A DNA stretch of 64,000 bases, taken from assembly GCF_000223985.1 (NCBI RefSeq), contig NZ_AFWV01000013.1, positions 62,001 through 126,000 on the forward strand. The letters are read 5' to 3'. Within the stretch, counting starts at the first letter, position 1. The number at the start of each line of letters is the position of its first letter. Shown here in pieces: positions 1 to 64,000 of the stretch. The stretch is from Thiocapsa marina 5811. Its GTDB lineage: Bacteria > Pseudomonadota > Gammaproteobacteria > Chromatiales > Chromatiaceae. A program made the position numbers and the translations under genes. The notes under the pieces were generated by a model, which was not told where the DNA came from, ran no database searches, and worked only from the letters and a program-made list of their open reading frames with translations.

Positions 1-351
1 GCCTTTAAGCGCCTGGCTCCATTCGCAGAGATCCTGTGCCGGTAGGTTTGCTTCGTCGCGACAGTCATTGCTCGGATCATTGGCATCGCCGGCTCCAACA
101 GTGGTGGTCGTCCCCGTGGTTGCATAGGCGCCGGCCTCGGCCGCACGCCGCTGCGTCGCGATGCGTGCCGCCATGTCCTCGACCAGCACTAGGGCGTGGG
201 CGCGTTGATATGACTCCATCTGTGTGGCCGTCATCTTAGCCTGGAGTCCCGCCAGGCTCAGCATACCGAACGCAATGATCACAGCGGTCACAAGGATCTC
301 GATCAGCGTGAAACCGGATTGTCGACAACCTTGGAGCGGACGATTGATCAT
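1..351 (-). CDS. pilV: Type IV pilus minor pilin PilV (3' end outside window)
   Basis: Partial gene: 117 codons run off the left edge without a stop. The N-terminus is a type III prepilin signal, a short basic leader ending in Gly13, then FTLIEIL with Glu at +5 of the mature protein and a hydrophobic helix. That helix forms the pilus or pseudopilus core after PilD cleavage and methylation. After it comes a PilV-like stretch (GLQAKMTATQMESYQRA). Its ATG overlaps the fimT stop (TAATG), so translation is probably coupled. Minor pilins such as PilV prime pilus assembly in the inner membrane. The name rests on the order pilE-fimT-pilV and the N-terminal helix only; other minor pilins look alike. 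Confidence 0.8.
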   Translation of the reverse strand, partial: MINRPLQGCRQSGFTLIEILVTAVIIAFGMLSLAGLQAKMTATQMESYQRAHALVLVEDMAARIATQRRAAEAGAYATTGTTTTVGAGDANDPSNDCRDEANLPAQDLCEWSQALKG

Positions 352-869
352 TACGGGCAACCTGTCCTCATGAGCGTCGGCTGACCGCTGAGATCGACCC
401 CGATACAGCGTTTATCCGCCGAGCTAGTCGTCTTGGATGCAAACTCGATCCCCGCGATGCTGCTGCCACGCAACCGCCCCGAGGCACGATAGATGATGCT
501 GGCCGGTCCACCGCTTATCGTCACGCCATCCAATGCATCGCCATGAATCAGGGCATGGTCGTCATCGCTCGGATCATTCGCCACCCACCCGGATTCCCAA
601 CCGATGTCGGCATCCGTTGGCGACAATGTGACATCACGATTGAGTCGGATCGCCTCTGAACGGGTTCGCCAAAGTGCCATCTGAAAACCGCCGGCCGCGG
701 CGATGGTGCGTTGCGAAGCGACGAAGTTCGAAAACGACGGCACCCCGATGCCCGTGAGGATCACCAGAATCGTCACCGCGATCATGAGCTCAAGGAGCGT
801 GAAGCCAGCGCATTGCCGGGGAGGATCGCCCGCGCTCGGACGATAAACGGCAGTATGACATTTGCACAT
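351..869 (-). CDS. fimT: Minor type IV pilin FimT/GspH-like
   Basis: 172 aa. A 22-residue basic leader ends in Gly22 and is followed by FTLLELM, with Glu27 at the +5 position, and a hydrophobic alpha1 helix. The C-terminal globular half (IIYRASGRLRG, CIGVDLSGQPTLMRTGCP) has the two cysteines and the GRLR/SGQP pattern typical of GspH/FimT pseudopilins. FimT-class minor pilins sit in the pilus-tip complex and have been linked to DNA binding in competence in some gammaproteobacteria. The ATG is supported by a GGAG about 8 nt upstream. It lies between pilE and pilV in one leftward operon. Confidence 0.88.
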   Translation of the reverse strand: MCKCHTAVYRPSAGDPPRQCAGFTLLELMIAVTILVILTGIGVPSFSNFVASQRTIAAAGGFQMALWRTRSEAIRLNRDVTLSPTDADIGWESGWVANDPSDDDHALIHGDALDGVTISGGPASIIYRASGRLRGSSIAGIEFASKTTSSADKRCIGVDLSGQPTLMRTGCP

Positions 870-896
870 GTCTATTTCTCCAAATGCCCTCGTACT

Positions 897-1331
897 TCAC
901 CAGGCATCCGCCGGAGTCTTGGCGCCGGCCTGATTGATCGTCAGGACCACACCGCCGAGATCCGCGACTTGCTGTGTGCCGACCTTCGGCGCCGCACTGA
1001 TCGTGAAGCTCGGTGGACTGACCACGATGGTGAAGGGCTCCGTGATCGTGTAGAACTTGGCGACATGCTCCGGGATCGTCGAATTCAAATCAGCGACCGA
1101 CGAGGCATATCTGCGAGCGTCCATCAGAAATTGCTGTTGCCGTTGCGCCAGATCCATCAAAAATGACTGGGCTTCGGTGCGATTGGCTCTGCGGAAATAC
1201 TCCTGATAACTCGGATAGGCTACCGCGGCCAGGATGCTGATGATGGCGACCGTGATCATGAGTTCGATCAGGGTGAAGCCGCCCCTGCGACCGGTGAGCG
1301 GGCTTGCGGGTTCTGGGGCTGCTCTGAACAT
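897..1331 (-). CDS. pilE: Type IV pilin PilE-like
   Basis: 144 aa from the ATG chosen here; an in-frame GTG nine codons upstream is possible. The leader ends GRRGG, then [18 protein letters not shown], the classic prepilin helix with Glu at +5, followed by [20 protein letters not shown] and a short globular domain typical of PilE minor pilins rather than the larger PilA. It probably belongs to the fimT-pilV-pilW-pilX-pilY1-pilE tip complex; here pilE is first, followed by fimT and pilV. It is exported through the inner membrane, cleaved by PilD and assembled by PilBCMNOP. Confidence 0.85.
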
Positions 1332-1612
1332 GACAGATGGCTCGGTTCTCGATCCCACGAGTACTGTCGCGGGGTCTCTTAATGGTGGAGATCACCATCC
1401 ATGGAGTTTCCGCCGAACAGGGAATCGTCGTGCGGTGAGTCCGTGAGATCGACTCCGAACCCAGGGGAGCAGGCTCGTCGGTGGAGCACAGAAGCCGATG
1501 ACCGATCCTTGACCTCGCATTGAGTATGGCCGGTCGCGCGGACTCGAGATTTCGGTCAGCTCACAAAACCGACAAAAAATGCCGGAATCTGACCATCGCG
1601 GGTTGACAAGAG
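1332..1612. other. Intergenic region upstream of pilE
   Basis: No coding sequence was recognised. The stretch should hold the leftward pilE promoter. I looked for a sigma-54 site (TGGC-N7-TTGC on the minus strand) and saw none. Confidence 0.5.
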
Positions 1613-1637
1613 GAAAAAGGGCGGGGCGTTTGCCCCG
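1613..1637 (-). terminator. Rho-independent terminator after the RND transporter gene
   Basis: Read on the minus strand, a CGGGGC stem, short loop and GCCCCG stem is followed by CC and a run of five T. It lies 64 nt downstream of the RND gene stop and before pilE, so it separates the efflux operon from the pilin operon. Confidence 0.8.
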
Positions 1638-1700
1638 TGATCCTGTGGGACTTGGCTTTCGAGACCGGCAACAGCGGATCACTGTTGTGGGAAAGCGCGG

Positions 1701-4700
1701 TCAACGATTGCTCGGGTGATTCAACTCCGAGCGATCGCCTCGGTTTTTGCTGCGCGCTGCCCTTTTGGCATCTCGTTTCTCTTCCCATTCGGTCAAGAGA
1801 TCCCACGCGACCGGGACGATAAAGAGCGTGAGAAATGTCGCCGTCGCCAGACCGGTCACGAAGGTGGAGGCCATCGAACCCCAGATGACGGAGTAACTGG
1901 GGATGCCGAGGGCCATCGGCATGAGTCCCAGCGTGGTGGTGAGGGTAGTGAGGACGATGGGTCGCAGACGCAGTCTTACGCCTTCGCGGATGGCTGCGTG
2001 GCGGTCGAGACCGTCTCGGTAGCGTTGGTTGACGAAGGCGAGCAGGACGAGGGAGTCGTTGACGACCACGCCGGTGACGCCGACCACGGCGATAAAGCTG
2101 TTGATGGTGAACAGCGACTGGGTGACGACCTTGCCGAAAACGATCCCGATGATCGAAAACATGACCGCGGAGAGGATGATCAGCGGTTGGGTGTAGGACT
2201 TGAACTGGGTTGCGAGGATCAGGTAGATCAGCAGTACGGCGAGGCCGAATGCCTGCGCGAGGCTGTCGAAGGAGCGCTGGGTTTCTTCGAACTCGCCGCC
2301 GAAAATCAGCGTAGCCCCCGGGTAGAGGGTGCGTAGCTCCGGAAACTGAGCACGCACCCAGGCCGTGACCTGGGCGGAGGAGATGGGTGCGCCGGAGCGG
2401 ATATTCGCGGTGACGGTCAGGCTGCGTTGGCGTTGATAGCGTTTGAGCTCGCCGGGCTGGACCTCGGCGATGGGCTGGACGATGTCGCGCAGCAAGACCG
2501 GCCCGGAGGGGTGCTCGAGGACGGGTATATCGAGCGCGGCTTCGGGCGCATCCAGGTAGGCGGGGTCGACGCGGAGCTTGAGGTCGACCTCCTCGTCGCT
2601 CAGACGGTATTTACCGATGTAGCGCCCGTCCAGGACCGACGCGGCCATGCGCGCGGCATCGCCCGCGGTGAGGTCGAGCTCGCGGGCACGTGACTCGTCG
2701 ACCGCAAGCCGAAAGACCCGCGAGGGGATGCCGCGATCGTCTTGAAGATCAATGAGGTCGGGGCCGAATTCGGGATGGTCCCGCAAGCGCTGCAACAAGT
2801 CCGCACTCATGCCCCGCACGGCCGTTTCGCTCGATCCGGCGATCTGGATGTTGACGTCCTTTCCGGTGGGTGGACCGTCTTTCTCGGCTCGGACGCGGAT
2901 TCTGACTCCGGGCTCGGCGAACTGCTCGATCAGGCGCTCGCGCATCCGGTCGAGGTGGTCCAGCGGGTCGTCGAAGGCTTGATCGGCCTTGCTCGGCAGC
3001 GCGACCATGACCGTGCCCAGATGTCGGCCCAGCTCGTCCTCGTAGTCCTCGCTGACGGTGAAGCCGGCAAAGCCCGCAGCGGAGCGTGCGTAGCCGGGGC
3101 CGTCGGCCATGATGAAGCGAGCGACCGCCTTCACGCGTTCGTGAGTCTGCTCGATCGGCGTCTCGGGCGCGCCTTCGACGAAGGCATAGTAGGTGGAATA
3201 GTCGTCCGGGAAGAACTGGATGCGCACCAAGGGCGCAATGCCGGCGATCGAGACGCCGAGGACGGCGAGGGCCGTCAGGAAGGCGACGAGCACCACCGAG
3301 AGGCTCAGCACCCGAAAGCCCATGGTGACCCGGATCAGCCGCTCGGTCATGTCCCGGAGAAGCCGCATCAAGCGGTTCTCACGCTCGCCCTGAACCGCAC
3401 CTGAGCCAGTCGCGTTCGCCTTGGGGCGCGGTCCGAAATCAAGGTAGTGCAGGGGCAGGATCAACAAGCACTCGAACAGCGAAGCGACGATGGCAAAGCT
3501 CACCGCCTTGGGGATGAGCGCGAAGAACTCGCCCGTCGAGCCGGTCATGATGAGCATCGGCAGAAAGGCCGCGACCGTCGTGGCGGTCGCGGAGATCACC
3601 GGCCAGGCGACCTCTGCGGTGCCCTCCACGATCGCCTGCTCGATCGGCTCGCCGTCTTGGACATGCCGGTAGATGTTCTCCACCACGACGATGGCGTCGT
3701 CGACGATGATCCCGGAGACCAGCACGAAGCTGAAGAGGGTGAACTCGTTGAGCGAGTTGCCGGTCAGCTGCATCATCACCGCGGTGACCATGAAGGAGAA
3801 GGGAATCCCTACGGTGACCAGGCCGGCGTTGCGTATCCCCATGAAGTACCAGAGGATCAGGCTGACCAGCAGGACCCCGACGATCATGTTCCAGCCGAGG
3901 GTCTGGATCGATTCCTTGATGTAGGTTGTCGAGTCCAGCGTGAGGACCACCTCGATCCCTTCCTGCTCGAGAAGGGGCGCGACCTCCTCGAGGATTGCCT
4001 CGGCCGCGGCGTAGATCTCCATCGCATTGCCGTCCTCGGCCTTGAGCAGCCGCAGTGCGACGCCGTCCTTCCCGTCGGCGGAGGTAACGACGCTCGGGGT
4101 GCGATAGCCGAGGCCGGCATCGGAGATCAGGTCGTCGACGGTCACGAACGAGCCATCGGCGTCGCGGCGTACCACGGTCGCGACGACTTGATCGCGCGTG
4201 CGGAAGCGTTCGTCCACGCGCACCACGTACTCGCCGGTGCCGTCGTTGAAGTCGCCGGCCGGGAGGGTGACGTTGGCGTCCTGCAGGGCCGCGGCGACCT
4301 GATCCAGGCTCACCCCGTGCGACTTGAGCTTCCAGGGATCGAGAAAGATGTGGAACTCGCGACGCTGCTCCCCGTCGAGCTTCACCTCGGTGACCCCGGG
4401 GATCTGGGCCGTACGAATCTGCAATTCCTTCGCGATCAGGGACAATGCGCGGTTGGAGCGATCGCCGACGAGGTTGACCGCGACAACGGGCAGCCAGAAG
4501 GAGGTGCGGATCAGGTCGAAGCGCGGCGGGTCGACACCTTCGGGAAGCCGCTCGAGGATACTGAGCACGCGAAAGCGCAGCTCGTCGTAAAGAGCGCCGT
4601 AATCGGTATCGTCGCGAAATTTCACGACCAGGGTCGAGCGCTCGCGCACCGAGTTGGCGCGGATAAACTCGACGTGCTCCAGCCCGTCGAGCGCCAGCTC

Positions 4701-4904
4701 GATCTCGCGCGTCACCAGGGCTTCCACATCGCGCGGAGAGGCGCCCGGATAGACCGTGGTAATGACGACCTTGCCGAAGTTGACCTCGGGATAGCGCTCG
4801 GTCGGCAGGGCATCGAGCGCGAAGACGCCCGCGACAATCATGAGCACGAACAGCAGGTTGAAGAGCACCCGCTGGCGTAGCGTGAAGCCGACGACGGCGC
4901 GCAC
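1701..4904 (-). CDS. RND-family efflux transporter permease (AcrB/HAE1-like)
   Basis: 1067 aa, the usual length for an inner-membrane RND pump. The first transmembrane helix is near residue 10-30, then the porter domain, TM2-6 near 335-500 and a second half after about 520. The proton-relay signature in TM4 is visible as GIIVDDAIVVVENIYRH, with the adjacent Asp pair of proton-driven pumps. The second repeat has VTGVVVNDSLVLLAFVN, which lacks the acid pair, as in AcrB. It should exchange protons for lipophilic or amphiphilic substrates; the substrate cannot be told from sequence. It starts with GTG three bases after the adaptor stop, forming a two-gene operon with it. No outer-membrane factor gene is nearby, so a TolC-like partner must be encoded elsewhere. 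Confidence 0.93.
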   Translation of the reverse strand: MRAVVGFTLRQRVLFNLLFVLMIVAGVFALDALPTERYPEVNFGKVVITTVYPGASPRDVEALVTREIELALDGLEHVEFIRANSVRERSTLVVKFRDDTDYGALYDELRFRVLSILERLPEGVDPPRFDLIRTSFWLPVVAVNLVGDRSNRALSLIAKELQIRTAQIPGVTEVKLDGEQRREFHIFLDPWKLKSHGVSLDQVAAALQDANVTLPAGDFNDGTGEYVVRVDERFRTRDQVVATVVRRDADGSFVTVDDLISDAGLGYRTPSVVTSADGKDGVALRLLKAEDGNAMEIYAAAEAILEEVAPLLEQEGIEVVLTLDSTTYIKESIQTLGWNMIVGVLLVSLILWYFMGIRNAGLVTVGIPFSFMVTAVMMQLTGNSLNEFTLFSFVLVSGIIVDDAIVVVENIYRHVQDGEPIEQAIVEGTAEVAWPVISATATTVAAFLPMLIMTGSTGEFFALIPKAVSFAIVASLFECLLILPLHYLDFGPRPKANATGSGAVQGERENRLMRLLRDMTERLIRVTMGFRVLSLSVVLVAFLTALAVLGVSIAGIAPLVRIQFFPDDYSTYYAFVEGAPETPIEQTHERVKAVARFIMADGPGYARSAAGFAGFTVSEDYEDELGRHLGTVMVALPSKADQAFDDPLDHLDRMRERLIEQFAEPGVRIRVRAEKDGPPTGKDVNIQIAGSSETAVRGMSADLLQRLRDHPEFGPDLIDLQDDRGIPSRVFRLAVDESRARELDLTAGDAARMAASVLDGRYIGKYRLSDEEVDLKLRVDPAYLDAPEAALDIPVLEHPSGPVLLRDIVQPIAEVQPGELKRYQRQRSLTVTANIRSGAPISSAQVTAWVRAQFPELRTLYPGATLIFGGEFEETQRSFDSLAQAFGLAVLLIYLILATQFKSYTQPLIILSAVMFSIIGIVFGKVVTQSLFTINSFIAVVGVTGVVVNDSLVLLAFVNQRYRDGLDRHAAIREGVRLRLRPIVLTTLTTTLGLMPMALGIPSYSVIWGSMASTFVTGLATATFLTLFIVPVAWDLLTEWEEKRDAKRAARSKNRGDRSELNHPSNR

Positions 4905-4907
4905 GCG

Positions 4908-5933
4908 TCAGCGACTCCCGCCCACGCGCACCCGATCCCCGGGCTTCAGCCCCGGGGCCGTCACCCGAATAAGGTCCGGGTTCAGTGCATCGGGTCCAAG
5001 CGTCAGCGCCGAGACCCGCTCGCCGCTCTCGCGAATGACCCAGGATTCCTCGTAGCTCGAGTCGAGCGCCGAGGGCGGCAAACTGACGGCGCCCGTAGCC
5101 TCGGGCAGACGCAGGCGCAGGCGCACGCGCAGCCCGCCGCGCGCGGGCTCCAGCGCTTCGGTCAGGGCCAGCTCGACGGCGATCTTGCGGGTCTCCGGAT
5201 CGAACCCGGGGTTGACGCGGTGGATGCGCGCCCGGACCGCGTCGTCGGCCGTGTCGCCGACGTCCAGGACCTCCAAGGCGAGATCCGAGCGTGTCTGCTC
5301 GAGAGCACTGAACTGCTCGGGGGTCAAGGCGAAGGGGACCAAGAGGGTGGAGAAGTCCGCCGCGCGACCGACCGTCTCGCCGCCGCGGACCCATTGTCCG
5401 AGCTCGACACTGCGTGCGGTGACCGACCAACCGACAGGCGCGGAGATGGTCGCACGCGCCAAACGCTCTTCGAGCATGCGCCGTTTGACATCCAGCGCCC
5501 TCAAGGCGTGACTGTTGTCGCGCAGCGATTGCTCGAGCGTGTCCAATTGGGAGGCCGAAGCGCTGTTTTGGCGCACCAGCTCCCGAAATCGGGTGACCTC
5601 GCGTTGATCGTATTCGATCTGCGAGCGCAGGCGCTCCTCTTGGACGTCGATCTCCTCGAGATCGAGCTGAAGGAAGGTCGTGTCCAGTTGAACGAAGCGC
5701 CCGCTTTCGTCGATCCGGTCGCCGATATCGGCGAAGAGCGCTTGGACCCGCCCGTCCGTCTCTGCGACCAAGGGTGCCTCCGCGAGGGCGCGGGTGAACC
5801 CGACAAGCGCGACCTCGCGCATCGCGGGGACCGCCGTGACCAAGGCAGGCTCTGGGGCGTCGGCGGCGGCGACGCCCTCGAAGACGGCGATCGACAGCCA
5901 AGCCGCGGAGGCAGTGAGTCGAAGAAAACTCAT
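4908..5933 (-). CDS. RND efflux periplasmic adaptor (membrane fusion protein)
   Basis: 341 aa from ATG 5933. The N-terminus (FLRLTASAAWLSIAV, ending at AAADAPEP) is a signal peptide or membrane anchor. It is followed by a lipoyl-like half (ETDGRVQALFADIGDRID), a helical hairpin (about residues 80-150, rich in E/R/Q heptads), the second lipoyl half (TISAPVGWSVTARSVELGQWV) and a beta-barrel domain (RVNPGFDPETRKIAVELAL). This is the HlyD/AcrA layout that links the RND pump to an outer-membrane channel. The start is not certain: the stronger ribosome-binding site lies upstream at a different-frame ATG whose 32-codon ORF ends in ATGA on this start (see the leader ORF). Confidence 0.88.
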   Translation of the reverse strand: MSFLRLTASAAWLSIAVFEGVAAADAPEPALVTAVPAMREVALVGFTRALAEAPLVAETDGRVQALFADIGDRIDESGRFVQLDTTFLQLDLEEIDVQEERLRSQIEYDQREVTRFRELVRQNSASASQLDTLEQSLRDNSHALRALDVKRRMLEERLARATISAPVGWSVTARSVELGQWVRGGETVGRAADFSTLLVPFALTPEQFSALEQTRSDLALEVLDVGDTADDAVRARIHRVNPGFDPETRKIAVELALTEALEPARGGLRVRLRLRLPEATGAVSLPPSALDSSYEESWVIRESGERVSALTLGPDALNPDLIRVTAPGLKPGDRVRVGGSR

Positions 5934-6028
5934 GAGAAACGAGGTCTTTGCCGAGTCTGTTGCCTCGGTTCCCGGTTCGGCCTCGCGCTCGGCAGAGGAT
6001 TGCGGGGGGGCGGGTCCAGTTCGCGCAT
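5930..6028 (-). CDS. Possible 32-codon leader ORF before the efflux adaptor
   Basis: An ATG preceded by GGAGAG with 8 nt spacing opens a 32-residue, Pro/Arg-rich reading frame (MRELDPPPRNPLPSARPNRE...). Its TGA overlaps the ATG of the adaptor gene (ATGA). The adaptor itself has no good ribosome-binding site. Either this is a leader peptide that couples translation of the efflux operon, or it is the true N-terminus of the adaptor split by an indel in the C7 run (positions 6004-6010, G on the plus strand). The sequence alone cannot decide. Confidence 0.4.
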   Translation of the reverse strand: MRELDPPPRNPLPSARPNREPRQQTRQRPRFS

Positions 6029-6217
6029 GATTAGCTCTCTCCAATCTTTGGACGCCACGATGCCGAGGGCCTGACGATCGGATCGCGTTCGACGCCCGAT
6101 CCAGCACGGCCGGTTCGAAGAGCCCTAGTGTACAATCGCTCCCGACAAAAATGATGAAGAGACTTGCTGCACCCGGGCGACATCTGCGTCGACCGGGCGA
6201 GGCGGGCGGAGGTGCAG

Positions 6218-8872
6218 GTGAACCGAAAGTCCGATAGCTCGACGCCGGGGTCCGGAGGGATTCGACCTTTCCAAAAGCCCGCGGAAAATCGCGAGATGCT
6301 CGACTCCGGCGCGCGCTTGGGTCTCGAGGGAGATCTGCGCTCCGATCCGCCGCATGCACCGCCGAGGGACGGGAAGCGCTCGGCACGCGCAGCACGGACC
6401 AAGCATCGCGGCGACCGCCGGGTTGCGCGGCGTCGCCGCTCCGTTTTCGGTTGGTTTACGGGCTTTCTCGCGGTCTTGGGTGCGCCCCTTCAACTCCTTG
6501 CCTTGGGTCTCCTCGGGGCAGGTGTTTTCGTGTCGGTCCATGCCCCGGAGCTTCCGAGCGTCGAGAGTCTCACTCAGGTCCAATTCGAGGAGCCGCTGCG
6601 TGTCTACAGCAGCGACGGCGGCCTGATCGCGGAGTTCGGCGTCGAGCGGCGCCGTCCGGTGGCCTACGAAGACATCCCGCCGCTGGTGATCAATGCCTTC
6701 CTCGCGACCGAGGATGCCCGCTTCTTCGAGCATGGCGGGGTCGATGCGATCGGCATCGGTCGTGCCTTGCTGAGCTTCGTTTCCACCGGCACCAAGGCGC
6801 AAGGCGGAAGCACCATCACCATGCAGGTGACGCGTAACTTCCTGCTCAGCTCCGAGAAGACCTTCCAACGCAAGCTCGCAGAGGTCTTGCTCACGCTCCA
6901 GGTCGAACGGACCCTGACAAAGGATCAGATCCTCGATCTCTATCTGAATCAGATCTTTTTCGGCCACCGTGCCTACGGCATCTCGGCCGCGGCCGCGCTC
7001 TACTACGACAAGGATCTCGACGCGCTCACCCCCGCCGAGGCGGCGATGTTGGCAGGTATCCCGAAGGCGCCCTCCAGCAACAACCCCGTCACCAATCCGG
7101 AACGGGCGCTCGAACGACGCAACTACATCCTCTCGCGCATGCTCGAGCTCGGTCAGATCGACCGGGAGGAGTACGAGATTGCGGTCTTGACACCCGACAT
7201 GGCCCGCTTGCATCGGCGTCAACCGGATCTCGATGCAGGTTACATCGCGGAGATGGCCCGTCAGACCGTTGTTCAACATTACGGCGAGGAGGCGCTCAGT
7301 CAGGGCCTTCGGGTTACCACGACGGTCGATTCACGTTTGCAGAGCGCCGCACAGGCGGCGGTGCGCCGGGCCTTGCGCGATTACGATCGACGCCACGGCT
7401 ATCGCGGCGCCGAGGCGAAGATCGACCTCGACGGCGCGACGGAGGCCGACATGGACGCCTATCTCGAGAGCGTCATCGGGATCCCGGACTTGACGCCGGG
7501 GCTGGTGACACGCGCCTCCGCCGGCGAGGCGGAGGTCTATATCGGCTCCGGGCGCCGCGTCGAGCTGGGCCTCAAACAGGTTGCCTGGGCGCAGGAGTTC
7601 CGCAATGCGAATTGGCGCGGCCCCCGACCGCGGCGGGTGACGGATGTCCTTGCGGTCGGGGACCTCGTTCGACTCCACAATGAGGGGCCGGGCAAGGACG
7701 GCGAGGGGCGTTGGGAGCTCGGGCAGCTACCGAGTGTCGCGGGGGCATTGGTCTCGATCGCGCCGCAGGACGGCGCGGTGCGTGCCTTGGTCGGGGGCTA
7801 TTCGTTCAACGCGAGCAAGTTCAACCGAGCGGTCGATATGCGCCGTCAGCCGGGCTCGAGCTTCAAGCCATTCGTCTATGCCGCCGCCCTGCATGAGGGT
7901 TGGACGCCGGCGAGTTTGATCAAGGACGAGACGGTGAAGCTGATCGGCGAGCAAGATTGGAACCCGCGCAATTCCGATCGCAAGGAAATGGGGCCGATCC
8001 GGATGCGGCGTGCCCTTGCGCTCTCGCGCAACCTGGCCGCCATCAATCTGCTGCAAAGCGTCGGTTTGGAGGATGCGCAGAACTACATCCGTGCCTTCGG
8101 ATTTGACCTGGACGCCATGCCTTTGGGTCTCTCCATGGCCTTGGGAACCGGCGAGATGTCGCCGATGAAGCTGGCTGAAGGCTATGCCGTTTTTGCCAAC
8201 GGCGGCTACCATGTGACGCCCTATTTCATCCAACGCATCGAGACCGGCGACGGGCGGATCCTCTTCGAGTCGCGAGCGCCGCGATCCTGCTCCGAGTGTT
8301 GGTACCGCTACGGCGATGAACCGGCCCTGGTGCAGGGCACGCAGACCGGCGCCGACGCGCCGCAGGTCATCGACCCGAGGATTGCCTATCAGATCACCTC
8401 GCTGTTGCGAGAGGTTGTCGAGGCCGGAACGGGAACACGCGCCAAGAAGCTGAAGCGCGAGGACATTGTGGGCAAGACGGGTACGACGAACGACGTGCGC
8501 GACTCCTGGTTTGCCGGCTACCAGGCCGACTTCGTGACGATCGCCTGGATGGGCTTCGATGACTTCGAGAAGCTCGGCCGCGGCGAGGAGGGCGGTCGGG
8601 CCGCGCTCGGGATGTGGGTTGATTTCATGGGCACCGCACTCGAGAACCTCCCGATCGCGCAGCTCGATCCGCCTCCCGGCATGGTACAGGTGCGTGTCGA
8701 CCCGACCCGTGGCACCGAGACCAAGGCAAAAAGCGGTATCCTCGAGATGGTCAACGAGGAATTCAGCAATGCGCTTCTCGGCCCCGAGCCGGTCAGGGTC
8801 GCGGGCCCGACCAGAAAGGCCGATACCTCCGTGCGTCGATCCGCGCCCCGGGTGATGGACGACCTCTTCTAG
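6218..8872 (+). CDS. mrcA: Penicillin-binding protein 1A (bifunctional murein synthase)
   Basis: 884 aa from GTG 6218, chosen because GGAGG lies 5 nt upstream; a TTG 54 nt earlier is in frame but poorly supported. Order: a basic cytoplasmic tail of about 75 residues, one TM segment near 80-105, a GT51 glycosyltransferase domain with the catalytic EDARFFEHGGVD near residue 165 and GGSTITMQ, a PBP1A-type OB insert, then the transpeptidase with SSFK (Ser547), SRNLAAINLL and KTGTT (about 753). It polymerises lipid II and crosslinks peptidoglycan at the inner membrane. The basic N-terminal tail is longer than in E. coli. The gene stands alone, with a type A repeat following its stop. Confidence 0.95.
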   Translation: MNRKSDSSTPGSGGIRPFQKPAENREMLDSGARLGLEGDLRSDPPHAPPRDGKRSARAARTKHRGDRRVARRRRSVFGWFTGFLAVLGAPLQLLALGLLGAGVFVSVHAPELPSVESLTQVQFEEPLRVYSSDGGLIAEFGVERRRPVAYEDIPPLVINAFLATEDARFFEHGGVDAIGIGRALLSFVSTGTKAQGGSTITMQVTRNFLLSSEKTFQRKLAEVLLTLQVERTLTKDQILDLYLNQIFFGHRAYGISAAAALYYDKDLDALTPAEAAMLAGIPKAPSSNNPVTNPERALERRNYILSRMLELGQIDREEYEIAVLTPDMARLHRRQPDLDAGYIAEMARQTVVQHYGEEALSQGLRVTTTVDSRLQSAAQAAVRRALRDYDRRHGYRGAEAKIDLDGATEADMDAYLESVIGIPDLTPGLVTRASAGEAEVYIGSGRRVELGLKQVAWAQEFRNANWRGPRPRRVTDVLAVGDLVRLHNEGPGKDGEGRWELGQLPSVAGALVSIAPQDGAVRALVGGYSFNASKFNRAVDMRRQPGSSFKPFVYAAALHEGWTPASLIKDETVKLIGEQDWNPRNSDRKEMGPIRMRRALALSRNLAAINLLQSVGLEDAQNYIRAFGFDLDAMPLGLSMALGTGEMSPMKLAEGYAVFANGGYHVTPYFIQRIETGDGRILFESRAPRSCSECWYRYGDEPALVQGTQTGADAPQVIDPRIAYQITSLLREVVEAGTGTRAKKLKREDIVGKTGTTNDVRDSWFAGYQADFVTIAWMGFDDFEKLGRGEEGGRAALGMWVDFMGTALENLPIAQLDPPPGMVQVRVDPTRGTETKAKSGILEMVNEEFSNALLGPEPVRVAGPTRKADTSVRRSAPRVMDDLF

Positions 8873-8875
8873 ACC

Positions 8876-8978
8876 TAAACCGCGTCTCGAGTGATAGGGT
8901 CGTTCGGCTGTTTGACGAACGGGTACCGAACCCAATGAAGCTCGTGCGATCCAAGCATGTCCCTCCTGACGCGGTTCA
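8876..8978 (+). repeat. TAAACCGCG-family repeat, type A, solo and divergent
   Basis: Starts TAAACCGCGTCTC and ends CGCGGTTCA, with an internal GCATGTCC before the right end, as in other type A units. At 103 bp it is about 20 bp longer than the rest, so it carries an internal insertion. It fills the gap between convergent mrcA and the DUF6279 lipoprotein gene. Confidence 0.75.
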
Positions 8979-8986
8979 ATGCTGGT

Positions 8987-9868
8987 TCAACAGGTCATCG
9001 GCGCCATTCTCGGTTGCTTCTGAAGCTGCATGAAGTCATCGCGAAGGCTGCGTAAGCGCTTGTTTAATCGATCACGTTGACTGGCGTCGAAGGTCCTGCC
9101 GAGATTGACAAAGAGTTCGTCGATCCGCTCTCCCAACTCGCGGCCACCTTGATCGAGTTCCGGCGGCAGGTCGTCGAAGTCGACGAGCCAATCAGCGAGG
9201 AATTGCTCGATCTGGGGCTCGGCAGCCTTGTTCCGGATCAGCGCGATCAGCTTCTCTCGTTTGGCGGTGCGATAGTCGACCAGGCTCGCCTGGGTGTCGG
9301 GCATGCGCCCGGTCACCTCGGCGACGATCGCCCGCTGCTCCGCGCTCAGCGGGCCGGTCCAGTCCTCGATGGATTTGACGTAGCGTCGGGCGCGTTTCTC
9401 CTTTTCGCGCGCGGTGCTGCGCCCCGCAATCTCGGCGCGGTCCTCCGCGGCCTCTTCGCGAAAGCGCTGGTCCAGTCGCTCGATTTGCGCCGGAGTCAGC
9501 TCGGCTAGAAGCGGTGCTGCGAGATTGACCGCGAAACGCGCCTGGCGTCGGTAGATGTCCCGAAATTGGCCGGTCAGGCAGTCCATGTTGCGCGTATCGA
9601 AACCCGCCTCGCTTGCGGCGAGGATTTGGTCGAAATAGGCCGCCAAATAGGGCAGCTCCTCGGCGCGATGACGTGACAGCTCGGCGTCGAGAAGCGGCTC
9701 CCAACGCTGAAGTTGGCCTTGCTCTAGGTCAAGGTAGTCCTTCGCGTAGGCCGTCACGAGGAAATCGCCGGTGTTGTAGGCGATGCCGACGCGGCTGCAT
9801 CCCGCAAGTGTCAGTGCGGTTGCGACGATAGCCGCGGCGAGGCGGAGCGGGAGAGAGATTCGGGGCAT
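8987..9868 (-). CDS. DUF6279 family lipoprotein
   Basis: 293 aa. A lipoprotein signal ends in the lipobox LTLAGC (Cys24). The mature part begins RVGIAYNTGDFLVTAYAKDY, a motif characteristic of DUF6279 lipoproteins of gammaproteobacteria, and continues as mostly helical, charged sequence without cysteines. Residue 25 is Ser, so outer-membrane sorting by Lol is expected. Function is unknown; family members are usually single genes. It is divergent from the MOSC gene and convergent with mrcA. Confidence 0.85.
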   Translation of the reverse strand: MPRISLPLRLAAAIVATALTLAGCSRVGIAYNTGDFLVTAYAKDYLDLEQGQLQRWEPLLDAELSRHRAEELPYLAAYFDQILAASEAGFDTRNMDCLTGQFRDIYRRQARFAVNLAAPLLAELTPAQIERLDQRFREEAAEDRAEIAGRSTAREKEKRARRYVKSIEDWTGPLSAEQRAIVAEVTGRMPDTQASLVDYRTAKREKLIALIRNKAAEPQIEQFLADWLVDFDDLPPELDQGGRELGERIDELFVNLGRTFDASQRDRLNKRLRSLRDDFMQLQKQPRMAPMTC

Positions 9869-10065
9869 GGCGAGTCACGTCTGATCGAGGTTGTTTTTGG
9901 ACGGAAGACGGCGCGGACGTCAACCGCATCAGCCGGCACGACGGCTGTCCGCGGTTTGACGGCGCGAAGGCCGAAAGGATCCCGCGGGCGAGGTGTGCGT
10001 CTTGTCCGCGCTCTTATTGCCCCGATCTTGGCTCGAGTCGGGAAATTCAAGCCGTAGGCCATCGC

Positions 10066-10578
10066 ATGGATTCACTTTCGGTTTTGCTCGCACGATTTCC
10101 GCATCCGGGCGAGGTGGCGTGGATCGGCCGACGACCGGCCCGCCGGGCGGACGTCATCGTCTGTACGGCCGTTACGGCGTTGGCCGGGCAGGGGCTGGAG
10201 GGCGATCACTACGCGGGCCGGTCGGGCGCGCGCGGCGTGACGCTTATGCAGGCTGAACATCTCGCGGTCTTGGCCGCACTCTTGCGCCGGGATGCGATCG
10301 ATCCCGCCCTGTTGCGGCGTAATCTCGTTGTCTCCGGTGTCAATCTCACCGCGCTGAAAGGTCAACGGTTTCGCATCGGGACGGCAGTACTCGAGGGAAC
10401 GGGTCCGTGCCCTCCGTGCTCGCGCATGGAGGAGACTTTAGGCCCGGGCGGCTACAACGCGATGCGCGGCCACGGCGGGTTGAACGCGCGCGTGGTCAGG
10501 GGCGGGATGATCCGGCTCGGCGATGCGGTCGTTCCGCTTCTTGACGCGATCGATCCAGAGGAGACTGTTCCGCGATGA
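10066..10578 (+). CDS. MOSC-domain protein
   Basis: 170 aa, a single MOSC domain. LEGDHYAGRSGARGVTLMQAEHL and NLVVSGVNLTALKGQRFRIG are typical of the stand-alone YiiM/MOSC family. The conserved cysteine region reads TGPCPPCSRMEE, giving a CPPC pair near residues 112-115. MOSC domains bind or transfer molybdenum-cofactor sulfur, or reduce N-hydroxylated compounds (YiiM-type). The next gene overlaps it by ATGA, and the third in the run is dsbD, so a thiol or sulfur role is plausible, though that is inference. Confidence 0.9.
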   Translation: MDSLSVLLARFPHPGEVAWIGRRPARRADVIVCTAVTALAGQGLEGDHYAGRSGARGVTLMQAEHLAVLAALLRRDAIDPALLRRNLVVSGVNLTALKGQRFRIGTAVLEGTGPCPPCSRMEETLGPGGYNAMRGHGGLNARVVRGGMIRLGDAVVPLLDAIDPEETVPR

Positions 10579-10985
10579 AATGCCCCTTCGCCTCCCCGCT
10601 CATCAAGTCCACGGCGGCTTGCCCGCATGCCCGCGAGGTCGTCCGCCGAGGCGGCTCGGAATTCGACTGCCTGTCCGAGCCCGCGCATGACCTTTGCGAG
10701 CAGGTATTCTCCGGTCTCAGGGCATGTGCTCTGGCTGCGGCGGGCGTCGAGGACGATCCGACACAGATGCCCCACAGCCTGCTGGTCAAGATCCAGTCCG
10801 GCGGACTGCTCGGCCTGCAACGTCTACTCGGGGAGTCCAACGCGGATGCACGCGTAGCCGATATCGGCGATCTGGTGGCGCGTGCGTCGGCGCATTTCGG
10901 CGGGGCCGATCGCATCCCGTACGCGGCGTTGGGCGAGGATATGACGGCGTTCAAACTGGAGCGGAGAGCGGGGCGGCGCCGGTGA
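10575..10985 (+). CDS. Uncharacterised cysteine-rich small protein
   Basis: 136 aa, not recognised. It overlaps the MOSC gene start-to-stop (ATGA) and the dsbD start (TGATG), so it is firmly part of this transcript. It has no signal peptide and is probably cytoplasmic. Cysteines are at residues 3, 16, 32, 41 and 51, including MKCPF and ACPHAREVV near the N-terminus; the C-terminal half has none. The spacing could suit metal or Fe-S binding, but I see no named motif. The tight packing with MOSC and DsbD genes argues that it is real. Confidence 0.7.
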   Translation: MKCPFASPLIKSTAACPHAREVVRRGGSEFDCLSEPAHDLCEQVFSGLRACALAAAGVEDDPTQMPHSLLVKIQSGGLLGLQRLLGESNADARVADIGDLVARASAHFGGADRIPYAALGEDMTAFKLERRAGRRR

Positions 10986-13177
10986 TGGCGGGGATGTATA
11001 CCGAGCCGTCGTCGGACTTTCTTCGGCGTCGATCGGCATTTCGCGGGGTTTTTCGGGCCGGCTTTGCCCTCTGTGTTCTGTTGCTCGTCTGGTCGAGCGC
11101 GGTGCCGGCCAATCCTGTGACGACCGAAAACGTGACCGCGCGCCTGGTCGCGGAGCGGATCGAGGTTGCGCCGGGCGAAACCCTCGACCTGGCCCTGGTG
11201 TTCGAGATCCGACCGGGCTGGCACACCTACTGGCGCAATCCGGGCGACTCGGGCGATCCCCCACGCATTGAATGGACCTTGCCGGACGGTGTTGAAGCCG
11301 GCCCTCTGCGTTGGCCGAGACCCGAGCTGATCCCGGTCGGTCCTTTGACCAACTACGGCTATTCCGAGCGCGCCGTTCATCTGATCGCGCTCTCCGTACC
11401 TGCGGATTGGCCGATCGGCGAGCCCGTGCGCATCCGCGCGGATGTCGATTGGCTGGTGTGCGAGGAGCACTGCATCCCGGAATCGGGCCGATTCGATCTG
11501 ACACTTGCCACGGCGGCAGGGGCAGGGGAGGCGGTCGGACCGGCCCCGATCGATCCGGCGCAGGCCGAGGTCTTCGCTGCGGCCCGTGCGGAATTGCCCC
11601 GGGGGCGAATCGAGGGCGCCGTGCTCGGCGCTGCGGGCACGGGACTCGGTCTCGTCATCCCCGCAGACGGGTTGCCGCAGGAGATCGACGGGGTCTGGTT
11701 CTTCGCCGGGGAATGGGGTCTGATCGAGCACGCCGCGCAGCAGTCTTGGCGGCTGGTCGACGGCCAGCTGCGGATCGATCTGTCGCCCGGTGCATTGGCG
11801 GATCAAGCCGCGCCCGATGGCCTGCTGGTGGTCGCTGACATGCGCGGGGAGGTGCGGTCCTACGAGATCGCGGCCGTGCGCGGGTCGCTCCCCGGCACCA
11901 TCCCGCCCGATCGTCCGATCGGGTTGCCGCTGGCGTTCGTCTTCGCCTTGCTCGGCGGCCTGATCCTGAACCTGATGCCGTGCGTCTTTCCGATCCTGGC
12001 GATGAAGGCATTGAGTCTGATCCATAGCCTGTCCGGACAGGGCCCGGAGGCGGCGCGCGAGCGCGTCCTCCATGGTTTGGCCTACACCGCGGGGGTGCTC
12101 CTCTTCTTCGCCGGGCTCGCGGCGCTCTTGTTGGCCTTGCGGGCCGGCGGGGCGGCCGTCGGTTGGGGTTTTCAGCTCCAGTATCCGCCCTTCGTCGCCT
12201 TCATGGCCTACGTCTTTTTCGTCATCGGCCTGAGCCTGTCGGGCGCGATCACCATCGGCGCCCGGCTGATGAGCCTGGGTGGCACCGGAACCGGATCGGG
12301 GACCGCGGGTGCCTTCGGGACCGGCGCCTTGGCGGCTTTGGTCGCCGCGCCTTGCACCGCGCCCTTTATGGGCGCCGCCTTGGGCTATGCCGTCACCCTG
12401 AGCTGGCCGCTCGCGTTGGCGATCATGCTGACCTTGGGGTTCGGCTTGGCGCTCCCCTTTCTCGTGTTGTCGCTGGTGCCGCGGTTGGCCCGTTTGCTGC
12501 CGAAGCCGGGCGCCTGGATGGAGACCCTCAAACAGGCGCTCGCCTTTCCGATGTTCGCGGCCGCGGCCTGGTTGGTCTGGGTCCTGAGCGTGCAGACCGG
12601 ATCGGGCGGGGTCGCGCTGGTGCTCGGCGGTCTAGTCTTGTCGGCCTTCGGGCTTTGGTTGCGCGAGCGTACGCGCAGTCTGCCATCGGCGCGACGGCGC
12701 CTCGGTGTCGCCGCCACCTCCGCAGCGCTGATCGGCGCTCTTTATCTCGGGGTGACGACCGATCGGCTGACCGCTCCTGTACCGTCCCCGGGCGACGAAT
12801 CCGGGAGCGGCCTCGCGAGCGAGCCCTATTCGCCGGAGCGCCTCGCCGCGGCGCGCGCGGAGCGCCGACCTGTCTTCGTCAACATGACGGCCGCCTGGTG
12901 CATCACCTGTCTGGTCAACGAGCGGGTCGCCTTGAGCGCGTCGGACGTCGCGCGGACCTTCTCGGATGCAGGGGTACTGTATCTCAAGGGCGATTGGACC
13001 AATCGCGACCCCGCGATCACCGCCTATCTTGCCGAGCACGGGCGCAACGGCGTCCCGCTCTATGTCTTCTATCCGCCCGACGGGGATCCGCAGGTTCTCC
13101 CGCAGATCCTGACCGAGGACCTGGTTCGACGCGCGATCCGCACGTCGACACAGGGATCGCCGGGGCGCGATGGATGA
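10985..13177 (+). CDS. dsbD: DsbD-family thiol:disulfide interchange protein
   Basis: 730 aa from ATG 10985, which overlaps the previous stop (TGATG). Order: signal or TM near 25-40; a periplasmic alpha domain (WHTYWRNPGDSGDPPRIEW) with the redox pair in VCEEHC (Cys159, Cys164); an eight-TM beta domain from about 310 to 590 containing NLMPCVFPI and AAPCTAPFMG, whose cysteines carry electrons across the membrane; and a C-terminal thioredoxin-like gamma domain with AAWCITC (Cys639, Cys642). It moves reducing power from cytoplasmic thioredoxin to periplasmic partners. The family also includes ScsB-like proteins. The periplasmic peroxiredoxin-like gene 78 bp downstream is a natural electron acceptor. 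Confidence 0.92.
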   Translation: MAGMYTEPSSDFLRRRSAFRGVFRAGFALCVLLLVWSSAVPANPVTTENVTARLVAERIEVAPGETLDLALVFEIRPGWHTYWRNPGDSGDPPRIEWTLPDGVEAGPLRWPRPELIPVGPLTNYGYSERAVHLIALSVPADWPIGEPVRIRADVDWLVCEEHCIPESGRFDLTLATAAGAGEAVGPAPIDPAQAEVFAAARAELPRGRIEGAVLGAAGTGLGLVIPADGLPQEIDGVWFFAGEWGLIEHAAQQSWRLVDGQLRIDLSPGALADQAAPDGLLVVADMRGEVRSYEIAAVRGSLPGTIPPDRPIGLPLAFVFALLGGLILNLMPCVFPILAMKALSLIHSLSGQGPEAARERVLHGLAYTAGVLLFFAGLAALLLALRAGGAAVGWGFQLQYPPFVAFMAYVFFVIGLSLSGAITIGARLMSLGGTGTGSGTAGAFGTGALAALVAAPCTAPFMGAALGYAVTLSWPLALAIMLTLGFGLALPFLVLSLVPRLARLLPKPGAWMETLKQALAFPMFAAAAWLVWVLSVQTGSGGVALVLGGLVLSAFGLWLRERTRSLPSARRRLGVAATSAALIGALYLGVTTDRLTAPVPSPGDESGSGLASEPYSPERLAAARAERRPVFVNMTAAWCITCLVNERVALSASDVARTFSDAGVLYLKGDWTNRDPAITAYLAEHGRNGVPLYVFYPPDGDPQVLPQILTEDLVRRAIRTSTQGSPGRDG

Positions 13178-13255
13178 GTCGAGCCCGAGACGTCGCGTCT
13201 GCGTGGCCCGAAGCATAGGGATCACCGATCACCCACCAGAGCGAAGGAGAGAACC

Positions 13256-13876
13256 ATGAAGCAGGCTTTTTCGAAGACCCTTGTCTTCGGCGCGGTCGCC
13301 TTGGCGGCGACACTGTCCGTCGGCGTCGCCGTCGCGGCACCCAAGGTCGGCGCCCCGGCTCCGGATTTCAGCGTCGTCGACACCGCAGGCGAGACCTGGA
13401 GCCTCGGCGGTCTTGCGGGCAAGACGATCATCCTGGAATGGACCAATCACGATTGCCCGTACGTGGTTAAACACTACGCCTCCGGCAACATGCAGGCCGT
13501 GCAGAAGGAGGCGACCGACGCGGGTTATGTGTGGCTTTCGGTCATCTCCTCGGCCTCCGGCAAACAGGGGCATGTGAGTCCGGCGAAGGCCGATGATCTC
13601 ACCGACGATCGAGGCGCTGCGCCCACGGCGGTCCTGCTCGATACCTCCGGGGCCATGGGCCGCGCTTACGATGCCAAGACCACGCCGCACATGTACATCA
13701 TCGATCCCGCAGGGACACTGGTTTACATGGGAGGCATCGACGATAAGCCGACGACCGATCAGGCGGACATCGCGGCTGCGAGCAACTACGTGCGTCTCGC
13801 CATGGCGGATCTGGCTGCCGGCAACCCGATCGCGACCCCGGTGACACGGCCCTACGGGTGCTCGGTGAAGTACTGA
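13256..13876 (+). CDS. Periplasmic peroxiredoxin-like thioredoxin-fold protein
   Basis: 206 aa with a signal peptide (cleavage near AVAA-PK, residue 28). The thioredoxin fold starts at KVGAPAPDFSVVD; the active-site loop is NHDCPYVVKHY (Cys67), characteristic of the PRX-like-1 group of AhpC/TSA proteins, and a second Cys (202) sits four residues from the end. This suggests a two-cysteine peroxidase or reductase cycle in the periplasm. A strong AAGGAGAG precedes the ATG. Co-directional placement right after dsbD suggests DsbD may reduce it, which is inference. Confidence 0.85.
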   Translation: MKQAFSKTLVFGAVALAATLSVGVAVAAPKVGAPAPDFSVVDTAGETWSLGGLAGKTIILEWTNHDCPYVVKHYASGNMQAVQKEATDAGYVWLSVISSASGKQGHVSPAKADDLTDDRGAAPTAVLLDTSGAMGRAYDAKTTPHMYIIDPAGTLVYMGGIDDKPTTDQADIAAASNYVRLAMADLAAGNPIATPVTRPYGCSVKY

Positions 13877-13953
13877 TGCATCGACTTTGAATCCGGCGGG
13901 CGGGACTGTAGACTTCAACGTTTTCCCCACTCCCAGCGTCAAGAGGTTGTCCA

Positions 13954-15156
13954 GTGGTCGCCCCCGAGCCCGAATTTCACCGCATCAAGCGGCTGCCGCC
14001 CTATGTCTTCAACATCGTCAACGAGTTGAAGGCCGAGGCGCGAGCGCGGGGCGAGGACATCATCGATTTCGGGATGGGGAATCCCGACCAGCCGACCCCG
14101 CAGCACATCGTCGACAAGCTGGTCGAGGCGTCGGTCCGCAAGGACACGCATCGGTATTCGGTCTCGCGCGGGATCCCGCGCCTGCGCCGCGCCATCTGTC
14201 ATTGGTATCGCGATCGCTTCGATGTCCATCTGGATCCGGACAGCGAGGCGATCGTGACCATCGGGTCCAAGGAAGGGCTCGCCCATTTGGCGCTCGCCAC
14301 CATGGGGGCAGGGGATTCGGTTTTGGTACCGAATCCGGCCTATCCGATCCATCCCTACGGATTCATCATCGCCGGCGCGGACGTGCGCCATGTGCGACTG
14401 ACGCCGGACGTGGACTTCTTCGAGGAGCTGCAACGCGCCATCCAGGACTCTTGGCCGAAGCCCAAGATGCTGGTGCTGAATTTTCCGGGTAATCCGACGA
14501 CGCAATGCGTGGAGCTGGAATTCTTCCAAAAGGTCATCGACATCGCCTCCGAGCACGGGATCTGGGTGGTCCACGACATCGCCTACGCCGACATTGTCTT
14601 CGACGGCTATCGTGCCCCCTCGATTCTGCAGATCCCGGGCGCGAAGGACATCGCCGTCGAGTTCTTCTCGATGTCCAAGAGCTACAACATGCCGGGCTGG
14701 CGTGTCGGTTTCATGTGCGGCAACCGAACCCTGGTCGCCGCGCTCGCGCGCATCAAGTCCTATCTCGACTACGGGACCTTCACGCCGATCCAGGTCGCGG
14801 CCATCGCGGCACTCGAGGGGCCGCAGGATTGCGTGCGCGAGATCAGCGACACCTACGAGAGCCGGCGGGATGTCCTCTGCAGCGGACTGAACGCCGCAGG
14901 TTGGCCGATCGAGCCGCCGAAGGCGACCATGTTCGTCTGGGCGCCCATTCCCGAGCCCTATCGGTCGCTCGGCTCGCTTGAGTTTTCCAAGAAGCTCCTG
15001 CAGGAGGCCAAGGTCGCCGTCTCGCCCGGGATCGGCTTCGGCGAATACGGGGACGGCCACGTGCGTTTCGGGCTGATCGAGAACGAGCATCGTACCCGTC
15101 AGGCGATCCGCGGGATCAAAGAGATGTTCCGCCGCGAGTCGCGGGCCGGGAGCTGA
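13954..15156 (+). CDS. alaC: Alanine/glutamate-pyruvate aminotransferase AlaC
   Basis: 400 aa, a class I PLP aminotransferase. [12 protein letters not shown] near residue 40, the substrate loop [20 protein letters not shown], the D-x-AY pair in [15 protein letters not shown], and the PLP-lysine motif [15 protein letters not shown] are all present. It interconverts glutamate and pyruvate with 2-oxoglutarate and alanine. The GTG start is supported by GAGG about 7 nt upstream. It lies 59 bp before hom, the usual alaC-hom pair of gammaproteobacteria, linking alanine and aspartate-family amino-acid synthesis. Confidence 0.93.
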
Positions 15157-15215
15157 GCTTTCGAACAGGTAGGTGTCCGCTTCGGCGAACCGATTTGCGA
15201 ACAAGGGGTGCATGA

Positions 15216-16532
15216 ATGGAACCGGTGAAGGTCGGACTTCTGGGTTTGGGGACGGTCGGCGGCGGCACCGTGACGGTCTTGTCGCGCAATGCCGCGGAGA
15301 TCGCGCGTCGCGCCGGTCGGGGGATCGAGATCTCGCACGCGGCGGCACGTGACTATGATCCGGAGCATATTGAAGGTCTGGAGGCGATCACTCGGATCGG
15401 CTCGGATGCCTTCGCCGTGGTCGAGGATCCCGAGGTCCGGATCGTCGTCGAGCTGATCGGAGGATACTCGCCTGCGCTCGAGCTCGTACTCAAGGCGATC
15501 GAGAACGGAAAGCACGTCGTCACCGCCAACAAGGCGCTGATCGCACGCCACGGCAACGAGATCTTCGCCGCAGCGCGCGAGCGCGGCGTCATGGTGGGCT
15601 TCGAGGCGGCGGTCGCCGGCGGGATTCCCATCATCAAGGCCTTGCGCGAAGGTCTGGCGGCAAATCACATCGAGTGGATCGCCGGCATCATCAACGGCAC
15701 CGGCAACTTCATCCTGACCGAGATGCGCGACAAGGGCCGCGATTTCGCCGATGTCCTCGCCGAGGCTCAGGCGTTGGGTTACGCGGAGGCCGATCCGACC
15801 TTCGACGTCGAAGGTATCGACGCCGCGCACAAGCTAACGATTCTCAGCTCCCTCGCCTTCGGTGTTCCGCTCCAGTTCGAGCGGTGTTTTACCGAGGGCA
15901 TCTCGAAGGTCGGTGCGTTGGACGTGGCCTACGCCGCTGAGCTGGGCTACCGGATCAAACACCTCGGGATCACGCGTCGCAGCGAGGACGGGATCGAGCT
16001 GCGAGTGCACCCGACGCTGATCCCCGAGCGCCGTCTCATTGCGAACGTCGACGGGGTAATGAACGCCGTTCTAGTCAAGGGCGATGCGGTCGGACCGACC
16101 CTCTACTACGGCGCCGGGGCGGGCGCACTGCCGACGGCCTCGGCGGTGGTCGCGGATCTGGTGGATGTGACGCGCGCCTTGACCACGGATCCGAACAACC
16201 GGGTCCCGCATCTCGCGTTCCAACCCGATGAGTTGGCCGACACCCCGGTCATGCCGATGGAGGCGGTGCAGACCGCCTACTATCTGCGTCTTGCGGCGCT
16301 CGATCAGCCCGGCGTCATGGCCCGGATCGCGAGCATCCTGGGCGAGCAGGGCATCAGTATCGAGGCGATCAAGCAGAAGGAGCCGGAAGAGGGTCAGACC
16401 CATGTTCCGCTGGTGATGCTGACCCATCGTGTCGTCGAACGGCAAATGAACGAGGCGATCGCGCGGATCGAGGCGCTGGACTCGGTGCAGGGTGAGGTGA
16501 CGCGGATTCGGATGGAGACCTTGTCGGGCTAA
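15216..16532 (+). CDS. hom: Homoserine dehydrogenase
   Basis: 438 aa, the monofunctional form. The NAD(P)-binding GLGTVGGGT is at 10-18, followed by the HDH signature region (ANKALIARHG, AVAGGIPIIKALREGLAAN, GIINGTGNFILTEM, YAEADPTFDVEG) and a C-terminal ACT domain from about 355 (DQPGVMARIASILGEQGISI) that senses threonine in relatives. It reduces aspartate semialdehyde to homoserine for threonine and methionine synthesis. thrC, which often follows directly, is absent; the next gene is a reversed coiled-coil gene. Confidence 0.95.
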   Translation: MEPVKVGLLGLGTVGGGTVTVLSRNAAEIARRAGRGIEISHAAARDYDPEHIEGLEAITRIGSDAFAVVEDPEVRIVVELIGGYSPALELVLKAIENGKHVVTANKALIARHGNEIFAAARERGVMVGFEAAVAGGIPIIKALREGLAANHIEWIAGIINGTGNFILTEMRDKGRDFADVLAEAQALGYAEADPTFDVEGIDAAHKLTILSSLAFGVPLQFERCFTEGISKVGALDVAYAAELGYRIKHLGITRRSEDGIELRVHPTLIPERRLIANVDGVMNAVLVKGDAVGPTLYYGAGAGALPTASAVVADLVDVTRALTTDPNNRVPHLAFQPDELADTPVMPMEAVQTAYYLRLAALDQPGVMARIASILGEQGISIEAIKQKEPEEGQTHVPLVMLTHRVVERQMNEAIARIEALDSVQGEVTRIRMETLSG

Positions 16533-16567
16533 AACAGTGCGCGCGGCGTCTCTGCTCCGTGCGTGGT

Positions 16568-17032
16568 TTAAGGCCACAGGCGAATGGCTGCGACCACCAA
16601 CGCGCCGACGCTGATCGTCAGACCGAGAGACCAGAACATGAAGCGGTCGAGCCGCCGGCTCAGCTCTTCGAAGCGTTTGTCCATGGATTCGAAACGTTTG
16701 TCCATGGATTCGAAACGTTTGTCGACTGCATCGAAGCGCTGATCCATGTTCAGCTGCATTTGCTCGAAGCGCTTATCAACGGCCTCGAAGCGTTTGTCCA
16801 TGTTCAACTGCATCTGCTCGAAACGCTTCTCCACCGCGTCGAAGCGCTTGTCCATCTGCACCAGGATGGTCTGGATCAGCTCGCGCTGGTGCCTGAGCTC
16901 CTCCTCGACCCGCACCATGCGTTCGCGCAGCTCGATCTCGTAGACAGCCGGCGGCTTGGCGAAGGATTGCTCGGCCAGCCATTCGCCTAAATGGGCCTTG
17001 ATGAACTCGATGTCTTCCCGTGCCAGGGCCAT
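16568..17032 (-). CDS. Coiled-coil protein with heptad repeats and C-terminal membrane anchor
   Basis: 154 aa. Residues 1-60 are a soluble N-terminal part (MALAREDIEFIKAHLGEWLA). Residues 65-135 form a long coiled coil built of near-identical units (MDKRFDAVEKRFEQMQLN, then shorter ESMDKRF units), and a single TM helix (FWSLGLTISVGALVVAAIRLW) ends the protein, so it is tail-anchored. GGGAGG lies 5 nt before the ATG. Similar small DUF1640-like/MCU-type coiled-coil proteins are common in purple sulfur bacteria; function is unknown. The DNA encodes tandem 21-bp repeats. Confidence 0.75.
   Translation of the reverse strand: MALAREDIEFIKAHLGEWLAEQSFAKPPAVYEIELRERMVRVEEELRHQRELIQTILVQMDKRFDAVEKRFEQMQLNMDKRFEAVDKRFEQMQLNMDQRFDAVDKRFESMDKRFESMDKRFEELSRRLDRFMFWSLGLTISVGALVVAAIRLWP
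16667..16723. repeat. 21-bp in-frame tandem repeat in the coiled-coil gene
   Basis: Two near-identical 21-bp units (16667-16687, 16688-16708; one mismatch) and the start of a third (16709-16723) begin TTCGAA(A/G)CGTTTGTC. They encode the heptad ESMDKRF. The rest of the coiled-coil region repeats imperfectly with an 18-codon period. Confidence 0.9.
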
Positions 17033-17069
17033 GTGTCCCTCCCGTCGCGCGCCGTCCGGAGATGCGCTC

Positions 17070-17265
17070 TAAACCGCGTCCAGAGCGACCTGCGTCTTTT
17101 TCATGTTGTATTCGGCCTTGGTGATTTCACCACCCATGGCGGAGACGCGGTTCAGAATTTTATATTTTTTAAAAACTTTAAACCGCGCCAGCTCCAAAAA
17201 TCGTCGAGTCTGCCGGGGCCGATCCCATCCTAAAACATCTCAAAGACCGCGCTGGGCGCGGTTTA
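17070..17265 (-). repeat. Composite TAAACCGCG repeat: A (reverse) + AT spacer + B (forward)
   Basis: Type A unit 17070-17154 (TAAACCGCG...CGCGGTTCA), a 24-bp AT-rich spacer with runs of T and A, then type B unit 17179-17265 (TAAACCGCG...CGCGGTTTA). It fills most of the 321-bp gap between the coiled-coil gene and the spermidine-synthase-like gene; nothing else was seen there. Confidence 0.9.
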
Positions 17266-17353
17266 GTTTAAATCACCTTGCTCGCGGTATTGGCTCGATG
17301 CCGAGCCGATCGGCATCCTGCGCCTTGATTCGACGCCGGAGAGGTGTTGTTGT

Positions 17354-18877
17354 TCACCGCCCCAGATCCTCGAAATAGAACTCCGAGACCAACCGCTCGA
17401 CGGGGACGTAGTTATCGGTCAAGAGCGGCAGCGCGTCGAAGGCGGTTCCGGTCCGCATCATGGGCTCGGTGACGCGCAGCCAGCGATGATCGAAACCACG
17501 CCGGGCGACGAGCGTCTCGGGCGGCTCGCGGGCATCGCTCGCGGAGATGACGAAGGTCATGCGCTCGGCCTCGGGCGGGACCATGTCCATCCAGACATGC
17601 ACGTGCTCGAACGACTCGGACAAGGTCTTCATCATGCTCTTGACCAAGCGCGGATCCGGAAAGGCGTCCAGGACGTTGAGCAGATAGATCCCGTCCGGGG
17701 CCAGCCGGGATTTTACAAGCTCCGCGTACTCATGGGTCACGAGGTGATAGGGGATGGAGATGTCGTGGAAGGCATCGGAGACGATTACGTCGTAGCACTC
17801 GGAGGGCTCTCGGGTGAGGACGATCCGCGCGTCCGCGTGGACGACGCGCATCCCTTCGGTGTCCAGGAACAGCCCATCTTCGGCCGTGCGCGTGACCAGC
17901 GGGTCCAGCTCGGCGACGGCGACGGTCGCGTTCGGGGTCCGCGAGCGGACCGAGCGGGGCAGGGTGTAGGCGCCGCCGCCCGCGAAGAACCAGCGTAGCG
18001 TCTCGGCCTTGTCTTCTCCGAAGTGCTCGAGTGCGAGCTCGTCCATCAACTGCACATAGGGGGAGATCAGCATGCCGGGCTCGCTATCGTGATTGGTGCC
18101 GTGGATGAGATGGTCCAGCACCAGGCTGCGCGCGACGCCGAGGGGAGCGCGTTCGGAATCGTCGATGACCCGAATGCAGAAATAGTTGCTTTCGCGGTCG
18201 CAGGGATTGGAGAAGCCGTTGCGCGCATCCGTGACCAGGATCAGACCGACCGCCGCGACCAGCGCGGCGACGGGCGCCACGCGCGAGCGCCCTTTGAAAA
18301 ACGGCAGTGCGAGCAGAAAGAGCCCGAGCGCGGTCCCGATGACGATGCCGCGCGTGCCCAGATACTGGATCAGCACGTAGCCCGTGATGAAGGTGCCCAG
18401 AATGCTGCCCAGCGCCGCCAGCGCGTGCATGCGTCCGACGATATGGCCGGTGCGTCGATCCATCCCCAGGGCCAGCGTCGTCAGAAGCGGCGTCACCACA
18501 CCGAGCAACACGGCCGGCATGAAGAAGAGCGCGAGGACATAGAAAAAGCTCGCGCCCAGCAGGGTCATCTCGCGCGCCTCGATGAGCGGTGCGACCAGCG
18601 TCAAGAGGAAGAGGATGCCGAGACTGAAGAGCCCGGCCAGCGCCAGCGTGATGCCGGCCGCCAGCTCGTTGCCGCCGCGATCGGCCCAGATGCCGCCGAG
18701 CCAGTTTCCGAGCGACAACCCGGCGAGGATGACGCCGATGATGGCGGTCCAGGTGTAGAGCGACACCCCGACGTACGGCGCGATCAGGCGGCCCGCGAGG
18801 ATCTCCAGGACCAGAAGGAAGGCCGAGCTGAGAAAAATGGTGACGCCGTACCAGGTGATGCGCAGACGGTCGGACAC
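17354..18877 (-). CDS. Fused membrane / spermidine-synthase-like protein
   Basis: 507 aa from GTG 18877, chosen for the GGAG 6 nt upstream; a TTG 11 codons earlier is in frame. The N-terminal half (about 1-220) has seven or eight hydrophobic helices including FLLVLEILAGRLIAPYVGVS and IIGVILAGLSLGNWLGG, as in the 'fused MFS/spermidine synthase' family. The C-terminal half is a spermidine-synthase-like Rossmann methyltransferase fold (FAGGGAYTLPRS, VAVAELDPLV, VVHADAR, YDVIVSDAFHD). The glycine-rich loop and the acidic residue after it are present. Substrate is unknown; it may not be a polyamine. Confidence 0.82.
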   Translation of the reverse strand: MSDRLRITWYGVTIFLSSAFLLVLEILAGRLIAPYVGVSLYTWTAIIGVILAGLSLGNWLGGIWADRGGNELAAGITLALAGLFSLGILFLLTLVAPLIEAREMTLLGASFFYVLALFFMPAVLLGVVTPLLTTLALGMDRRTGHIVGRMHALAALGSILGTFITGYVLIQYLGTRGIVIGTALGLFLLALPFFKGRSRVAPVAALVAAVGLILVTDARNGFSNPCDRESNYFCIRVIDDSERAPLGVARSLVLDHLIHGTNHDSEPGMLISPYVQLMDELALEHFGEDKAETLRWFFAGGGAYTLPRSVRSRTPNATVAVAELDPLVTRTAEDGLFLDTEGMRVVHADARIVLTREPSECYDVIVSDAFHDISIPYHLVTHEYAELVKSRLAPDGIYLLNVLDAFPDPRLVKSMMKTLSESFEHVHVWMDMVPPEAERMTFVISASDAREPPETLVARRGFDHRWLRVTEPMMRTGTAFDALPLLTDNYVPVERLVSEFYFEDLGR

Positions 18878-18972
18878 GATGGACTCCGAGAGTGGGCGAT
18901 CGGTCCGCAAGGATAGCGAAGGGCGGGATCCTCCACCAGAGGACCGTCCGGGCGTGTTGGGCTGGTGGATCT

Positions 18973-19150
18973 TAAACCGCGCCCGGTGCGGTATGCGGCA
19001 TGTGTTGGACTGGTTTGGCTATGCCAGCTCCGACGACTGTTGGAGTTGGCGCGGTTTAACGTATCAAAAAATAAAAAATTCCAGACTGCGCCTCACTGGG
19101 ATCGAGGATGTCTCAGAATCTATATGCACGATGCTTGCAGTCGTCCTTGT
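18973..19150 (+). repeat. Composite TAAACCGCG repeat: B (reverse) + AT spacer + decayed A
   Basis: An intact type B unit at 18973-19058, a roughly 25-bp AT-rich spacer, then about 65 bp resembling type A (CGCCTCACTGGGATC, GAGGATGTCTC) whose right terminus is lost around 19150. Confidence 0.8.
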
Positions 19151-19554
19151 CCCCGGCGAGACCGCCGGAAGGCCCTAACGGCGCTCACGTCGGCGTTTGA
19201 CCTCCGCCCATCCGAGAGGCGCTATGCCGGCGCGTCAAGCGACTGGAAGCCGCTTCGACGCCCAGCAGAAGCGGGTTCAGGGCGGGTTGCTAGAGCGTCG
19301 CGTGGAGCGCGAGCCTGCCGATTGTGGCTCCGGTGGAAGAGGACGACTGCAAGTCGTCTATCCCGGGAGGTGTCGCCGCTTCGCGACGACGGTTGGCGTT
19401 ACTTCCGGCCGGTCATCTACGCAAGGTGCGAGCGGGGAGTCCATGCGTATCGGGACAAGGCACGCCGGCGAGGCCCACCGTCCCCTCCCGTAAGTGGGCG
19501 CAACGCCGCGGCGGTGCGGAGCGGGTCCGGAGTCGGACCCACACTCGTCATGCG
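19151..19554. other. Unexplained intergenic stretch
   Basis: About 400 bp between the repeat and the DUF4340 gene. Open frames cross it on both strands, but none gives a recognisable protein or a plausible start. It contains a GACGACT-GCA-AGTCGTC inverted repeat near 19346 and several other short GC-rich hairpins. It could be a structured RNA or a decayed element; I cannot say which. Confidence 0.4.
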
Positions 19555-20619
19555 TCATTCGGCGGGTTGCGGCTCCTCGCTCAGCTCCTCCGGCATCGGC
19601 GGTGTCTCCGGGGGGCTCGAGGGCTCGACGCTTGCGGATGGATCGGCCGAGTCGTCGGCCCCAAGAAGATCCGCGACCTCGATGTCGAGCAATTCCCCGA
19701 GATCGAATTCGGAGAGTTTGAAGAACCAGGGCCGATCGGCAGCCTTCAGGACATAGTCCTGGCTATCCTCGGCCTGCGAGATCCGATAGCGCCGCTTCGA
19801 TCCGTCGGCGAGCCCGATCTCGAGATCCATCAGGGGATCCTGCTGACGGTAGGCGGGATCATCCACGACACCGAGCACGCCCCGGTAACCCAGATTGGCG
19901 AGGCGCAGCACCAGGGCCGAGACCGTCTCTTCATCGATCGGCCGATCCTCGTCCGCGAGCGCCCAGACGCCCGCTTCGTCCTTGCTCAGAATCCACTCGT
20001 TAGCGGCGATGCGGGTGATCTGCTCGCCCTCCAAGCGCAGCAGCCCGACCTCGATCCAATCATCTCGTCGCGCGGAGACGTCGGACAAGGCGAGCCGCAG
20101 CTCATAGACGGCCGGCTCCCCCGGGAGGCGCGCGAAGACGCGCCGGAAGCCGGGCGAGTCTCCGATCAGGAGACCGGCGATCGGTCCCGCCTCGCCGTCG
20201 AGCGTCAGGCGTCGCTCGAAGGCGTCGTCGGCGACCTTGAAGCGCTCGCGGGCCTCTTCGCTGGTGGCGATCGGAAGGGGTCGCTTCAGCGCGGTAAGCT
20301 CCTCGAGGACTTGCTCGACCTTGGCGCTCTGAACCGGGAGCTCGTCCAGATCCACGTCGACCCAGGTGTCGTTGCGGCGAACCAGGGTCACGGACTCGGT
20401 CCCGTCACCGTTCTCGATGCGCAGGGACTGGACCTGATCGGGCGCAATCCCGAGCAGCGGAATGTCCGCGGCGCTCGGTGCGAGTGCGCGACCGCCCCCC
20501 AGATTCAAACCGAGTGCGAGCAGGATCTGCAGGACCAGCAACCCGGCCAGCCCCATGACGATCGGCGCGAGCAGGTCCGGGCGCCAGCCGGTGTCGGATT
20601 GAACACTCATGTCGGTCAT
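19555..20619 (-). CDS. DUF4340 domain protein of the Gld-like ABC module
   Basis: 354 aa from ATG 20619 (MTDMSVQ); the open frame upstream runs into a repeat and is not used. One TM helix near residues 20-42 (LAPIVMGLAGLLVLQILLAL) is followed by a periplasmic beta-rich DUF4340 region (LRIENGDGTESVTLVRRND, ADRPWFFKLSEFDLGELL) and an acidic, Pro/Ser-rich tail. DUF4340 proteins regularly follow GldG-type proteins in proteobacteria; the function is unknown. It forms the last gene of the leftward run ABC ATPase / permease-GldG / DUF4340, though a composite repeat separates it from the fusion gene. Confidence 0.83.
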   Translation of the reverse strand: MTDMSVQSDTGWRPDLLAPIVMGLAGLLVLQILLALGLNLGGGRALAPSAADIPLLGIAPDQVQSLRIENGDGTESVTLVRRNDTWVDVDLDELPVQSAKVEQVLEELTALKRPLPIATSEEARERFKVADDAFERRLTLDGEAGPIAGLLIGDSPGFRRVFARLPGEPAVYELRLALSDVSARRDDWIEVGLLRLEGEQITRIAANEWILSKDEAGVWALADEDRPIDEETVSALVLRLANLGYRGVLGVVDDPAYRQQDPLMDLEIGLADGSKRRYRISQAEDSQDYVLKAADRPWFFKLSEFDLGELLDIEVADLLGADDSADPSASVEPSSPPETPPMPEELSEEPQPAE

Positions 20620-20627
20620 TCTCGTCT

Positions 20628-20819
20628 TAAACCGCGCTCGGCGCGGCATGCGAAGGTTTTGGATGGGATCGGCCCCGGCAGATCTGAAGACCGCCGGAGC
20701 TAGCGCGGTTTAAGGTATTAAAAAGTTTATTATTTTAAACCGCGTCTCTGCTAAGGGTTGTGGTTGTACCAAACGTCGAACTGACTCGAAAGTTAGCATG
20801 TCGCTCTGGACGCGGTTTA
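20628..20819 (+). repeat. Composite TAAACCGCG repeat: B (reverse) + AT spacer + A
   Basis: Type B 20628-20712, a 23-bp AT-rich spacer, type A 20736-20819. It lies within the leftward ABC operon, between the permease-GldG gene and the DUF4340 gene. Confidence 0.92.
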
Positions 20820-20827
20820 ACCCGGGA

Positions 20828-23752
20828 TCAAGCACGCGGAAGATCGCCCAGAATCGCCTCGTCGGTTCGCTCGCGCCGTGCCCTGGAGCGTCGGTACAGC
20901 CAATACACCAAGGCCAGACCGGCGAGCGCCAGGACATAGTTCAGGGTCTCCCAGAAGAGGCGACCCTCGCGGCCTACCGGCTCGAGCAGCCGGTTGAACT
21001 GACCGCGTCCGCGCAGCGTGAGCAGGCCTCGATCCTCCAGTGACCAGTCGACGGCGTTTTGGATCAGCTCCAGCGGTTTGAGATAACGGCTCTGGGTGGC
21101 CTCGGTCGCCAGACTGATGGCGGTATCCGAGAGGAAGGTCGAAGAGCCGATCAGGATCAGGCGCGCCGATGCGGGCGAGCTCTCCACGACGCCCGAGATG
21201 ACAGGGGTCTTCTCCTCGACAGGTTCGCCAGTGTCGGGGTCGATCGCGTGCGCGTCGGCGTCTTCAGGCGCGGTCTCTTCGGACGGCGTGTCTTCCAGAA
21301 GCGGCGAGGGACGCCCCGCGAAGGCCGAGTCGAAGTGTCCCTCGACCGCGACGGCGAGCACTCGGCTGCCGCGATCCTCGCCGCGCGCGAAACCGAGAGT
21401 GCCGTGGGTCTCGAAGTCGGGCTGCATGTTCTCCGATTCGCTGGTCCAGGACCCGGACGAGCTGCGGATCAGCTCGATCACGCGCCGATCGGCATTCTTC
21501 TCGGCATCGACCTGAATCGGCGATGACCAGTTCATGGTGATCTGGCCGAGGCCCGAGGTGATTCCGGAGTCCTGCGCAAGTCCGTCGCTGCGGACATCCG
21601 GGAAATAGGGATAGTCGAGCGTCTGAATCTCTTCGACGGTGAAGCCACCCAGATCGCGCTGCACCGGGATCGGAAAGGGTGTGTTCTTAGGGTCGAGCAC
21701 CAGGCTCGGCTCGAGTGTTACGCCCTGATGGGCGAGCCAGTCTTCCAACCCGGTCGGGGCGGCTTGCGCCGCGATCGAGCCCCCGGCCAGGTCCAGATCG
21801 AAGCTGGATGCGGCCAGGATGACGGTCCCGCCCTGCATCAGGAATTGGTCGATGGCGAACTGCTGGCGCTCGTCCAGGGCCTCGGGTCCCACCACCATCA
21901 ATAGATCCGTCTCTTCGGGGACCTGGCCGGACGTGAGATCGGTCTCGCGCAGGTTGAATCCGGTGCGCAGGGTCTCCTGCAACAGGCCGTAACCGGGCCC
22001 GGCGGCCGGCTCGCCGAACATCCCCGGGGTCGACGGCGGCGTGTAGAGCGCGATGGTGCGCAACACGCCCGGTGCGAATCGCTTGATGCCGGCCTCGATG
22101 GTGCGTGTCAGACCCGCCCGATCGAGCGACTCGGGGAGCGGAACCGGAACGGCCTGATCGCCGGATTCGAGCACCATGTAAAAATAGAAGGGCGTGGGAT
22201 CGAGCAGGCTGACCACCAGCGGCTCGAAGCCGAACTGTTCGGCGATCGTTTGGGCCAGCGCGCCGTCGCCGGCCGCAGGATCCTGGATCTCGAAGTGGAA
22301 GCGCTCGCCGCCCTTCGCCGCCAGCTCCGAGAGGATCGACTCCAGGTCGGCACGTAGCTCGGGCAAGGGCTCGGGCAGGCGATCGGCCGGCGAGATGAAG
22401 CCGCGGAAATGCACCGGTTCGGTCAGATTTGCGAAGAGATCACCGGCGCCTTGATAGCCGTAGAGAACCTTGCGGATCACGCGGGTGAGGTCGTACTCGG
22501 GGTTGCGCAGACGCACGTCCAGATCGGTCTCGCCCTGGACCTTCACGTCGATCAGGTCCTGAAAGCCGAGCGTCTCGAACTGATCGCCGTACTTGATCAA
22601 GAGGTCGAAATAGGAGTTGACCACGGAGGCCTGATACTTGGTCGCGGTCTGGAAGGCGACGGGGCGGATCCCGTATTGCTCGCCGGCCTCGCGCTCGAGC
22701 TCGGGCGAGCGTTGAGGATCGACGAACTCGACCTGCACTCGGCCGCCGCCCGCGATCTGATATTCACGCAGCAGATCTCGAATCTGGGGAACCAACGGGG
22801 CCAGCAAAGGGTGCGTGTCCGCGCTGAAATAGCCGCGGATCAGGAGCGGCTCCTGTAGCTGACCGAGATAGGTTCGGGTCGCCTCCGAGATCGAATAGAC
22901 GCGGCCCTCGGTGAGATCCACGCGTGCATTGCCGATCGCGCCGAGCCAGAGGTTCGCCGCCAAGAGGTTGGCGACCGCGAGCCCGGTCACCAGGGTCCAG
23001 CGTCGATGATGCCGCCGGTTGGCGTCCGATTCGGCCCAGCGCAGCCGCTCCAGACTGTAGAGGGTGAGGGCGAGGAAGGCGCCGACGATGCTCAGGTAGT
23101 AGACGAGATCGCGTAGATCGATCACACCGCGCGTGACGGACTCGAAGCGCGAGCCGCTGCCGATGAGTCGGAGCAGCTCGCCGCCGCCGTGCCCGACCAG
23201 TCCGGTCAGCGCAGGGGTGCCGATCAAATAGAGGAGGGCGCCGACCAAGGTGGTCCCGATCAGGGCGACGATCGGGTTGTCGGTGCGCGAGGAGACGAAC
23301 AGACCAATCGCAAGGTAGGCCGAGGCCAGCAGCAGTGTCGCCAGATAGGCCCCGATCACCGGGCCCCAGTCCATCGGCCCGAGGACCGAAACGGTCAGCG
23401 GGATCGGCAGCGTCAGCGCCAAGGCAATCGCGACCAGTGCCAGACCCGCGAGGAACTTGCCGAGGACCAGATGCAGGGTCGGCACCGGCAGGGTCATGAG
23501 TGTTTCGAGCGTCCCGGCGCGTCGCTCCTCGCTCCAGAGGCGCATGGTCAGGGCGGCGCAGAGAAAGATCAGCAGCACGGGCATCCAGTCGAACAGGGGG
23601 CGCGCATCGGCGATGTTGCGCGCAAAGAAGGCATCGACCCAGAAGAAAACGAAGAGCGAGACCGCCAGGAAGGCGCCGATGAAGAGATAGGCGACCGGGG
23701 AGCCGAAGAAGGCGCCGAGCTCGCGGCGCGCGACGCGCAGGATGTCAGACAT
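20828..23752 (-). CDS. ABC-2 permease fused to GldG-like auxiliary protein
   Basis: 974 aa. Residues 1-245 are an ABC-2 permease of GldF type (ARRELGAFFGSPVAYLFIGAF, six hydrophobic helices). After a TM helix near 265 comes a GldG/DUF4350-like extracytoplasmic region (RVDLTEGRVYSISEATRTYL, LLREYQIAGGGRVQVEFVDP, VVGPEALDERQQFAIDQFL), ending in a final TM (VLALAGLALVYWLYRRSR). In Bacteroidetes GldF and GldG are separate proteins of a gliding-associated ABC system; in proteobacteria the fused form is common but its substrate is unknown. Its start overlaps the end of the ATPase gene by 8 bp, so the two are translationally coupled. Confidence 0.88.
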   Translation of the reverse strand: MSDILRVARRELGAFFGSPVAYLFIGAFLAVSLFVFFWVDAFFARNIADARPLFDWMPVLLIFLCAALTMRLWSEERRAGTLETLMTLPVPTLHLVLGKFLAGLALVAIALALTLPIPLTVSVLGPMDWGPVIGAYLATLLLASAYLAIGLFVSSRTDNPIVALIGTTLVGALLYLIGTPALTGLVGHGGGELLRLIGSGSRFESVTRGVIDLRDLVYYLSIVGAFLALTLYSLERLRWAESDANRRHHRRWTLVTGLAVANLLAANLWLGAIGNARVDLTEGRVYSISEATRTYLGQLQEPLLIRGYFSADTHPLLAPLVPQIRDLLREYQIAGGGRVQVEFVDPQRSPELEREAGEQYGIRPVAFQTATKYQASVVNSYFDLLIKYGDQFETLGFQDLIDVKVQGETDLDVRLRNPEYDLTRVIRKVLYGYQGAGDLFANLTEPVHFRGFISPADRLPEPLPELRADLESILSELAAKGGERFHFEIQDPAAGDGALAQTIAEQFGFEPLVVSLLDPTPFYFYMVLESGDQAVPVPLPESLDRAGLTRTIEAGIKRFAPGVLRTIALYTPPSTPGMFGEPAAGPGYGLLQETLRTGFNLRETDLTSGQVPEETDLLMVVGPEALDERQQFAIDQFLMQGGTVILAASSFDLDLAGGSIAAQAAPTGLEDWLAHQGVTLEPSLVLDPKNTPFPIPVQRDLGGFTVEEIQTLDYPYFPDVRSDGLAQDSGITSGLGQITMNWSSPIQVDAEKNADRRVIELIRSSSGSWTSESENMQPDFETHGTLGFARGEDRGSRVLAVAVEGHFDSAFAGRPSPLLEDTPSEETAPEDADAHAIDPDTGEPVEEKTPVISGVVESSPASARLILIGSSTFLSDTAISLATEATQSRYLKPLELIQNAVDWSLEDRGLLTLRGRGQFNRLLEPVGREGRLFWETLNYVLALAGLALVYWLYRRSRARRERTDEAILGDLPRA

Positions 23753-24683
23753 GAGCCACCTCCATCTGCTCCAAGGTCACGGCCCCGAAGAGGTCTTCGA
23801 GGTCACGACGCTCGGGTGCGAGCGCGTAGAGGTTCCAGGGTTGTCGGCCGAGTGCCTTCGCGACCACAGGCGCGAGCGCCTGCGGATCCTCAGCGCTCAG
23901 GGCGAAATGGCGAAGCCCCGCGTCTCCGTCCCAAGACTCTACGGCCGTGACCCCCTCGATCCGTGCGAGCACCGGCCGCGCCTCCTCTGCCGCGCGGTCG
24001 AGCGTGACGAGCAGCCGCTTGGGCCGCCCGATGGCATCCAGCGCGCTGTCGAGCGCCAGTTGTCCGCCGCGCATGATGAGCACCCGGCTGCACACCGCCT
24101 CGACCTCCTGCAGGACGTGGGTGGAGATGATCAGGGTCGCGTCCTTGGCCAGCTCGCGGACCAGGCTGCGCATGTGCTGGATCTGCGAGGGGTCCAGGCC
24201 GTTGGTCGGCTCGTCCAGGATCAGGATGGCAGGCTCGTGGAGGATCGCCTGGGCGACGCCGACGCGCTGGCGATAGCCGCGCGAGAGGGTGGCGATGGTC
24301 GCGGTCGCCTTCGGGCCGAGGTCCGTGCGCTCGATCGCCCGGCGGATGGCTGCGGGACGGCGGTTGTCGGGCATGCCGTGCAGTGCGGCCTGATAGTCCA
24401 GGTAGTCGATCACCCGCATCTCGGGATAGAGCGGGCAGTTCTCGGGCAAATAGCCGATGCGCCGTTGCGCCTCGCGCCTCTGCTCGGCGATGTCCAGAGC
24501 GTCGATGCGGATCGAGCCGCTGCTCGGCTCCAGATAACCGGTCATCATCTTCATGATGGTGGTCTTGCCGGCCCCGTTGTGGCCGAGCAGACCGACGATC
24601 TCGCCGCGGCCGATGTCGAACGACACCTGTTGAACCGCCTTGAGCTCGCCGTAGCTGCGACTCAGCTCGCGAACCTCGATCAT
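23745..24683 (-). CDS. ABC transporter ATP-binding protein (GldA-like)
   Basis: 312 aa from ATG 24683, supported by AGGAG 5 nt upstream; the open frame continues upstream through a repeat but is not needed. Walker A is GHNGAGKTT, the signature reads LSRGYRQRVGVAQAI, Walker B is ILILDEPTNGLDP, and the H-loop lies in IISTHVLQE. The C-terminal extension after about 215 is typical of CcmA/GldA ATPases that energise ABC-2 exporters. It powers the permease-GldG fusion encoded immediately downstream. Confidence 0.92.
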   Translation of the reverse strand: MIEVRELSRSYGELKAVQQVSFDIGRGEIVGLLGHNGAGKTTIMKMMTGYLEPSSGSIRIDALDIAEQRREAQRRIGYLPENCPLYPEMRVIDYLDYQAALHGMPDNRRPAAIRRAIERTDLGPKATATIATLSRGYRQRVGVAQAILHEPAILILDEPTNGLDPSQIQHMRSLVRELAKDATLIISTHVLQEVEAVCSRVLIMRGGQLALDSALDAIGRPKRLLVTLDRAAEEARPVLARIEGVTAVESWDGDAGLRHFALSAEDPQALAPVVAKALGRQPWNLYALAPERRDLEDLFGAVTLEQMEVAHV

Positions 24684-24695
24684 GATGTCTCCTGC

Positions 24696-24780
24696 TGAAC
24701 CGCGTCCCGGGCACTCGACGTCGGAATCGTCCGGGATCGGGCCTCGGCGATTCCGGGTCCGTCGGAGCGGACGCGGTTCA
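24696..24780 (+). repeat. TAAACCGCG-family repeat, type A, diverged
   Basis: 85 bp from TGAACCGCGTCC to GGACGCGGTTCA, just upstream of the GldA-like gene ribosome-binding site. Termini have T-to-G or T-to-C changes and the interior is diverged. A fragment AAACCGCGTCGAGGATC follows at about 24802. Confidence 0.65.
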
Positions 24781-24975
24781 GGACTTTTTTGTTGGGAATG
24801 GAAACCGCGTCGAGGATCGAGCGATTCGCTAACGCCGTGTCCTGTCTCGGGACAAACTCGGCTCATCGGATCTTGGCGCGGTCGAGCGTCCGCCGGGTCT
24901 CGGACGCCGTTCGGGCGCGAATTTCACCCGAGGCGGGCTCGGTATGCAAGACCCACGCATTGTTCATCATCCAGG

Positions 24976-25058
24976 CCGTAGGGTGGACGAGCGAGAGCGA
25001 AGTCCACCGAACCCCGCGCTGGCGCTGGTGGACTGCGCCGTGCTTGTCCACCCTACGG
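24976..25058. repeat. Nested palindromic repeat (GTAGGGTGGAC type)
   Basis: Outer arms CCGTAGGGTGGACGAGC (24976-24992) and GCTTGTCCACCCTACGG (25042-25058) pair with one mismatch. Inside, AGTCCACC and GGTGGACT form a second hairpin. Similar GTAGGGTGGAC palindromes are scattered through many bacterial genomes. The 490-bp gap around it (24684-25173) holds this element and the type A repeat but no gene that I can support. Confidence 0.85.
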
Positions 25059-25173
25059 CGACCTGGCCGGGTTCATGATCAAGCATTAAGGCGCCTTGAG
25101 ACGATCGGATCGCGCATGGGCGACCAGCTCGCAGCCGGGATGGGCAAGCGACCGTGCCGCCGTCCGCAGGGTG

Positions 25174-25371
25174 TCAATCGCCGTCACGCTCCAGGGTGAT
25201 GACCAGGTCGTCTTCCAGGTCCGGGTCCATGGCGACCTGGACGACGATCGGTGCGCAGCAGACCTGGCAGTCTTCAATGTAGGTCTGGGGAACGGCGCTC
25301 AGGTCGATCGTGAGCTCGATCGGGGCGTCGCACCAGGGACAACGGGCGTCGCGGGCCTCAAGTGGATTCAT
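25174..25371 (-). CDS. CPXCG-motif cysteine-rich zinc-ribbon protein
   Basis: 65 aa from ATG 25371. Two knuckles, CPWC (Cys11, Cys14) and CQVCC (Cys35, Cys38, Cys39), are separated by EDxx-like acidic sequence (VPQTYIEDCQVC), matching the Cys-rich CPXCG family of small proteobacterial proteins. The tail is very acidic (DPDLEDDLVITLERDGD). The function is unknown; the cysteines probably bind Zn. It overlaps the 3' end of zwf by 14 bp, so it is the last gene of the zwf transcript. Confidence 0.88.
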   Translation of the reverse strand: MNPLEARDARCPWCDAPIELTIDLSAVPQTYIEDCQVCCAPIVVQVAMDPDLEDDLVITLERDGD

Positions 25372-26902
25372 CGGGGGTCGTAATCCGCCGCCAGAGGCGC
25401 CCGTCGTTTTTGAGCAGATCGCCCGCCGCGGCCGGGCCCCAGGTCCCGGCGGCATAGTTGGGGAAGTCGCGGGGCGGCATGGCCGCCCAGACGTCCTGGA
25501 CCGATTCGACGATCTCCCAGCCTTTCTCGACCGTGTCGGCATGTTTGAAGAGCGTGGCGTCGCCGTTCATGCAATCGTAGATGAGTGTCTCGTAACCCGT
25601 TGCCGGGGCATTACCGAAGTAGTCGGCGTAGCAGAAATCCATGTTGACCGTGCCCACACGCATCCGCGGCCCCGGGATCTTCGCCCCGAAGCTCATCTGA
25701 ATGCCTTCGTTCGGCTGGATGCGCAGCACCAGCATGTCCGGGTTCATCTGGGCGGTGTCGGCGTCCTTAAACATGATCTTGGGTGCGCGCTTGAACTGGA
25801 TGACGACCTCCGTGTATTGCGCCGTCAAGCGTTTGCCGGTGCGCAGATAGAAGGGCACGCCGGCCCAGCGCCAGTTGTCCATCGTCAGCTTGAGTGCGGC
25901 GAAGGTCTCCGTACGGGAGTTTGGATCGACGCCTGGAGAAGATCGGTAGGCGGGCACCTTCTCGCCGTTCGGCATCACGCCCTCGCCGTATTGCCCCCGC
26001 ACTGCATTGGTGAGGACCTGCTCGGGCGTCAAGGGATGGACGGCGTCGAGGACCTTGTTGATCTCGTCGCGCACGGCTTGAGAGTCGAACGAGTTGGGTG
26101 GCTCCATCCCGAGAAAACCGAGCAGAACCAAGAGGTGGTTGGGGATCATGTCGCGCAAGGCGCCGGCCGTGTCGTAGTAGGGGCCGCGATGCTCCACGCC
26201 GACGGATTCGGCCACGGTGATCTGGACGTGATCGATGTGTTGGCGATTCCAGAGCGGCTCGATGAATCCGTTGGAAAACCGAAAGACCATGATGTTCTGA
26301 ACGGTTTCTTTGCCTAAATAGTGGTCGATCCGGTAGATCTGGTCCTCGTCCAGGGTCTCGTGGAGCATCCGGTTGAGCGCTTTGGCGCTGTCCAGATCAA
26401 TCCCGAAGGGCTTCTCGATGATCACCCGCCGCCAGTCGTTCTCGCTCTCCGCCGTCAGCCCGACGGCGCCGAGCAGGCGTGTGATGTCGCCGAAGAGCGA
26501 AGGGGGGACAGCGAGGTAGAAGAGATAGTTTCCGTCCGTTCCGCGCTCGGCGTCGATTCCGGACAAACGCTCGCAGAGCGCGATATAGGTCGCCTCCTCC
26601 GTAATGTTGCCTGTCATGTAGTGAAGACGCTCGCATAAGCGCGACCAAGTCTCTGCATCCCAAGCGTTTCCGACGTTCCGCTTCACCTCCTCGCCCATCA
26701 TCGACTGAAAGGTCGCGTCATCCATCTCCATGCGGTCCAACCCGACGACCGCGAAGGTCTCGGGGAGCAGGTTTCCGTGGCACAGATGGAAGAGCGCGGG
26801 GATCAGCTTGCGCTTGGTCAGATCGCCCGCGGCACCGAAGATGATCATGGCGTTCGGCGGGGCGGGCGGTGTCGTTTCGGCGGTCAAGCGCTGCGTAGGC
26901 AA
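25358..26902 (-). CDS. zwf: Glucose-6-phosphate 1-dehydrogenase
   Basis: 514 aa. The nucleotide-binding GAAGDLTKRK is near residue 23, the substrate and catalytic motif RIDHYLGKETVQN near 200, and the C-terminal G6PD domain is complete. It oxidises glucose-6-phosphate with NADP+ to 6-phosphogluconolactone, entering the oxidative pentose phosphate or Entner-Doudoroff route. The start is TTG, supported by AGGAG 7 nt upstream and by the family N-terminus. gnd lies upstream in the same direction, separated by a composite repeat; pgl is not between them. Confidence 0.96.
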   Translation of the reverse strand: MPTQRLTAETTPPAPPNAMIIFGAAGDLTKRKLIPALFHLCHGNLLPETFAVVGLDRMEMDDATFQSMMGEEVKRNVGNAWDAETWSRLCERLHYMTGNITEEATYIALCERLSGIDAERGTDGNYLFYLAVPPSLFGDITRLLGAVGLTAESENDWRRVIIEKPFGIDLDSAKALNRMLHETLDEDQIYRIDHYLGKETVQNIMVFRFSNGFIEPLWNRQHIDHVQITVAESVGVEHRGPYYDTAGALRDMIPNHLLVLLGFLGMEPPNSFDSQAVRDEINKVLDAVHPLTPEQVLTNAVRGQYGEGVMPNGEKVPAYRSSPGVDPNSRTETFAALKLTMDNWRWAGVPFYLRTGKRLTAQYTEVVIQFKRAPKIMFKDADTAQMNPDMLVLRIQPNEGIQMSFGAKIPGPRMRVGTVNMDFCYADYFGNAPATGYETLIYDCMNGDATLFKHADTVEKGWEIVESVQDVWAAMPPRDFPNYAAGTWGPAAAGDLLKNDGRLWRRITTPDEST

Positions 26903-26929
26903 GGGAGCTCTCCTTTTTGTTCCTCAAGT

Positions 26930-27119
26930 TAAACCGCGTCCGGAGCGAGATACTCATTTTCGAGCGATCTCGACCTTTAGGCGTCCAAAAGCCTTAGCAG
27001 TGACGCGGTTTAAAATATAAATGCTTTAAGATCTTAGACCGCGTCGACTCCAGCGCTCGTGAAGTCCGCCGGGGCTGACCCCACCCAAAAACGTCGCATA
27101 CCCCGCCGGGCGCGGTCTA
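26930..27119 (-). repeat. Composite TAAACCGCG repeat: A (reverse) + AT spacer + B; supplies the gnd stop
   Basis: Type A 26930-27012, a 22-bp AT-rich spacer, type B 27035-27119 with termini TAGACCGCG/CGCGGTCTA. The last three bases (CTA, 27117-27119) are the TAG stop of gnd on the minus strand. Confidence 0.92.
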
Positions 27120-28133
27120 ACGTTCGGGCTTCTCGTGATGACCGCCGAACTGGTAGCGCATCGCCGAGAGGATCTGATTGGCGAAATCCGCCTCGCCGCG
27201 CGAGCTGAAGCGCTCGAAGAGCGCCGTCGTGAGCAGCGGGGCAGGTGTTCCGGTCTCGATCGCGGCGAGGCAGGTCCAGCGGCCCTCGCCCGAGTCCGAG
27301 ACCCGACCGCCGAACCCTTCGAGCTGCGGGTCTGCACGCAGCGCCGTGGCCGTCAGGTCCAGGAGCCAGGAGGCGACCACGCTGCCACGACGCCAGACCT
27401 CGGCGACCTCGCCGACGTCGATACTGTATTGATAATGCTCGGGATTAGCCAGCGGCGCGGTCTCGGCATCCACCGTGTGCTCGTTCAGCCCGACCCCTGC
27501 GTGCTTGAGGATGTTGAAGCCCTCCGCATAGGCGGCCATCAGCGCATACTCGATGCCGTTGTGGACCATCTTCACGAAGTGACCCGCACCGTTGGGGCCG
27601 CAGTGCAGATAGCCTTGCTCGGAGCGACTGAAGTCGCCGCTGCGACCCGCCGTGCGCTCGATCTCGCCCGGGCCGGGCGAGAGGGCGGCGAAGACGGGAT
27701 CGAGCCGCTCGACCGCCTCGTCCTCCCCGCCGATCATCAGGCAATAGCCCCGCTCCAGACCCCAGACGCCTCCGCTGGTCCCGCAGTCGACGAAGTGGAT
27801 CCCCTTCGGTGCGAGGCGCTTCGCGTGGGCGATATCGTCGCGGTAGTTCGAGTTGCCGCCGTCGATGATGGTGTCGCCGGCGGCGAGATGCGGGATCAGG
27901 TCGTCGATGACGCGGTCCACGACGGCCGCCGGGACCATGATCCAGACGTTGCGCGGTGCTTCGAGCTTGGCGCAGAGATCGGCCATATCCTTCGCGCCGA
28001 CGGCGCCTTCGGCGACCAGCGCCGCGACGGCGGCGGGATCCCGATCATAGACGACACACCGATGGCCGGCGCGCATGAGACGGAGCACCATGTTGGCGCC
28101 CATTCGGCCGAGCCCGATCATAGCGAGTTGCAT
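27117..28133 (-). CDS. gnd: 6-phosphogluconate dehydrogenase (short, NAD-type)
   Basis: 338 aa, the short decarboxylating form (classical Gnd is about 470). It has the Rossmann motif GLGRMG at 7-12, DGGNSNYRDD, the substrate motif CGTSGGVWGLERGYCLMIGG, and catalytic KMVHNGIEYALM. It converts 6-phosphogluconate to ribulose-5-phosphate and CO2 with NAD(P)+; short forms often prefer NAD+. GGGGA precedes the ATG. The stop codon TAG lies inside the right terminus of a type B repeat. With zwf downstream it forms the oxidative pentose phosphate segment. Confidence 0.94.
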   Translation of the reverse strand: MQLAMIGLGRMGANMVLRLMRAGHRCVVYDRDPAAVAALVAEGAVGAKDMADLCAKLEAPRNVWIMVPAAVVDRVIDDLIPHLAAGDTIIDGGNSNYRDDIAHAKRLAPKGIHFVDCGTSGGVWGLERGYCLMIGGEDEAVERLDPVFAALSPGPGEIERTAGRSGDFSRSEQGYLHCGPNGAGHFVKMVHNGIEYALMAAYAEGFNILKHAGVGLNEHTVDAETAPLANPEHYQYSIDVGEVAEVWRRGSVVASWLLDLTATALRADPQLEGFGGRVSDSGEGRWTCLAAIETGTPAPLLTTALFERFSSRGEADFANQILSAMRYQFGGHHEKPER

Positions 28134-28172
28134 GAGGCGTTTCCCCTGTTGGCGGCTGGAGGGTCGGAGATT

Positions 28173-28256
28173 AAACCGCGCTCGGCGCGGGTTGCGGTAT
28201 TCGTGGATGGGGTCGACCCCGGCAGAATGAACAACCGTTTGAGTCGGCGCGGTTTA
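28173..28256 (-). repeat. TAAACCGCG-family repeat, type B, solo; supplies the glgX stop
   Basis: 84 bp between gnd and glgX, in reverse type B orientation (ends GTCGGCGCGGTTTA). Its last TTA (28254-28256) is the TAA stop of glgX. Confidence 0.9.
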
Positions 28257-30332
28257 AGCGGCGCGGCCTTCGAGCACCATCAGGCTGCGCTCTGCGACCC
28301 GGATCCGCAACCCGGGTGACGGACTCGGATCGGCTCGATCCAGGATCGAGGGCTCGCGGTCGGTGTCGATCGCGACAGTCCAGGACCATCCCGGGATCGG
28401 TGGAACCGCGAACTCCAACGGAGCCTTGCCCATGTTGAGCATGATGTGCAACGGCGGCTCCTCGGCGGTAATTCCGGCAAGGGTGAAGGCCAAGGATTGC
28501 GCCGCGGGGTCGTCCCACTCCGGTGAGCCGAGTCCGACCCCGTGCCAGGTGATATCCGGCAAGGTCTGGCCGTTTGCGGGCTCGCCGGTCAAGAACCGGC
28601 TGCGATGCAGTGTCGGGTGGCGTTGACGAAACGCGATCATACCCCGAACGAAGTCGTGCATCCCGCAGTTGTCCTCGAGCTGGGTCCAGTCGAACCAGGA
28701 GATGACGTTGTTCTGGCAGTAACTGTTGTTGTTGCCCTGTTTGCTCTGCAGCACCTCGTCGCCGGACCGCAACATGGGCACGCCTTGGCTCAGCATTAAA
28801 ATGGCGATGAAGTTACGGGCCTGGCGTCGACGCAGCGCCAGGATCGCCGGATCGCCGGTTGGACCTTCGACACCGCAGTTCCAACTCAGATTGTCGTTGT
28901 GTCCGTCGCGATTGTCCTCGCCGTTGGCCTCGTTGTGCTTATGGTTGTAGCTCACCAGGTCCCAGAGGGTGAAGCCGTCGTGGCACGTAATGAAGTTGAT
29001 GGAGTTGCTCGGCATCCGTCCACGGCTTTGATACATGTCGCTCGAGCCGGTCATGCGGGTTGCCACCTCGGCGACCAGGCCGGAATCGCCCTTCACGAAG
29101 CTGCGCATCAGATCGCGATAGCGTCCGTTCCATTCCGCCCACCGAAAGCCGGGGAAGTCGCCGACCTGATACAGGCCGGCCGCGTCCCAGGCCTCGGCGA
29201 TGATGTGCGAACGACCGAGCGCGGGCGACAGCTCGGTCGCCCAGAGGATCGGCGCGTGATATTGCGGGTGGCCGTCCTCGCCGCGCGCCAGGGCGCTGGC
29301 CAGATCGAAACGAAAGCCGTCGACATGCATCTGCCGCACCCAGTAGAGCAGGGCATCGATGAGAAAGCGCGTCACGATCGGATGGTTGCAGTTCACCGTG
29401 TTGCCGCACCCGGTGTAGTCGCGATAGAGGCGTCGATCGGAGAAATCCAGGTGATAGAAGACCTCGTTGCCGATCCCTTTGAAGCTGATTGTCGGTCCGT
29501 CGGCCCCGCCCTCGGCCGTGTGGTTGAAGACGACATCCAGGATCACGCCGATGCCGGCGCGGTGCAAGGCCTTGACCAGATCGCGGAACTCGTCGCGCGC
29601 GCGCGAAGGCTCGAGCGCGAAGCCGGGATGCGGAGCGAAGAAACTGTGTGTGCTGTAGCCCCAGTAGTTTTCCAAGCCCATCGCCGCGGTCTTCGGCGGG
29701 ACGTCTTGGGGGTCGAAGGCCATGATCGGCATCAGCTCGACATGGGTGATTCCGAGGTCCTGTAGATAAGGGATCTTCTCGATCACGGCACCGAAGGTGC
29801 CGGGGTGCGCGACCCCGGACGACGGATGGCGCGTAAAGCCGCCGGCGTGCATCTCGTAGATGACGGCCGCGTTCAGCGGGATGTGCAGGGGCGTGTCGCC
29901 CTCCCAGTCGTAGCGGTCGCGCACCACTTGCGCACGGATCGCGGTGGCGACATTGTCGCCGGGGCGAGCGGCGATCTCGCGGTTCCACAGGCGGTCGTCG
30001 ACGGTGACGGCCCAGGGGTCGAGCAGTGCCTTCTCGCCATCGATTCGACACCCGATCTCGCGGGTGTCGCAGTGACCGTGGATGCGCCAGTTGTAGAAGA
30101 TTCCCTCGTCTAGACCCTCGACGAAGATGTGCCAGAAGAAGAAGGTTCGATTCACCTGCAGATCCAGCGCGATGATCTCGTAGGGCTCGGGACTGGCGTG
30201 CGTCTCGAAGAGCAGCAGCTCGATCTCTTCCGCATAGCGCGAGAAGATACAGAAGTTGACCCCGACGTCCGTTGCACTGGCCCCGGCATGGTCCCAGTTG
30301 CCGGGTCGAATCGAGTGTCTCGCTTTCGCCAT
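28254..30332 (-). CDS. glgX: Glycogen debranching protein GlgX
   Basis: 692 aa from ATG 30332, with AGGAG 7 nt upstream; the frame continues further up but through a repeat. It has an N-terminal CBM48-like domain (GVNFCIFSRYAEEIELLLF) and a GH13 (beta/alpha)8 barrel with DVVFNHTAEGG, the nucleophile in DGFRFDLASAL, the acid in IIAEAWDAAG and the third Asp in FITCHDGFTLWD. It removes alpha-1,6 branches from limit dextrin in the cytoplasm. Upstream of gnd and zwf in the same orientation, it suits a glycogen-to-pentose-phosphate route. Its stop is the end of a type B repeat. Confidence 0.95.
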   Translation of the reverse strand: MAKARHSIRPGNWDHAGASATDVGVNFCIFSRYAEEIELLLFETHASPEPYEIIALDLQVNRTFFFWHIFVEGLDEGIFYNWRIHGHCDTREIGCRIDGEKALLDPWAVTVDDRLWNREIAARPGDNVATAIRAQVVRDRYDWEGDTPLHIPLNAAVIYEMHAGGFTRHPSSGVAHPGTFGAVIEKIPYLQDLGITHVELMPIMAFDPQDVPPKTAAMGLENYWGYSTHSFFAPHPGFALEPSRARDEFRDLVKALHRAGIGVILDVVFNHTAEGGADGPTISFKGIGNEVFYHLDFSDRRLYRDYTGCGNTVNCNHPIVTRFLIDALLYWVRQMHVDGFRFDLASALARGEDGHPQYHAPILWATELSPALGRSHIIAEAWDAAGLYQVGDFPGFRWAEWNGRYRDLMRSFVKGDSGLVAEVATRMTGSSDMYQSRGRMPSNSINFITCHDGFTLWDLVSYNHKHNEANGEDNRDGHNDNLSWNCGVEGPTGDPAILALRRRQARNFIAILMLSQGVPMLRSGDEVLQSKQGNNNSYCQNNVISWFDWTQLEDNCGMHDFVRGMIAFRQRHPTLHRSRFLTGEPANGQTLPDITWHGVGLGSPEWDDPAAQSLAFTLAGITAEEPPLHIMLNMGKAPLEFAVPPIPGWSWTVAIDTDREPSILDRADPSPSPGLRIRVAERSLMVLEGRAA

Positions 30333-30395
30333 CCGCGTTCTCCTGACGTGGGGCCATCGGGACGTCCGCCGGATCGAATGATACCGATCGGCACT

Positions 30396-30481
30396 TAAAC
30401 CGCGCCGGCTCCAGCGCTCGCTTAGTCTGCCGGGGCCGATCCCATCCAAAAAACATCGTCTATCGCATCGGGCGCGGTTCA
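30396..30481 (+). repeat. TAAACCGCG-family repeat, type B, solo; supplies a stop codon
   Basis: 86 bp, type B forward (CCGGCTCCAGCGCTCG...CATCGGGCGCGGTTCA). Its final TCA (30479-30481) is the TGA stop of the next leftward gene. Confidence 0.9.
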
Positions 30482-30850
30482 ACGCCGATCGCTGCCGGGG
30501 ATCATCTGCTGAATCACGCCCATCGGGTTGACCGCGGGGATCTGGTCGCCGCCGCCGACGATGCCCGAGAGGCGCTCCATGCCGACGCGCATACGCCCCA
30601 TGTCATCGGCGATGGCCGGCAAGGTGGCGACCTGCTCGCGCATGCCGGAGACGTCTCGGGCGAGCGAGCTCATGTCCTCGCGCATCCGGCCCATGTCGGC
30701 CGACATGGATGACATCTCGCCAGCCATCAGCGCGACGCTTGCCGACATGTCGTGCATCAGCTTGACCATGTACAGAAATGCGACGCCGGCGACGAGCGCG
30801 GCGGCGAGGATCGCGAGACGCGGCAGGGCAGGGCTTGAATCGCGCGTCAT
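30479..30850 (-). CDS. Small membrane protein with methionine-rich periplasmic coiled coil
   Basis: 123 aa from ATG 30850 (MTRDSSP), with GGAG about 8 nt upstream. One TM helix at about 12-31 (LAILAAALVAGVAFLYMVKL) is followed by an exceptionally Met-rich helical segment (MHDMSASVALMAGEMSSMSADMGRMREDMSSLARD) with heptad-like spacing. No known domain was recognised. Similar short TM-plus-coiled-coil proteins occur in Chromatiales. Its TGA stop is the terminus of a type B repeat. Confidence 0.65.
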   Translation of the reverse strand: MTRDSSPALPRLAILAAALVAGVAFLYMVKLMHDMSASVALMAGEMSSMSADMGRMREDMSSLARDVSGMREQVATLPAIADDMGRMRVGMERLSGIVGGGDQIPAVNPMGVIQQMIPGSDRR

Positions 30851-31246
30851 GGCATGCTCCGAGGAATCACCGAGGATCCCGATGATGACATGTCCGGGGA
30901 TCCGATTGCACGAGCGCAGAATGGATCGTTCGACGGACCCCATCGGATCTCGAGGCGAATTCGCGGCTCCCGAGGCGTCCGCACCGATCGCGGGTGTATG
31001 CTTGCCTGTCGATGCCGTAAACGTGAATTGAAAGCCGGACTGTGGGATATTTCAAGCGCCGGTCGGTCGCCGTTGTGCTCGCCCCAAGTCGACCCGACCG
31101 AGAACAATAACGCACGAGGCGCGTCCGAGCCCTTCGCCACGCTCGGTGCGTCGACCCGGCGGGCGGCGGCGGGCCGCCGATGCGACCATCGAAGGGTGCC
31201 TGAACAGCACCGAGGGACCAGCACCGAGGAGTCTTGACGCATCCCT
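30851..31246. other. Divergent intergenic region
   Basis: 396 bp between two diverging genes, so both promoters should lie here. I see no convincing -35/-10 pair and no coding frame. Confidence 0.5.
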
Positions 31247-33763
31247 ATGGAATTCAGACATCATCCGACCGATTCGAGCAAGGTCCAGGCTGCGCCCGAT
31301 GACGCGCGCGATTGGACAGTCGCCGATCTGATCGACTTCGAATACTACTTGGATGCCGACGAGCGCGAGCTGCGCGAGCATCCGTCGGCGCGCAAGCGCC
31401 TCGCCGAGCGCGATCGCTCGCTCTATCTCGACGCGATCGCGCCCGAGATCGGCGATCAGCCGCCGCATACCCCGGCGCATCGGCGTCTCAGCCTGCGCCG
31501 CTGGCTGGCGGACCGCCGCAATGCGGAGCGCCCCGAGATGCGCGGTATCCTGCCGGGTGCGGCGTTCGGGAGCGCCGAGCGCCTGGTCACCCTGTTGCTT
31601 GCGATCCTCGGAGTCCTCGCCGGGATCGGCGTTGCCTCCGCGCTGCTCAGCTACGACGGAACCCGCCCGGTCAGCGTCTCCTGGTATCTTTTTCTGCTCG
31701 TCATGGTGCAGTTTCTGCTGGCGGCCTCGGTCGCGACGGCCCTGGCACTGCGTAAGGCCCGTGGTCGAGGCGCCGCTGCGCCGCCCGGCCTCCTCACGCA
31801 CGTCGTACGCCCGCTCGTCGCCAAGGCCGCGAGCTGGCTTCAGCGCCAACGGATCGGTCATGCCGCGGCCGAGATCCAGGATCAGGCGCGCGCTCGGCAG
31901 GGGCTGCTCAAGTCACAATACGCCGTCTACGGTCCGGTCTCCTATCTGCCCTTGTTGATCCCGGCCCAGATCTTCGGGGTTGCGTTCAACGTCGGCGTCA
32001 TCGTGACGACCATCCTTTTGGAATGGTTCACCGATCTGGCCTTCGGCTGGGGTTCGACGCTGAACGTCCATCCCCAAACGATCTTCGACATGACCCGATT
32101 GATCGCGCTGCCCTGGAGTTGGCTGCTCGGCGAGGGTGTCGGCTACCCGAGCCTCGAGCAGGTGGCCGGCTCGCGCATCTTCCTCGAGCACTGGGCAAGC
32201 GCCACGCCGACGCTTAAACCGGATCCGGCGCATCTGCGATCCTGGGGCTCCTTCCTGGTCCTGGCCGTGACGACTTACGGGCTTCTGCCCAGGCTGATGC
32301 TTTGGGGCGGGTCTGTCTTGGCTCGGCGCCTGATTCTCTCCCGCCTGTCTTTCACCCACAGCCGCACCCAGGCGCTCTATGCCCGCATGCTCTCGCCGCG
32401 CCTCGAGACGACGCCGAGCGGGGAACGCGCGGGCGGCGAGCGAGGCACCGAGATGCCGATTCCGGCCGCATCGAGCGCGCGCAGGACCCGCACCTCGGGG
32501 ACGGACGGCTCGGTCGAGCCGGCGCCGCCGACATCGGCGCGCCCGTGGCGCAATGCGCTGGTTCGGCGTGTCGAGCCGGGGGGCGAGGCGCCGCCGGTGC
32601 CCCCGCCCGGCGTTGCCCCCCCTGTCGATACTCCGAAACCGACTCCCGCGCCGGCTCCCCGCGCGGAGCCCGAGCAGCGACCGGCGCAGCCGCGCGAGGA
32701 CGAGGGGTCCTCGCGGCTTGCGGAAGAAACCGGAGCGGTTGTTGCCGAGGGTGGTGTCGAAGCGCCCGCACCCGGCAGGACCGAGCATGTGACCATGCCG
32801 TCGGTTCTCCAGCCCGAGCCGGAACCCGAGCCCGAATCGCCGGCGGTGCCGGCAGAGCCTGCGCCTGCTGCGCCGGTCATCCCCGAGCCCGCACCGGAAC
32901 CCGAACCGACCCCTGTCCGTGATCGACCGGCATCCGATCCTGCAGAGCCGGCGGTCCCTCCGCGGTCGGTTGCTCGGCTCGAGCCCCGGCCGTGTGCCGA
33001 GCCGAAGACGGATGAGACCGCGCAAAGGCCTGCCGAGGCGGAAGCTCGTCCGGTCGAGCGACCTGCTGCGCCCGCGATCCCTGCGACGCCCCCAGCCAAG
33101 CCGAAAGAGGCGAAGGCACCACCCGCCGTTTCGAAGGAAACGAAGCTGAAGGGCCCAGAAAAGCCGCCGGCTAAGCCGCCTTCGCAACCCTCGCCTCGGG
33201 CGAAGCTCTCGGAGACACCGACACATCCCTCCGCGCCGGTTCCGTCACAGGCGGCCGTTGTTGCTCCGACACCGCCGACGTCGTTGCCCGCGCAAGGCAT
33301 TCGTTTTGCTCCGGACGCCTGTCTGCTTTTGCTTCACGTCGACGTCGACGACATCCTCGAAGCCGAGGACCGCCCGCGTCTGGAGCAGATGCTGATGCAC
33401 CTCACCGGGTGGCAGGTTGCGGCGACGGCGACCGTCGGCGCCGGCACCGCGATGACCGACGAGGCGCTCGGCATCCTGGAGCGCGGCGACTGGCAGGCAC
33501 CGCCGCCCCGGGTCGTCGTGGTCGAGGACGGCTCTCAGCCCCCGATCACGGAGAGCCTGCGCTTCCTGCGCGAGCTGCGCGCCGCGGCTGGGGCCCACGC
33601 TCAGATCCTACTCGCCTTGGTCGGCGATCCGACCGACGATGATCGTCTGCCGCCGATGCGTCCCTTCGACTATACGGATTGGCAGCGCAAGATCGATCAG
33701 ATGGCCGACCCTTATCTGCGACTAGAGATGCTTGCGCCGCCTCACGAGGATGGAGACGACTGA
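31247..33763 (+). CDS. DUF2868 membrane protein with long Pro/Glu/Ala-rich insert
   Basis: 838 aa. The N-terminal 400 residues have the DUF2868 layout: an amphipathic start, TM pairs near 105-130 and 145-165, then further TMs near 235-260 and 340-360. Residues about 395-685 are a low-complexity Pro/Glu/Ala/Arg linker (PEPEPEPESPAVPAEPAPA). The C-terminal 140 residues are folded again (IRFAPDACLLLLHVDVDDIL, PPRVVVVEDGSQPPITESLRFLREL). It overlaps the GTPase gene as TGATG, so the two are coupled and probably act together at the membrane. The function is unknown. Confidence 0.8.
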   Translation: MEFRHHPTDSSKVQAAPDDARDWTVADLIDFEYYLDADERELREHPSARKRLAERDRSLYLDAIAPEIGDQPPHTPAHRRLSLRRWLADRRNAERPEMRGILPGAAFGSAERLVTLLLAILGVLAGIGVASALLSYDGTRPVSVSWYLFLLVMVQFLLAASVATALALRKARGRGAAAPPGLLTHVVRPLVAKAASWLQRQRIGHAAAEIQDQARARQGLLKSQYAVYGPVSYLPLLIPAQIFGVAFNVGVIVTTILLEWFTDLAFGWGSTLNVHPQTIFDMTRLIALPWSWLLGEGVGYPSLEQVAGSRIFLEHWASATPTLKPDPAHLRSWGSFLVLAVTTYGLLPRLMLWGGSVLARRLILSRLSFTHSRTQALYARMLSPRLETTPSGERAGGERGTEMPIPAASSARRTRTSGTDGSVEPAPPTSARPWRNALVRRVEPGGEAPPVPPPGVAPPVDTPKPTPAPAPRAEPEQRPAQPREDEGSSRLAEETGAVVAEGGVEAPAPGRTEHVTMPSVLQPEPEPEPESPAVPAEPAPAAPVIPEPAPEPEPTPVRDRPASDPAEPAVPPRSVARLEPRPCAEPKTDETAQRPAEAEARPVERPAAPAIPATPPAKPKEAKAPPAVSKETKLKGPEKPPAKPPSQPSPRAKLSETPTHPSAPVPSQAAVVAPTPPTSLPAQGIRFAPDACLLLLHVDVDDILEAEDRPRLEQMLMHLTGWQVAATATVGAGTAMTDEALGILERGDWQAPPPRVVVVEDGSQPPITESLRFLRELRAAAGAHAQILLALVGDPTDDDRLPPMRPFDYTDWQRKIDQMADPYLRLEMLAPPHEDGDD

Positions 33764-35196
33764 TGTCCGGGAAGATTCCAAGACTGGCGATCATGGGGCA
33801 CCCGAATGCCGGAAAGTCCTCCGTGGTTGCGACCCTCACCGAAAACGATCTGATTCAGATCGATAAACGCGCGGGTACGACGATCGAATCCAACGTCTAC
33901 CCGGTCATCATCGACGGACGGCCGGTGATCGAATTTATCGATACCCCCGGCTTTCAGAATCCCAACGCGATCCTCGAATGGTTTCAGGCCCAGAGCGGCA
34001 AACGCGATCTGGCGCGGGCGTTCGTGGCCGCCCATCGGACGGATCCCCTCTTCACGCACGACTGCGAGCTCCTCGAGCCGGTTGCCGAGGGTGCCGCCAT
34101 CATCCTGGTGGTCGACGGCTCAAAACGCATCAAGGAAAAGGATCGGGTCGAGATCGAGCTGTTGCGGCTGACCGCACGCCCGCGCATGGCGATTCTGAAC
34201 AACCTGACCAACAACACGCGCTATATGACCCAGTGGCGCGATGCGCTCTGCAAGGCGTTCAACTCGGTGCGTGACTTCAACGCCCATCGCGCCACCTATG
34301 CAGAGCGCGTGCGATTGCTTCAGGCGCTCAAGAGCATCGATCAGCGCTGGGAGCCGCTCGTCGAGGAGGCCATCCATGCGTTCGAGCACGACTGGAACCG
34401 GCGTACCGATCAGGCCGTGACCACGATCCTGGATCTGCTCAAGGAGTCGCTCACCTTCAAGGCATCAAAGACGGTCAAGGAGAGCAAGCTGGTCTTTCAG
34501 AGCGGACGGGATCGGGTGAAGGACGACGTGATGGCGGCATTCGAGAACGGGCTGCGCCAGCTCGAGGTGAAGGCGCAGGAGCAGATCCGTGCGAATTTTC
34601 GCCACCATGTCTGGCACATGCCCCCGGATTCGATCCTCGGCAAGGATCTGCTCTCCGAGGACGTGAATCAGGCGCTGGGGCTCTCCAAACGCCAGCTTGC
34701 CTTGGTCGGAATGGCGGCGGGTGCGGCTTCGGGCGCGACCATCGACATCTCGACGGCCGGGCATACCTTCGGTGCCGGCGCCCTGATCGGTGCGGCGACC
34801 GGCGGCGTCCTGGGATTCGTCGGCAGCAAGGCGCTGGCCAAGCTCGACATCGAGCGAGCCCCGGGAACGCAGCGTTTTACTGCCGGTCCGGTGCACAACC
34901 CACGCTTTCCCTTCGTCCTTCTGGATCGCATCGTGCTGTACAGCGCGCGGGCCATGAACTGGTCGCACGGTCGTCAGGCCGCGGAGGAAGATGCGTCCGA
35001 TAAGGTCCCCGACAAGGAGATCCGCCGGGCCGGATTTACCGAGGAGCTGCCCGCCGCACAGCAGCGCGATCTGGCGCGATTCTTCAACGCCGCCAGAAAG
35101 GGCAAATCCGAGCGCGAGGAGGAGTGTCGCGCCATCATCAGCGACATTCTGCACGGACTGGCGGTGAGCGAGATCGACAGTCGTGCGGATCTTTAA
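33763..35196 (+). CDS. DUF3482 family membrane-associated GTPase
   Basis: 477 aa from ATG 33763, which overlaps the DUF2868 stop. An Era-like G domain occupies about residues 1-180: G1 GHPNAGKSS (12-20), switch I around RAGTT, and G3 DTPGF (60-64). At the expected G4 position the sequence is LNNLTNNTR, not NKxD, so guanine specificity may be altered. The DUF3482 C-terminus has a long helical part and a glycine/alanine-rich, possibly membrane-inserting stretch (GMAAGAASGATIDISTAG...GALIGAATGGVLGF). Its TAA stop is the left end of a type B repeat. The cellular role is unknown. Confidence 0.85.
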   Translation: MSGKIPRLAIMGHPNAGKSSVVATLTENDLIQIDKRAGTTIESNVYPVIIDGRPVIEFIDTPGFQNPNAILEWFQAQSGKRDLARAFVAAHRTDPLFTHDCELLEPVAEGAAIILVVDGSKRIKEKDRVEIELLRLTARPRMAILNNLTNNTRYMTQWRDALCKAFNSVRDFNAHRATYAERVRLLQALKSIDQRWEPLVEEAIHAFEHDWNRRTDQAVTTILDLLKESLTFKASKTVKESKLVFQSGRDRVKDDVMAAFENGLRQLEVKAQEQIRANFRHHVWHMPPDSILGKDLLSEDVNQALGLSKRQLALVGMAAGAASGATIDISTAGHTFGAGALIGAATGGVLGFVGSKALAKLDIERAPGTQRFTAGPVHNPRFPFVLLDRIVLYSARAMNWSHGRQAAEEDASDKVPDKEIRRAGFTEELPAAQQRDLARFFNAARKGKSEREEECRAIISDILHGLAVSEIDSRADL

Positions 35197-35466
35197 ACCG
35201 CGCCCGGTGCGGTATGCGTCATTTGGTGGATGGCTTGGCCGCGCCGGCTCCGACGACGGTCGGAGCCGGCGCGGTTTAAAGGATTAAAAATCTTAAATTC
35301 TAAACCGCGTCTCACTGGGATCAAGGATATCTCCGAAGCTAAATGAACAATGAAAACTACGCATGTCGCTCTGGACGCGGTTTAAACCGCGTTACGACAA
35401 AGATCGGAAAGATCCTTGAGTCCGACACAAGATGACAATGACGCATTTCACGCTGGACGCGGTTTA
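35194..35466 (+). repeat. Composite TAAACCGCG repeat: B (reverse) + AT spacer + A + A
   Basis: Type B 35194-35278, a 22-bp AT spacer, type A 35301-35384, and a second type A 35383-35466 that shares the central TA. The B unit contains a perfect stem GCGCCGGCTCCGAC/GTCGGAGCCGGCGC with a 4-nt loop. The first TAA is the GTPase stop, and the last A unit ends 2 nt before the bioA ATG, so the bioA leader lies within repeat sequence. Confidence 0.95.
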
Positions 35467-35468
35467 GG

Positions 35469-36767
35469 ATGAAGGAAGACGAGCTGATCCGGATCGACCG
35501 GGCCCACGCCTGGCATCCCTACACCTCGACGATCGATCGCGATCCGGTCTATGCGGTGCGCTCGGCGTCGGGCTGTCGGATCCGGCTCATGGACGGACGC
35601 GAGCTGATCGACGGCATGTCCTCCTGGTGGTGCGCCATCCACGGCTACAACCATCCGGTCTTGAATCAGGCGGCGCGCGATCAGCTCGACGCCATGTCGC
35701 ACATCATGTTCGGCGGGCTCACCCACGAGCCGGCTGTGCGCCTGATCGACACCCTGGTGACCCTGACCCCGGAGCCGCTGCAGCACGTCTTTCTCTGCGA
35801 CTCGGGATCGGTCTCGGTGGAGGTCGCCATCAAGATGGCCATCCAATACCAGCAGGCCGCCGGACGACCCGAGCGGCATCGGCTCATGACGATCCGCTCT
35901 GGCTATCACGGGGATACCCAAGGGGCCATGTCGGTCTGCGATCCCGTGACCGGGATGCACCATCTCTTCAGCCGCGTGTTGCCCGAGCAGATCTTCGCAC
36001 CGGCGCCCGCGTGCCGATTCGGCGAGCCCTGCCGGCCCGAGCAGATCGCCGAGTTTGCGGATTTGATCGAACGTCATCACGCCGAGCTGGCCGCGGTGAT
36101 TCTCGAGCCGATCGTGCAGGGTGCCGGGGGCATGCGGTTCTACAGCGCGGACTATCTGGCCGAGGTTCGCCGTCTCTGCGATCGATTCGAGGTGCTCTTG
36201 ATCGCCGACGAGATCGCGACCGGGTTCGGGCGTACCGGGGCGCTCTTCGCCTGCGAACATGCCGGTATCTCACCGGACATCCTGACACTCGGCAAGGCCC
36301 TGACAGGCGGCTATCTCACGCTGGCGGCGACGCTCGCGACCGATCGGGTCGCGCGGACCATTTCCTCGGGCGATCCCGGCGTCTTCATGCACGGCCCGAC
36401 CTTCATGGGCAATCCGCTTGCCTGCGCCATCGCCAATGCCAGCATCGATCTCCTGCTCGCCTCCGACTGGCGAGCCAACATCGCGCGGATCGAGCGTGGT
36501 CTGACTGCCGGACTGGCGAGCTGCCGGGACCTTCCGGGCGTCGCCGATGTGCGCGTGCTCGGCGCGATCGGCGTGGTCGAAATGCGCACGCCCGTGTCCA
36601 TGCGCGAGATCCAGCGCCGTTTCGTCGCGCGCGGGGTCTGGGTGCGCCCGTTCGGCCGGCTTGTTTATCTGATGCCGCCCTACGTCATCGGCGAGGAGGA
36701 GCTTGCAACACTCTGCGCATCGGTCGTCTCCGTCCTCGGCGAGATGGCGGCGGAGTTATCTGGATAG
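35469..36767 (+). CDS. bioA: Adenosylmethionine-8-amino-7-oxononanoate transaminase
   Basis: 432 aa. A class III PLP aminotransferase with the BioA N-terminus ([16 protein letters not shown]), [44 protein letters not shown] and the PLP lysine in [12 protein letters not shown]. It uses S-adenosylmethionine as amino donor to make 7,8-diaminopelargonate in biotin synthesis. No other bio gene is adjacent. The ATG is only 2 nt after a type A repeat, so its ribosome-binding region is formed by the repeat end (weak). Biotin is also needed by the OadA subunit encoded later in the window. Confidence 0.95.
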
Positions 36768-36793
36768 GGCATTACGGCAGATGTGTCGATATC

Positions 36794-36849
36794 GTTCGTT
36801 GTCGTTGTCGTATCGTTGGTCGATTACGACAACGACAACGACAACGAAC
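36794..36849. repeat. (GACAAC)n inverted repeat downstream of bioA
   Basis: The left arm GTTCGTTGTCGTTGTCGT (36794-36811) and right arm ACGACAACGACAACGAAC (36832-36849) are perfect complements over 18 bp around a 20-nt loop. Both arms are made of the hexamer GTTGTC/GACAAC. There is no T-run after it. Confidence 0.95.
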
Positions 36850-37009
36850 TTGATTTCGGATGGTCTAGGAATCGCGGCACCGCTTCAATAGACGCCCGGA
36901 GAACGGACGGAGGCTTGTTGCTTCGGCCTGCGTTACCGCACAAACGTCCCCACATGCAGTGCAGGGCGATAAAACCGCCCCCGATTCGACATGTTTCAGG
37001 AGCCGTCCC

Positions 37010-37366
37010 ATGCAAGAGCGCCCCGTCATCAAGACCGCCATCCCGAAACGCCGCTATCAGGTCGGCAGCCACAGCGCCTCGCTGCTCGGCGAGATCGAGA
37101 GCGGCGACGGTCGTCACTACCGCCATATCCTCGCCTTCGTGCCCCAAGGGCAACGCGAGCCGGTCTTTTATGTCTGCGCCGAGCCGAGTCCGGCCGCCGA
37201 ACGAGACCAAGGGGCCTATCGCCTGCGCATCGTCGGGGAGATCATGTCCGAGGTCGTCGACACCGACGACCGGTGGGGCGATGCGGATGTCTTCTCCGAG
37301 CAGGCACTCAAGCTGGGCCAGCAGGCGCTCGGGCTGCAGCAGACCTCCGTCGTGCGACTGATGTGA
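37010..37366 (+). CDS. Conserved hypothetical protein (Chromatiales-type)
   Basis: 118 aa from ATG 37010, supported by AGGAG 7 nt upstream. It is a small soluble alpha/beta protein without signal peptide or TM segment (VIKTAIPKRRYQVGSHSASL, HYRHILAFVPQGQREPVFYV, GEIMSEVVDTDDRWGDADVF). I do not recognise a named family. The strong ribosome-binding site and protein-like composition support it as real. Convergent with the EVE gene. Confidence 0.7.
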   Translation: MQERPVIKTAIPKRRYQVGSHSASLLGEIESGDGRHYRHILAFVPQGQREPVFYVCAEPSPAAERDQGAYRLRIVGEIMSEVVDTDDRWGDADVFSEQALKLGQQALGLQQTSVVRLM

Positions 37367-37493
37367 CCCGGGCAAACGCCCTCGGGGTCCATGCGCACCG
37401 CGTTGATCACATGCCGGGCAGTGCCCGCGTTCACCGACATCTGCGGCCGGCGGACTCAGAGGGTTTCGACCTTCCTGGGCCTCTCCTCCTCGA

Positions 37494-37985
37494 CTAAGGC
37501 CCGACGTCGGCGTCGGCGTCGGACTCGAGGCCGAGGATGAAGTCCCATTGCTCGGGTGTGACCGGCATGACGGAGAGCCGATTGCCGTTGCGCACGAGCG
37601 GAAAACCGGCGAGGGCGCCCTCGGCATGCGTCTTGAGCTCGGCGAGCGAGATCGTGCGCTTCAGGTGGCGCACGTATCGGACATCGACCAGATACCAGCG
37701 GGGCTTCTCCGGATCGCTCTTGGGGTCGAAGTATTTCGCCTCGGGATCGAAGGCGGTACTGTCCGGATAGGCCTCGCTCGCCACCTCGGCGATCCCGACC
37801 ACGCCGGGCACCGCGCAGTTGGAGTGATAGAAGAGGATTCGATCACCCGCACGCATGCCATCGCGCATCATATTGCGGGCCTGGTAGTTGCGGACCCCGT
37901 CCCAGGGCTCGGTCCCCTCCGGTCGTGCGGCCAGGTCGTCGAGACCGAAGGCGTCCGGTTCGGATTTCATCAGCCAGTAGTTCAT
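37494..37985 (-). CDS. EVE-domain protein
   Basis: 163 aa. The N-terminus MNYWLMKSEPDAFGLDDL, WDGVRNYQARNMMRDGMRAGD and FYHSN are hallmarks of the EVE (thymocyte nuclear protein 1-like) family, a PUA-like fold that in known members binds modified bases in DNA or RNA. The length is standard. In bacteria such genes often sit near translation genes; rsgA follows upstream here after a composite repeat. Confidence 0.93.
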   Translation of the reverse strand: MNYWLMKSEPDAFGLDDLAARPEGTEPWDGVRNYQARNMMRDGMRAGDRILFYHSNCAVPGVVGIAEVASEAYPDSTAFDPEAKYFDPKSDPEKPRWYLVDVRYVRHLKRTISLAELKTHAEGALAGFPLVRNGNRLSVMPVTPEQWDFILGLESDADADVGP

Positions 37986-38022
37986 CCTGTCGTGTCCTGA
38001 TTCGGCATCGCGTGACGGGGCT

Positions 38023-38213
38023 TAAACCGCGTCCAGAGCGAGATGCTCACTTTCGCGTGAGTTCGACGTTTGGTGCATCCGCAGCTTGTAGCGGAGCGCG
38101 GTTCAAAACCATCCATTTTTTAATCTCTTAAACCGCGCGGGCTCCAGCGGTCGTCAAATCAGCCGGGGCCGACCCCACCCAAAAACATCGCATACCGCAC
38201 CGGGCGCGGTTTA
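38023..38213 (-). repeat. Composite TAAACCGCG repeat: A (reverse) + AT spacer + B; supplies the rsgA stop
   Basis: Type A 38023-38105, a 23-bp AT-rich spacer, type B 38129-38213. The last TTA (38211-38213) is the TAA stop of rsgA. Confidence 0.93.
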
Positions 38214-39224
38214 AGTGCGTGCCTGCTCCGTTTCGGCGAGCAGATGTTTGAAGTTGGCGAGCCGCCGCGGATCGATCAGGCCCTCCGAGACGGCGTGGTG
38301 GATTGCGCAGTCGGGCTCTTGGTCGTGTCGGCAGTCGGCGAACCGGCAGTGTCCGATGTAGGGGCGGAGCTCGCGAAAGCCTTGCTGCAAGACGTCGCGC
38401 TCGAGCGGACCTGTGCGGAAGCTGCGCACGCCGGGCGAGTCGATCAAGGCGCCGTCGTCGGCCAAGCGATAGCAGGTCGCCGCCGAGGTGGTATGGCGCC
38501 CCAACCCCGTAGCCTTGGAGAGTCGACCGATCTGGATCTCGCGATCCGGCAGCAGGGCCTTCACCAAGGAAGATTTTCCGACGCCGGATTGACCCACCAG
38601 AATGCTGGTTTGACCGCGGAGGTGATCAATCAGAGCCACCAGGGTCTCCGGCGTGCGCAGACTGGCCCAGAGGAGGGGATATCCGATGGTCGCGTAATAG
38701 GCGAAGCGCTCCTGAAAGGCCGCGCGATCGTCCGTGTCGAGCAGGTCCATTTTATTCGCCAGGATGATGGCCTCGACACCCATGGCCTCCGCCGCGACCA
38801 AATACTGATCGATCAGATAGTCGCTCGGCTCGGGTCGCGGCGCGATCAGGATCACCAGACGTGTCAGGTTGGCCGCCAAGGGCTTGTCGCGACCGCCGAA
38901 GTCCGGACGACTCAGCACCGTGTGCCGCGGCAGGATGGCCGTGACGACACCTTGATGATTCGCGGTGCGTTGCCAGACCACGCGATCCCCGCAGACCGGA
39001 TGACCGATGTTCTGACGCGATAGGCAATGGGTGATGTCGCCTTCGACGTCCTCGACCGCCAGATTCGCGCCGTGGCGAACCACCACCCGGCCTTCCAGTG
39101 GAAGCGGCTCGCCTTCGATCTCCGACAAGGCGATGTCGATGCGCGAGGCGAGGCGCTGGCGGCGGCGGTCCTGGATGGTTTGGATCCGCTCGATCTGGCG
39201 CCCCGAGAGCCGCCGTTTCGTCAC
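38211..39224 (-). CDS. rsgA: Ribosome small subunit-dependent GTPase A
   Basis: 337 aa. It is a circularly permuted GTPase: an OB domain (40-105), then G4 NKMD (157-160), G1 GQSGVGKSS (211-219), G3 DSPG (262-265), and a C-terminal zinc site with Cys293, Cys298, His300, Cys306. It helps mature the 30S subunit. The start is GTG, 4 nt after the stop of a small cytochrome c gene, which suggests co-transcription. Its TAA stop lies in a type B repeat. It is divergent from orn, a common rsgA/orn neighbourhood in gammaproteobacteria. Confidence 0.95.
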   Translation of the reverse strand: MTKRRLSGRQIERIQTIQDRRRQRLASRIDIALSEIEGEPLPLEGRVVVRHGANLAVEDVEGDITHCLSRQNIGHPVCGDRVVWQRTANHQGVVTAILPRHTVLSRPDFGGRDKPLAANLTRLVILIAPRPEPSDYLIDQYLVAAEAMGVEAIILANKMDLLDTDDRAAFQERFAYYATIGYPLLWASLRTPETLVALIDHLRGQTSILVGQSGVGKSSLVKALLPDREIQIGRLSKATGLGRHTTSAATCYRLADDGALIDSPGVRSFRTGPLERDVLQQGFRELRPYIGHCRFADCRHDQEPDCAIHHAVSEGLIDPRRLANFKHLLAETEQART

Positions 39225-39228
39225 CGGC

Positions 39229-39522
39229 TCAGCGCTCGAACTGGTAGAAGTGATGGTTCAGATAGGCGGCCACGTCCTTGATGTCTTCATCGAACCAGCG
39301 CAGCCCGAGCGCGGTCTCGCAGCGTTGGACCTGCCGCTCGAGTCCGTCGGGCGAGGTGACCATGCGTCCGTCGCGCGTATAGATCTCGCTGCCGTGGCAG
39401 CTGAGACAGTTCTCTTCGTACAGCGACTCGGCGTTCTCGCTCGGTTGAGTCTGAGCGCTGACCGAGCCGAGGCCGAGAAGCACGGCCGTGCCCGCGCCGA
39501 GAAGGATGGACTGGATCTTCAT
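39229..39522 (-). CDS. Small monohaem cytochrome c
   Basis: 97 aa. The signal peptide (IQSILLGAGTAVLLGLGS) is cleaved near VSA-QTQ (about 23). One haem site is CLSCH (Cys39, Cys42, His43), and Met54 may be the axial ligand, followed by a short C-terminal helix (FDEDIKDVAAYLNHHFYQF). It is shorter than classical c-type cytochromes, a type also seen as green-cytochrome-like small proteins. Periplasmic electron carrier; partner unknown. A GGAG precedes the ATG. It is co-directional with and just upstream of rsgA. Confidence 0.88.
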   Translation of the reverse strand: MKIQSILLGAGTAVLLGLGSVSAQTQPSENAESLYEENCLSCHGSEIYTRDGRMVTSPDGLERQVQRCETALGLRWFDEDIKDVAAYLNHHFYQFER

Positions 39523-39729
39523 GGATGGGACTCCGGAGGGTTGTTGGAAAACGACAGGGCGATCTCGGTCGTCCGGGGCATCGTGCCCGATTCCGGCAAT
39601 GTCCAGCCGGGGAGCTGCAAGGGTCGCCAGCAGGCGATAACGCCGCTACCCTAGCCGATCATGGTGTCGACCGCCGAATTTGACCAGGCGGGCGGCTCAC
39701 CCGTTCACGGATCGCAGGAGAGCAGGCAT

Positions 39730-40278
39730 TTGACCAAGAACGAGAATAATCTGATCTGGCTCGATCTCGAGATGACGGGGCTCGACCCCGCGACCGATCG
39801 TATCCTCGAGATCGCCACCATGATCACCGACAGCGATCTTCGCATCCTGGCCGAGGGTCCCGTCGTTGCGATCCATCAGCCCGAGGCCGTTCTTGCCGGC
39901 ATGGACGCGTGGAATCGCGACCATCACGGCCGCTCCGGCCTGCTCGATCGGGTGCGCGCGAGCACGCAAAGCGTGTCCGACGCCGAATCGGCGACGCTGC
40001 GCTTCCTCGCGGATGTCGTCCCGCCGGGCGCCTCGCCCTTGTGCGGAAACAGCATCTGTCAGGACCGCCGCTTCCTCGCGCTCTGGATGCCGAAGCTCGA
40101 GGCCTATTGCCACTATCGCAATCTGGACGTGAGCACGCTGAAGATCCTCGCGCAACGCTGGGCGCCCGACGTTGCGAGCGCGTTCAAGAAAGAGTCGCGA
40201 CACTTGGCCCTCGACGACATCCGCGAGTCCATCGAGGAGCTCAAGCATTATCGCACGCATCTTTTGCGGGAGCTTTAA
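39730..40278 (+). CDS. orn: Oligoribonuclease
   Basis: 182 aa from TTG 39730, chosen because AGGAG lies upstream and it gives the family N-terminus and length (E. coli Orn 181). DEDDh exonuclease motifs: DLEMTGLDP, the [11 protein letters not shown] region with Asp, and [14 protein letters not shown]. It degrades di- to pentanucleotides to mononucleotides in the cytoplasm. Its TAA is the left terminus of a type B repeat. Confidence 0.95.
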
Positions 40279-40361
40279 ACCGCGCCCGGTGTTGTATGCG
40301 TGATGTGTTGACATGGTTCGGCCGCCTCAGCTCCGGTGACTGTCGAAGCTGGTGCGGTTTA
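40276..40361 (+). repeat. TAAACCGCG-family repeat, type B; stop codons for orn and queG
   Basis: 86 bp between two convergent genes. Left TAA (40276-40278) ends orn on the plus strand; right TTA (40359-40361) ends queG on the minus strand. An internal CAGCT/AGCTG stem is preserved. Confidence 0.93.
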
Positions 40362-41405
40362 ACCGACCCGCTCCAGCGCCCAGCCGACATGCTCCCGAAC
40401 CAGGGCCTGCGGATGGTCTGCACGGCTGACCAGGGCTTGTTTGACCTCGGGCGACGCCGGGGCGTTGCCGAGGGCGACGGCGATATTGCGCAGCCAACGG
40501 ATGTGGCCGATGCGACGGATTGCGGAGCCTTGCGTCCGGTCGAGAAAGGTCGTCTCGTCCCAGCCGAAGAGCTCGACGAGCGAGGCCGTATCCAGTCCTT
40601 GGCGCGCCTGAAAATCAGGCTCGACGGCGAGCCGTGCGAAGCGATTCCAGGGACAGACCAATTGGCAGTCGTCGCAGCCGTAGATGCGGTTGCCCATCAG
40701 GGGGCGCAGCGGCTCGGGGATGGTGCCGGCATGCTCGATCGTCAGGTACGAGATGCACAAGCGGGCATCCAGCTCGTAGGGTGCGACGATCGCGCGGGTC
40801 GGACAGACATCGATGCAGGCCCGACAGCGGCCGCAGTGATCGGTCAGCGGGGTGTCGATCGGCAACGCGAGATCGGTGTAGATTTCGCCGAGAAAGAACC
40901 ATGAGCCGGCCTTGGGGTGGATGAGGTTGGTGTGCTTGCCGATCCAGCCGAGTCCGGCCTTCTCGGCCAGCGGTTTCTCGAGCACGGGTGCGGAGTCGAC
41001 GAAGACCCGGTAGCCGAAGGGGCCGATTTCGGCGAGGATATGCTCGGCGAGGCGCTGTAGCCGCCGTCTGAGCAGCTTGTGATAGTCGCGACCCAGCGCG
41101 TAACGCGAGATAAAGGCGCGCGGCGGATCCTCGAGCGCGGTCTGCATCGCCCGGTGCGACTCGGGCAGATAGTCCATCCGCACCGAGATCACCCGGACCG
41201 TGCCGGGCACCAGGTCCGCGGGGCGCGAGCGTTTGACGCCATGGCGGGCCATGTAGTCCATGGTGCCCTGACGGCCCTCGGCGAGCCAGGCCAGCAGACG
41301 CGACTCGGCCGACGCCAGATCGGTGTCGGTGATCCCGACCTGCTGGAAGCCGAGCTCCAGACCCCGGTGCTTGATGCGGGCGACAAGCTCTGCGGGCGGT
41401 ATCAT
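40359..41405 (-). CDS. queG: Epoxyqueuosine reductase
   Basis: 348 aa from ATG 41405 (MIPPAEL); a TTG 13 codons upstream is in frame. The cobalamin-binding N-terminal half is followed by two 4Fe-4S clusters (CGRCRACIDVCPT and CDDCQLVCPW) and a C-terminal HEAT-like tail. It reduces epoxyqueuosine to queuosine in tRNA, the last step of queuosine synthesis. Divergent from nnrD, as in many gammaproteobacteria. Its TAA stop is in a type B repeat. Confidence 0.94.
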   Translation of the reverse strand: MIPPAELVARIKHRGLELGFQQVGITDTDLASAESRLLAWLAEGRQGTMDYMARHGVKRSRPADLVPGTVRVISVRMDYLPESHRAMQTALEDPPRAFISRYALGRDYHKLLRRRLQRLAEHILAEIGPFGYRVFVDSAPVLEKPLAEKAGLGWIGKHTNLIHPKAGSWFFLGEIYTDLALPIDTPLTDHCGRCRACIDVCPTRAIVAPYELDARLCISYLTIEHAGTIPEPLRPLMGNRIYGCDDCQLVCPWNRFARLAVEPDFQARQGLDTASLVELFGWDETTFLDRTQGSAIRRIGHIRWLRNIAVALGNAPASPEVKQALVSRADHPQALVREHVGWALERVG

Positions 41406-41630
41406 TCGAGGTCGTCGTGTCTCGGCGATTGCGGATTCCGGCAAGAATAGACCGCATTCGAAGCCGACTCGAACGCTTTGTTCGGGAACGGCGCCGTCGA
41501 CTCAACCCATCGAGCATATCGGGAGCCATGAACGCCGAGCGCCTCACGATACCCTGCCTCATCGACGCGACCCGTCTTCGGAGTCATGTGTCTCGCGTCG
41601 TCTGCGATCGATTCCGTGCTGGAGTCTCGA

Positions 41631-43169
41631 ATGCCATCCCCGCCGCGGATTAATCCGATGCCCGACAGCGATCGACTGCCGCATGCGCTCTATCGCGCCG
41701 AGCAGGTGCGCAACCTCGACCGGTGCGCGATCGAGCGGCACGGCATCCCGGGCATCGAGCTGATGAACCGGGCCGGCGAGGTCGCCTATCGAGCCCTGCG
41801 CAAACGCTGGCCGGACGCGCGTGACCTCACCGTTCTGGTCGGTGTCGGCAACAACGGCGGCGACGGCTATGTGATCGCGCGCTTGGCACGGGCCGAGGGT
41901 CTATCCGTGCGCCTGTTGCAGCTCGGGGATCCGCAACGCATCACGGGCGATGCGGCCCTCAGTCGCGCCGGCTGGCGCGACGCGGGCGGGACGATCGAGC
42001 CCTATCGTGGATTGCCGCGGCGATCGGATGTCCTGGTCGATGCCGTCTTCGGGACCGGGCTGGAACGTCCGGTCGAGGGGCTCTGGGCCGAGGCCATTCA
42101 AGCACTCGACAGCCAGCGCGCGCCGGTGTTGGCCGTCGACATTCCCTCCGGTCTACATGCCGATACCGGGCAGGTCATGGGCGTGGCGGTGCGCGCGGAT
42201 CTCACCGTCAGCTTCATCGGACTCAAGCAAGGTCTCTTCATCGGGGCCGGGCCGGAGTACTGCGGCGAGATCCGCTTCAGCGCGCTGGCGGTCCCGGCCA
42301 TGGTCTATTCCAGCGAGGTGGCCTCGGCGCGGCGCATCGACTGGGATCAGCAATCGGGGCGTTTCGGGCGACGCCCCCGCACCGCGCACAAGGGCACCTT
42401 CGGACACCTGTTGGTGATCGGCGGCGCACCCGGAATGTCCGGCGCCGTGCGCCTCGCCGGCGAGGCCGCGTTCCGGGCCGGCGCCGGATCGGTCACGATC
42501 GCGACGCATCCGGCACATGCCGCTTGGCTGAACCTCTCGCGCCCCGAGCTGATGGTCTCGGCGGTCGAGACGTCGGCGGACCTCGCCCCCCTGATGGCAC
42601 GGGCCGATGTCGTCGCGATCGGCCCCGGGCTGGGTCGCGAGGCGTGGGGCCGCGATCTCGCGGAGCATGTCCTTGGCCTCGACAGGCCGATGGTCGTCGA
42701 TGCCGACGCCCTGAATCTCCTCGCCGAGGCGCCGCGGTCGGGGCCGGATTGGGTGCTGACGCCGCATCCGGGGGAGGCGGCACGCCTGCTCGGGACCGGC
42801 GTCGCTGCGATCGAGCAGGATCGTCCGGCCGCCGTGCACGCGCTGCAGGGACGCTACGGCGGTGTCGTCGTCCTGAAAGGCGCCGGGACGCTGATCGGGA
42901 GCGAGCCTTTACGCCCGCTTGCGGTCTGCAGCGACGGCAACCCCGGGATGGCCACCGCCGGTTCCGGGGATGTACTCACCGGGATCATCGGCGCCTTGCG
43001 CGCTCAGGGTCTCGATGCGGAGGACGCCGCTTGCGCCGGCGTTTGTCTGCACGCGGCCGCCGGGGATCGGGCCGCGCGGACGGGCGAGCGCGGGCTCGTT
43101 GCGGGCGATATCGTCGCCGCCCTACGCCCGGTGGCCAACCGAGTGCCCGCTGGGCGGGAGGAATCATGA
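41631..43169 (+). CDS. nnrD: Bifunctional NAD(P)HX epimerase/dehydratase
   Basis: 512 aa from ATG 41631, supported by GGAG 6 nt upstream; later ATGs are possible. The N-terminal YjeF-N epimerase domain (VGVGNNGGDGYVIARL, DAVFGTGLERPVEG) is fused to a C-terminal ADP-dependent dehydratase (GGAPGMSGAVRLAGEAA, LTPHPGEAARLL, CSDGNPGMATAGSGDVLTGI). It repairs hydrated NADH and NADPH. First gene of the rightward run to purA, and it overlaps the tsaE start. Confidence 0.95.
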   Translation: MPSPPRINPMPDSDRLPHALYRAEQVRNLDRCAIERHGIPGIELMNRAGEVAYRALRKRWPDARDLTVLVGVGNNGGDGYVIARLARAEGLSVRLLQLGDPQRITGDAALSRAGWRDAGGTIEPYRGLPRRSDVLVDAVFGTGLERPVEGLWAEAIQALDSQRAPVLAVDIPSGLHADTGQVMGVAVRADLTVSFIGLKQGLFIGAGPEYCGEIRFSALAVPAMVYSSEVASARRIDWDQQSGRFGRRPRTAHKGTFGHLLVIGGAPGMSGAVRLAGEAAFRAGAGSVTIATHPAHAAWLNLSRPELMVSAVETSADLAPLMARADVVAIGPGLGREAWGRDLAEHVLGLDRPMVVDADALNLLAEAPRSGPDWVLTPHPGEAARLLGTGVAAIEQDRPAAVHALQGRYGGVVVLKGAGTLIGSEPLRPLAVCSDGNPGMATAGSGDVLTGIIGALRAQGLDAEDAACAGVCLHAAAGDRAARTGERGLVAGDIVAALRPVANRVPAGREES

Positions 43170-43678
43170 TGGAGCAACGGCTGCCCGATCCCGATGCACA
43201 GCTGGCCTTCGGAGCACGGCTCGCCGCGCTCTTGCCGCCGCGACTGATCGTCTACCTCGAGGGCGACCTGGGGACCGGAAAGACGACCCTCACCCGCGGC
43301 ATTCTCGCGGGACTCGGTCATCGCGGCGCCGTGCGCAGCCCGACCTACACCCTGCTCGAACCCTACGAGATCGGGGAGAGGCGTCTCAATCACCTGGATC
43401 TCTATCGCCTCGGAGATCCGCAGGAGCTCGAGTATCTGGGCCTGCGCGACCTGCTCGCCGAGGATGCGGTCTGGATGGTGGAGTGGCCCGAACGCGGTCT
43501 CGGGATGTTGCCGTCGCCCGACCTGGTGATCGCGATCGAATACGCCGCCGCCGGCCGTCGCCTGCTTCTCTCGGCCCGAACGCCGTCTGGCGAGTCCGTG
43601 CTCGAGGGGTTGGTCGGTCTCGGTTGCGCGGACTCGGCGAGCTGCGCATCTCCTGAGAAGTCGGATGTAATCCAATGA
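43169..43678 (+). CDS. tsaE: tRNA threonylcarbamoyladenosine synthesis ATPase TsaE
   Basis: 169 aa from ATG 43169 (GGAGG 7 nt upstream); the adjacent ATG at 43166 is equally in frame. Walker A GDLGTGKTT, then RSPTYTLLEPYEIGE, HLDLYRL and VWMVEWPERG are the TsaE signatures. With TsaB, TsaC and TsaD it makes t6A37 on tRNAs. Sits between nnrD and amiB, as in E. coli. Confidence 0.94.
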   Translation: MEQRLPDPDAQLAFGARLAALLPPRLIVYLEGDLGTGKTTLTRGILAGLGHRGAVRSPTYTLLEPYEIGERRLNHLDLYRLGDPQELEYLGLRDLLAEDAVWMVEWPERGLGMLPSPDLVIAIEYAAAGRRLLLSARTPSGESVLEGLVGLGCADSASCASPEKSDVIQ

Positions 43679-43754
43679 TGCAACGTGGAAAGCCGTTTCT
43701 CGGCATGCTATCTTTCAACGTACGATCGATCGGATCGGGAGCAACCGGAAGGCC

Positions 43755-45119
43755 GTGCGTGTGAACAGGCTGATCTCGCCGCTTCTTTTTTTGATGCTGC
43801 TCGCTGTTTCGGCGCAGGCCGTCTACGCGGAGCAGGCATCGGTGCAGGGTACGCGGGTCTGGACCGATCCGGAAAAGACCCGGTTGGTCTTCGAGACCTC
43901 CTCGGCGATCACCCACCGGATCTTTCCGCTGGACGAGCCCGATCGTCTCGTCATCGACCTCGACGATGCACGCATGCAGAGCAATCTGCCGAAGGTCGAC
44001 CTCGGCGACCCCGTGCTGGTCGGCCTGCGCGGCGGGGTGAGGGGCAGCTCACACCTGCGTATCGTCCTGGATCTCAAGCAAGCTGTCAGGGCCAAGAGCT
44101 TTACACTGAGCCCGAACGAGCGCTACGGACATCGGCTGATCATCGACCTGACACCGAAGAATGGTTCGAGCGTGCGGCGTGTCGCGCTTCCATCGTTTCC
44201 GAATTCGGCGGTTCGCAAGAGCGGGGCGCGTCGGGCTGACGGTCCTACGATCGTCGTCGCGATCGACGCCGGTCACGGCGGCGAGGATCCCGGTGCCATC
44301 GGTGCCGCGGGAACCCTGGAGAAGGACGTCACCCTTGCGATCGCGCGCGAGCTCGCCAAGCTCGTCGAGCGCGAGCCGGGTCTCGAGGCGCTGCTGATCC
44401 GCGACGGCGATTATTACGTCGGGCTGCAGGAACGCATCGCGATCGCGCGCGAGCGTCGCGCCGATCTCTTCGTGTCGATCCATGCCGATGCCTTTACCAA
44501 CGCGACTGCGAGAGGCTCGTCGGTCTACACGCTGTCCTTCAGCGGGGCGAGCAGCGAGGCGGCGAAATGGCTGGCGAGTCGCGAGAACAGCGCGGATCTG
44601 ATCGGCGGCGTCGATCTCGCGACCAACGATGACCTGCTGGCGACGGTGCTGATGGATATGACGCAGAACGCGACCATCGAGCACAGCACCGAGGCCGCGG
44701 CCATGGTTCTCGCCAATCTCGGTCGGTTGGGCGTGGTCCATCGCGGCGACGTGCAGCGAGCGGGGTTTGCCGTTCTCAAGGCGCCGGACGTGCCTTCGGT
44801 CCTGGTCGAGGTCGCCTTCATCAGCAACCCCGAAGAAGAGAAGCGACTGCGTGATCGCGGCCATCAGCGGGAGCTCGCCGAGGCGATTATGGCCGGCGTG
44901 TCGGGGTACTTCCGCAAGTATCCGCCTCACGGGATGCTCGTCGATGCCTCGTCGCAGGGCGGTGCAGGCGCGCGCGAATACGTCATCGGTCCGGGCGATA
45001 CCCTCTCCGGGATTGCCAAGCGGCACAGCGTGAGCATCTCGGCCCTGCGCGCCCGCAACGGTCTGAACGACGACATGATCCGGGTAGGGCAAGTGCTGGC
45101 GATTCCGGAGGATTCCTGA
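43755..45119 (+). CDS. amiB: N-acetylmuramoyl-L-alanine amidase
   Basis: 454 aa. Signal peptide (LISPLLFLMLLAVSAQAVYA), AMIN domain about 30-130 (LVFETSSAITHRIF), amidase_3 catalytic domain from about 165 (VVAIDAGHGGEDPGAIG, SIHADAF, zinc His/Glu set) and a C-terminal LysM (YVIGPGDTLSGIAKRHSVS). It cleaves peptide side chains from septal murein for daughter-cell separation. The start is GTG 43755 or GTG 43761, both behind GGAAGG. Position between tsaE and mutL points to AmiB. Confidence 0.93.
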   Translation: MRVNRLISPLLFLMLLAVSAQAVYAEQASVQGTRVWTDPEKTRLVFETSSAITHRIFPLDEPDRLVIDLDDARMQSNLPKVDLGDPVLVGLRGGVRGSSHLRIVLDLKQAVRAKSFTLSPNERYGHRLIIDLTPKNGSSVRRVALPSFPNSAVRKSGARRADGPTIVVAIDAGHGGEDPGAIGAAGTLEKDVTLAIARELAKLVEREPGLEALLIRDGDYYVGLQERIAIARERRADLFVSIHADAFTNATARGSSVYTLSFSGASSEAAKWLASRENSADLIGGVDLATNDDLLATVLMDMTQNATIEHSTEAAAMVLANLGRLGVVHRGDVQRAGFAVLKAPDVPSVLVEVAFISNPEEEKRLRDRGHQRELAEAIMAGVSGYFRKYPPHGMLVDASSQGGAGAREYVIGPGDTLSGIAKRHSVSISALRARNGLNDDMIRVGQVLAIPEDS

Positions 45120-45153
45120 GGCCGGTTGCGCCGAGTCTTCAGCCGCCTGCCTC

Positions 45154-45186
45154 CAGCCGTCAGCCGTCAGCCGTCAGTCGTCAGCC
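45154..45186. repeat. CAGCCGT heptamer tandem repeat
   Basis: About 4.7 copies of the 7-mer CAGCCGT (one is CAGTCGT) in the amiB-mutL gap. Confidence 0.95.
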
Positions 45187-45300
45187 TCGCGCTGCAGGCG
45201 ACGGGCGTGCCGCACCTGTTCGGCATAAGGGCGATTCCCCTGCGGTTACACAGCGTCCGACCTCGACCGTACGTGCGTTCGGAGTCGTGCTGTGCTGATA

Positions 45301-45323
45301 GCAGGCGGCAGGAGGCAGGAGGC
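45301..45323. repeat. GCAGGAG heptamer tandem repeat
   Basis: Three copies of GCAGG(C/A)G before the mutL start. They are partly complementary to the GCCGCCTGCC preceding the CAGCCGT repeat, so the two arrays flank the gap as an imperfect inverted pair. Confidence 0.8.
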
Positions 45324-45363
45324 TCCCCTTGCCCGCGCCCCGCGCTTCTGTTCCCATCCGTGC

Positions 45364-47202
45364 ATGTCCAGACCGATCCGGATCCTCTCCAGTCATCTCG
45401 TCAATCAGATCGCCGCGGGCGAGGTTGTCGAGCGTCCGGCCGCGGTTGCCAAGGAGTTGATCGAGAACAGTCTCGACGCCGGGTGCACACGGGTGGAGAT
45501 CGATGTGGAGCGCGGCGGCATCAAGCGGCTGCGCGTGCGCGACGACGGGCGCGGCATCCCGCCGGACGAGCTGGTCTTGGCGCTCTCGCGTCATGCCACC
45601 AGCAAGGTCGCCGAGTTGAGCGATCTGGAGGCGGTCGCGACCCTTGGGTTCCGCGGCGAGGCACTGCCGAGCATCGCCTCGGTGAGTCGGCTGCGTCTGA
45701 TCTCGCGCAGCCGCGACGCGTCCACGGCCCTCGAGGTCACGGTCGGCAGCGACGGGGCCTTGGGGGAGCCGCGGCCGGCCGCACATCCGCCGGGGACCAG
45801 CGTGGATGTCCAGGATCTCTTCTACAACACCCCGGCACGCCGTAAGTTTCTGCGCACCGAAAAGACCGAGCTCGGCCATCTGGAGCAGGTGGTGCGGCGC
45901 ATCGCCTTGGCGCGTCCGGAGATCGCCTTTCAGTTGCGCCACAACGGCAGAACAGTCTACGACCTGCCGGCCGCGGCCGACGCTGCGGGGCAACGCGCCC
46001 GTCTCGAGACCTTGCTCGGAAACGCCTTTGCCGAGCAGGCATTGACCCTGGACGAGGAGGCCATCGATCTGCGCCTGCGGGGTTGGGTCGTGCGGCCCGC
46101 GTTCTCCCGCAGTCAGGCCGATCAGCAGTTCTTCTACGTCAACGGACGCATGGTCCGCGACAAGCTGGTGAGCCATGCGGTGCGACAGGCCTTCAGCGAC
46201 CTGCTCCATCACGGCCGGCATCCCGCCTATCTGTTGTTTCTCGAGCTGCCTGCGCGCATGGTCGACTGCAATGTTCATCCGGCCAAGCACGAGGTGCGTT
46301 TCCGGGAAGGCCGACAGGTGCACGACTTCATCTTTCGGGTGCTTCAGCGGCGTCTTTCGGCCGGGGTACTCGGCGAGCCGGTGCAAGTCGCCGAGACGCC
46401 GAGCACGTTTGCGCCGGGCTCGGCGCCGCGCGGGCACGAGGGGCCGCCGGCCCGTTTCGGGGGCGTTTCGGGCCCCACGCTGCATCTTCCCCTGAGCGTC
46501 GGCGACGGACGCGGCGGATATTCCGAACGCTTGCGTGCCGATCTGGCGTTTCAGCAGCCGCCCGCGGGAGCCGGGGACGACGGCACGCTCGAGCGCACAA
46601 GCCGCGAGGACGGACAGGCGCATCCGCTCGGTTACGCCGTTGCACAGATCAACGGGGTCTACCTTCTGGCCCAGACACCGGACGGTCTGATCATCGTCGA
46701 CATCCATGCAGCCCACGAACGCATCGGCTACGAGCGGCTGAAGACGAGCTGGCGCTCCGGCGCCGTGATTCGCCAGCCGCTGTTGGTCCCGGTGCCCGTC
46801 TCGGTAGCCCCGCGCGAGGCCGAGCTGATCGCATCCCGGAGAGATGACCTGATCGCGGTGGGTCTGGTCATCGACCGTATCGATGCCGGTACCCTGGTGG
46901 TGCGCGAGGTCCCGGCATTGCTGCGGCAAGCCGATCACGAGGGCCTGGTGCGCGATCTTCTCGCGGATCTGGCCGTCCACGGCAGCAGTGCCCGACTCGA
47001 CGAGGCCGTCAACGCGGTCCTCTCCACCATGGCCTGCCATGGCGCCGTGCGGGCCAATCGACGCCTGACCCTGGAGGAGATGAACGGATTGCTGCGCGAC
47101 ATGGAGCGTGTCGAGCGGATCGATCAATGCAATCACGGCCGTCCGACCTGGATCCGGGTGGGCTACGACGAGCTCGATCGCTGGTTCTCGCGCGGGCGCT
47201 GA
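45364..47202 (+). CDS. mutL: DNA mismatch repair protein MutL
   Basis: 612 aa. GHKL ATPase motifs are [24 protein letters not shown] and [10 protein letters not shown]; a transducer domain, a variable linker (about 335-425) and a C-terminal dimerisation domain follow. The C-terminus reads AACHGAVRA-like ([15 protein letters not shown]), without the DQHA(X)2E(X)4E nuclease motif, as expected for methyl-directed gammaproteobacterial MutL. Links MutS recognition to MutH/UvrD. The ATG is chosen by homology; upstream frame is not used. Confidence 0.95.
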
Positions 47203-47216
47203 GTCGGGATACCCAT

Positions 47217-48218
47217 GTGACGGATTCATCCGAAGGCCCCGTGCACGCAGGATCGAGCGACGTGCCCGAGCAACGTCCCCTCGCGATCCTGCTCATGGGC
47301 CCGACCGCGTCCGGCAAGACGGATCTGGCCGTGGAGCTGGTGCAGCGCCTGCCGTGCGAGATCGTCAGCGTCGATTCTGCGATGGTGTATCGGGGCATGG
47401 ATATCGGTACGGCCAAGCCGACGCCCGATGTGCTTGCCCGTGCGCCGCATCGCTTGATCGATATCCTGGATCCCGCCGAGGCCTACTCGACGGCGCGCTT
47501 TCGTGATGACGCCCTCGCGGCCATGGCGCAGATCAGCGCGCAGGGCCGGATCCCGCTCTTGGTCGGCGGCACCATGCTCTATTTCAAGGCGCTGCAACAG
47601 GGCTTGGCCCGACTTCCGAGCGCGGATCCGCTGCTCCGCCAAGCCTTGTCCGACGAGGCCGCCTTCATCGGCTGGTCCGCGATGCACGCGCGACTGAAGC
47701 GGCTGGACCCGCCCGCGGCGGCTCGGATCCACCCCAACGATCCGCAGCGCATTCAGCGTGCGTTGGAGATTCACGCCCTGACGGGCCGGTCGATGAGCGC
47801 ACTGATCGCCTCGGCCGCCGAGAGCGCCGAGCTGCCGTATCGCCTCCTCAAATTGGTGCGCGCCCCGGCGGATCGCGACGTGCTGCGCGAGCGCATCGCA
47901 TCGCGCTTCCGCACGATGCTGGAGCAAGGTCTGGTCGATGAGGTCGCGCGTCTGCGCGCACGCGGCGATCTCGCCGCGGACCTCCCGTCGATGCGTTCGG
48001 TCGGGTATCGTCAGGTCTGGAGCTATCTCGACGGCGCGCTCGATGCCGAGGCGATGTGCCTGAAAGGCATCGTTGCCTCCAGACAACTCGCCAAGCGCCA
48101 GCTCACCTGGCTGCGTGCCGAGACGGCGACCCATTGGCTCGCCGACGATCCGGATCCGCTCGACGCGGCACTGCGTCTGATCGGGATCGTGCGATCAACG
48201 TCGCCGCATCCGCGTTGA
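47217..48218 (+). CDS. miaA: tRNA dimethylallyltransferase
   Basis: 333 aa from GTG 47217, 14 nt after mutL. P-loop [11 protein letters not shown], then [19 protein letters not shown], a MiaA insertion domain and the [11 protein letters not shown] tail. It transfers dimethylallyl to A37 of UNN-reading tRNAs. The N-terminus has about 20 extra residues before the P-loop, so an internal start is possible. Co-directional with hfq but separated from it by an unusually long 491-bp gap. Confidence 0.94.
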
Positions 48219-48455
48219 CGCATTTCGATGCGAGTCTTCCGGGTTGAACGCCTGGCGCGTTCCGGTGTCTTCTACCCGTCGGTTTGATCGCGGCGCCGTC
48301 CGGCGTTGTCGTCGGATACATGGCACTCTACTTGCTAGCGTTTGTCGTCAACATCGTCAAGGTGTTGCGGCGACGATGCCGATGTGCTTTTTTGCTTCGA
48401 CAAGGATCGGAGCGATGCGCGGTGGTCTGGTGAAAGTGCAGCTTTTCGACGACAC

Positions 48456-48539
48456 TAAACCGCGTCCGGAGCGACCTGCGTCGTTTTCATCGTGCGTTTG
48501 GCTTCGGAGACATCCTCGATCCCGGTGAGACGCGGTTTA
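48456..48539 (-). repeat. TAAACCGCG-family repeat, type A, solo
   Basis: 84 bp (TAAACCGCGTCCGGAGCGACC...GTGAGACGCGGTTTA) inserted in the miaA-hfq gap. The other parts of the 48219-48709 gap hold the 17-bp repeat before hfq and no recognised gene. Confidence 0.92.
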
Positions 48540-48647
48540 AACGAGGCTTTTTCGGCGGGTATGCCTGTCCCGGCTGCTGTCCCGCCTGCTCCATCCCCGG
48601 CTTGATCGGCAGCGATCACAGCCGGGCATTTTTGCCGGGCAACACCA

Positions 48648-48698
48648 GGCGACCACAACAATCGGGCGACCACCACAGTTGGGCGACCACAACAATAA
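48648..48698 (+). repeat. Three 17-bp direct repeats in the hfq leader
   Basis: GGCGACCAC(A/C)ACA begins at 48648, 48665 and 48682, an exact 17-bp period. The last copy runs directly into the AAGGAG of hfq. Confidence 0.92.
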
Positions 48699-48709
48699 GG
48701 AGTCACTCC

Positions 48710-48961
48710 ATGTCTAAAGGCCAAAGCCTCCAAGACCCTTTTCTGAACGCCCTGAGGAAGGAACGCGTCCCCGTGTCCATCTTTCTGGTCAACGGGATCA
48801 AATTACAGGGCCAGATCGAGTCCTTCGATCAGTTCGTCGTGTTGTTGAAAAACAACGTCAGCCAGATGATTTACAAGCATGCGATATCGACCGTCGTGCC
48901 TGCGCGAAACGTCAAGCTCCCACCGGCCGAAGGGGCGCTGCCCGAGCCGGGCAACACATGA
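48710..48961 (+). CDS. hfq: RNA chaperone Hfq
   Basis: 83 aa. Sm1 motif ([21 protein letters not shown]) and Sm2 ([10 protein letters not shown]) are intact, as is the N-terminal [15 protein letters not shown]. It forms a hexamer that pairs small RNAs with mRNAs. The ATG has AAGGAG 7-8 nt upstream. The A-rich leader (AACAATAAGG) next to that site resembles the ARN triplets bound by the Hfq distal face, so self-repression is plausible. Confidence 0.97.
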
Positions 48962-49020
48962 TCGAGCTGAAGCGCTGATCGGCCCGCGTACGGACCTTCG
49001 TCGCCGCGAAGGAGGTTGCC

Positions 49021-50307
49021 GTGTTTGAACGCCCGAGCGCCGGCGAGCGCGCTGTTTTGGTGCACCTGGACATCGGCTCGACCGCCGAGCCCGACGAGCG
49101 CGAGGAGTTTCGACGCCTGGCGGTCGCCGCGGGCGCCGAGGTTGTCGGCACCCTGGGCGGATCGCGCTCGGCGCCCGATCCGAAGCTTTTCATCGGAACC
49201 GGCAAGTGCGACGAGCTGATCGCGCTGGTCGCGGGTACGGGAGCGGAGCTGGTGATCGTCAATCATCCGCTCTCGCCCGGCCAGGAGCGCAACCTCGAGC
49301 GCCTCGTGAAATGCCGGGTCGTGGATCGCTCCGGCCTGATTCTCGACATCTTCGCGCAGCGTGCGCGATCCTTCGAAGGCAAGCTGCAGGTCGAGCTTGC
49401 GCAGCTCAAGCACATGTCGACCCGGCTGGTGCGCGGATGGACCCACTTGGAGCGCCAGAAAGGCGGCATCGGCCTGCGTGGACCCGGCGAGACGCAGCTC
49501 GAGACCGACCGGCGGCTCCTTGCCAAGCGGATGACGGTGCTCGATCGGCGTCTGGACCGCATCCAGGTCCAGCGCGCCCAAGGGCGCAAGGCGCGGGACA
49601 AGGCCGAGCTGCCTGTGCTCTCGCTCGTGGGCTACACCAACGCGGGCAAGTCCACGCTCTTCAACCGCTTGACCGAGGCCGGTGTCTTTCAGGCCGATCA
49701 GCTCTTCGCGACATTGGATCCGACCTTGCGCCGCCTGACCCTTGCGGACGGTGGCCGGGTGCTCGTCGCCGACACGGTGGGCTTCGTCGGCCGGCTCCCG
49801 CATGAATTGGTGGCGGCGTTCCGCTCGACGCTCGAGGAGACGCGCAACGCTTCGCTCTTGCTCCATGTCGTGGAGGCCTCGGCGCCGCATCGGTCCCGTC
49901 TCGCGGCCGACGTGGAGCAGGTGCTCGCCGAGATCGGCAGCGACGAGATCCCGCGTCTGGAGGTCTACAACAAGGTCGATCTGCTCCCCGACGAGTCGCC
50001 GCGAATCGAACGGGATTCGGCCGGTTTCCCGAGCCGTGTCTGGTTGTCCGCGCACACGGGGGCGGGGGTCGATCTACTCCTTCAGGCGATCTCCGAGTGG
50101 TTGGGGCGCGACCGGATTCGCTGCTCGCTGGATCTCGAACCGGATGAAGGGCGCCTGCGTGCCTGGTTATTCGAGCATGCGCAGATCCTCTCGGACGTGC
50201 CCAAACCGGCCGGGGGATGGTCCATGGATCTCATCATCGGGCGACCGGATCGGGAGCGTCTCGCGGCCAGAAACACGCGGTTCTCGGAGGACAAAGAGGG
50301 TGTTTAA
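49021..50307 (+). CDS. hflX: Ribosome-associated GTPase HflX
   Basis: 428 aa. Starts GTG behind a near-perfect AAGGAGG. HflX N-terminal domain (GGSRSAPDPKLFIGTGKCDEL), glycine-rich GGIGLRGPGETQLETDRR, then the G domain with G1 GYTNAGKS (204-211), DTVGFVGRLPHELV and NKVD. Splits and rescues stalled ribosomes. Follows hfq as in E. coli. Confidence 0.96.
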   Translation: MFERPSAGERAVLVHLDIGSTAEPDEREEFRRLAVAAGAEVVGTLGGSRSAPDPKLFIGTGKCDELIALVAGTGAELVIVNHPLSPGQERNLERLVKCRVVDRSGLILDIFAQRARSFEGKLQVELAQLKHMSTRLVRGWTHLERQKGGIGLRGPGETQLETDRRLLAKRMTVLDRRLDRIQVQRAQGRKARDKAELPVLSLVGYTNAGKSTLFNRLTEAGVFQADQLFATLDPTLRRLTLADGGRVLVADTVGFVGRLPHELVAAFRSTLEETRNASLLLHVVEASAPHRSRLAADVEQVLAEIGSDEIPRLEVYNKVDLLPDESPRIERDSAGFPSRVWLSAHTGAGVDLLLQAISEWLGRDRIRCSLDLEPDEGRLRAWLFEHAQILSDVPKPAGGWSMDLIIGRPDRERLAARNTRFSEDKEGV

Positions 50308-50609
50308 GGCTCGGCCCGATCGATCCCTTTCCCGGTACCCTCATGGCCGGCCGCGCCCGATCGCCCGACGCTGTTTGCCCTCGGCGCCTTGGTTCCCCTA
50401 GAATCCGTGATCTTGTCGATCGGGTCTCGATCGCGTCATCGCTTGATATCGTCGCGCTTCGTCGGCACTCTGAAGGGGTGCTTCGGGGCTCAAAGCGTAC
50501 AGGCCACGGAAAAATCGGTCCGTGCGCCTCTCTCGCATCCCGCTCCTCTGTTTGCGGGAGCGCCTCTCAATCCAACACTCAACAGTCGAATTCGACAGAC
50601 GGAGAAGCT
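50308..50609. other. Intergenic region between hflX and hflK
   Basis: 302 bp without a gene. A CGCTCC/GGAGCG hairpin lies near 50550. The length suggests a separate promoter for hflKC; I cannot identify one. Confidence 0.45.
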
Positions 50610-51785
50610 ATGGCCTGGAACGAGCCAGGTGGCGGTAACAAAGACCCTTGGAGCGGCAAGGGCGGCGGTGACCAGGGCCCCCCCGATCTCGACGAGGTCG
50701 TGCGGAAGCTCCAGGAGCGCCTAGGTGGTTTGTTCGGCGGGAATAAACCCTCCGGCGGATCGTCCGGCGGTGGCGGCGGCTTCAATCTCCCCGGCGGAGA
50801 CTTCAGCTCGCGCGCCGTCGGAATCATCGTCGGGATCCTGCTGATCATCTGGCTGGCGACCGGCATCTACATCGTCGAGCCTGCCGAGCGAGGAGTCGTG
50901 ACGCGCTTCGGTGCTTACGTCGATACCACGGGTCCGGGCCCTCACTGGCATGTCCCTTGGCCATTCGAGACGGTTACCAAGGTCAATGTCGACGAGATCT
51001 CGACCTTCAGCCACTCCGCCTCGATGTTGACCCAGGACGAGAACATCGTCGATGTGGAGCTGACCGTTCAGTCCCGCATCCAAGACGCTGCCGACTACCT
51101 GTTTCAAGTTGCCGATCCGGATCAGACCCTGCGCGATGCCACCGTCACGGTGGTACGCGTGACCGTGGGCGGGAGCAAGCTCGACTTCGTCATGACGGAA
51201 GGTCGCGGCGCCGTTGCCGTCACCATTCAGGAACGCGTTCAGGCGCTGATGGACCAATACCAAACAGGCTTGTTGGTGACGTCGGTGAACATGCAGCCGG
51301 CAAAACCGCCGGAGCAGGTCAAGGCGGCCTTCGACGACGCCATCAAGGCGCGTGAGGACAAGGAGCGGCTGGAGAATCAGGCCGAGGCCTACGCCAACGA
51401 GGTCCTCCCGCAGGCACGCGGCGAGGCGGCTCGCATCATCGCCGACGCTCGCGCATACCGCGATCAGGTCGTCGCCAGATCCGAAGGTGAGACGGCGCGC
51501 TTCACGGCGATCCTCACCGAGTATCTGATGGCACCGGAGGTGACGCGCCAGCGTCTTTACCTGGAAACGATGGAGCAGGTCTTGGGTGATAGCAACAAGG
51601 TCATCATCGATGTGGAAAACGGCGGCGACAGCCTTCTCTACCTACCGATCGACCAACTCATCAAGCAGCGTCCGGACACGGCGGCGACCCTGTCGAAGCC
51701 CGAGCCATCCGCCCCGGCCATTGCATCGGAGGCTGCCGATCGCCCGCAACGCTCGGTCGACCGTGATCGGAGGGTGCGGCAATGA
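50610..51785 (+). CDS. hflK: FtsH protease activity modulator HflK
   Basis: 391 aa from ATG 50610 (GGAG 5-6 nt upstream). A Gly-rich cytoplasmic start (residues 1-65), a TM helix about 70-89 (GIIVGILLIIWLATGIYIV), then a periplasmic SPFH/prohibitin domain (AERGVVTRFGAYVDTTGPG). Assembles with HflC into the ring that encloses FtsH. ATGA overlap with hflC couples their translation. Confidence 0.96.
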   Translation: MAWNEPGGGNKDPWSGKGGGDQGPPDLDEVVRKLQERLGGLFGGNKPSGGSSGGGGGFNLPGGDFSSRAVGIIVGILLIIWLATGIYIVEPAERGVVTRFGAYVDTTGPGPHWHVPWPFETVTKVNVDEISTFSHSASMLTQDENIVDVELTVQSRIQDAADYLFQVADPDQTLRDATVTVVRVTVGGSKLDFVMTEGRGAVAVTIQERVQALMDQYQTGLLVTSVNMQPAKPPEQVKAAFDDAIKAREDKERLENQAEAYANEVLPQARGEAARIIADARAYRDQVVARSEGETARFTAILTEYLMAPEVTRQRLYLETMEQVLGDSNKVIIDVENGGDSLLYLPIDQLIKQRPDTAATLSKPEPSAPAIASEAADRPQRSVDRDRRVRQ

Positions 51786-52651
51786 ATAAGCTGAAAACCT
51801 TCTTGCCGCTCGGCTTGGCCGGTCTCGTGATCGCGGTCTATGCCTTCACCTTCGTCGTACAGCAGTACGAGGTCGCGATCAAGCTGCGACTTGGTCAGAT
51901 CATCGGTGACGACTATCAGCCCGGTCTGCATTTCAAGGTGCCGGTCCTGAACAATATCAAGGTGTTCGATCGGCGGATCCAGACAATGGATTCGCGTCCG
52001 GAGCGTTTCCTCACGATCGAGAAGAAGGATGTCATCGTCGACTCCTACACCAAATGGCGCATTTCCAACGCCGCGCAATTCTTCCGCTCGACCGGCGGCA
52101 GCATTGCACGAACCTCTCGCCTTCTGTCGGAACGCGTCAACACGAGCCTTCGCAACGAGTTCGGCAAGCGCACGATCCAAGAGGTCGTCTCCGACGATCG
52201 TCTCGCTCTGATGGCCCTGCTGACCAAGGAGGTGAATGAGAACGCCCAGGATCTCGGGATCGAGGTGGTGGACGTGCGCGTGAAGAAGATCGACCTGCCG
52301 CCCGAGGTCAGCGAATCCGTCTACTCGCGGATGCGTGCCGAGCGCGAACGCGTCGCCCGGGATCTTCGGGCGCAAGGCGGGGAGGCGGCGGAACGTATCC
52401 GCGCGGATGCCGATCGCCAGCGCACCGTCATCGTCGCCGAAGCCTTTCGAGAGTCCGAGGAGACGCGAGGCGAGGGCGATGCACGGGCCGCTCAGATCTT
52501 TGCGAACGCATTCAACCAGGATCGCGAGTTCTACGCCTTCTTCCGGAGCTTGAGTGCCTACCGATCGGCACTCGGGCAGGAACGCGACGTGATGGTTTTG
52601 GATCCGGACTCCGACTTCTTCCGATTCTTCCGCGACCCCGCCGGGGAGTAA
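51782..52651 (+). CDS. hflC: Protease modulator HflC
   Basis: 289 aa. N-terminal TM (LKTFLPLGLAGLVIAVYAF), SPFH domain (VVQQYEVAIKLRLGQIIGD), then a helical region (RMRAERERVARDLRAQGGEA) and the conserved C-terminus DPDSDFFRFF. Partner of HflK in the FtsH complex at the inner membrane. Confidence 0.96.
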   Translation: MNKLKTFLPLGLAGLVIAVYAFTFVVQQYEVAIKLRLGQIIGDDYQPGLHFKVPVLNNIKVFDRRIQTMDSRPERFLTIEKKDVIVDSYTKWRISNAAQFFRSTGGSIARTSRLLSERVNTSLRNEFGKRTIQEVVSDDRLALMALLTKEVNENAQDLGIEVVDVRVKKIDLPPEVSESVYSRMRAERERVARDLRAQGGEAAERIRADADRQRTVIVAEAFRESEETRGEGDARAAQIFANAFNQDREFYAFFRSLSAYRSALGQERDVMVLDPDSDFFRFFRDPAGE

Positions 52652-52673
52652 CCCCCTGACCTTCGTGCTTCAC

Positions 52674-52701
52674 CGAACGCCTCGGCTGTCCGAGGCGTTC
52701 G
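52674..52701 (+). terminator. Strong hairpin downstream of hflC
   Basis: A perfect 12-bp stem CGAACGCCTCGG/CCGAGGCGTTCG with loop CTGT. No T-run follows, so it may act as a processing or 3'-protecting hairpin rather than a classical terminator. A lone CGCGGTTTA repeat terminus lies just beyond at 52717-52725. Confidence 0.65.
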
Positions 52702-52830
52702 CGTATCCGGCGCCGACGCGGTTTAGCGTTGGACAAACGCGCCGACGTCTGAAAAGATGCCCGCCTTTGGCCGGCGTGCCCGCTCAGGGTGCACTCGGAT
52801 CCGCATTGAGTGTCTCGGGGTCACGCCTTG

Positions 52831-53013
52831 GTGCATGATGTCTTGGTTGCGCTTGCGCTTGTGTTGGTTATCGAAGGCATTTGGCCTTTTCTGAATCCGG
52901 ACGGGTTTCGACGCGTCCTCCTTCTGATGGCTGCCGAGGACAAGCGTGCGCTGCGCATCGCCGGCCTCGCCAGTATGCTCGCGGGCGTGGGCCTGCTCTA
53001 CTTGGTCAACTAA
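52831..53013 (+). CDS. DUF2065 family membrane protein
   Basis: 60 aa from GTG 52831 (MHDVLVALALVLVIEG); a GTG 7 codons upstream is in frame. Two TM helices (VLVALALVLVIEGIWPF and IAGLASMLAGVGLLYLV) with the family NPDGFRR loop. YjeT-like proteins regularly lie between hflC and hisZ/purA. The function is unknown. Confidence 0.88.
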   Translation: MHDVLVALALVLVIEGIWPFLNPDGFRRVLLLMAAEDKRALRIAGLASMLAGVGLLYLVN

Positions 53014-53096
53014 GGCTGATCAACTGGGCTGCTCAACTGGCGGTACCGCGCCCGAGGCGCGCCCATCGAGACTGAAGAATCGGGGCTACAGAACGC

Positions 53097-54281
53097 ATGA
53101 ACGAGGAACGCTGGCTGTTGCCGGCCGGGATCGACGAGGTACTGCCTGCACAGGCACGCATCATGGAGACCCTGCGGCGCGAGCTGTTGGATCTCTACGC
53201 GAGCTGGGGCTACGAGCTCGTCATCCCGCCTTTCATCGATTATCTGGAGTCGCTCTTGACCGGAACCGGTCAGGATCTCGACCTTCAGACCTTCAAGCTG
53301 ACCGACCAGCTCAGCGGGCGGCTGCTCGGCGTGCGCGCCGACATGACCCCGCAGGTCGCCAGGATCGATGCCCACCACCTCAGACGCGATGCACCGACTC
53401 GGTTGTGTTATCTCGGGACGGTTCTGCACACCCGGAGCGACGGATTCGCCGGGACCCGTAGCCCCCTGCAGATCGGGGCCGAGATTTACGGACACTCGGG
53501 GATCGAGAGCGATACCGAGATCCTGCGGTTGATCATGCTGACCTTGCGAGCCGCCGGGATCGGGGAAACCTATCTGGACCTGGGGCATGTAGGCATCTAT
53601 CGCGGTCTCGCGCGTCAAGCCGGATTGTCGCCCGCCGGCGAGCACGCCTTGTTCGACGCGCTCCAGCGCAAAGCGGTTCCGGAGATCGAGACGCTGATCG
53701 CGCAGCTCGGCCTCGGCGGTGCCCCGGCGCGCATGTTGTCGGCCTTGGCGGAGCTCAACGGGGCGGACGCGCTCACGCGGGCCGAGACGCTCCTGCGCGA
53801 GGCCGATCGCCCGGTTCGCGAGGCCGTCGACTACTTGCGCCGACTCGCCGACGAGCTCGGTCGCTGGCTCCCGGACGTCTCCATCCATTACGATCTGGCG
53901 GAGCTGCGCGGTTACCGGTATAAGACGGGGGCGGTTTTTGCTGCCTTTGTCCCCGGCTGGGGGTTGGAGATCGCGCGCGGCGGGCGTTACGACGACATCG
54001 GGCGCGTCTTCGGTCGCGCACGACCCGCCGTCGGCTTCAGCACGGATTTGAAGGAGCTGCTGCGTCACGGAAAGCGGTCCGACCCGAATGCACCGGCGAT
54101 CTGCGCGCCCTGGTCCACGTCGCCGGCATTGCAGGAGGCCGTCGATCGGCTTCGCGCTTCGGGTCGGCGGGTCGTCCATGCGCTGCCCGGGATCGAGCGG
54201 GATCTGCGGGATCCGGACTGCCGGCAGATGCTGGTCGAGCGTGACGGGCGTTGGGAACTAGACGATATCCTCGCGGAGTAG
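53097..54281 (+). CDS. hisZ: ATP phosphoribosyltransferase regulatory subunit
   Basis: 394 aa. It resembles class II histidyl-tRNA synthetase catalytic cores (LLPAGIDEVLPAQA, GYELVIPPFIDYLESLLTG, VRADMTPQVARIDA, RYDDIGRVFGRARPAVGFS) but lacks the anticodon-binding domain, as expected for HisZ, which activates the short HisG. The conserved hflC-DUF2065-hisZ-purA order supports it. Confidence 0.95.
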   Translation: MNEERWLLPAGIDEVLPAQARIMETLRRELLDLYASWGYELVIPPFIDYLESLLTGTGQDLDLQTFKLTDQLSGRLLGVRADMTPQVARIDAHHLRRDAPTRLCYLGTVLHTRSDGFAGTRSPLQIGAEIYGHSGIESDTEILRLIMLTLRAAGIGETYLDLGHVGIYRGLARQAGLSPAGEHALFDALQRKAVPEIETLIAQLGLGGAPARMLSALAELNGADALTRAETLLREADRPVREAVDYLRRLADELGRWLPDVSIHYDLAELRGYRYKTGAVFAAFVPGWGLEIARGGRYDDIGRVFGRARPAVGFSTDLKELLRHGKRSDPNAPAICAPWSTSPALQEAVDRLRASGRRVVHALPGIERDLRDPDCRQMLVERDGRWELDDILAE

Positions 54282-54285
54282 ATGA

Positions 54286-55587
<1,302 letters not shown>

Positions 55588-55602
55588 TGCGCGCCTGACG
55601 CT

Positions 55603-55869
55603 ATGGATACTGCCGTCGCGGACCTTTTGATCGAGGGGCTCTGGCTGATGGCCATCGGCCTTGGGATCGTCTTTACCTTCCTGGTGACGCTGGTTGGCCT
55701 GCTCATGCTGATGTCGAAGGCCGTGGCGCGCTGGGGTCCCGAGGATGCGCCCCCGGCGACCGGCGTCGCGGCCCATTCGATCGCACCATCCCCGGCAGCA
55801 GACGGCGATCGACTGGTTGCGGTCGTCGGCGCGGCGATCCAGGCCTATCGCCGACGCCATCGACCTTGA
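55603..55869 (+). CDS. oadG: Oxaloacetate decarboxylase gamma subunit (OadG)
   Basis: 88 aa. One TM helix (LMAIGLGIVFTFLVTLVGLLMLMS) is followed by a Pro/Ala linker and a conserved short C-terminal motif (LVAVVGAAIQAYRRRH). It anchors the alpha subunit to the membrane beta subunit. 15 nt after purA. Confidence 0.9.
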   Translation: MDTAVADLLIEGLWLMAIGLGIVFTFLVTLVGLLMLMSKAVARWGPEDAPPATGVAAHSIAPSPAADGDRLVAVVGAAIQAYRRRHRP

Positions 55870-56038
55870 CGCAACGATCGCGCCGTGTCGTGCCGCGACC
55901 GGGTTCTTCCGCTAGCCTCCCGCGTCACGTCTTTTTCGTGCCCCGCCGTCTGAGGATGACGGATTCCTGCGTCTGCGGGCCGGCGGCGGGCGCGTGCCAT
56001 GCCGATCGATCATCACTTAACCCGAGACCGAGTTCCGC

Positions 56039-57832
56039 ATGAAGCCATCCAACCCGCTTGCGATCACCGATGTTGTCCTGCGCGACGCTCACCAATCACT
56101 CCTCGCGACGCGTCTGCGCATCGAGGACATGCTCCCTATCGCACCCAAGCTGGACGAGGTCGGCTATTGGTCGATCGAAAGCTGGGGCGGGGCAACCTTC
56201 GACGCGTGTATCCGATATCTCGGTGAAGACCCCTGGGAGCGACTGCGCCTGCTCAAGGCCGCGATGCCGAAAACGCCTCAGCAGATGCTGCTGAGAGGAC
56301 AGAACCTGCTCGGCTATCGGCACTATGCGGACGATCTGGTCGAGACCTTCGTAGAGCGCGCCGCCCTCAACGGAATCGACGTGTTCCGCATCTTCGATGC
56401 CATGAACGACGTGCGTAACCTCGAGACCTCCGTGAAGGCCGCCTTGGCGACCGGCAAGCACGCCCAAGGCACCATGTCCTACACGGTCAGCCCGGTGCAC
56501 GATCTGGAGTACTGGGTCGATATGGGTCGTCGGCTGGAAGATATGGGTTGCCATTCGATCTGCATCAAGGACATGGCCGGCTTGCTCAAACCCTATGTCG
56601 CCGAGACCTTGGTGACACGATTGAAGGAGACCTGCAGCGTCCCGATCGCGATGCAGAGCCATGCCACGACCGGAATGAGCACCGGCACGATCCTGAAAGC
56701 CGCCGAGGCGGGCATCGACATGGTCGATACCGCCATTTCCTCGATGAGCATGACCTACGGTCATTCGCCGACCGAGTCCGTCGTCGCCATCCTGGAGGAT
56801 ACGGATCGCTCGACCGGGTTGAATCTTCCCCTGCTGGAAGAGATCGCGTCCTATTTCCGCGAGGTACGGAAGAAGTACGCCAAATTCGAAGGCGCGCTCA
56901 AGGGGGTGGACTCGCGCATCCTGGTCGCTCAAGTGCCCGGCGGCATGCTCACCAACATGGAGAACCAGCTCCGCGAGCAGGGGGCCACCGACCGTCTCGA
57001 CGCGGTCCTGATCGAGATCCCCAAGGTCCGAGAAGAGCTGGGGTTTCTCCCGTTGGTCACGCCGACCTCCCAGATCGTCGGCAGCCAGGCCGTCCTCAAT
57101 GTCCTGATGGGCGAGCGCTACAAGAGCATCACCAACGAGACAGCCGGCGTCCTCAAAGGCGAGTACGGTGCGACCCCGGCCCCGGTCAACGTCGAGCTTC
57201 AGCAGCGCGTTCTGGCCGAGGGCGAGGCACCGATCACCTGCCGTCCGGCCGACAACCTCACCCCCGAGCTCGACGTGCTCACCGCAGAGCTGCAACGCCT
57301 GGCCGAGGAGCGCTCCCTGACGCTTGCCTCGGATGTCGTGGATGATGTGCTGACCTATGCCCTGTTCCCTCAGGTTGGACTCAAGTTCCTGGAAAATCGC
57401 AACAATCCCGGTTTCTTCGAGCCGCCGCCGTGGGATGAGCCGGTACGCCCCGGCTTGGTCGAGTCTGCCGCTGCGCCGGTTGCGGTCCCTCCCGTCGCCG
57501 AGCGCTATCGGGTCGAGGTGGACGGTCGCAACTATCACGTCGTCGTCTCTCCCGAGGGCGCCGTGGCCGTGGAGCCGCAGGCGGCCGTTGCGAGCGCCAC
57601 GTCATCGCCCCCCGCCGCGGGTCGCGACGTGCCGGCCCCGCTTGCGGGCACCGTGGTTGCAGTCAAGGTCAAGCCCGGGCAGGTCATCGCGTCCGGGGAG
57701 CTGATCATGCTGCTCGAGGCCATGAAGATGGAGACCGAGGTCCGCTCGCCGCAAGGCGGAACCGTGCTTGCGATCTCGGTGAAGGAGGGCGACAGCCTCC
57801 AAGTCGGCCAGACACTGCTGACCCTGGGCTGA
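56039..57832 (+). CDS. oadA: Oxaloacetate decarboxylase alpha subunit (biotin-dependent)
   Basis: 597 aa. Carboxyltransferase TIM barrel ([53 protein letters not shown]), conserved carboxylase domain, Pro/Ala linker and a biotinyl domain with EAMKMET (biotin Lys563). It removes CO2 from oxaloacetate onto biotin; decarboxylation at OadB drives Na+ export. A 169-bp gap separates it from oadG. Confidence 0.95.
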
Positions 57833-57837
57833 GCGGA

Positions 57838-58971
57838 ATGGAGGCGCTTCTCACCCTGTGGCAGTCCACCGGTATCGCCAACGTCACGTGGCGCGAGCTG
57901 CTGATGCTCTTCGTCGGTCTCGGTCTCATCTATCTGGCGATCGCCAAACGCTTCGAGCCGCTCCTGCTGCTGCCCATCGGCTTCGGCGCGATCCTCTCGA
58001 ACATTCCGGTCGCCGGAATGGCGGGGCCGGACGGCATGATCGGGATGATCTATCACGTCGGTGTCGAGACCGGCATTTTCCCTTTGCTGATCTTCCTCGG
58101 CGTCGGTGCACTCACCGATTTCAGCGCCTTGATCGCCAGGCCTTCGACACTGCTGCTCGGAGCCGCAGCGCAGTTCGGGATCTTCGCGACGCTGATCGGT
58201 GCACTTGCCCTCAACCTGCTGCCCGGGTTCGATTTCAGCCTGGCCGACGCCGCCGCCATCGGCATCATCGGCGGCGCGGACGGGCCGACGGCGATCTTTT
58301 TGGCTTCGCGCCTTGCACCCGATCTCCTCGGCGCAATCGCGGTTGCCGCCTATTCCTACATGGCGCTGGTGCCGATCATTCAGCCGCCGATCATGCGCGC
58401 CTTGACGACCAAGGCCGAGCGCAGTGTCGTGATGGAGCAGCTGCGGCCGGTCTCGCGCCTGGAGCGGATCCTGTTTCCCTTCGCGGTCCTCTTTCTTTGC
58501 GCCCTGCTGTTGCCCTCGGCTGCCCCGCTGATCGGCATGCTCACCTTGGGCAATCTCCTGCGCGAGAGCGGCGTCGTAGAGCGCCTCAGTCGAGCGGCTC
58601 AAAACGAGATCATCAACGTCGTCACCATCCTCCTGGGGCTGGCGATCGGGTCCAAGCTCTCCGGCGAACTCTTTCTGACGACGCAGACGTTGGGGATTCT
58701 GGTGCTCGGCGCCGTTGCCTTCAGCATCGGTACGGCAGCCGGCGTGATCATGGGCAAGATCATGTGTCGTCTCAGCGGAGGAAAGGTGAATCCCTTGATC
58801 GGTGCTGCCGGCGTCTCCGCGGTGCCCATGGCCGCGCGGGTGGTGAACAAGGTCGGGCTGTCCGAGAACCACCACAATTTCCTGCTCATGCACGCTATGG
58901 GTCCGAATGTTGCCGGCGTGATCGGCTCGGCGGTCGCCGCAGGCGTGCTGCTCGCTCTCGTGGGCACCTGA
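57838..58971 (+). CDS. oadB: Oxaloacetate decarboxylase beta subunit
   Basis: 377 aa, about ten TM helices. The conserved [17 protein letters not shown] and [19 protein letters not shown]-like region ([20 protein letters not shown]) plus [20 protein letters not shown] are OadB Na+-channel signatures. Six nt after oadA. It couples carboxybiotin decarboxylation to Na+ extrusion across the inner membrane. Confidence 0.95.
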
Positions 58972-59032
58972 GGGTCAGGGTCAGCCGAGCTGCACCGCGG
59001 CATAGAGGACGTCAGTCCGGTCGCGGTTTAGG

Positions 59033-59062
59033 TTGACGTTATGGCCGTAAATACGCTATTTT
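59033..59062 (+). promoter_or_regulatory. Sigma-70-like promoter for yceD-rpmF
   Basis: TTGACG (59033-59038), 18-bp spacer, TATTTT (59057-59062). A start site about 7 nt later would fall only a few bases before the yceD ATG at 59072, implying a leaderless or near-leaderless mRNA. A lone CGCGGTTTA repeat terminus abuts the -35. Confidence 0.6.
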
Positions 59063-59071
59063 GGCGCGCTT

Positions 59072-59662
59072 ATGTCGAGTGCACCTCTTGAGCCGATCGA
59101 CCCATGGCGAGCTTGCCGCCGTGAAATTGCCATCAACGGCGAGGTGCCGTTGAGCCGGATGCGGCGGCTCAACGCTGCCGTCGATGCCCCGGAGGGCGCG
59201 GCGCGGCGGATCGATTCGGCGCTCGCGGATTCGGCAATCGGCGACACGGTCGGTTACGAGTTGCAGTTCGGCCGGGATCGGGAAGGCCGGTGTATCGTAA
59301 CGGGTCGGGTACGCGCCACTCTGCGGCTACTCTGCCAACGCTGTCTCGACCCGCTCGAGGTTCCGGTCGACGCCCGGATCGAGCTCGCCTTGATTCGCCG
59401 CGACGAGGATGCGCTCGATCTGCCCGAGCATCTCGACCCTTGGCTGGTGAACGAAGAGCGGCTCGATCCTCTGGATATCCTCGAGGATGAGCTGCTGCTG
59501 GCGGTTCCGGTGGTTCCGAGACATCCACGCGGATCCTGCGCGTCGGTGCCGGTCGAGGGTGACGCGGCTTCGGGACAGACAGGGGCTGCGCAGGCGGGAT
59601 CGGAAACGAGGCGCCGACCCTTCGAGATCTTGTCCGCTCTCAAGCGACCCCGGGGGGAATGA
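59072..59662 (+). CDS. yceD: YceD family (DUF177) protein
   Basis: 196 aa. The family motif [13 protein letters not shown] (Cys88, Cys91) with [15 protein letters not shown] before it and the acidic [19 protein letters not shown] after are clear. YceD always precedes rpmF and is implicated in 23S rRNA maturation in relatives. No obvious ribosome-binding site before its ATG. Confidence 0.92.
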
Positions 59663-59789
59663 TCGTAGGGAGACGATCTCGGTGCACCGTCTCTTGCGCC
59701 GAAGCTGCCCGACATTTTTCGTTGATAGTTTTGGTAAACAGATCGCGATTCCGCTCGAGTGGCGGCCGCGCGTTATTCGGAGATTACAG

Positions 59790-59966
59790 ATGGCCGTTCA
59801 ACAGAATCGAAAAACCCCCTCCAAGCGCGGCATGCGTCGCTCGCACGACGCTTTGAGCAAGCCGACCCTGTCGGTCGACCCCACCAGCGGCGAGACCCAC
59901 CTTCGCCACCACGTGACGCCCGACGGTTTCTACCGCGGCCGCAAGGTTCTGGACCGCTCTGAGTGA
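59790..59966 (+). CDS. rpmF: 50S ribosomal protein L32
   Basis: 58 aa. [20 protein letters not shown] is the L32 N-terminus; the C-terminus ([15 protein letters not shown]) lacks zinc-binding cysteines, so it is the Cys-free form. GGAG 8 nt before ATG. Part of the large ribosomal subunit. Confidence 0.97.
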
Positions 59967-60028
59967 CCGTACGCGGTCGCCTCGGAGCCTCGAAAACAGC
60001 GCAAGACCGCAGCTCGAACGTTCTCGGG

Positions 60029-61057
60029 ATGGGACCTGTCTCGACAATTGCGCTCGACGCGATGGGCGGCGATCACGGCCCGGGTGTCGTGGTCGCCTCT
60101 GCGCTGCGCTTCCTCGCCGCCTCGGATCGAGTCGATCTGATCCTCGTCGGCGACGAGGCGAAGATCGGTCGGCACCTCGGAAGCGCGGATCGGACCCGGC
60201 TGAAGATCCGTCCGACGACTCAAGAGGTCGGCATGGACGAGGCGCCTTCCAAGGCCCTACGGGGTAAGAAGGACTCCTCGATGCGCGTCGCCATCGATTT
60301 GGTCAAGAGCGGGGAGGCCGACGCCTGCGTCAGCGCGGGCAACACGGGCGCCCTGATGGCGACCGCGCGATTCGTGCTCAAGACCCTGCCGAGTGTCGAT
60401 CGCCCGGCGATCATCACGGCGGTGCCTTCTCTTCACGGACACACCCACATGCTCGATCTGGGTGCGAACGTCGATTGCACGGCAGAGCATCTCTTTCAGT
60501 TCGCGGTCATGGGCAGTGAGTTGGTCACCGCCGTCGAGGGTGTCGCGGCGCCGCGTGTGGCGCTCCTGAACATCGGTCAAGAAGAAATCAAGGGCAACGA
60601 GCAGGTCAAGCAGGCGAACGAGCTGCTCCTGCGCAGCGGCTTGAACTATGTCGGCTATGTCGAAGGAGACGGAATCTTTCTCGACGACATCGACGTGGTC
60701 GTCGCCGACGGATTCGTCGGGAACGTGGCGCTCAAGTGCAGCGAAGGCGTCGCCAAATTCGTCCGTCACTCGCTGAGCACGCAATTCAAGCGGACCTGGT
60801 TCAGCAGGCTTGCCGGGCTTGCCGCGATGCCCATTCTCAAGCAATTCCGGCGCACGATGGATCCCCGTCGCTACAATGGCGCCAGCCTCCTCGGCCTGCG
60901 CGGAATCGTGATCAAGAGTCACGGCGGAGCTGACGAGATCGCGTTCGAGAACGCAATCCATATCGCGCTGAAGGAGATTCACGCGAACATCCCCAAGCGG
61001 ATCGGCGAGCAAGTCGGCCGGCACCTCGACAGCGGACACTACAAGGCGATTGCCTGA
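60029..61057 (+). CDS. plsX: Phosphate acyltransferase PlsX
   Basis: 342 aa from ATG 60029 ([20 protein letters not shown]), the usual PlsX start; the open frame extends 22 codons upstream. [25 protein letters not shown], and [10 protein letters not shown] are family motifs. It converts acyl-ACP to acyl-phosphate for phospholipid synthesis. Stop overlaps the fabH ATG (TGATG). Confidence 0.95.
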
Positions 61058-62013
61058 TGATTTACTCGCGCATCCTGGGGACCGGGAGTCACCTCCCGGC
61101 CCGGACGATGACGAATGCCGATCTCGAGGCGATCGTCGACACCACGGCGACCTGGATCTTCGAACGCACCGGCATCGAAAAACGCCATTTGGTGTCCGAA
61201 GGGGAAACCTGTTGCGACCTCGCCGAGGTGGCGGCACGTCGAGCGCTGGATGCTGCCGGTCTGCAGCCTTCCGACATCGACCTGATCGTCGTCGCCACCA
61301 CGACACCGGATCAGTTTTTCCCGAGCACAGCCTGCCTTCTGCAGCAGCGTCTCGGTATTCGCGGTTGCCCCGCCTTCGATCTACAGGCGGTCTGCACGGG
61401 TTTCGTCTACGCGGTCAGCGTTGCCGATAAGTTCATCCGCACGGGTGCCGCCACACGGGCACTGGTGGTCGGGGCCGAGGCGCTTTCACGCATCCTCAAC
61501 TGGGAGGACCGCGGCACCTGCGTGCTCTTCGGAGACGGGGCCGGAGCGGTGGTCTTGGAGGCGGCCGACGAGGCGGGCATCATTTCCACGCATCTGCATG
61601 CAGACGGCTCCTACAAGGACTTGCTCCAAGTCCCCGGGGGGCTCGGCAACGGCCATCCCGAAGCCCGATTCATGGAGATGAAGGGGAACGAGGTCTTCCG
61701 GGTCGCGGTGACGACGCTCGGGCGCATCGTCGACGAGACCCTGGCGGCGGCCGGTCTGTCCAAGTCCGACATCGACTGGTTGATTCCGCACCAGGCGAAC
61801 ATTCGCATCATTCAGGCAACCGCGCGCAAGCTGGATCTGCCGATGGAGCGCGTCGTGGTCACGGTGGCGGAGCACGGCAATACCTCTGCGGCCTCGATTC
61901 CGCTGGCGTTCGATCAAGCGGTGCGTGACGGGCGCATTCAACGTGGCGAGCTCCTCTTGATGGAAGCCTTCGGGGGTGGTTTCACCTGGGGTTCGGTCTT
62001 GGTTCGTTACTGA
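61057..62013 (+). CDS. fabH: Beta-ketoacyl-ACP synthase III
   Basis: 318 aa. Catalytic triad Cys in [13 protein letters not shown] (about 112), His in IPHQANIRI and Asn in [10 protein letters not shown]. Condenses acetyl-CoA with malonyl-ACP to start fatty acid synthesis. [14 protein letters not shown] is typical of FabH. Confidence 0.97.
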
Positions 62014-62017
62014 TCGG

Positions 62018-62047
62018 TTTGTTGGCGTTCGATTTGTTGCCGTTCGA
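62018..62047. repeat. Two tandem 15-bp repeats before fabD
   Basis: TTTGTTGGCGTTCGA and TTTGTTGCCGTTCGA, adjacent, one mismatch, in the 70-bp fabH-fabD gap. Confidence 0.9.
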
Positions 62048-62083
62048 TTTGTCTTAGGGTCGTTGCCGATAAGGATGACACAC

Positions 62084-63025
62084 ATGATTGCCGCTTTCTT
62101 CCCCGGCCAAGGCTCCCAATCGATCGGGATGCTCGACGCCCTGGCCGAATCGTATCCGGATGTTCGCAGGACCTTCGATGAGGCGTCGGATGCCTTGGGT
62201 TTCGACCTATGGCGTCTGGTTCATGAGGGTCCCAAGGAGGATCTCGATCTCACCAGGAATACTCAACCCGTGATGCTCACCGCCGGTCTCGCGGTCTGGC
62301 GCGCTTGGTTGCAGTCCGGCGGACCGGCCGCGGGTATCATGGCGGGTCATAGCCTCGGCGAGTATTCGGCCTTGGTGGCTGCCGGAGCCATGAGCTTTCC
62401 CGACGGGGTGCGTCTGGCGGCCGAGCGTGCGCGTTTCATGCAGGAGGCCGTTCCGGCGGGGGAGGGTGCGATGGCCGCCGTCCTGGGTCTGGGCGATACC
62501 GACGTCGTGGCACTTTGCGCCGCGCAGTCCGAAGGCGCGGTGCTCGAAGCGGTCAACTTCAACGCACCGGGCCAAGTCGTGATCGCGGGCGAGACCGCGG
62601 CCGTGAACCGAGCCCTCGGCGCCGCCAAGGCGGCCGGCGCCAAGCGTGCCGTGACCCTGCCGGTCAGTGTCCCCTCGCATTGCGCATTGATGCGTCCCGC
62701 CGCGGAGCGCCTCGCCGAGCGGTTGGCTGCGATCGAGATTCGGGTCCCCGAGGTTGCGGTCCTGCACAATGCCAGCGTAAAGAGCGCCCCCGACACCGCC
62801 GCGTTGCGCGATCAATTGGTCCAACAGCTCTATCGCCCGGTCCGGTGGGTGGAGACGGTGCGTGCCGTCGCCGCCGAAGGTCTTCGTATCGCGATCGAGT
62901 GCGGTCCCGGCAAGGTGCTGACCGGTCTGAACAAACGAATCGACGACAATCTGACGACACTGCCGGTCTTCGACCCGAAGTCACTCGAAGCGGCACTGGA
63001 GGCGATAGCGAATGCTGAACGATGA
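62084..63025 (+). CDS. fabD: Malonyl-CoA:ACP transacylase
   Basis: 313 aa from ATG 62084, with AAGGA 8 nt upstream. FFPGQGSQSIGML and the nucleophile elbow GHSLGEYSALVAAG are clear; the second catalytic His lies in VSVPSHCALM. Loads malonate on ACP. Overlaps fabG by 14 bp. Confidence 0.97.
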   Translation: MIAAFFPGQGSQSIGMLDALAESYPDVRRTFDEASDALGFDLWRLVHEGPKEDLDLTRNTQPVMLTAGLAVWRAWLQSGGPAAGIMAGHSLGEYSALVAAGAMSFPDGVRLAAERARFMQEAVPAGEGAMAAVLGLGDTDVVALCAAQSEGAVLEAVNFNAPGQVVIAGETAAVNRALGAAKAAGAKRAVTLPVSVPSHCALMRPAAERLAERLAAIEIRVPEVAVLHNASVKSAPDTAALRDQLVQQLYRPVRWVETVRAVAAEGLRIAIECGPGKVLTGLNKRIDDNLTTLPVFDPKSLEAALEAIANAER

Positions 63026-63752
63026 AATCGCGCTTGTAACGGGCGCCTCGCGCGGGATCGGTCGGTCCATCGCGATGGCGCTGGCCGAGCAAGGTGCCGC
63101 CGTGGCCGGAACGGCAACCACGGCGGCCGGTGCACGCTCGATCGAGGACGCCTTGACTCAAGCGGGCTACCGAGGCATCGGCGTCGTGATGGACGTCTCC
63201 GATCAAGCCTCGGTCGATGCTGCAATGACGCAGATCACCGAGCGCCTCGGTGCGCCCGGCATTCTCGTGAACAATGCGGGCATTACACGCGACAACCTCC
63301 TGATGCGCATGAAGGACGAGGAGTGGGATGCGGTCATCGAGACCAATCTCAGCTCGCTCTACCGCGTGACCAAGGCCTGTTTGCGTGCGATGACGAAGGC
63401 ACGAAAAGGCCGGATCATCAATATCGCCTCCGTCGTGGGCTCCATGGGCAACGCCGGCCAGACCAACTATGCGGCCGCCAAGGCGGGCATGATGGGCTTC
63501 ACCAAGGCGTTGGCGCGCGAGGTCGGATCGCGCGCGATCACGGTCAATTGTGTTGCCCCGGGGTTCATCGACACCGACATGACCCGCGACCTGCCCGATG
63601 CGCAACGCCAGTCATTGATCGGGAGCATCCCCTTAGCACGCCTGGGACATCCCGAGGAAATTGCAGGCTCCGTGGTCTTTTTGGCCTCTCCCGCAGCAGC
63701 TTACATCACCGGCGAGACCCTGCACGTGAACGGCGGCATGCATATGGCATGA
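63012..63752 (+). CDS. fabG: 3-oxoacyl-ACP reductase FabG
   Basis: 246 aa. TGASRGIGRSIA, NNAGITRDNLLMRM, the catalytic Ser in IASVVGSMG and YAAAK motif are intact. NADPH-dependent reduction in the elongation cycle. Translation is coupled to fabD through the 14-bp overlap. Confidence 0.97.
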   Translation: MLNDEIALVTGASRGIGRSIAMALAEQGAAVAGTATTAAGARSIEDALTQAGYRGIGVVMDVSDQASVDAAMTQITERLGAPGILVNNAGITRDNLLMRMKDEEWDAVIETNLSSLYRVTKACLRAMTKARKGRIINIASVVGSMGNAGQTNYAAAKAGMMGFTKALAREVGSRAITVNCVAPGFIDTDMTRDLPDAQRQSLIGSIPLARLGHPEEIAGSVVFLASPAAAYITGETLHVNGGMHMA

Positions 63753-63905
63753 AATGCGTTGTTCTCGATATGATTAAGGTCAACTAAATCAGATCCTTGT
63801 GCTTTTTGCCGAGGACTGATACGGCTTTCATCGGCCGTCGATTGTCACTAGAATACCGCCTGGTCCAGCGAGGGCCACCTTTATTCATCCGGAGGAATCA
63901 GTTCC

Positions 63906-64000
63906 ATGAGCAGCGTTGAAGATCGAGTCCGCAAAATCGTTGTCGAACAACTCGGCGTCAAGGAAGAGGAAGTGACCTCGGAGGCGTCCTTCGTCGACGA
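63906..64000 (+). CDS. acpP: Acyl carrier protein (3' end outside window)
   Basis: Partial, 31 codons and two bases: [20 protein letters not shown] then the [11 protein letters not shown] stretch preceding the DSLD phosphopantetheine site, which falls beyond the window. GGAGG lies about 10 nt upstream of the ATG. Follows fabG by 153 bp, as in E. coli. Confidence 0.96.

What the first reader, a model, noticed from the sequence alone, without database searches (positions are those of the whole stretch)
17070..48539. Two-part intergenic repeat family with a fixed internal order
Seen: twelve loci (start positions 8876, 17070, 18973, 20628, 24696, 26930, 28173, 30396, 35194, 38023, 40276, 48456) carry 83-87 bp units bounded by TAAACCGCG and CGCGGTTTA. 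Two unrelated interiors exist: type A (...GCATGTCGCTCTGGACGCGGTTTA when forward) and type B (with CCGGGGCCGATCCCATCC). In six loci the two are joined, always as B-reverse, 22-25 bp of AT-rich sequence, A-forward (or the mirror image). The A/B junction itself is an inverted repeat around the AT spacer and could extrude a cruciform. Inference: a non-autonomous element family of composite structure, not explained by any gene here and possibly undescribed.
Basis: partly seen in the sequence, partly recalled or inferred. Interest (0 to 1): 0.78.

Follow-up and report, generated by a model that had tools for sequence, protein, structure and literature searches.

The report
Two-armed IS630-type mini-transposon in Chromatiaceae
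The repeats are copies of a roughly 192-base non-coding mobile DNA element, two hairpin arms joined by a short AT-rich linker, that has spread hundreds of times through genomes of purple sulfur bacteria, most likely by borrowing an IS630-type transposase, and that often sits exactly at the stop codon of a gene.

Summary
The "two-part" repeat is one ~192-bp mobile element: two ~85-bp arms, head-to-head in 62 of 62 pairs, joined by a ~23-bp AT-rich spacer. Exact-ended arms number 308 in the host genome, occur in 28 of 210 genomes of its family, and in no other genome of a 369-genome class sample. Empty alleles in related genomes show insertion into Y-TA-R with TA duplicated. The outer ends match both ends of a ~1.27-kb IS630-family insertion sequence found in five genomes of the family, but at the same setting none of 46 other IS630 stretches of the genus, 32 Y1 stretches or 63 IS630 loci from outside the family. 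No close copy was found in the host genome. So the elements are best read as IS630-type MITEs. Single-arm copies look mostly like deletion products: 9 of 11 orthologous sites with a composite have a one-unit allele elsewhere.

Unusual features: each arm's two tips form a covarying 11-bp stem, and element ends coincide with gene stop codons 2.6 times as often as free YTAR sites. Closest published designs are RUP, Correia and CIR. I found no description of this family in the open-access library searched.

The parts
8876..8978 (.). 103-bp remnant of an older two-arm element (TAAACCGCG at one end, CGCGGTTCA at the other)
   Evidence: six other genus members carry a longer two-arm form there, two of them (G009, G003) with an extra insert; G002 lacks it
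17070..17265 (-). composite: A-like arm reversed (17070-17154), spacer 17155-17178, B arm forward (17179-17265)
   Evidence: empty allele CTAG in G004
18973..19110 (+). composite with a complete B-like arm (18973-19058), spacer, and a decayed A-like arm
   Evidence: profile match 18973-19110
20628..20819 (+). intact composite: B arm 20628-20712, spacer 20713-20735, A arm 20736-20819
   Evidence: 39 other full-length places at 79-86% in the own genome; G009 keeps only the B arm
24696..24780 (.). older TGAACCGCG-type unit, apparently followed by a decayed second arm (by eye)
   Evidence: weak profile match
26930..27119 (-). composite: A arm reversed (26930-27012), spacer 27013-27034, B arm (27035-27119)
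   Evidence: orthologues keep the B arm only (G009, G003, G005) or the A arm only (G001); G004 and G006 have a different unit
28172..28256 (+). solo B arm; a long minus-strand reading frame stops at its right end
   Evidence: composite at the same site in G001, G005, G006, solo in G004
30396..30481 (-). solo B arm
   Evidence: solo in G001; G004 has a composite and G003 the other arm at about the same place, though the grouping did not join them
35194..35384 (+). composite: B-like arm 35194-35278, spacer 35279-35300, A-like arm 35301-35384
35383..35466 (.). extra single unit inserted at the terminal TA of the preceding composite
   Evidence: orthologue G003 has TTAG and no extra unit
38023..38213 (-). 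composite: A arm reversed (38023-38105), spacer 38106-38128, B arm (38129-38213)
   Evidence: composite also in G009 and G004; absent in G005 and G006 (allele TCAG)
40276..40361 (+). solo B-like arm, with long reading frames stopping at both ends
   Evidence: composite in G001, G003, G004; empty TTAA in G009, G005
48456..48539 (-). solo A-like arm
   Evidence: composite in G009 and G004, the other arm solo in G003, empty CTAA in G001

Best explanation
The repeats are copies of a non-autonomous IS630/Tc1-mariner-type element (a MITE) of about 192 bp. SHOWN: two ~85-bp arms, outer ends outward, ~23-bp AT-rich spacer; hundreds of arms in several genomes; insertion into Y-TA-R with duplication of TA; outer ends like both ends of a ~1.27-kb IS630 of the same family of bacteria; composite and single-arm alleles at the same orthologous site. 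INFERRED: a transposase of that IS630 group moved the composite in trans by its two outer ends. Copies are tolerated largely at gene ends, because both ends usually begin with TAA, so insertion at the TA of a TAA or TAG codon leaves a stop codon. Single arms arise mainly when slippage or recombination between the repeated 9-11-bp tips deletes one arm plus spacer. The tips of each arm stay complementary, probably because each arm is constrained as a hairpin.
For: Full-length composite, spacer included, at 39 other places in the own genome at 79-86% (40 of 350 candidates scored). Head-to-head order in 62 of 62 pairs, stretches of 13 genomes. First flanking base outward is A or G in about 95% of ends, with no longer target duplication beyond single cases. 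Empty alleles at 8 orthologous sites have a gap of exactly 2 bases, and 5 of the 8 read YTAR: CTAA, TTAA, CTAG, CTAG, TTAG. The partner protein is an IS630 transposase: NCBIfam NF033545 at 155-171 bits, cut-off 100; PF13358 and PF13592. Both partner ends match the arm outer-end profile in 8 of 30 close-relative loci (5 genomes, 7 distinct elements), against 0 of 46 other IS630 stretches of the genus and 0 of 32 Y1 stretches at all settings, and 0 of 63 IS630 relatives outside the family (1 of 63 at the loosest setting). One-unit alleles at 9 of 11 composite sites; at the 48456 site both possible single arms and an empty allele exist. Stop codons: at 35 of 124 element ends the longest open frame (at least 150 codons) stops exactly at the element's first three bases, against 227 of 2116 ends at free YTAR sites, P = 3e-7. 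Composites up to about 98% alike within G009 suggest recent amplification there.
Against: The close transposase is absent (E <= 1e-20) from the own genome and from nine of the ten other genus members, among them the arm-richest genomes, and only 6 of the 12 genomes that have it carry exact-ended arms. So the transposase that moved these copies in this genus was not seen. 3 of 8 empty alleles are not YTAR. The outer ends of both arms are mostly nearer to the IS left end than to its right end (100 of 124 arms left, 5 right, 19 ties), so a plain internal deletion keeping one left and one right end does not explain them; base 10 alone would fit such an origin (left ends T in 7 of 9, right ends C in 6 of 7). 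By eye the one IS copy printed has no inner tips, and their origin is unexplained. The first partner element was picked because its ends matched; the others are independent of that.
Confidence: 0.9

Rival explanations
1. REP/REPIN-type repeats moved by a Y1 (RAYT) transposase: each arm a large REP, each composite a REPIN.
For: Inverted doublets plus singlets resemble REPINs; Y1 transposases occur in all 11 genus genomes, 100 matches.
Against: In 20 neighbourhoods profile-scanned, no arm lies within 1 kb of the Y1 domain; in 32 stretches (30 distinct places of the 100 matches, so a part only) no paired outer ends. Y1 genes are also present in G010, which has no element. TA duplication at YTAR points to a DDE/IS630 mechanism.
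Confidence: 0.03
2. Each ~85-bp arm is itself a mobile element with its own matching 11-bp tips, and the composite is a fused pair; solos are single-arm insertions rather than deletion products.
For: Tips agree within an arm but not between the two outer ends of a composite at position 10. One single unit (35383) sits at a TA that is empty in G003. Arms combine in several pairings. Four site groups have only solos.
Against: At 9 of 11 composite sites another genome has a one-unit allele, which deletion explains simply; both alternative single arms of one composite exist at the 48456 site. Composites have a narrow spacer length, and the common arm types pair only A-like with B-like (53 of 62 pairs; the other 9 involve rarer arms).
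Confidence: 0.2
3. A host-selected regulatory or RNA element (terminator, mRNA 3'-end stabiliser or processed RNA) whose hairpins are kept for function rather than as a mobile parasite.
For: Covarying 11-bp stem; position at gene ends; one terminator-like site (28190-28176) and one promoter-like site (35324-35297) lie inside elements.
Against: No conserved pairing inside the stem across 43 arm clusters. In the 20 kb scanned, terminator-like and promoter-like sites are no more frequent than in shuffles (8 against 9.4; 2 against 2.2). Copies differ between related genomes. No Rfam match at gathering scores.
Confidence: 0.08

Closest known systems
RUP (repeat unit of pneumococcus) and its proposed partner IS630-Spn1
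   Same: 107-bp non-coding repeat in about a hundred copies, TIRs like an IS630 element, insertion at TA (passages of PMC2229807 and PMC3049150).
   Different: RUP is described as a single 107-bp unit; here two ~85-bp arms, each capped by its own tips, joined by a spacer. No sequence comparison with RUP was made.
Correia / NEMIS elements of Neisseria
   Same: Short MITE with TA at its termini, 24-bp TIR and target duplication (Table 1 of PMC2229807 as seen in passages).
   Different: Other bacterial repeats than CIR are said there to have no arms or linker. Promoter roles are known for Correia (passages of PMC10969869); none is shown here. No sequence comparison was made.
CIR repeats of Caulobacter and Brucella
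   Same: Two long inverted repeats forming two arms joined by a linker, TA at the termini (PMC2229807, passages).
   Different: CIR is said there to resemble MITEs only partly, with the mobility mechanism open; here TA duplication and an IS630 partner are shown. No sequence comparison was made.
REPINs / BIMEs with RAYTs
   Same: Inverted doublets and singlets, hundreds of copies (REPIN features recalled; BIME/REP from the abstract start of PMC2817692 in a search listing).
   Different: Insertion with TA duplication and no RAYT association found.

Membership tests
MITE | terminal inverted repeats | tested here: met
   Both outer ends read TAAACCGCG inward, with a shared motif further in
MITE | short, no transposase gene | tested here: met
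   192-bp consensus
MITE | target-site duplication | tested here: met
   TA; 8 empty sites with a gap of 2, 5 of 8 read YTAR
MITE | autonomous element with matching ends | tested here: met
   IS630 group in the same family of bacteria, 8 of 30 loci with both ends, controls 0 of 46, 0 of 32 and 0 of 63 at the 14-bit settings; no close copy in the own genome; whether the copies are active was not tested
MITE | mobilised in trans by that transposase | not testable with these tools
   needs a transposition assay
IS630 / Tc1-mariner (partner element) | DDE_3 domain and NCBIfam IS630 equivalog above cut-off | tested here: met
   (three proteins)
IS630 / Tc1-mariner (insertion) | TA target with TA duplication | tested here: met
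REP/REPIN (RAYT) | RAYT gene flanked by the repeat | tested here: not met
   0 of 32 Y1 stretches with paired outer ends; 0 of 20 neighbourhoods with an arm within 1 kb; 30 of 100 Y1 places were examined
CIR | two hairpin arms joined by a linker | tested here: met
   architecture only
CIR | CIR sequence and GANTC motif | not tested
   no CIR sequence was compared
RUP / Correia | sequence identity with those repeats | not tested
   their sequences were not compared

The most novel reading that the evidence does not exclude
Each ~85-bp arm is a functional unit in its own right: a hairpin kept by selection (tips covary over 11 bp while interiors diverge beyond recognition) and able to transpose alone. 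The composite would then be a REPIN-like dimer built on a DDE (IS630) system instead of a Y1 system, with ends that double as stop codons so that gene ends become a safe landing site.
Probability: 0.2. Interest if true: 0.7.

Novelty: new variant of a known kind. Interest (0 to 1): 0.5.

Why it matters
It is a very abundant, apparently unreported repeat family of purple sulfur bacteria, with an identifiable transposase family, clean empty sites and many alleles that differ between related genomes. That makes it a good natural system for asking how MITEs multiply, why their hairpins are conserved, and how parasitic DNA can avoid harm by sitting at stop codons. Hundreds of copies, many at gene ends, may also affect mRNA 3' ends and gene annotation in this family.

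Tried and rejected
RAYT/REP origin: not supported. Known RNA family: none at gathering scores. Viruses and plasmids: no match for the unit pattern in IMG/VR contigs and none for the composite in PLSDB plasmids; both outputs warn that records of this or a very near genome may be left out. Idea that A arms come from the IS left end and B arms from the right end (suggested by base 10): not supported by overall identity of the last 24 bases, 100 of 124 arms nearer to the left-end set, 5 to the right-end set, 19 ties (the sets hold 9 and 7 sequences and typical differences are 2 of 24 bases). Isolated outer ends bracketing a gene: 18 isolated ends in about 0.98 Mb, none bracketing a gene on inspection of the list. 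Junction cruciform as the conserved feature: not favoured at the tips, not excluded further in. Promoter- and terminator-like sites: no excess over shuffles in 20 kb.

Limits. One search scored 40 of 350 candidates. Units were oriented by the outer-end motif itself and 17 of 175 ambiguous units were dropped, so the strength of that motif is partly by construction; and the IS ends show it independently. The unit profile was built from units picked by their tips, which inflates tip conservation. In one search many loci had been fetched because they matched a composite; one search uses chromosome stretches instead, though those of G138, G042, G028, G147, G151 and G153 were chosen near known units. 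One search used the 229 of 458 comparisons with well-aligned flanks, and three of its eight arm assignments rest on modest margins. One search counts orthologous copies more than once and left out 12 ends that do not begin with a stop triplet and ends with short flanks; the test uses three genomes.
Full report
WHAT IS THERE. The twelve loci are real, with corrections listed under the observation check. Profiles built from composites and from each arm match the joined loci and the single arms in the window, though A and B profiles with the strict cut-off miss the decayed ones. The intact composite at 20628-20819 is 192 bp: B arm 85 bp, spacer 23 bp, A arm 84 bp. The same 192 bp, spacer included, occurs at 39 other full-length places in the host genome at 79-86% identity, one of them in the window (40 of 350 candidates scored), so the composite is the repeating unit. 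Aligned copies end sharply at TAAACC...GGTTTA.

DISTRIBUTION. The host genome has 5.59 Mb in 62 contigs. Ten of 11 genomes of the genus have a match, the own genome included. The exact unit pattern TAAACCGCGN{62,72}CGCGGTTTA occurs 308 times in the own genome, 581 in G003, 470 in G009, 264 in G042 of another genus, and in 28 of 210 family genomes (10 of 61 genera), while the backwards control gives 0 in these genomes. In a class sample only the own genome matched, 1 of 369. The family appears to be Chromatiaceae: transposase relatives with identities equal to those of unnamed family members are titled Allochromatium humboldtianum, Imhoffiella purpurea, Halochromatium glycolicum, Thiorhodococcus mannitoliphagus and a Thiocystis MAG (which also lists more distant relatives in other phyla), and the two names looked up belong to Chromatiaceae. 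That these are the same genomes as the unnamed handles is my inference. The host genus was not named by any search.

ANATOMY. Unit length is narrow, 82-88 bp in 44 of 45 units of the first count, although interiors differ widely (44 clusters among 307 distinct units). Each arm has an outer end with a GCAT..CGC motif before CGCGGTTTA and a different inner end (in one search units were oriented by that motif). In one search, 76 of 77 pairs have the outer ends outside, with a 23-bp spacer in 57 of 77. In chromosome stretches of 13 genomes 62 of 62 pairs do, 39 of 62 with 23 bp, beside 86 single arms. Four common arm types make up 53 of the 62 pairs and combine only A-like with B-like (22, 21, 9 and 1); the other nine pairs involve rarer arms. 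Within an arm the first 11 bases of both ends pair and covary: position 2 is A-T in 31 and G-C in 11 of 43 cluster representatives, 43 of 43 paired against 35.1 expected; position 10 is T-A in 29 and C-G in 8, 39 of 43 paired against 31.6; no pairing above expectation is seen at positions 12-19. In composites, position 10 agrees within an arm (28 of 38 and 37 of 46 variant cases) but not between the two outer ends (4 of 67) or the two inner ends (11 of 65). Over positions 1-12, within-arm agreement exceeds all 300 shuffles (34 against at most 30; 45 against at most 37), and the other combinations do not. Against this, the two inner ends share bases at positions 14 and 16 (44 of 76, 54 of 75), so a longer junction repeat is not excluded. 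So the arm hairpin is the better supported structure. Since arm types are few in the genus, these counts are not independent events.

INSERTION SITES. The base just outside the element is A or G in about 95% of ends, and no duplication longer than TA exceeds shuffles except single cases. Regions orthologous to the window and beyond were compared in ten genomes, the own included. Of 458 flank comparisons, 229 had clean flanks; they form 17 site groups. Eight have an empty allele with a gap of exactly two bases: CTAA, TTAA, CTAG, CTAG and TTAG at five; TCAG, CGAG and a mixed set without TA at three. The filled alleles usually carry TA at both ends. This is the TA duplication of the IS630/Tc1-mariner group. 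That bacterial IS630 itself prefers CTAG is recalled; a strong preference of the IS630-superfamily element ISY100 for TA targets is in the abstract start of PMC6400869 (search listing).

COMPOSITES AND SOLOS. Eleven of the 17 groups have a composite in at least one genome, and nine of these have a one-unit allele in another; which arm remains is clear at eight of the nine, at three of them by a modest margin. At the 20628 site five genomes have the composite and G009 exactly the B arm. At the 48456 site G009 and G004 have the composite, G003 keeps one arm, the own genome the other, and G001 is empty. At the 26930 site G004 and G006 carry a different unit, so that group is not simple. Precise joins inside the repeated tips suggest slippage or recombination (inference).

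PARTNER TRANSPOSASE. Y1 (RAYT) transposases were tested first and not supported. A search for PF13358 in the genus gave 48 matches in 9 of 11 genomes. Of the first 30 loci read, one (L154, G007) had outer-end-like termini at both ends of a ~1.27-kb element flanked by CTA...TAG. Its relatives occur in 12 of 210 family genomes, and many of their ends match the arm outer-end profile. With one rule for all sets, both ends in the right geometry occur in 8 of 30 close-relative loci (5 genomes; two loci are the same element; many others are broken or at contig ends), in 0 of 29 and 0 of 17 other IS630 stretches of the genus, which with L154 cover the 48 matches, in 0 of 32 Y1 stretches, and in 0 of 63 relatives outside the family at the two stricter settings or 1 of 63 at the loosest. 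The protein is an IS630 transposase by NCBIfam and Pfam. Against a simple story: the own genome and nine of the ten other genus members lack a close copy, and both arms mostly resemble the IS left end.

STOP CODONS. In the window, at 8 of 24 element ends the longest of the three open frames is at least 150 codons and stops exactly at the element's first three bases, TAA, TAG or TGA. Over six genomes it is 62 of 215 ends in that frame against 14 and 14 in the other two (orthologues not removed). At unoccupied YTAR sites of G009, G042 and G138 the three frames are nearly equal, and the rate is 227 of 2116 ends against 35 of 124 at elements of those genomes (P = 3e-7), that is 10.7% against 28%. 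The other two frames are rarer at elements than at free sites (13 of 124 against 391 of 2116, P = 0.02). Because the element usually begins with TAA at both ends, insertion at the TA of a TAA or TAG codon leaves a stop codon. Whether this is targeting or survival of harmless insertions cannot be told; survival is the simpler reading.

COMPARISON WITH PRINT. RUP is a 107-bp MITE proposed to be moved by IS630-Spn1; Correia and RUP have TA termini; CIR has two arms and a linker (passages of PMC2229807; PMC3049150). A 2024 review of prokaryotic MITEs and the Thiomargarita genome paper were seen only in passages (PMC10969869; PMC4853749), which do not mention this family. Searches by taxon and type gave nothing relevant. 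The element works like, and meets the tested criteria of, an IS630-type MITE; the doubled, self-capped arms are the new part.

Noticed in passing
8876-8978 and its orthologues in G009 and G003: In G009 and G003 the spacer of the orthologous two-arm element holds an extra ~200-bp sequence with another inverted repeat (GTGGACAAGCG...GTCCACC type).
   Followed up: no
26930-27119 orthologous site in G004 and G006: A different unit with TAAACCGCAT...ATGCGGTTTAG tips sits where the own genome has the composite, so the site may have been hit more than once.
   Followed up: no
32473-32559: ARAGORN reports a tRNA-Asp (gtc) on the minus strand inside a region of long reading frames; not checked whether it is real.
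   Followed up: no
48648-48696: Short 17-bp tandem repeat (GGCGACCACAACAATCG, 2.9 copies) beside the 48456 unit.
   Followed up: partly
L319 3450-3968 (G009): Two composites lie 133 bp apart, about 1.3 kb from a weak PF13358 match.
   Followed up: no
G009 IS630 copies (L160, L167, L169, L175): A separate IS630 group with TACCTCATATAGGCACAAGC-type ends has several copies with equal scores in G009 and could be active; its ends do not match the arms.
   Followed up: partly
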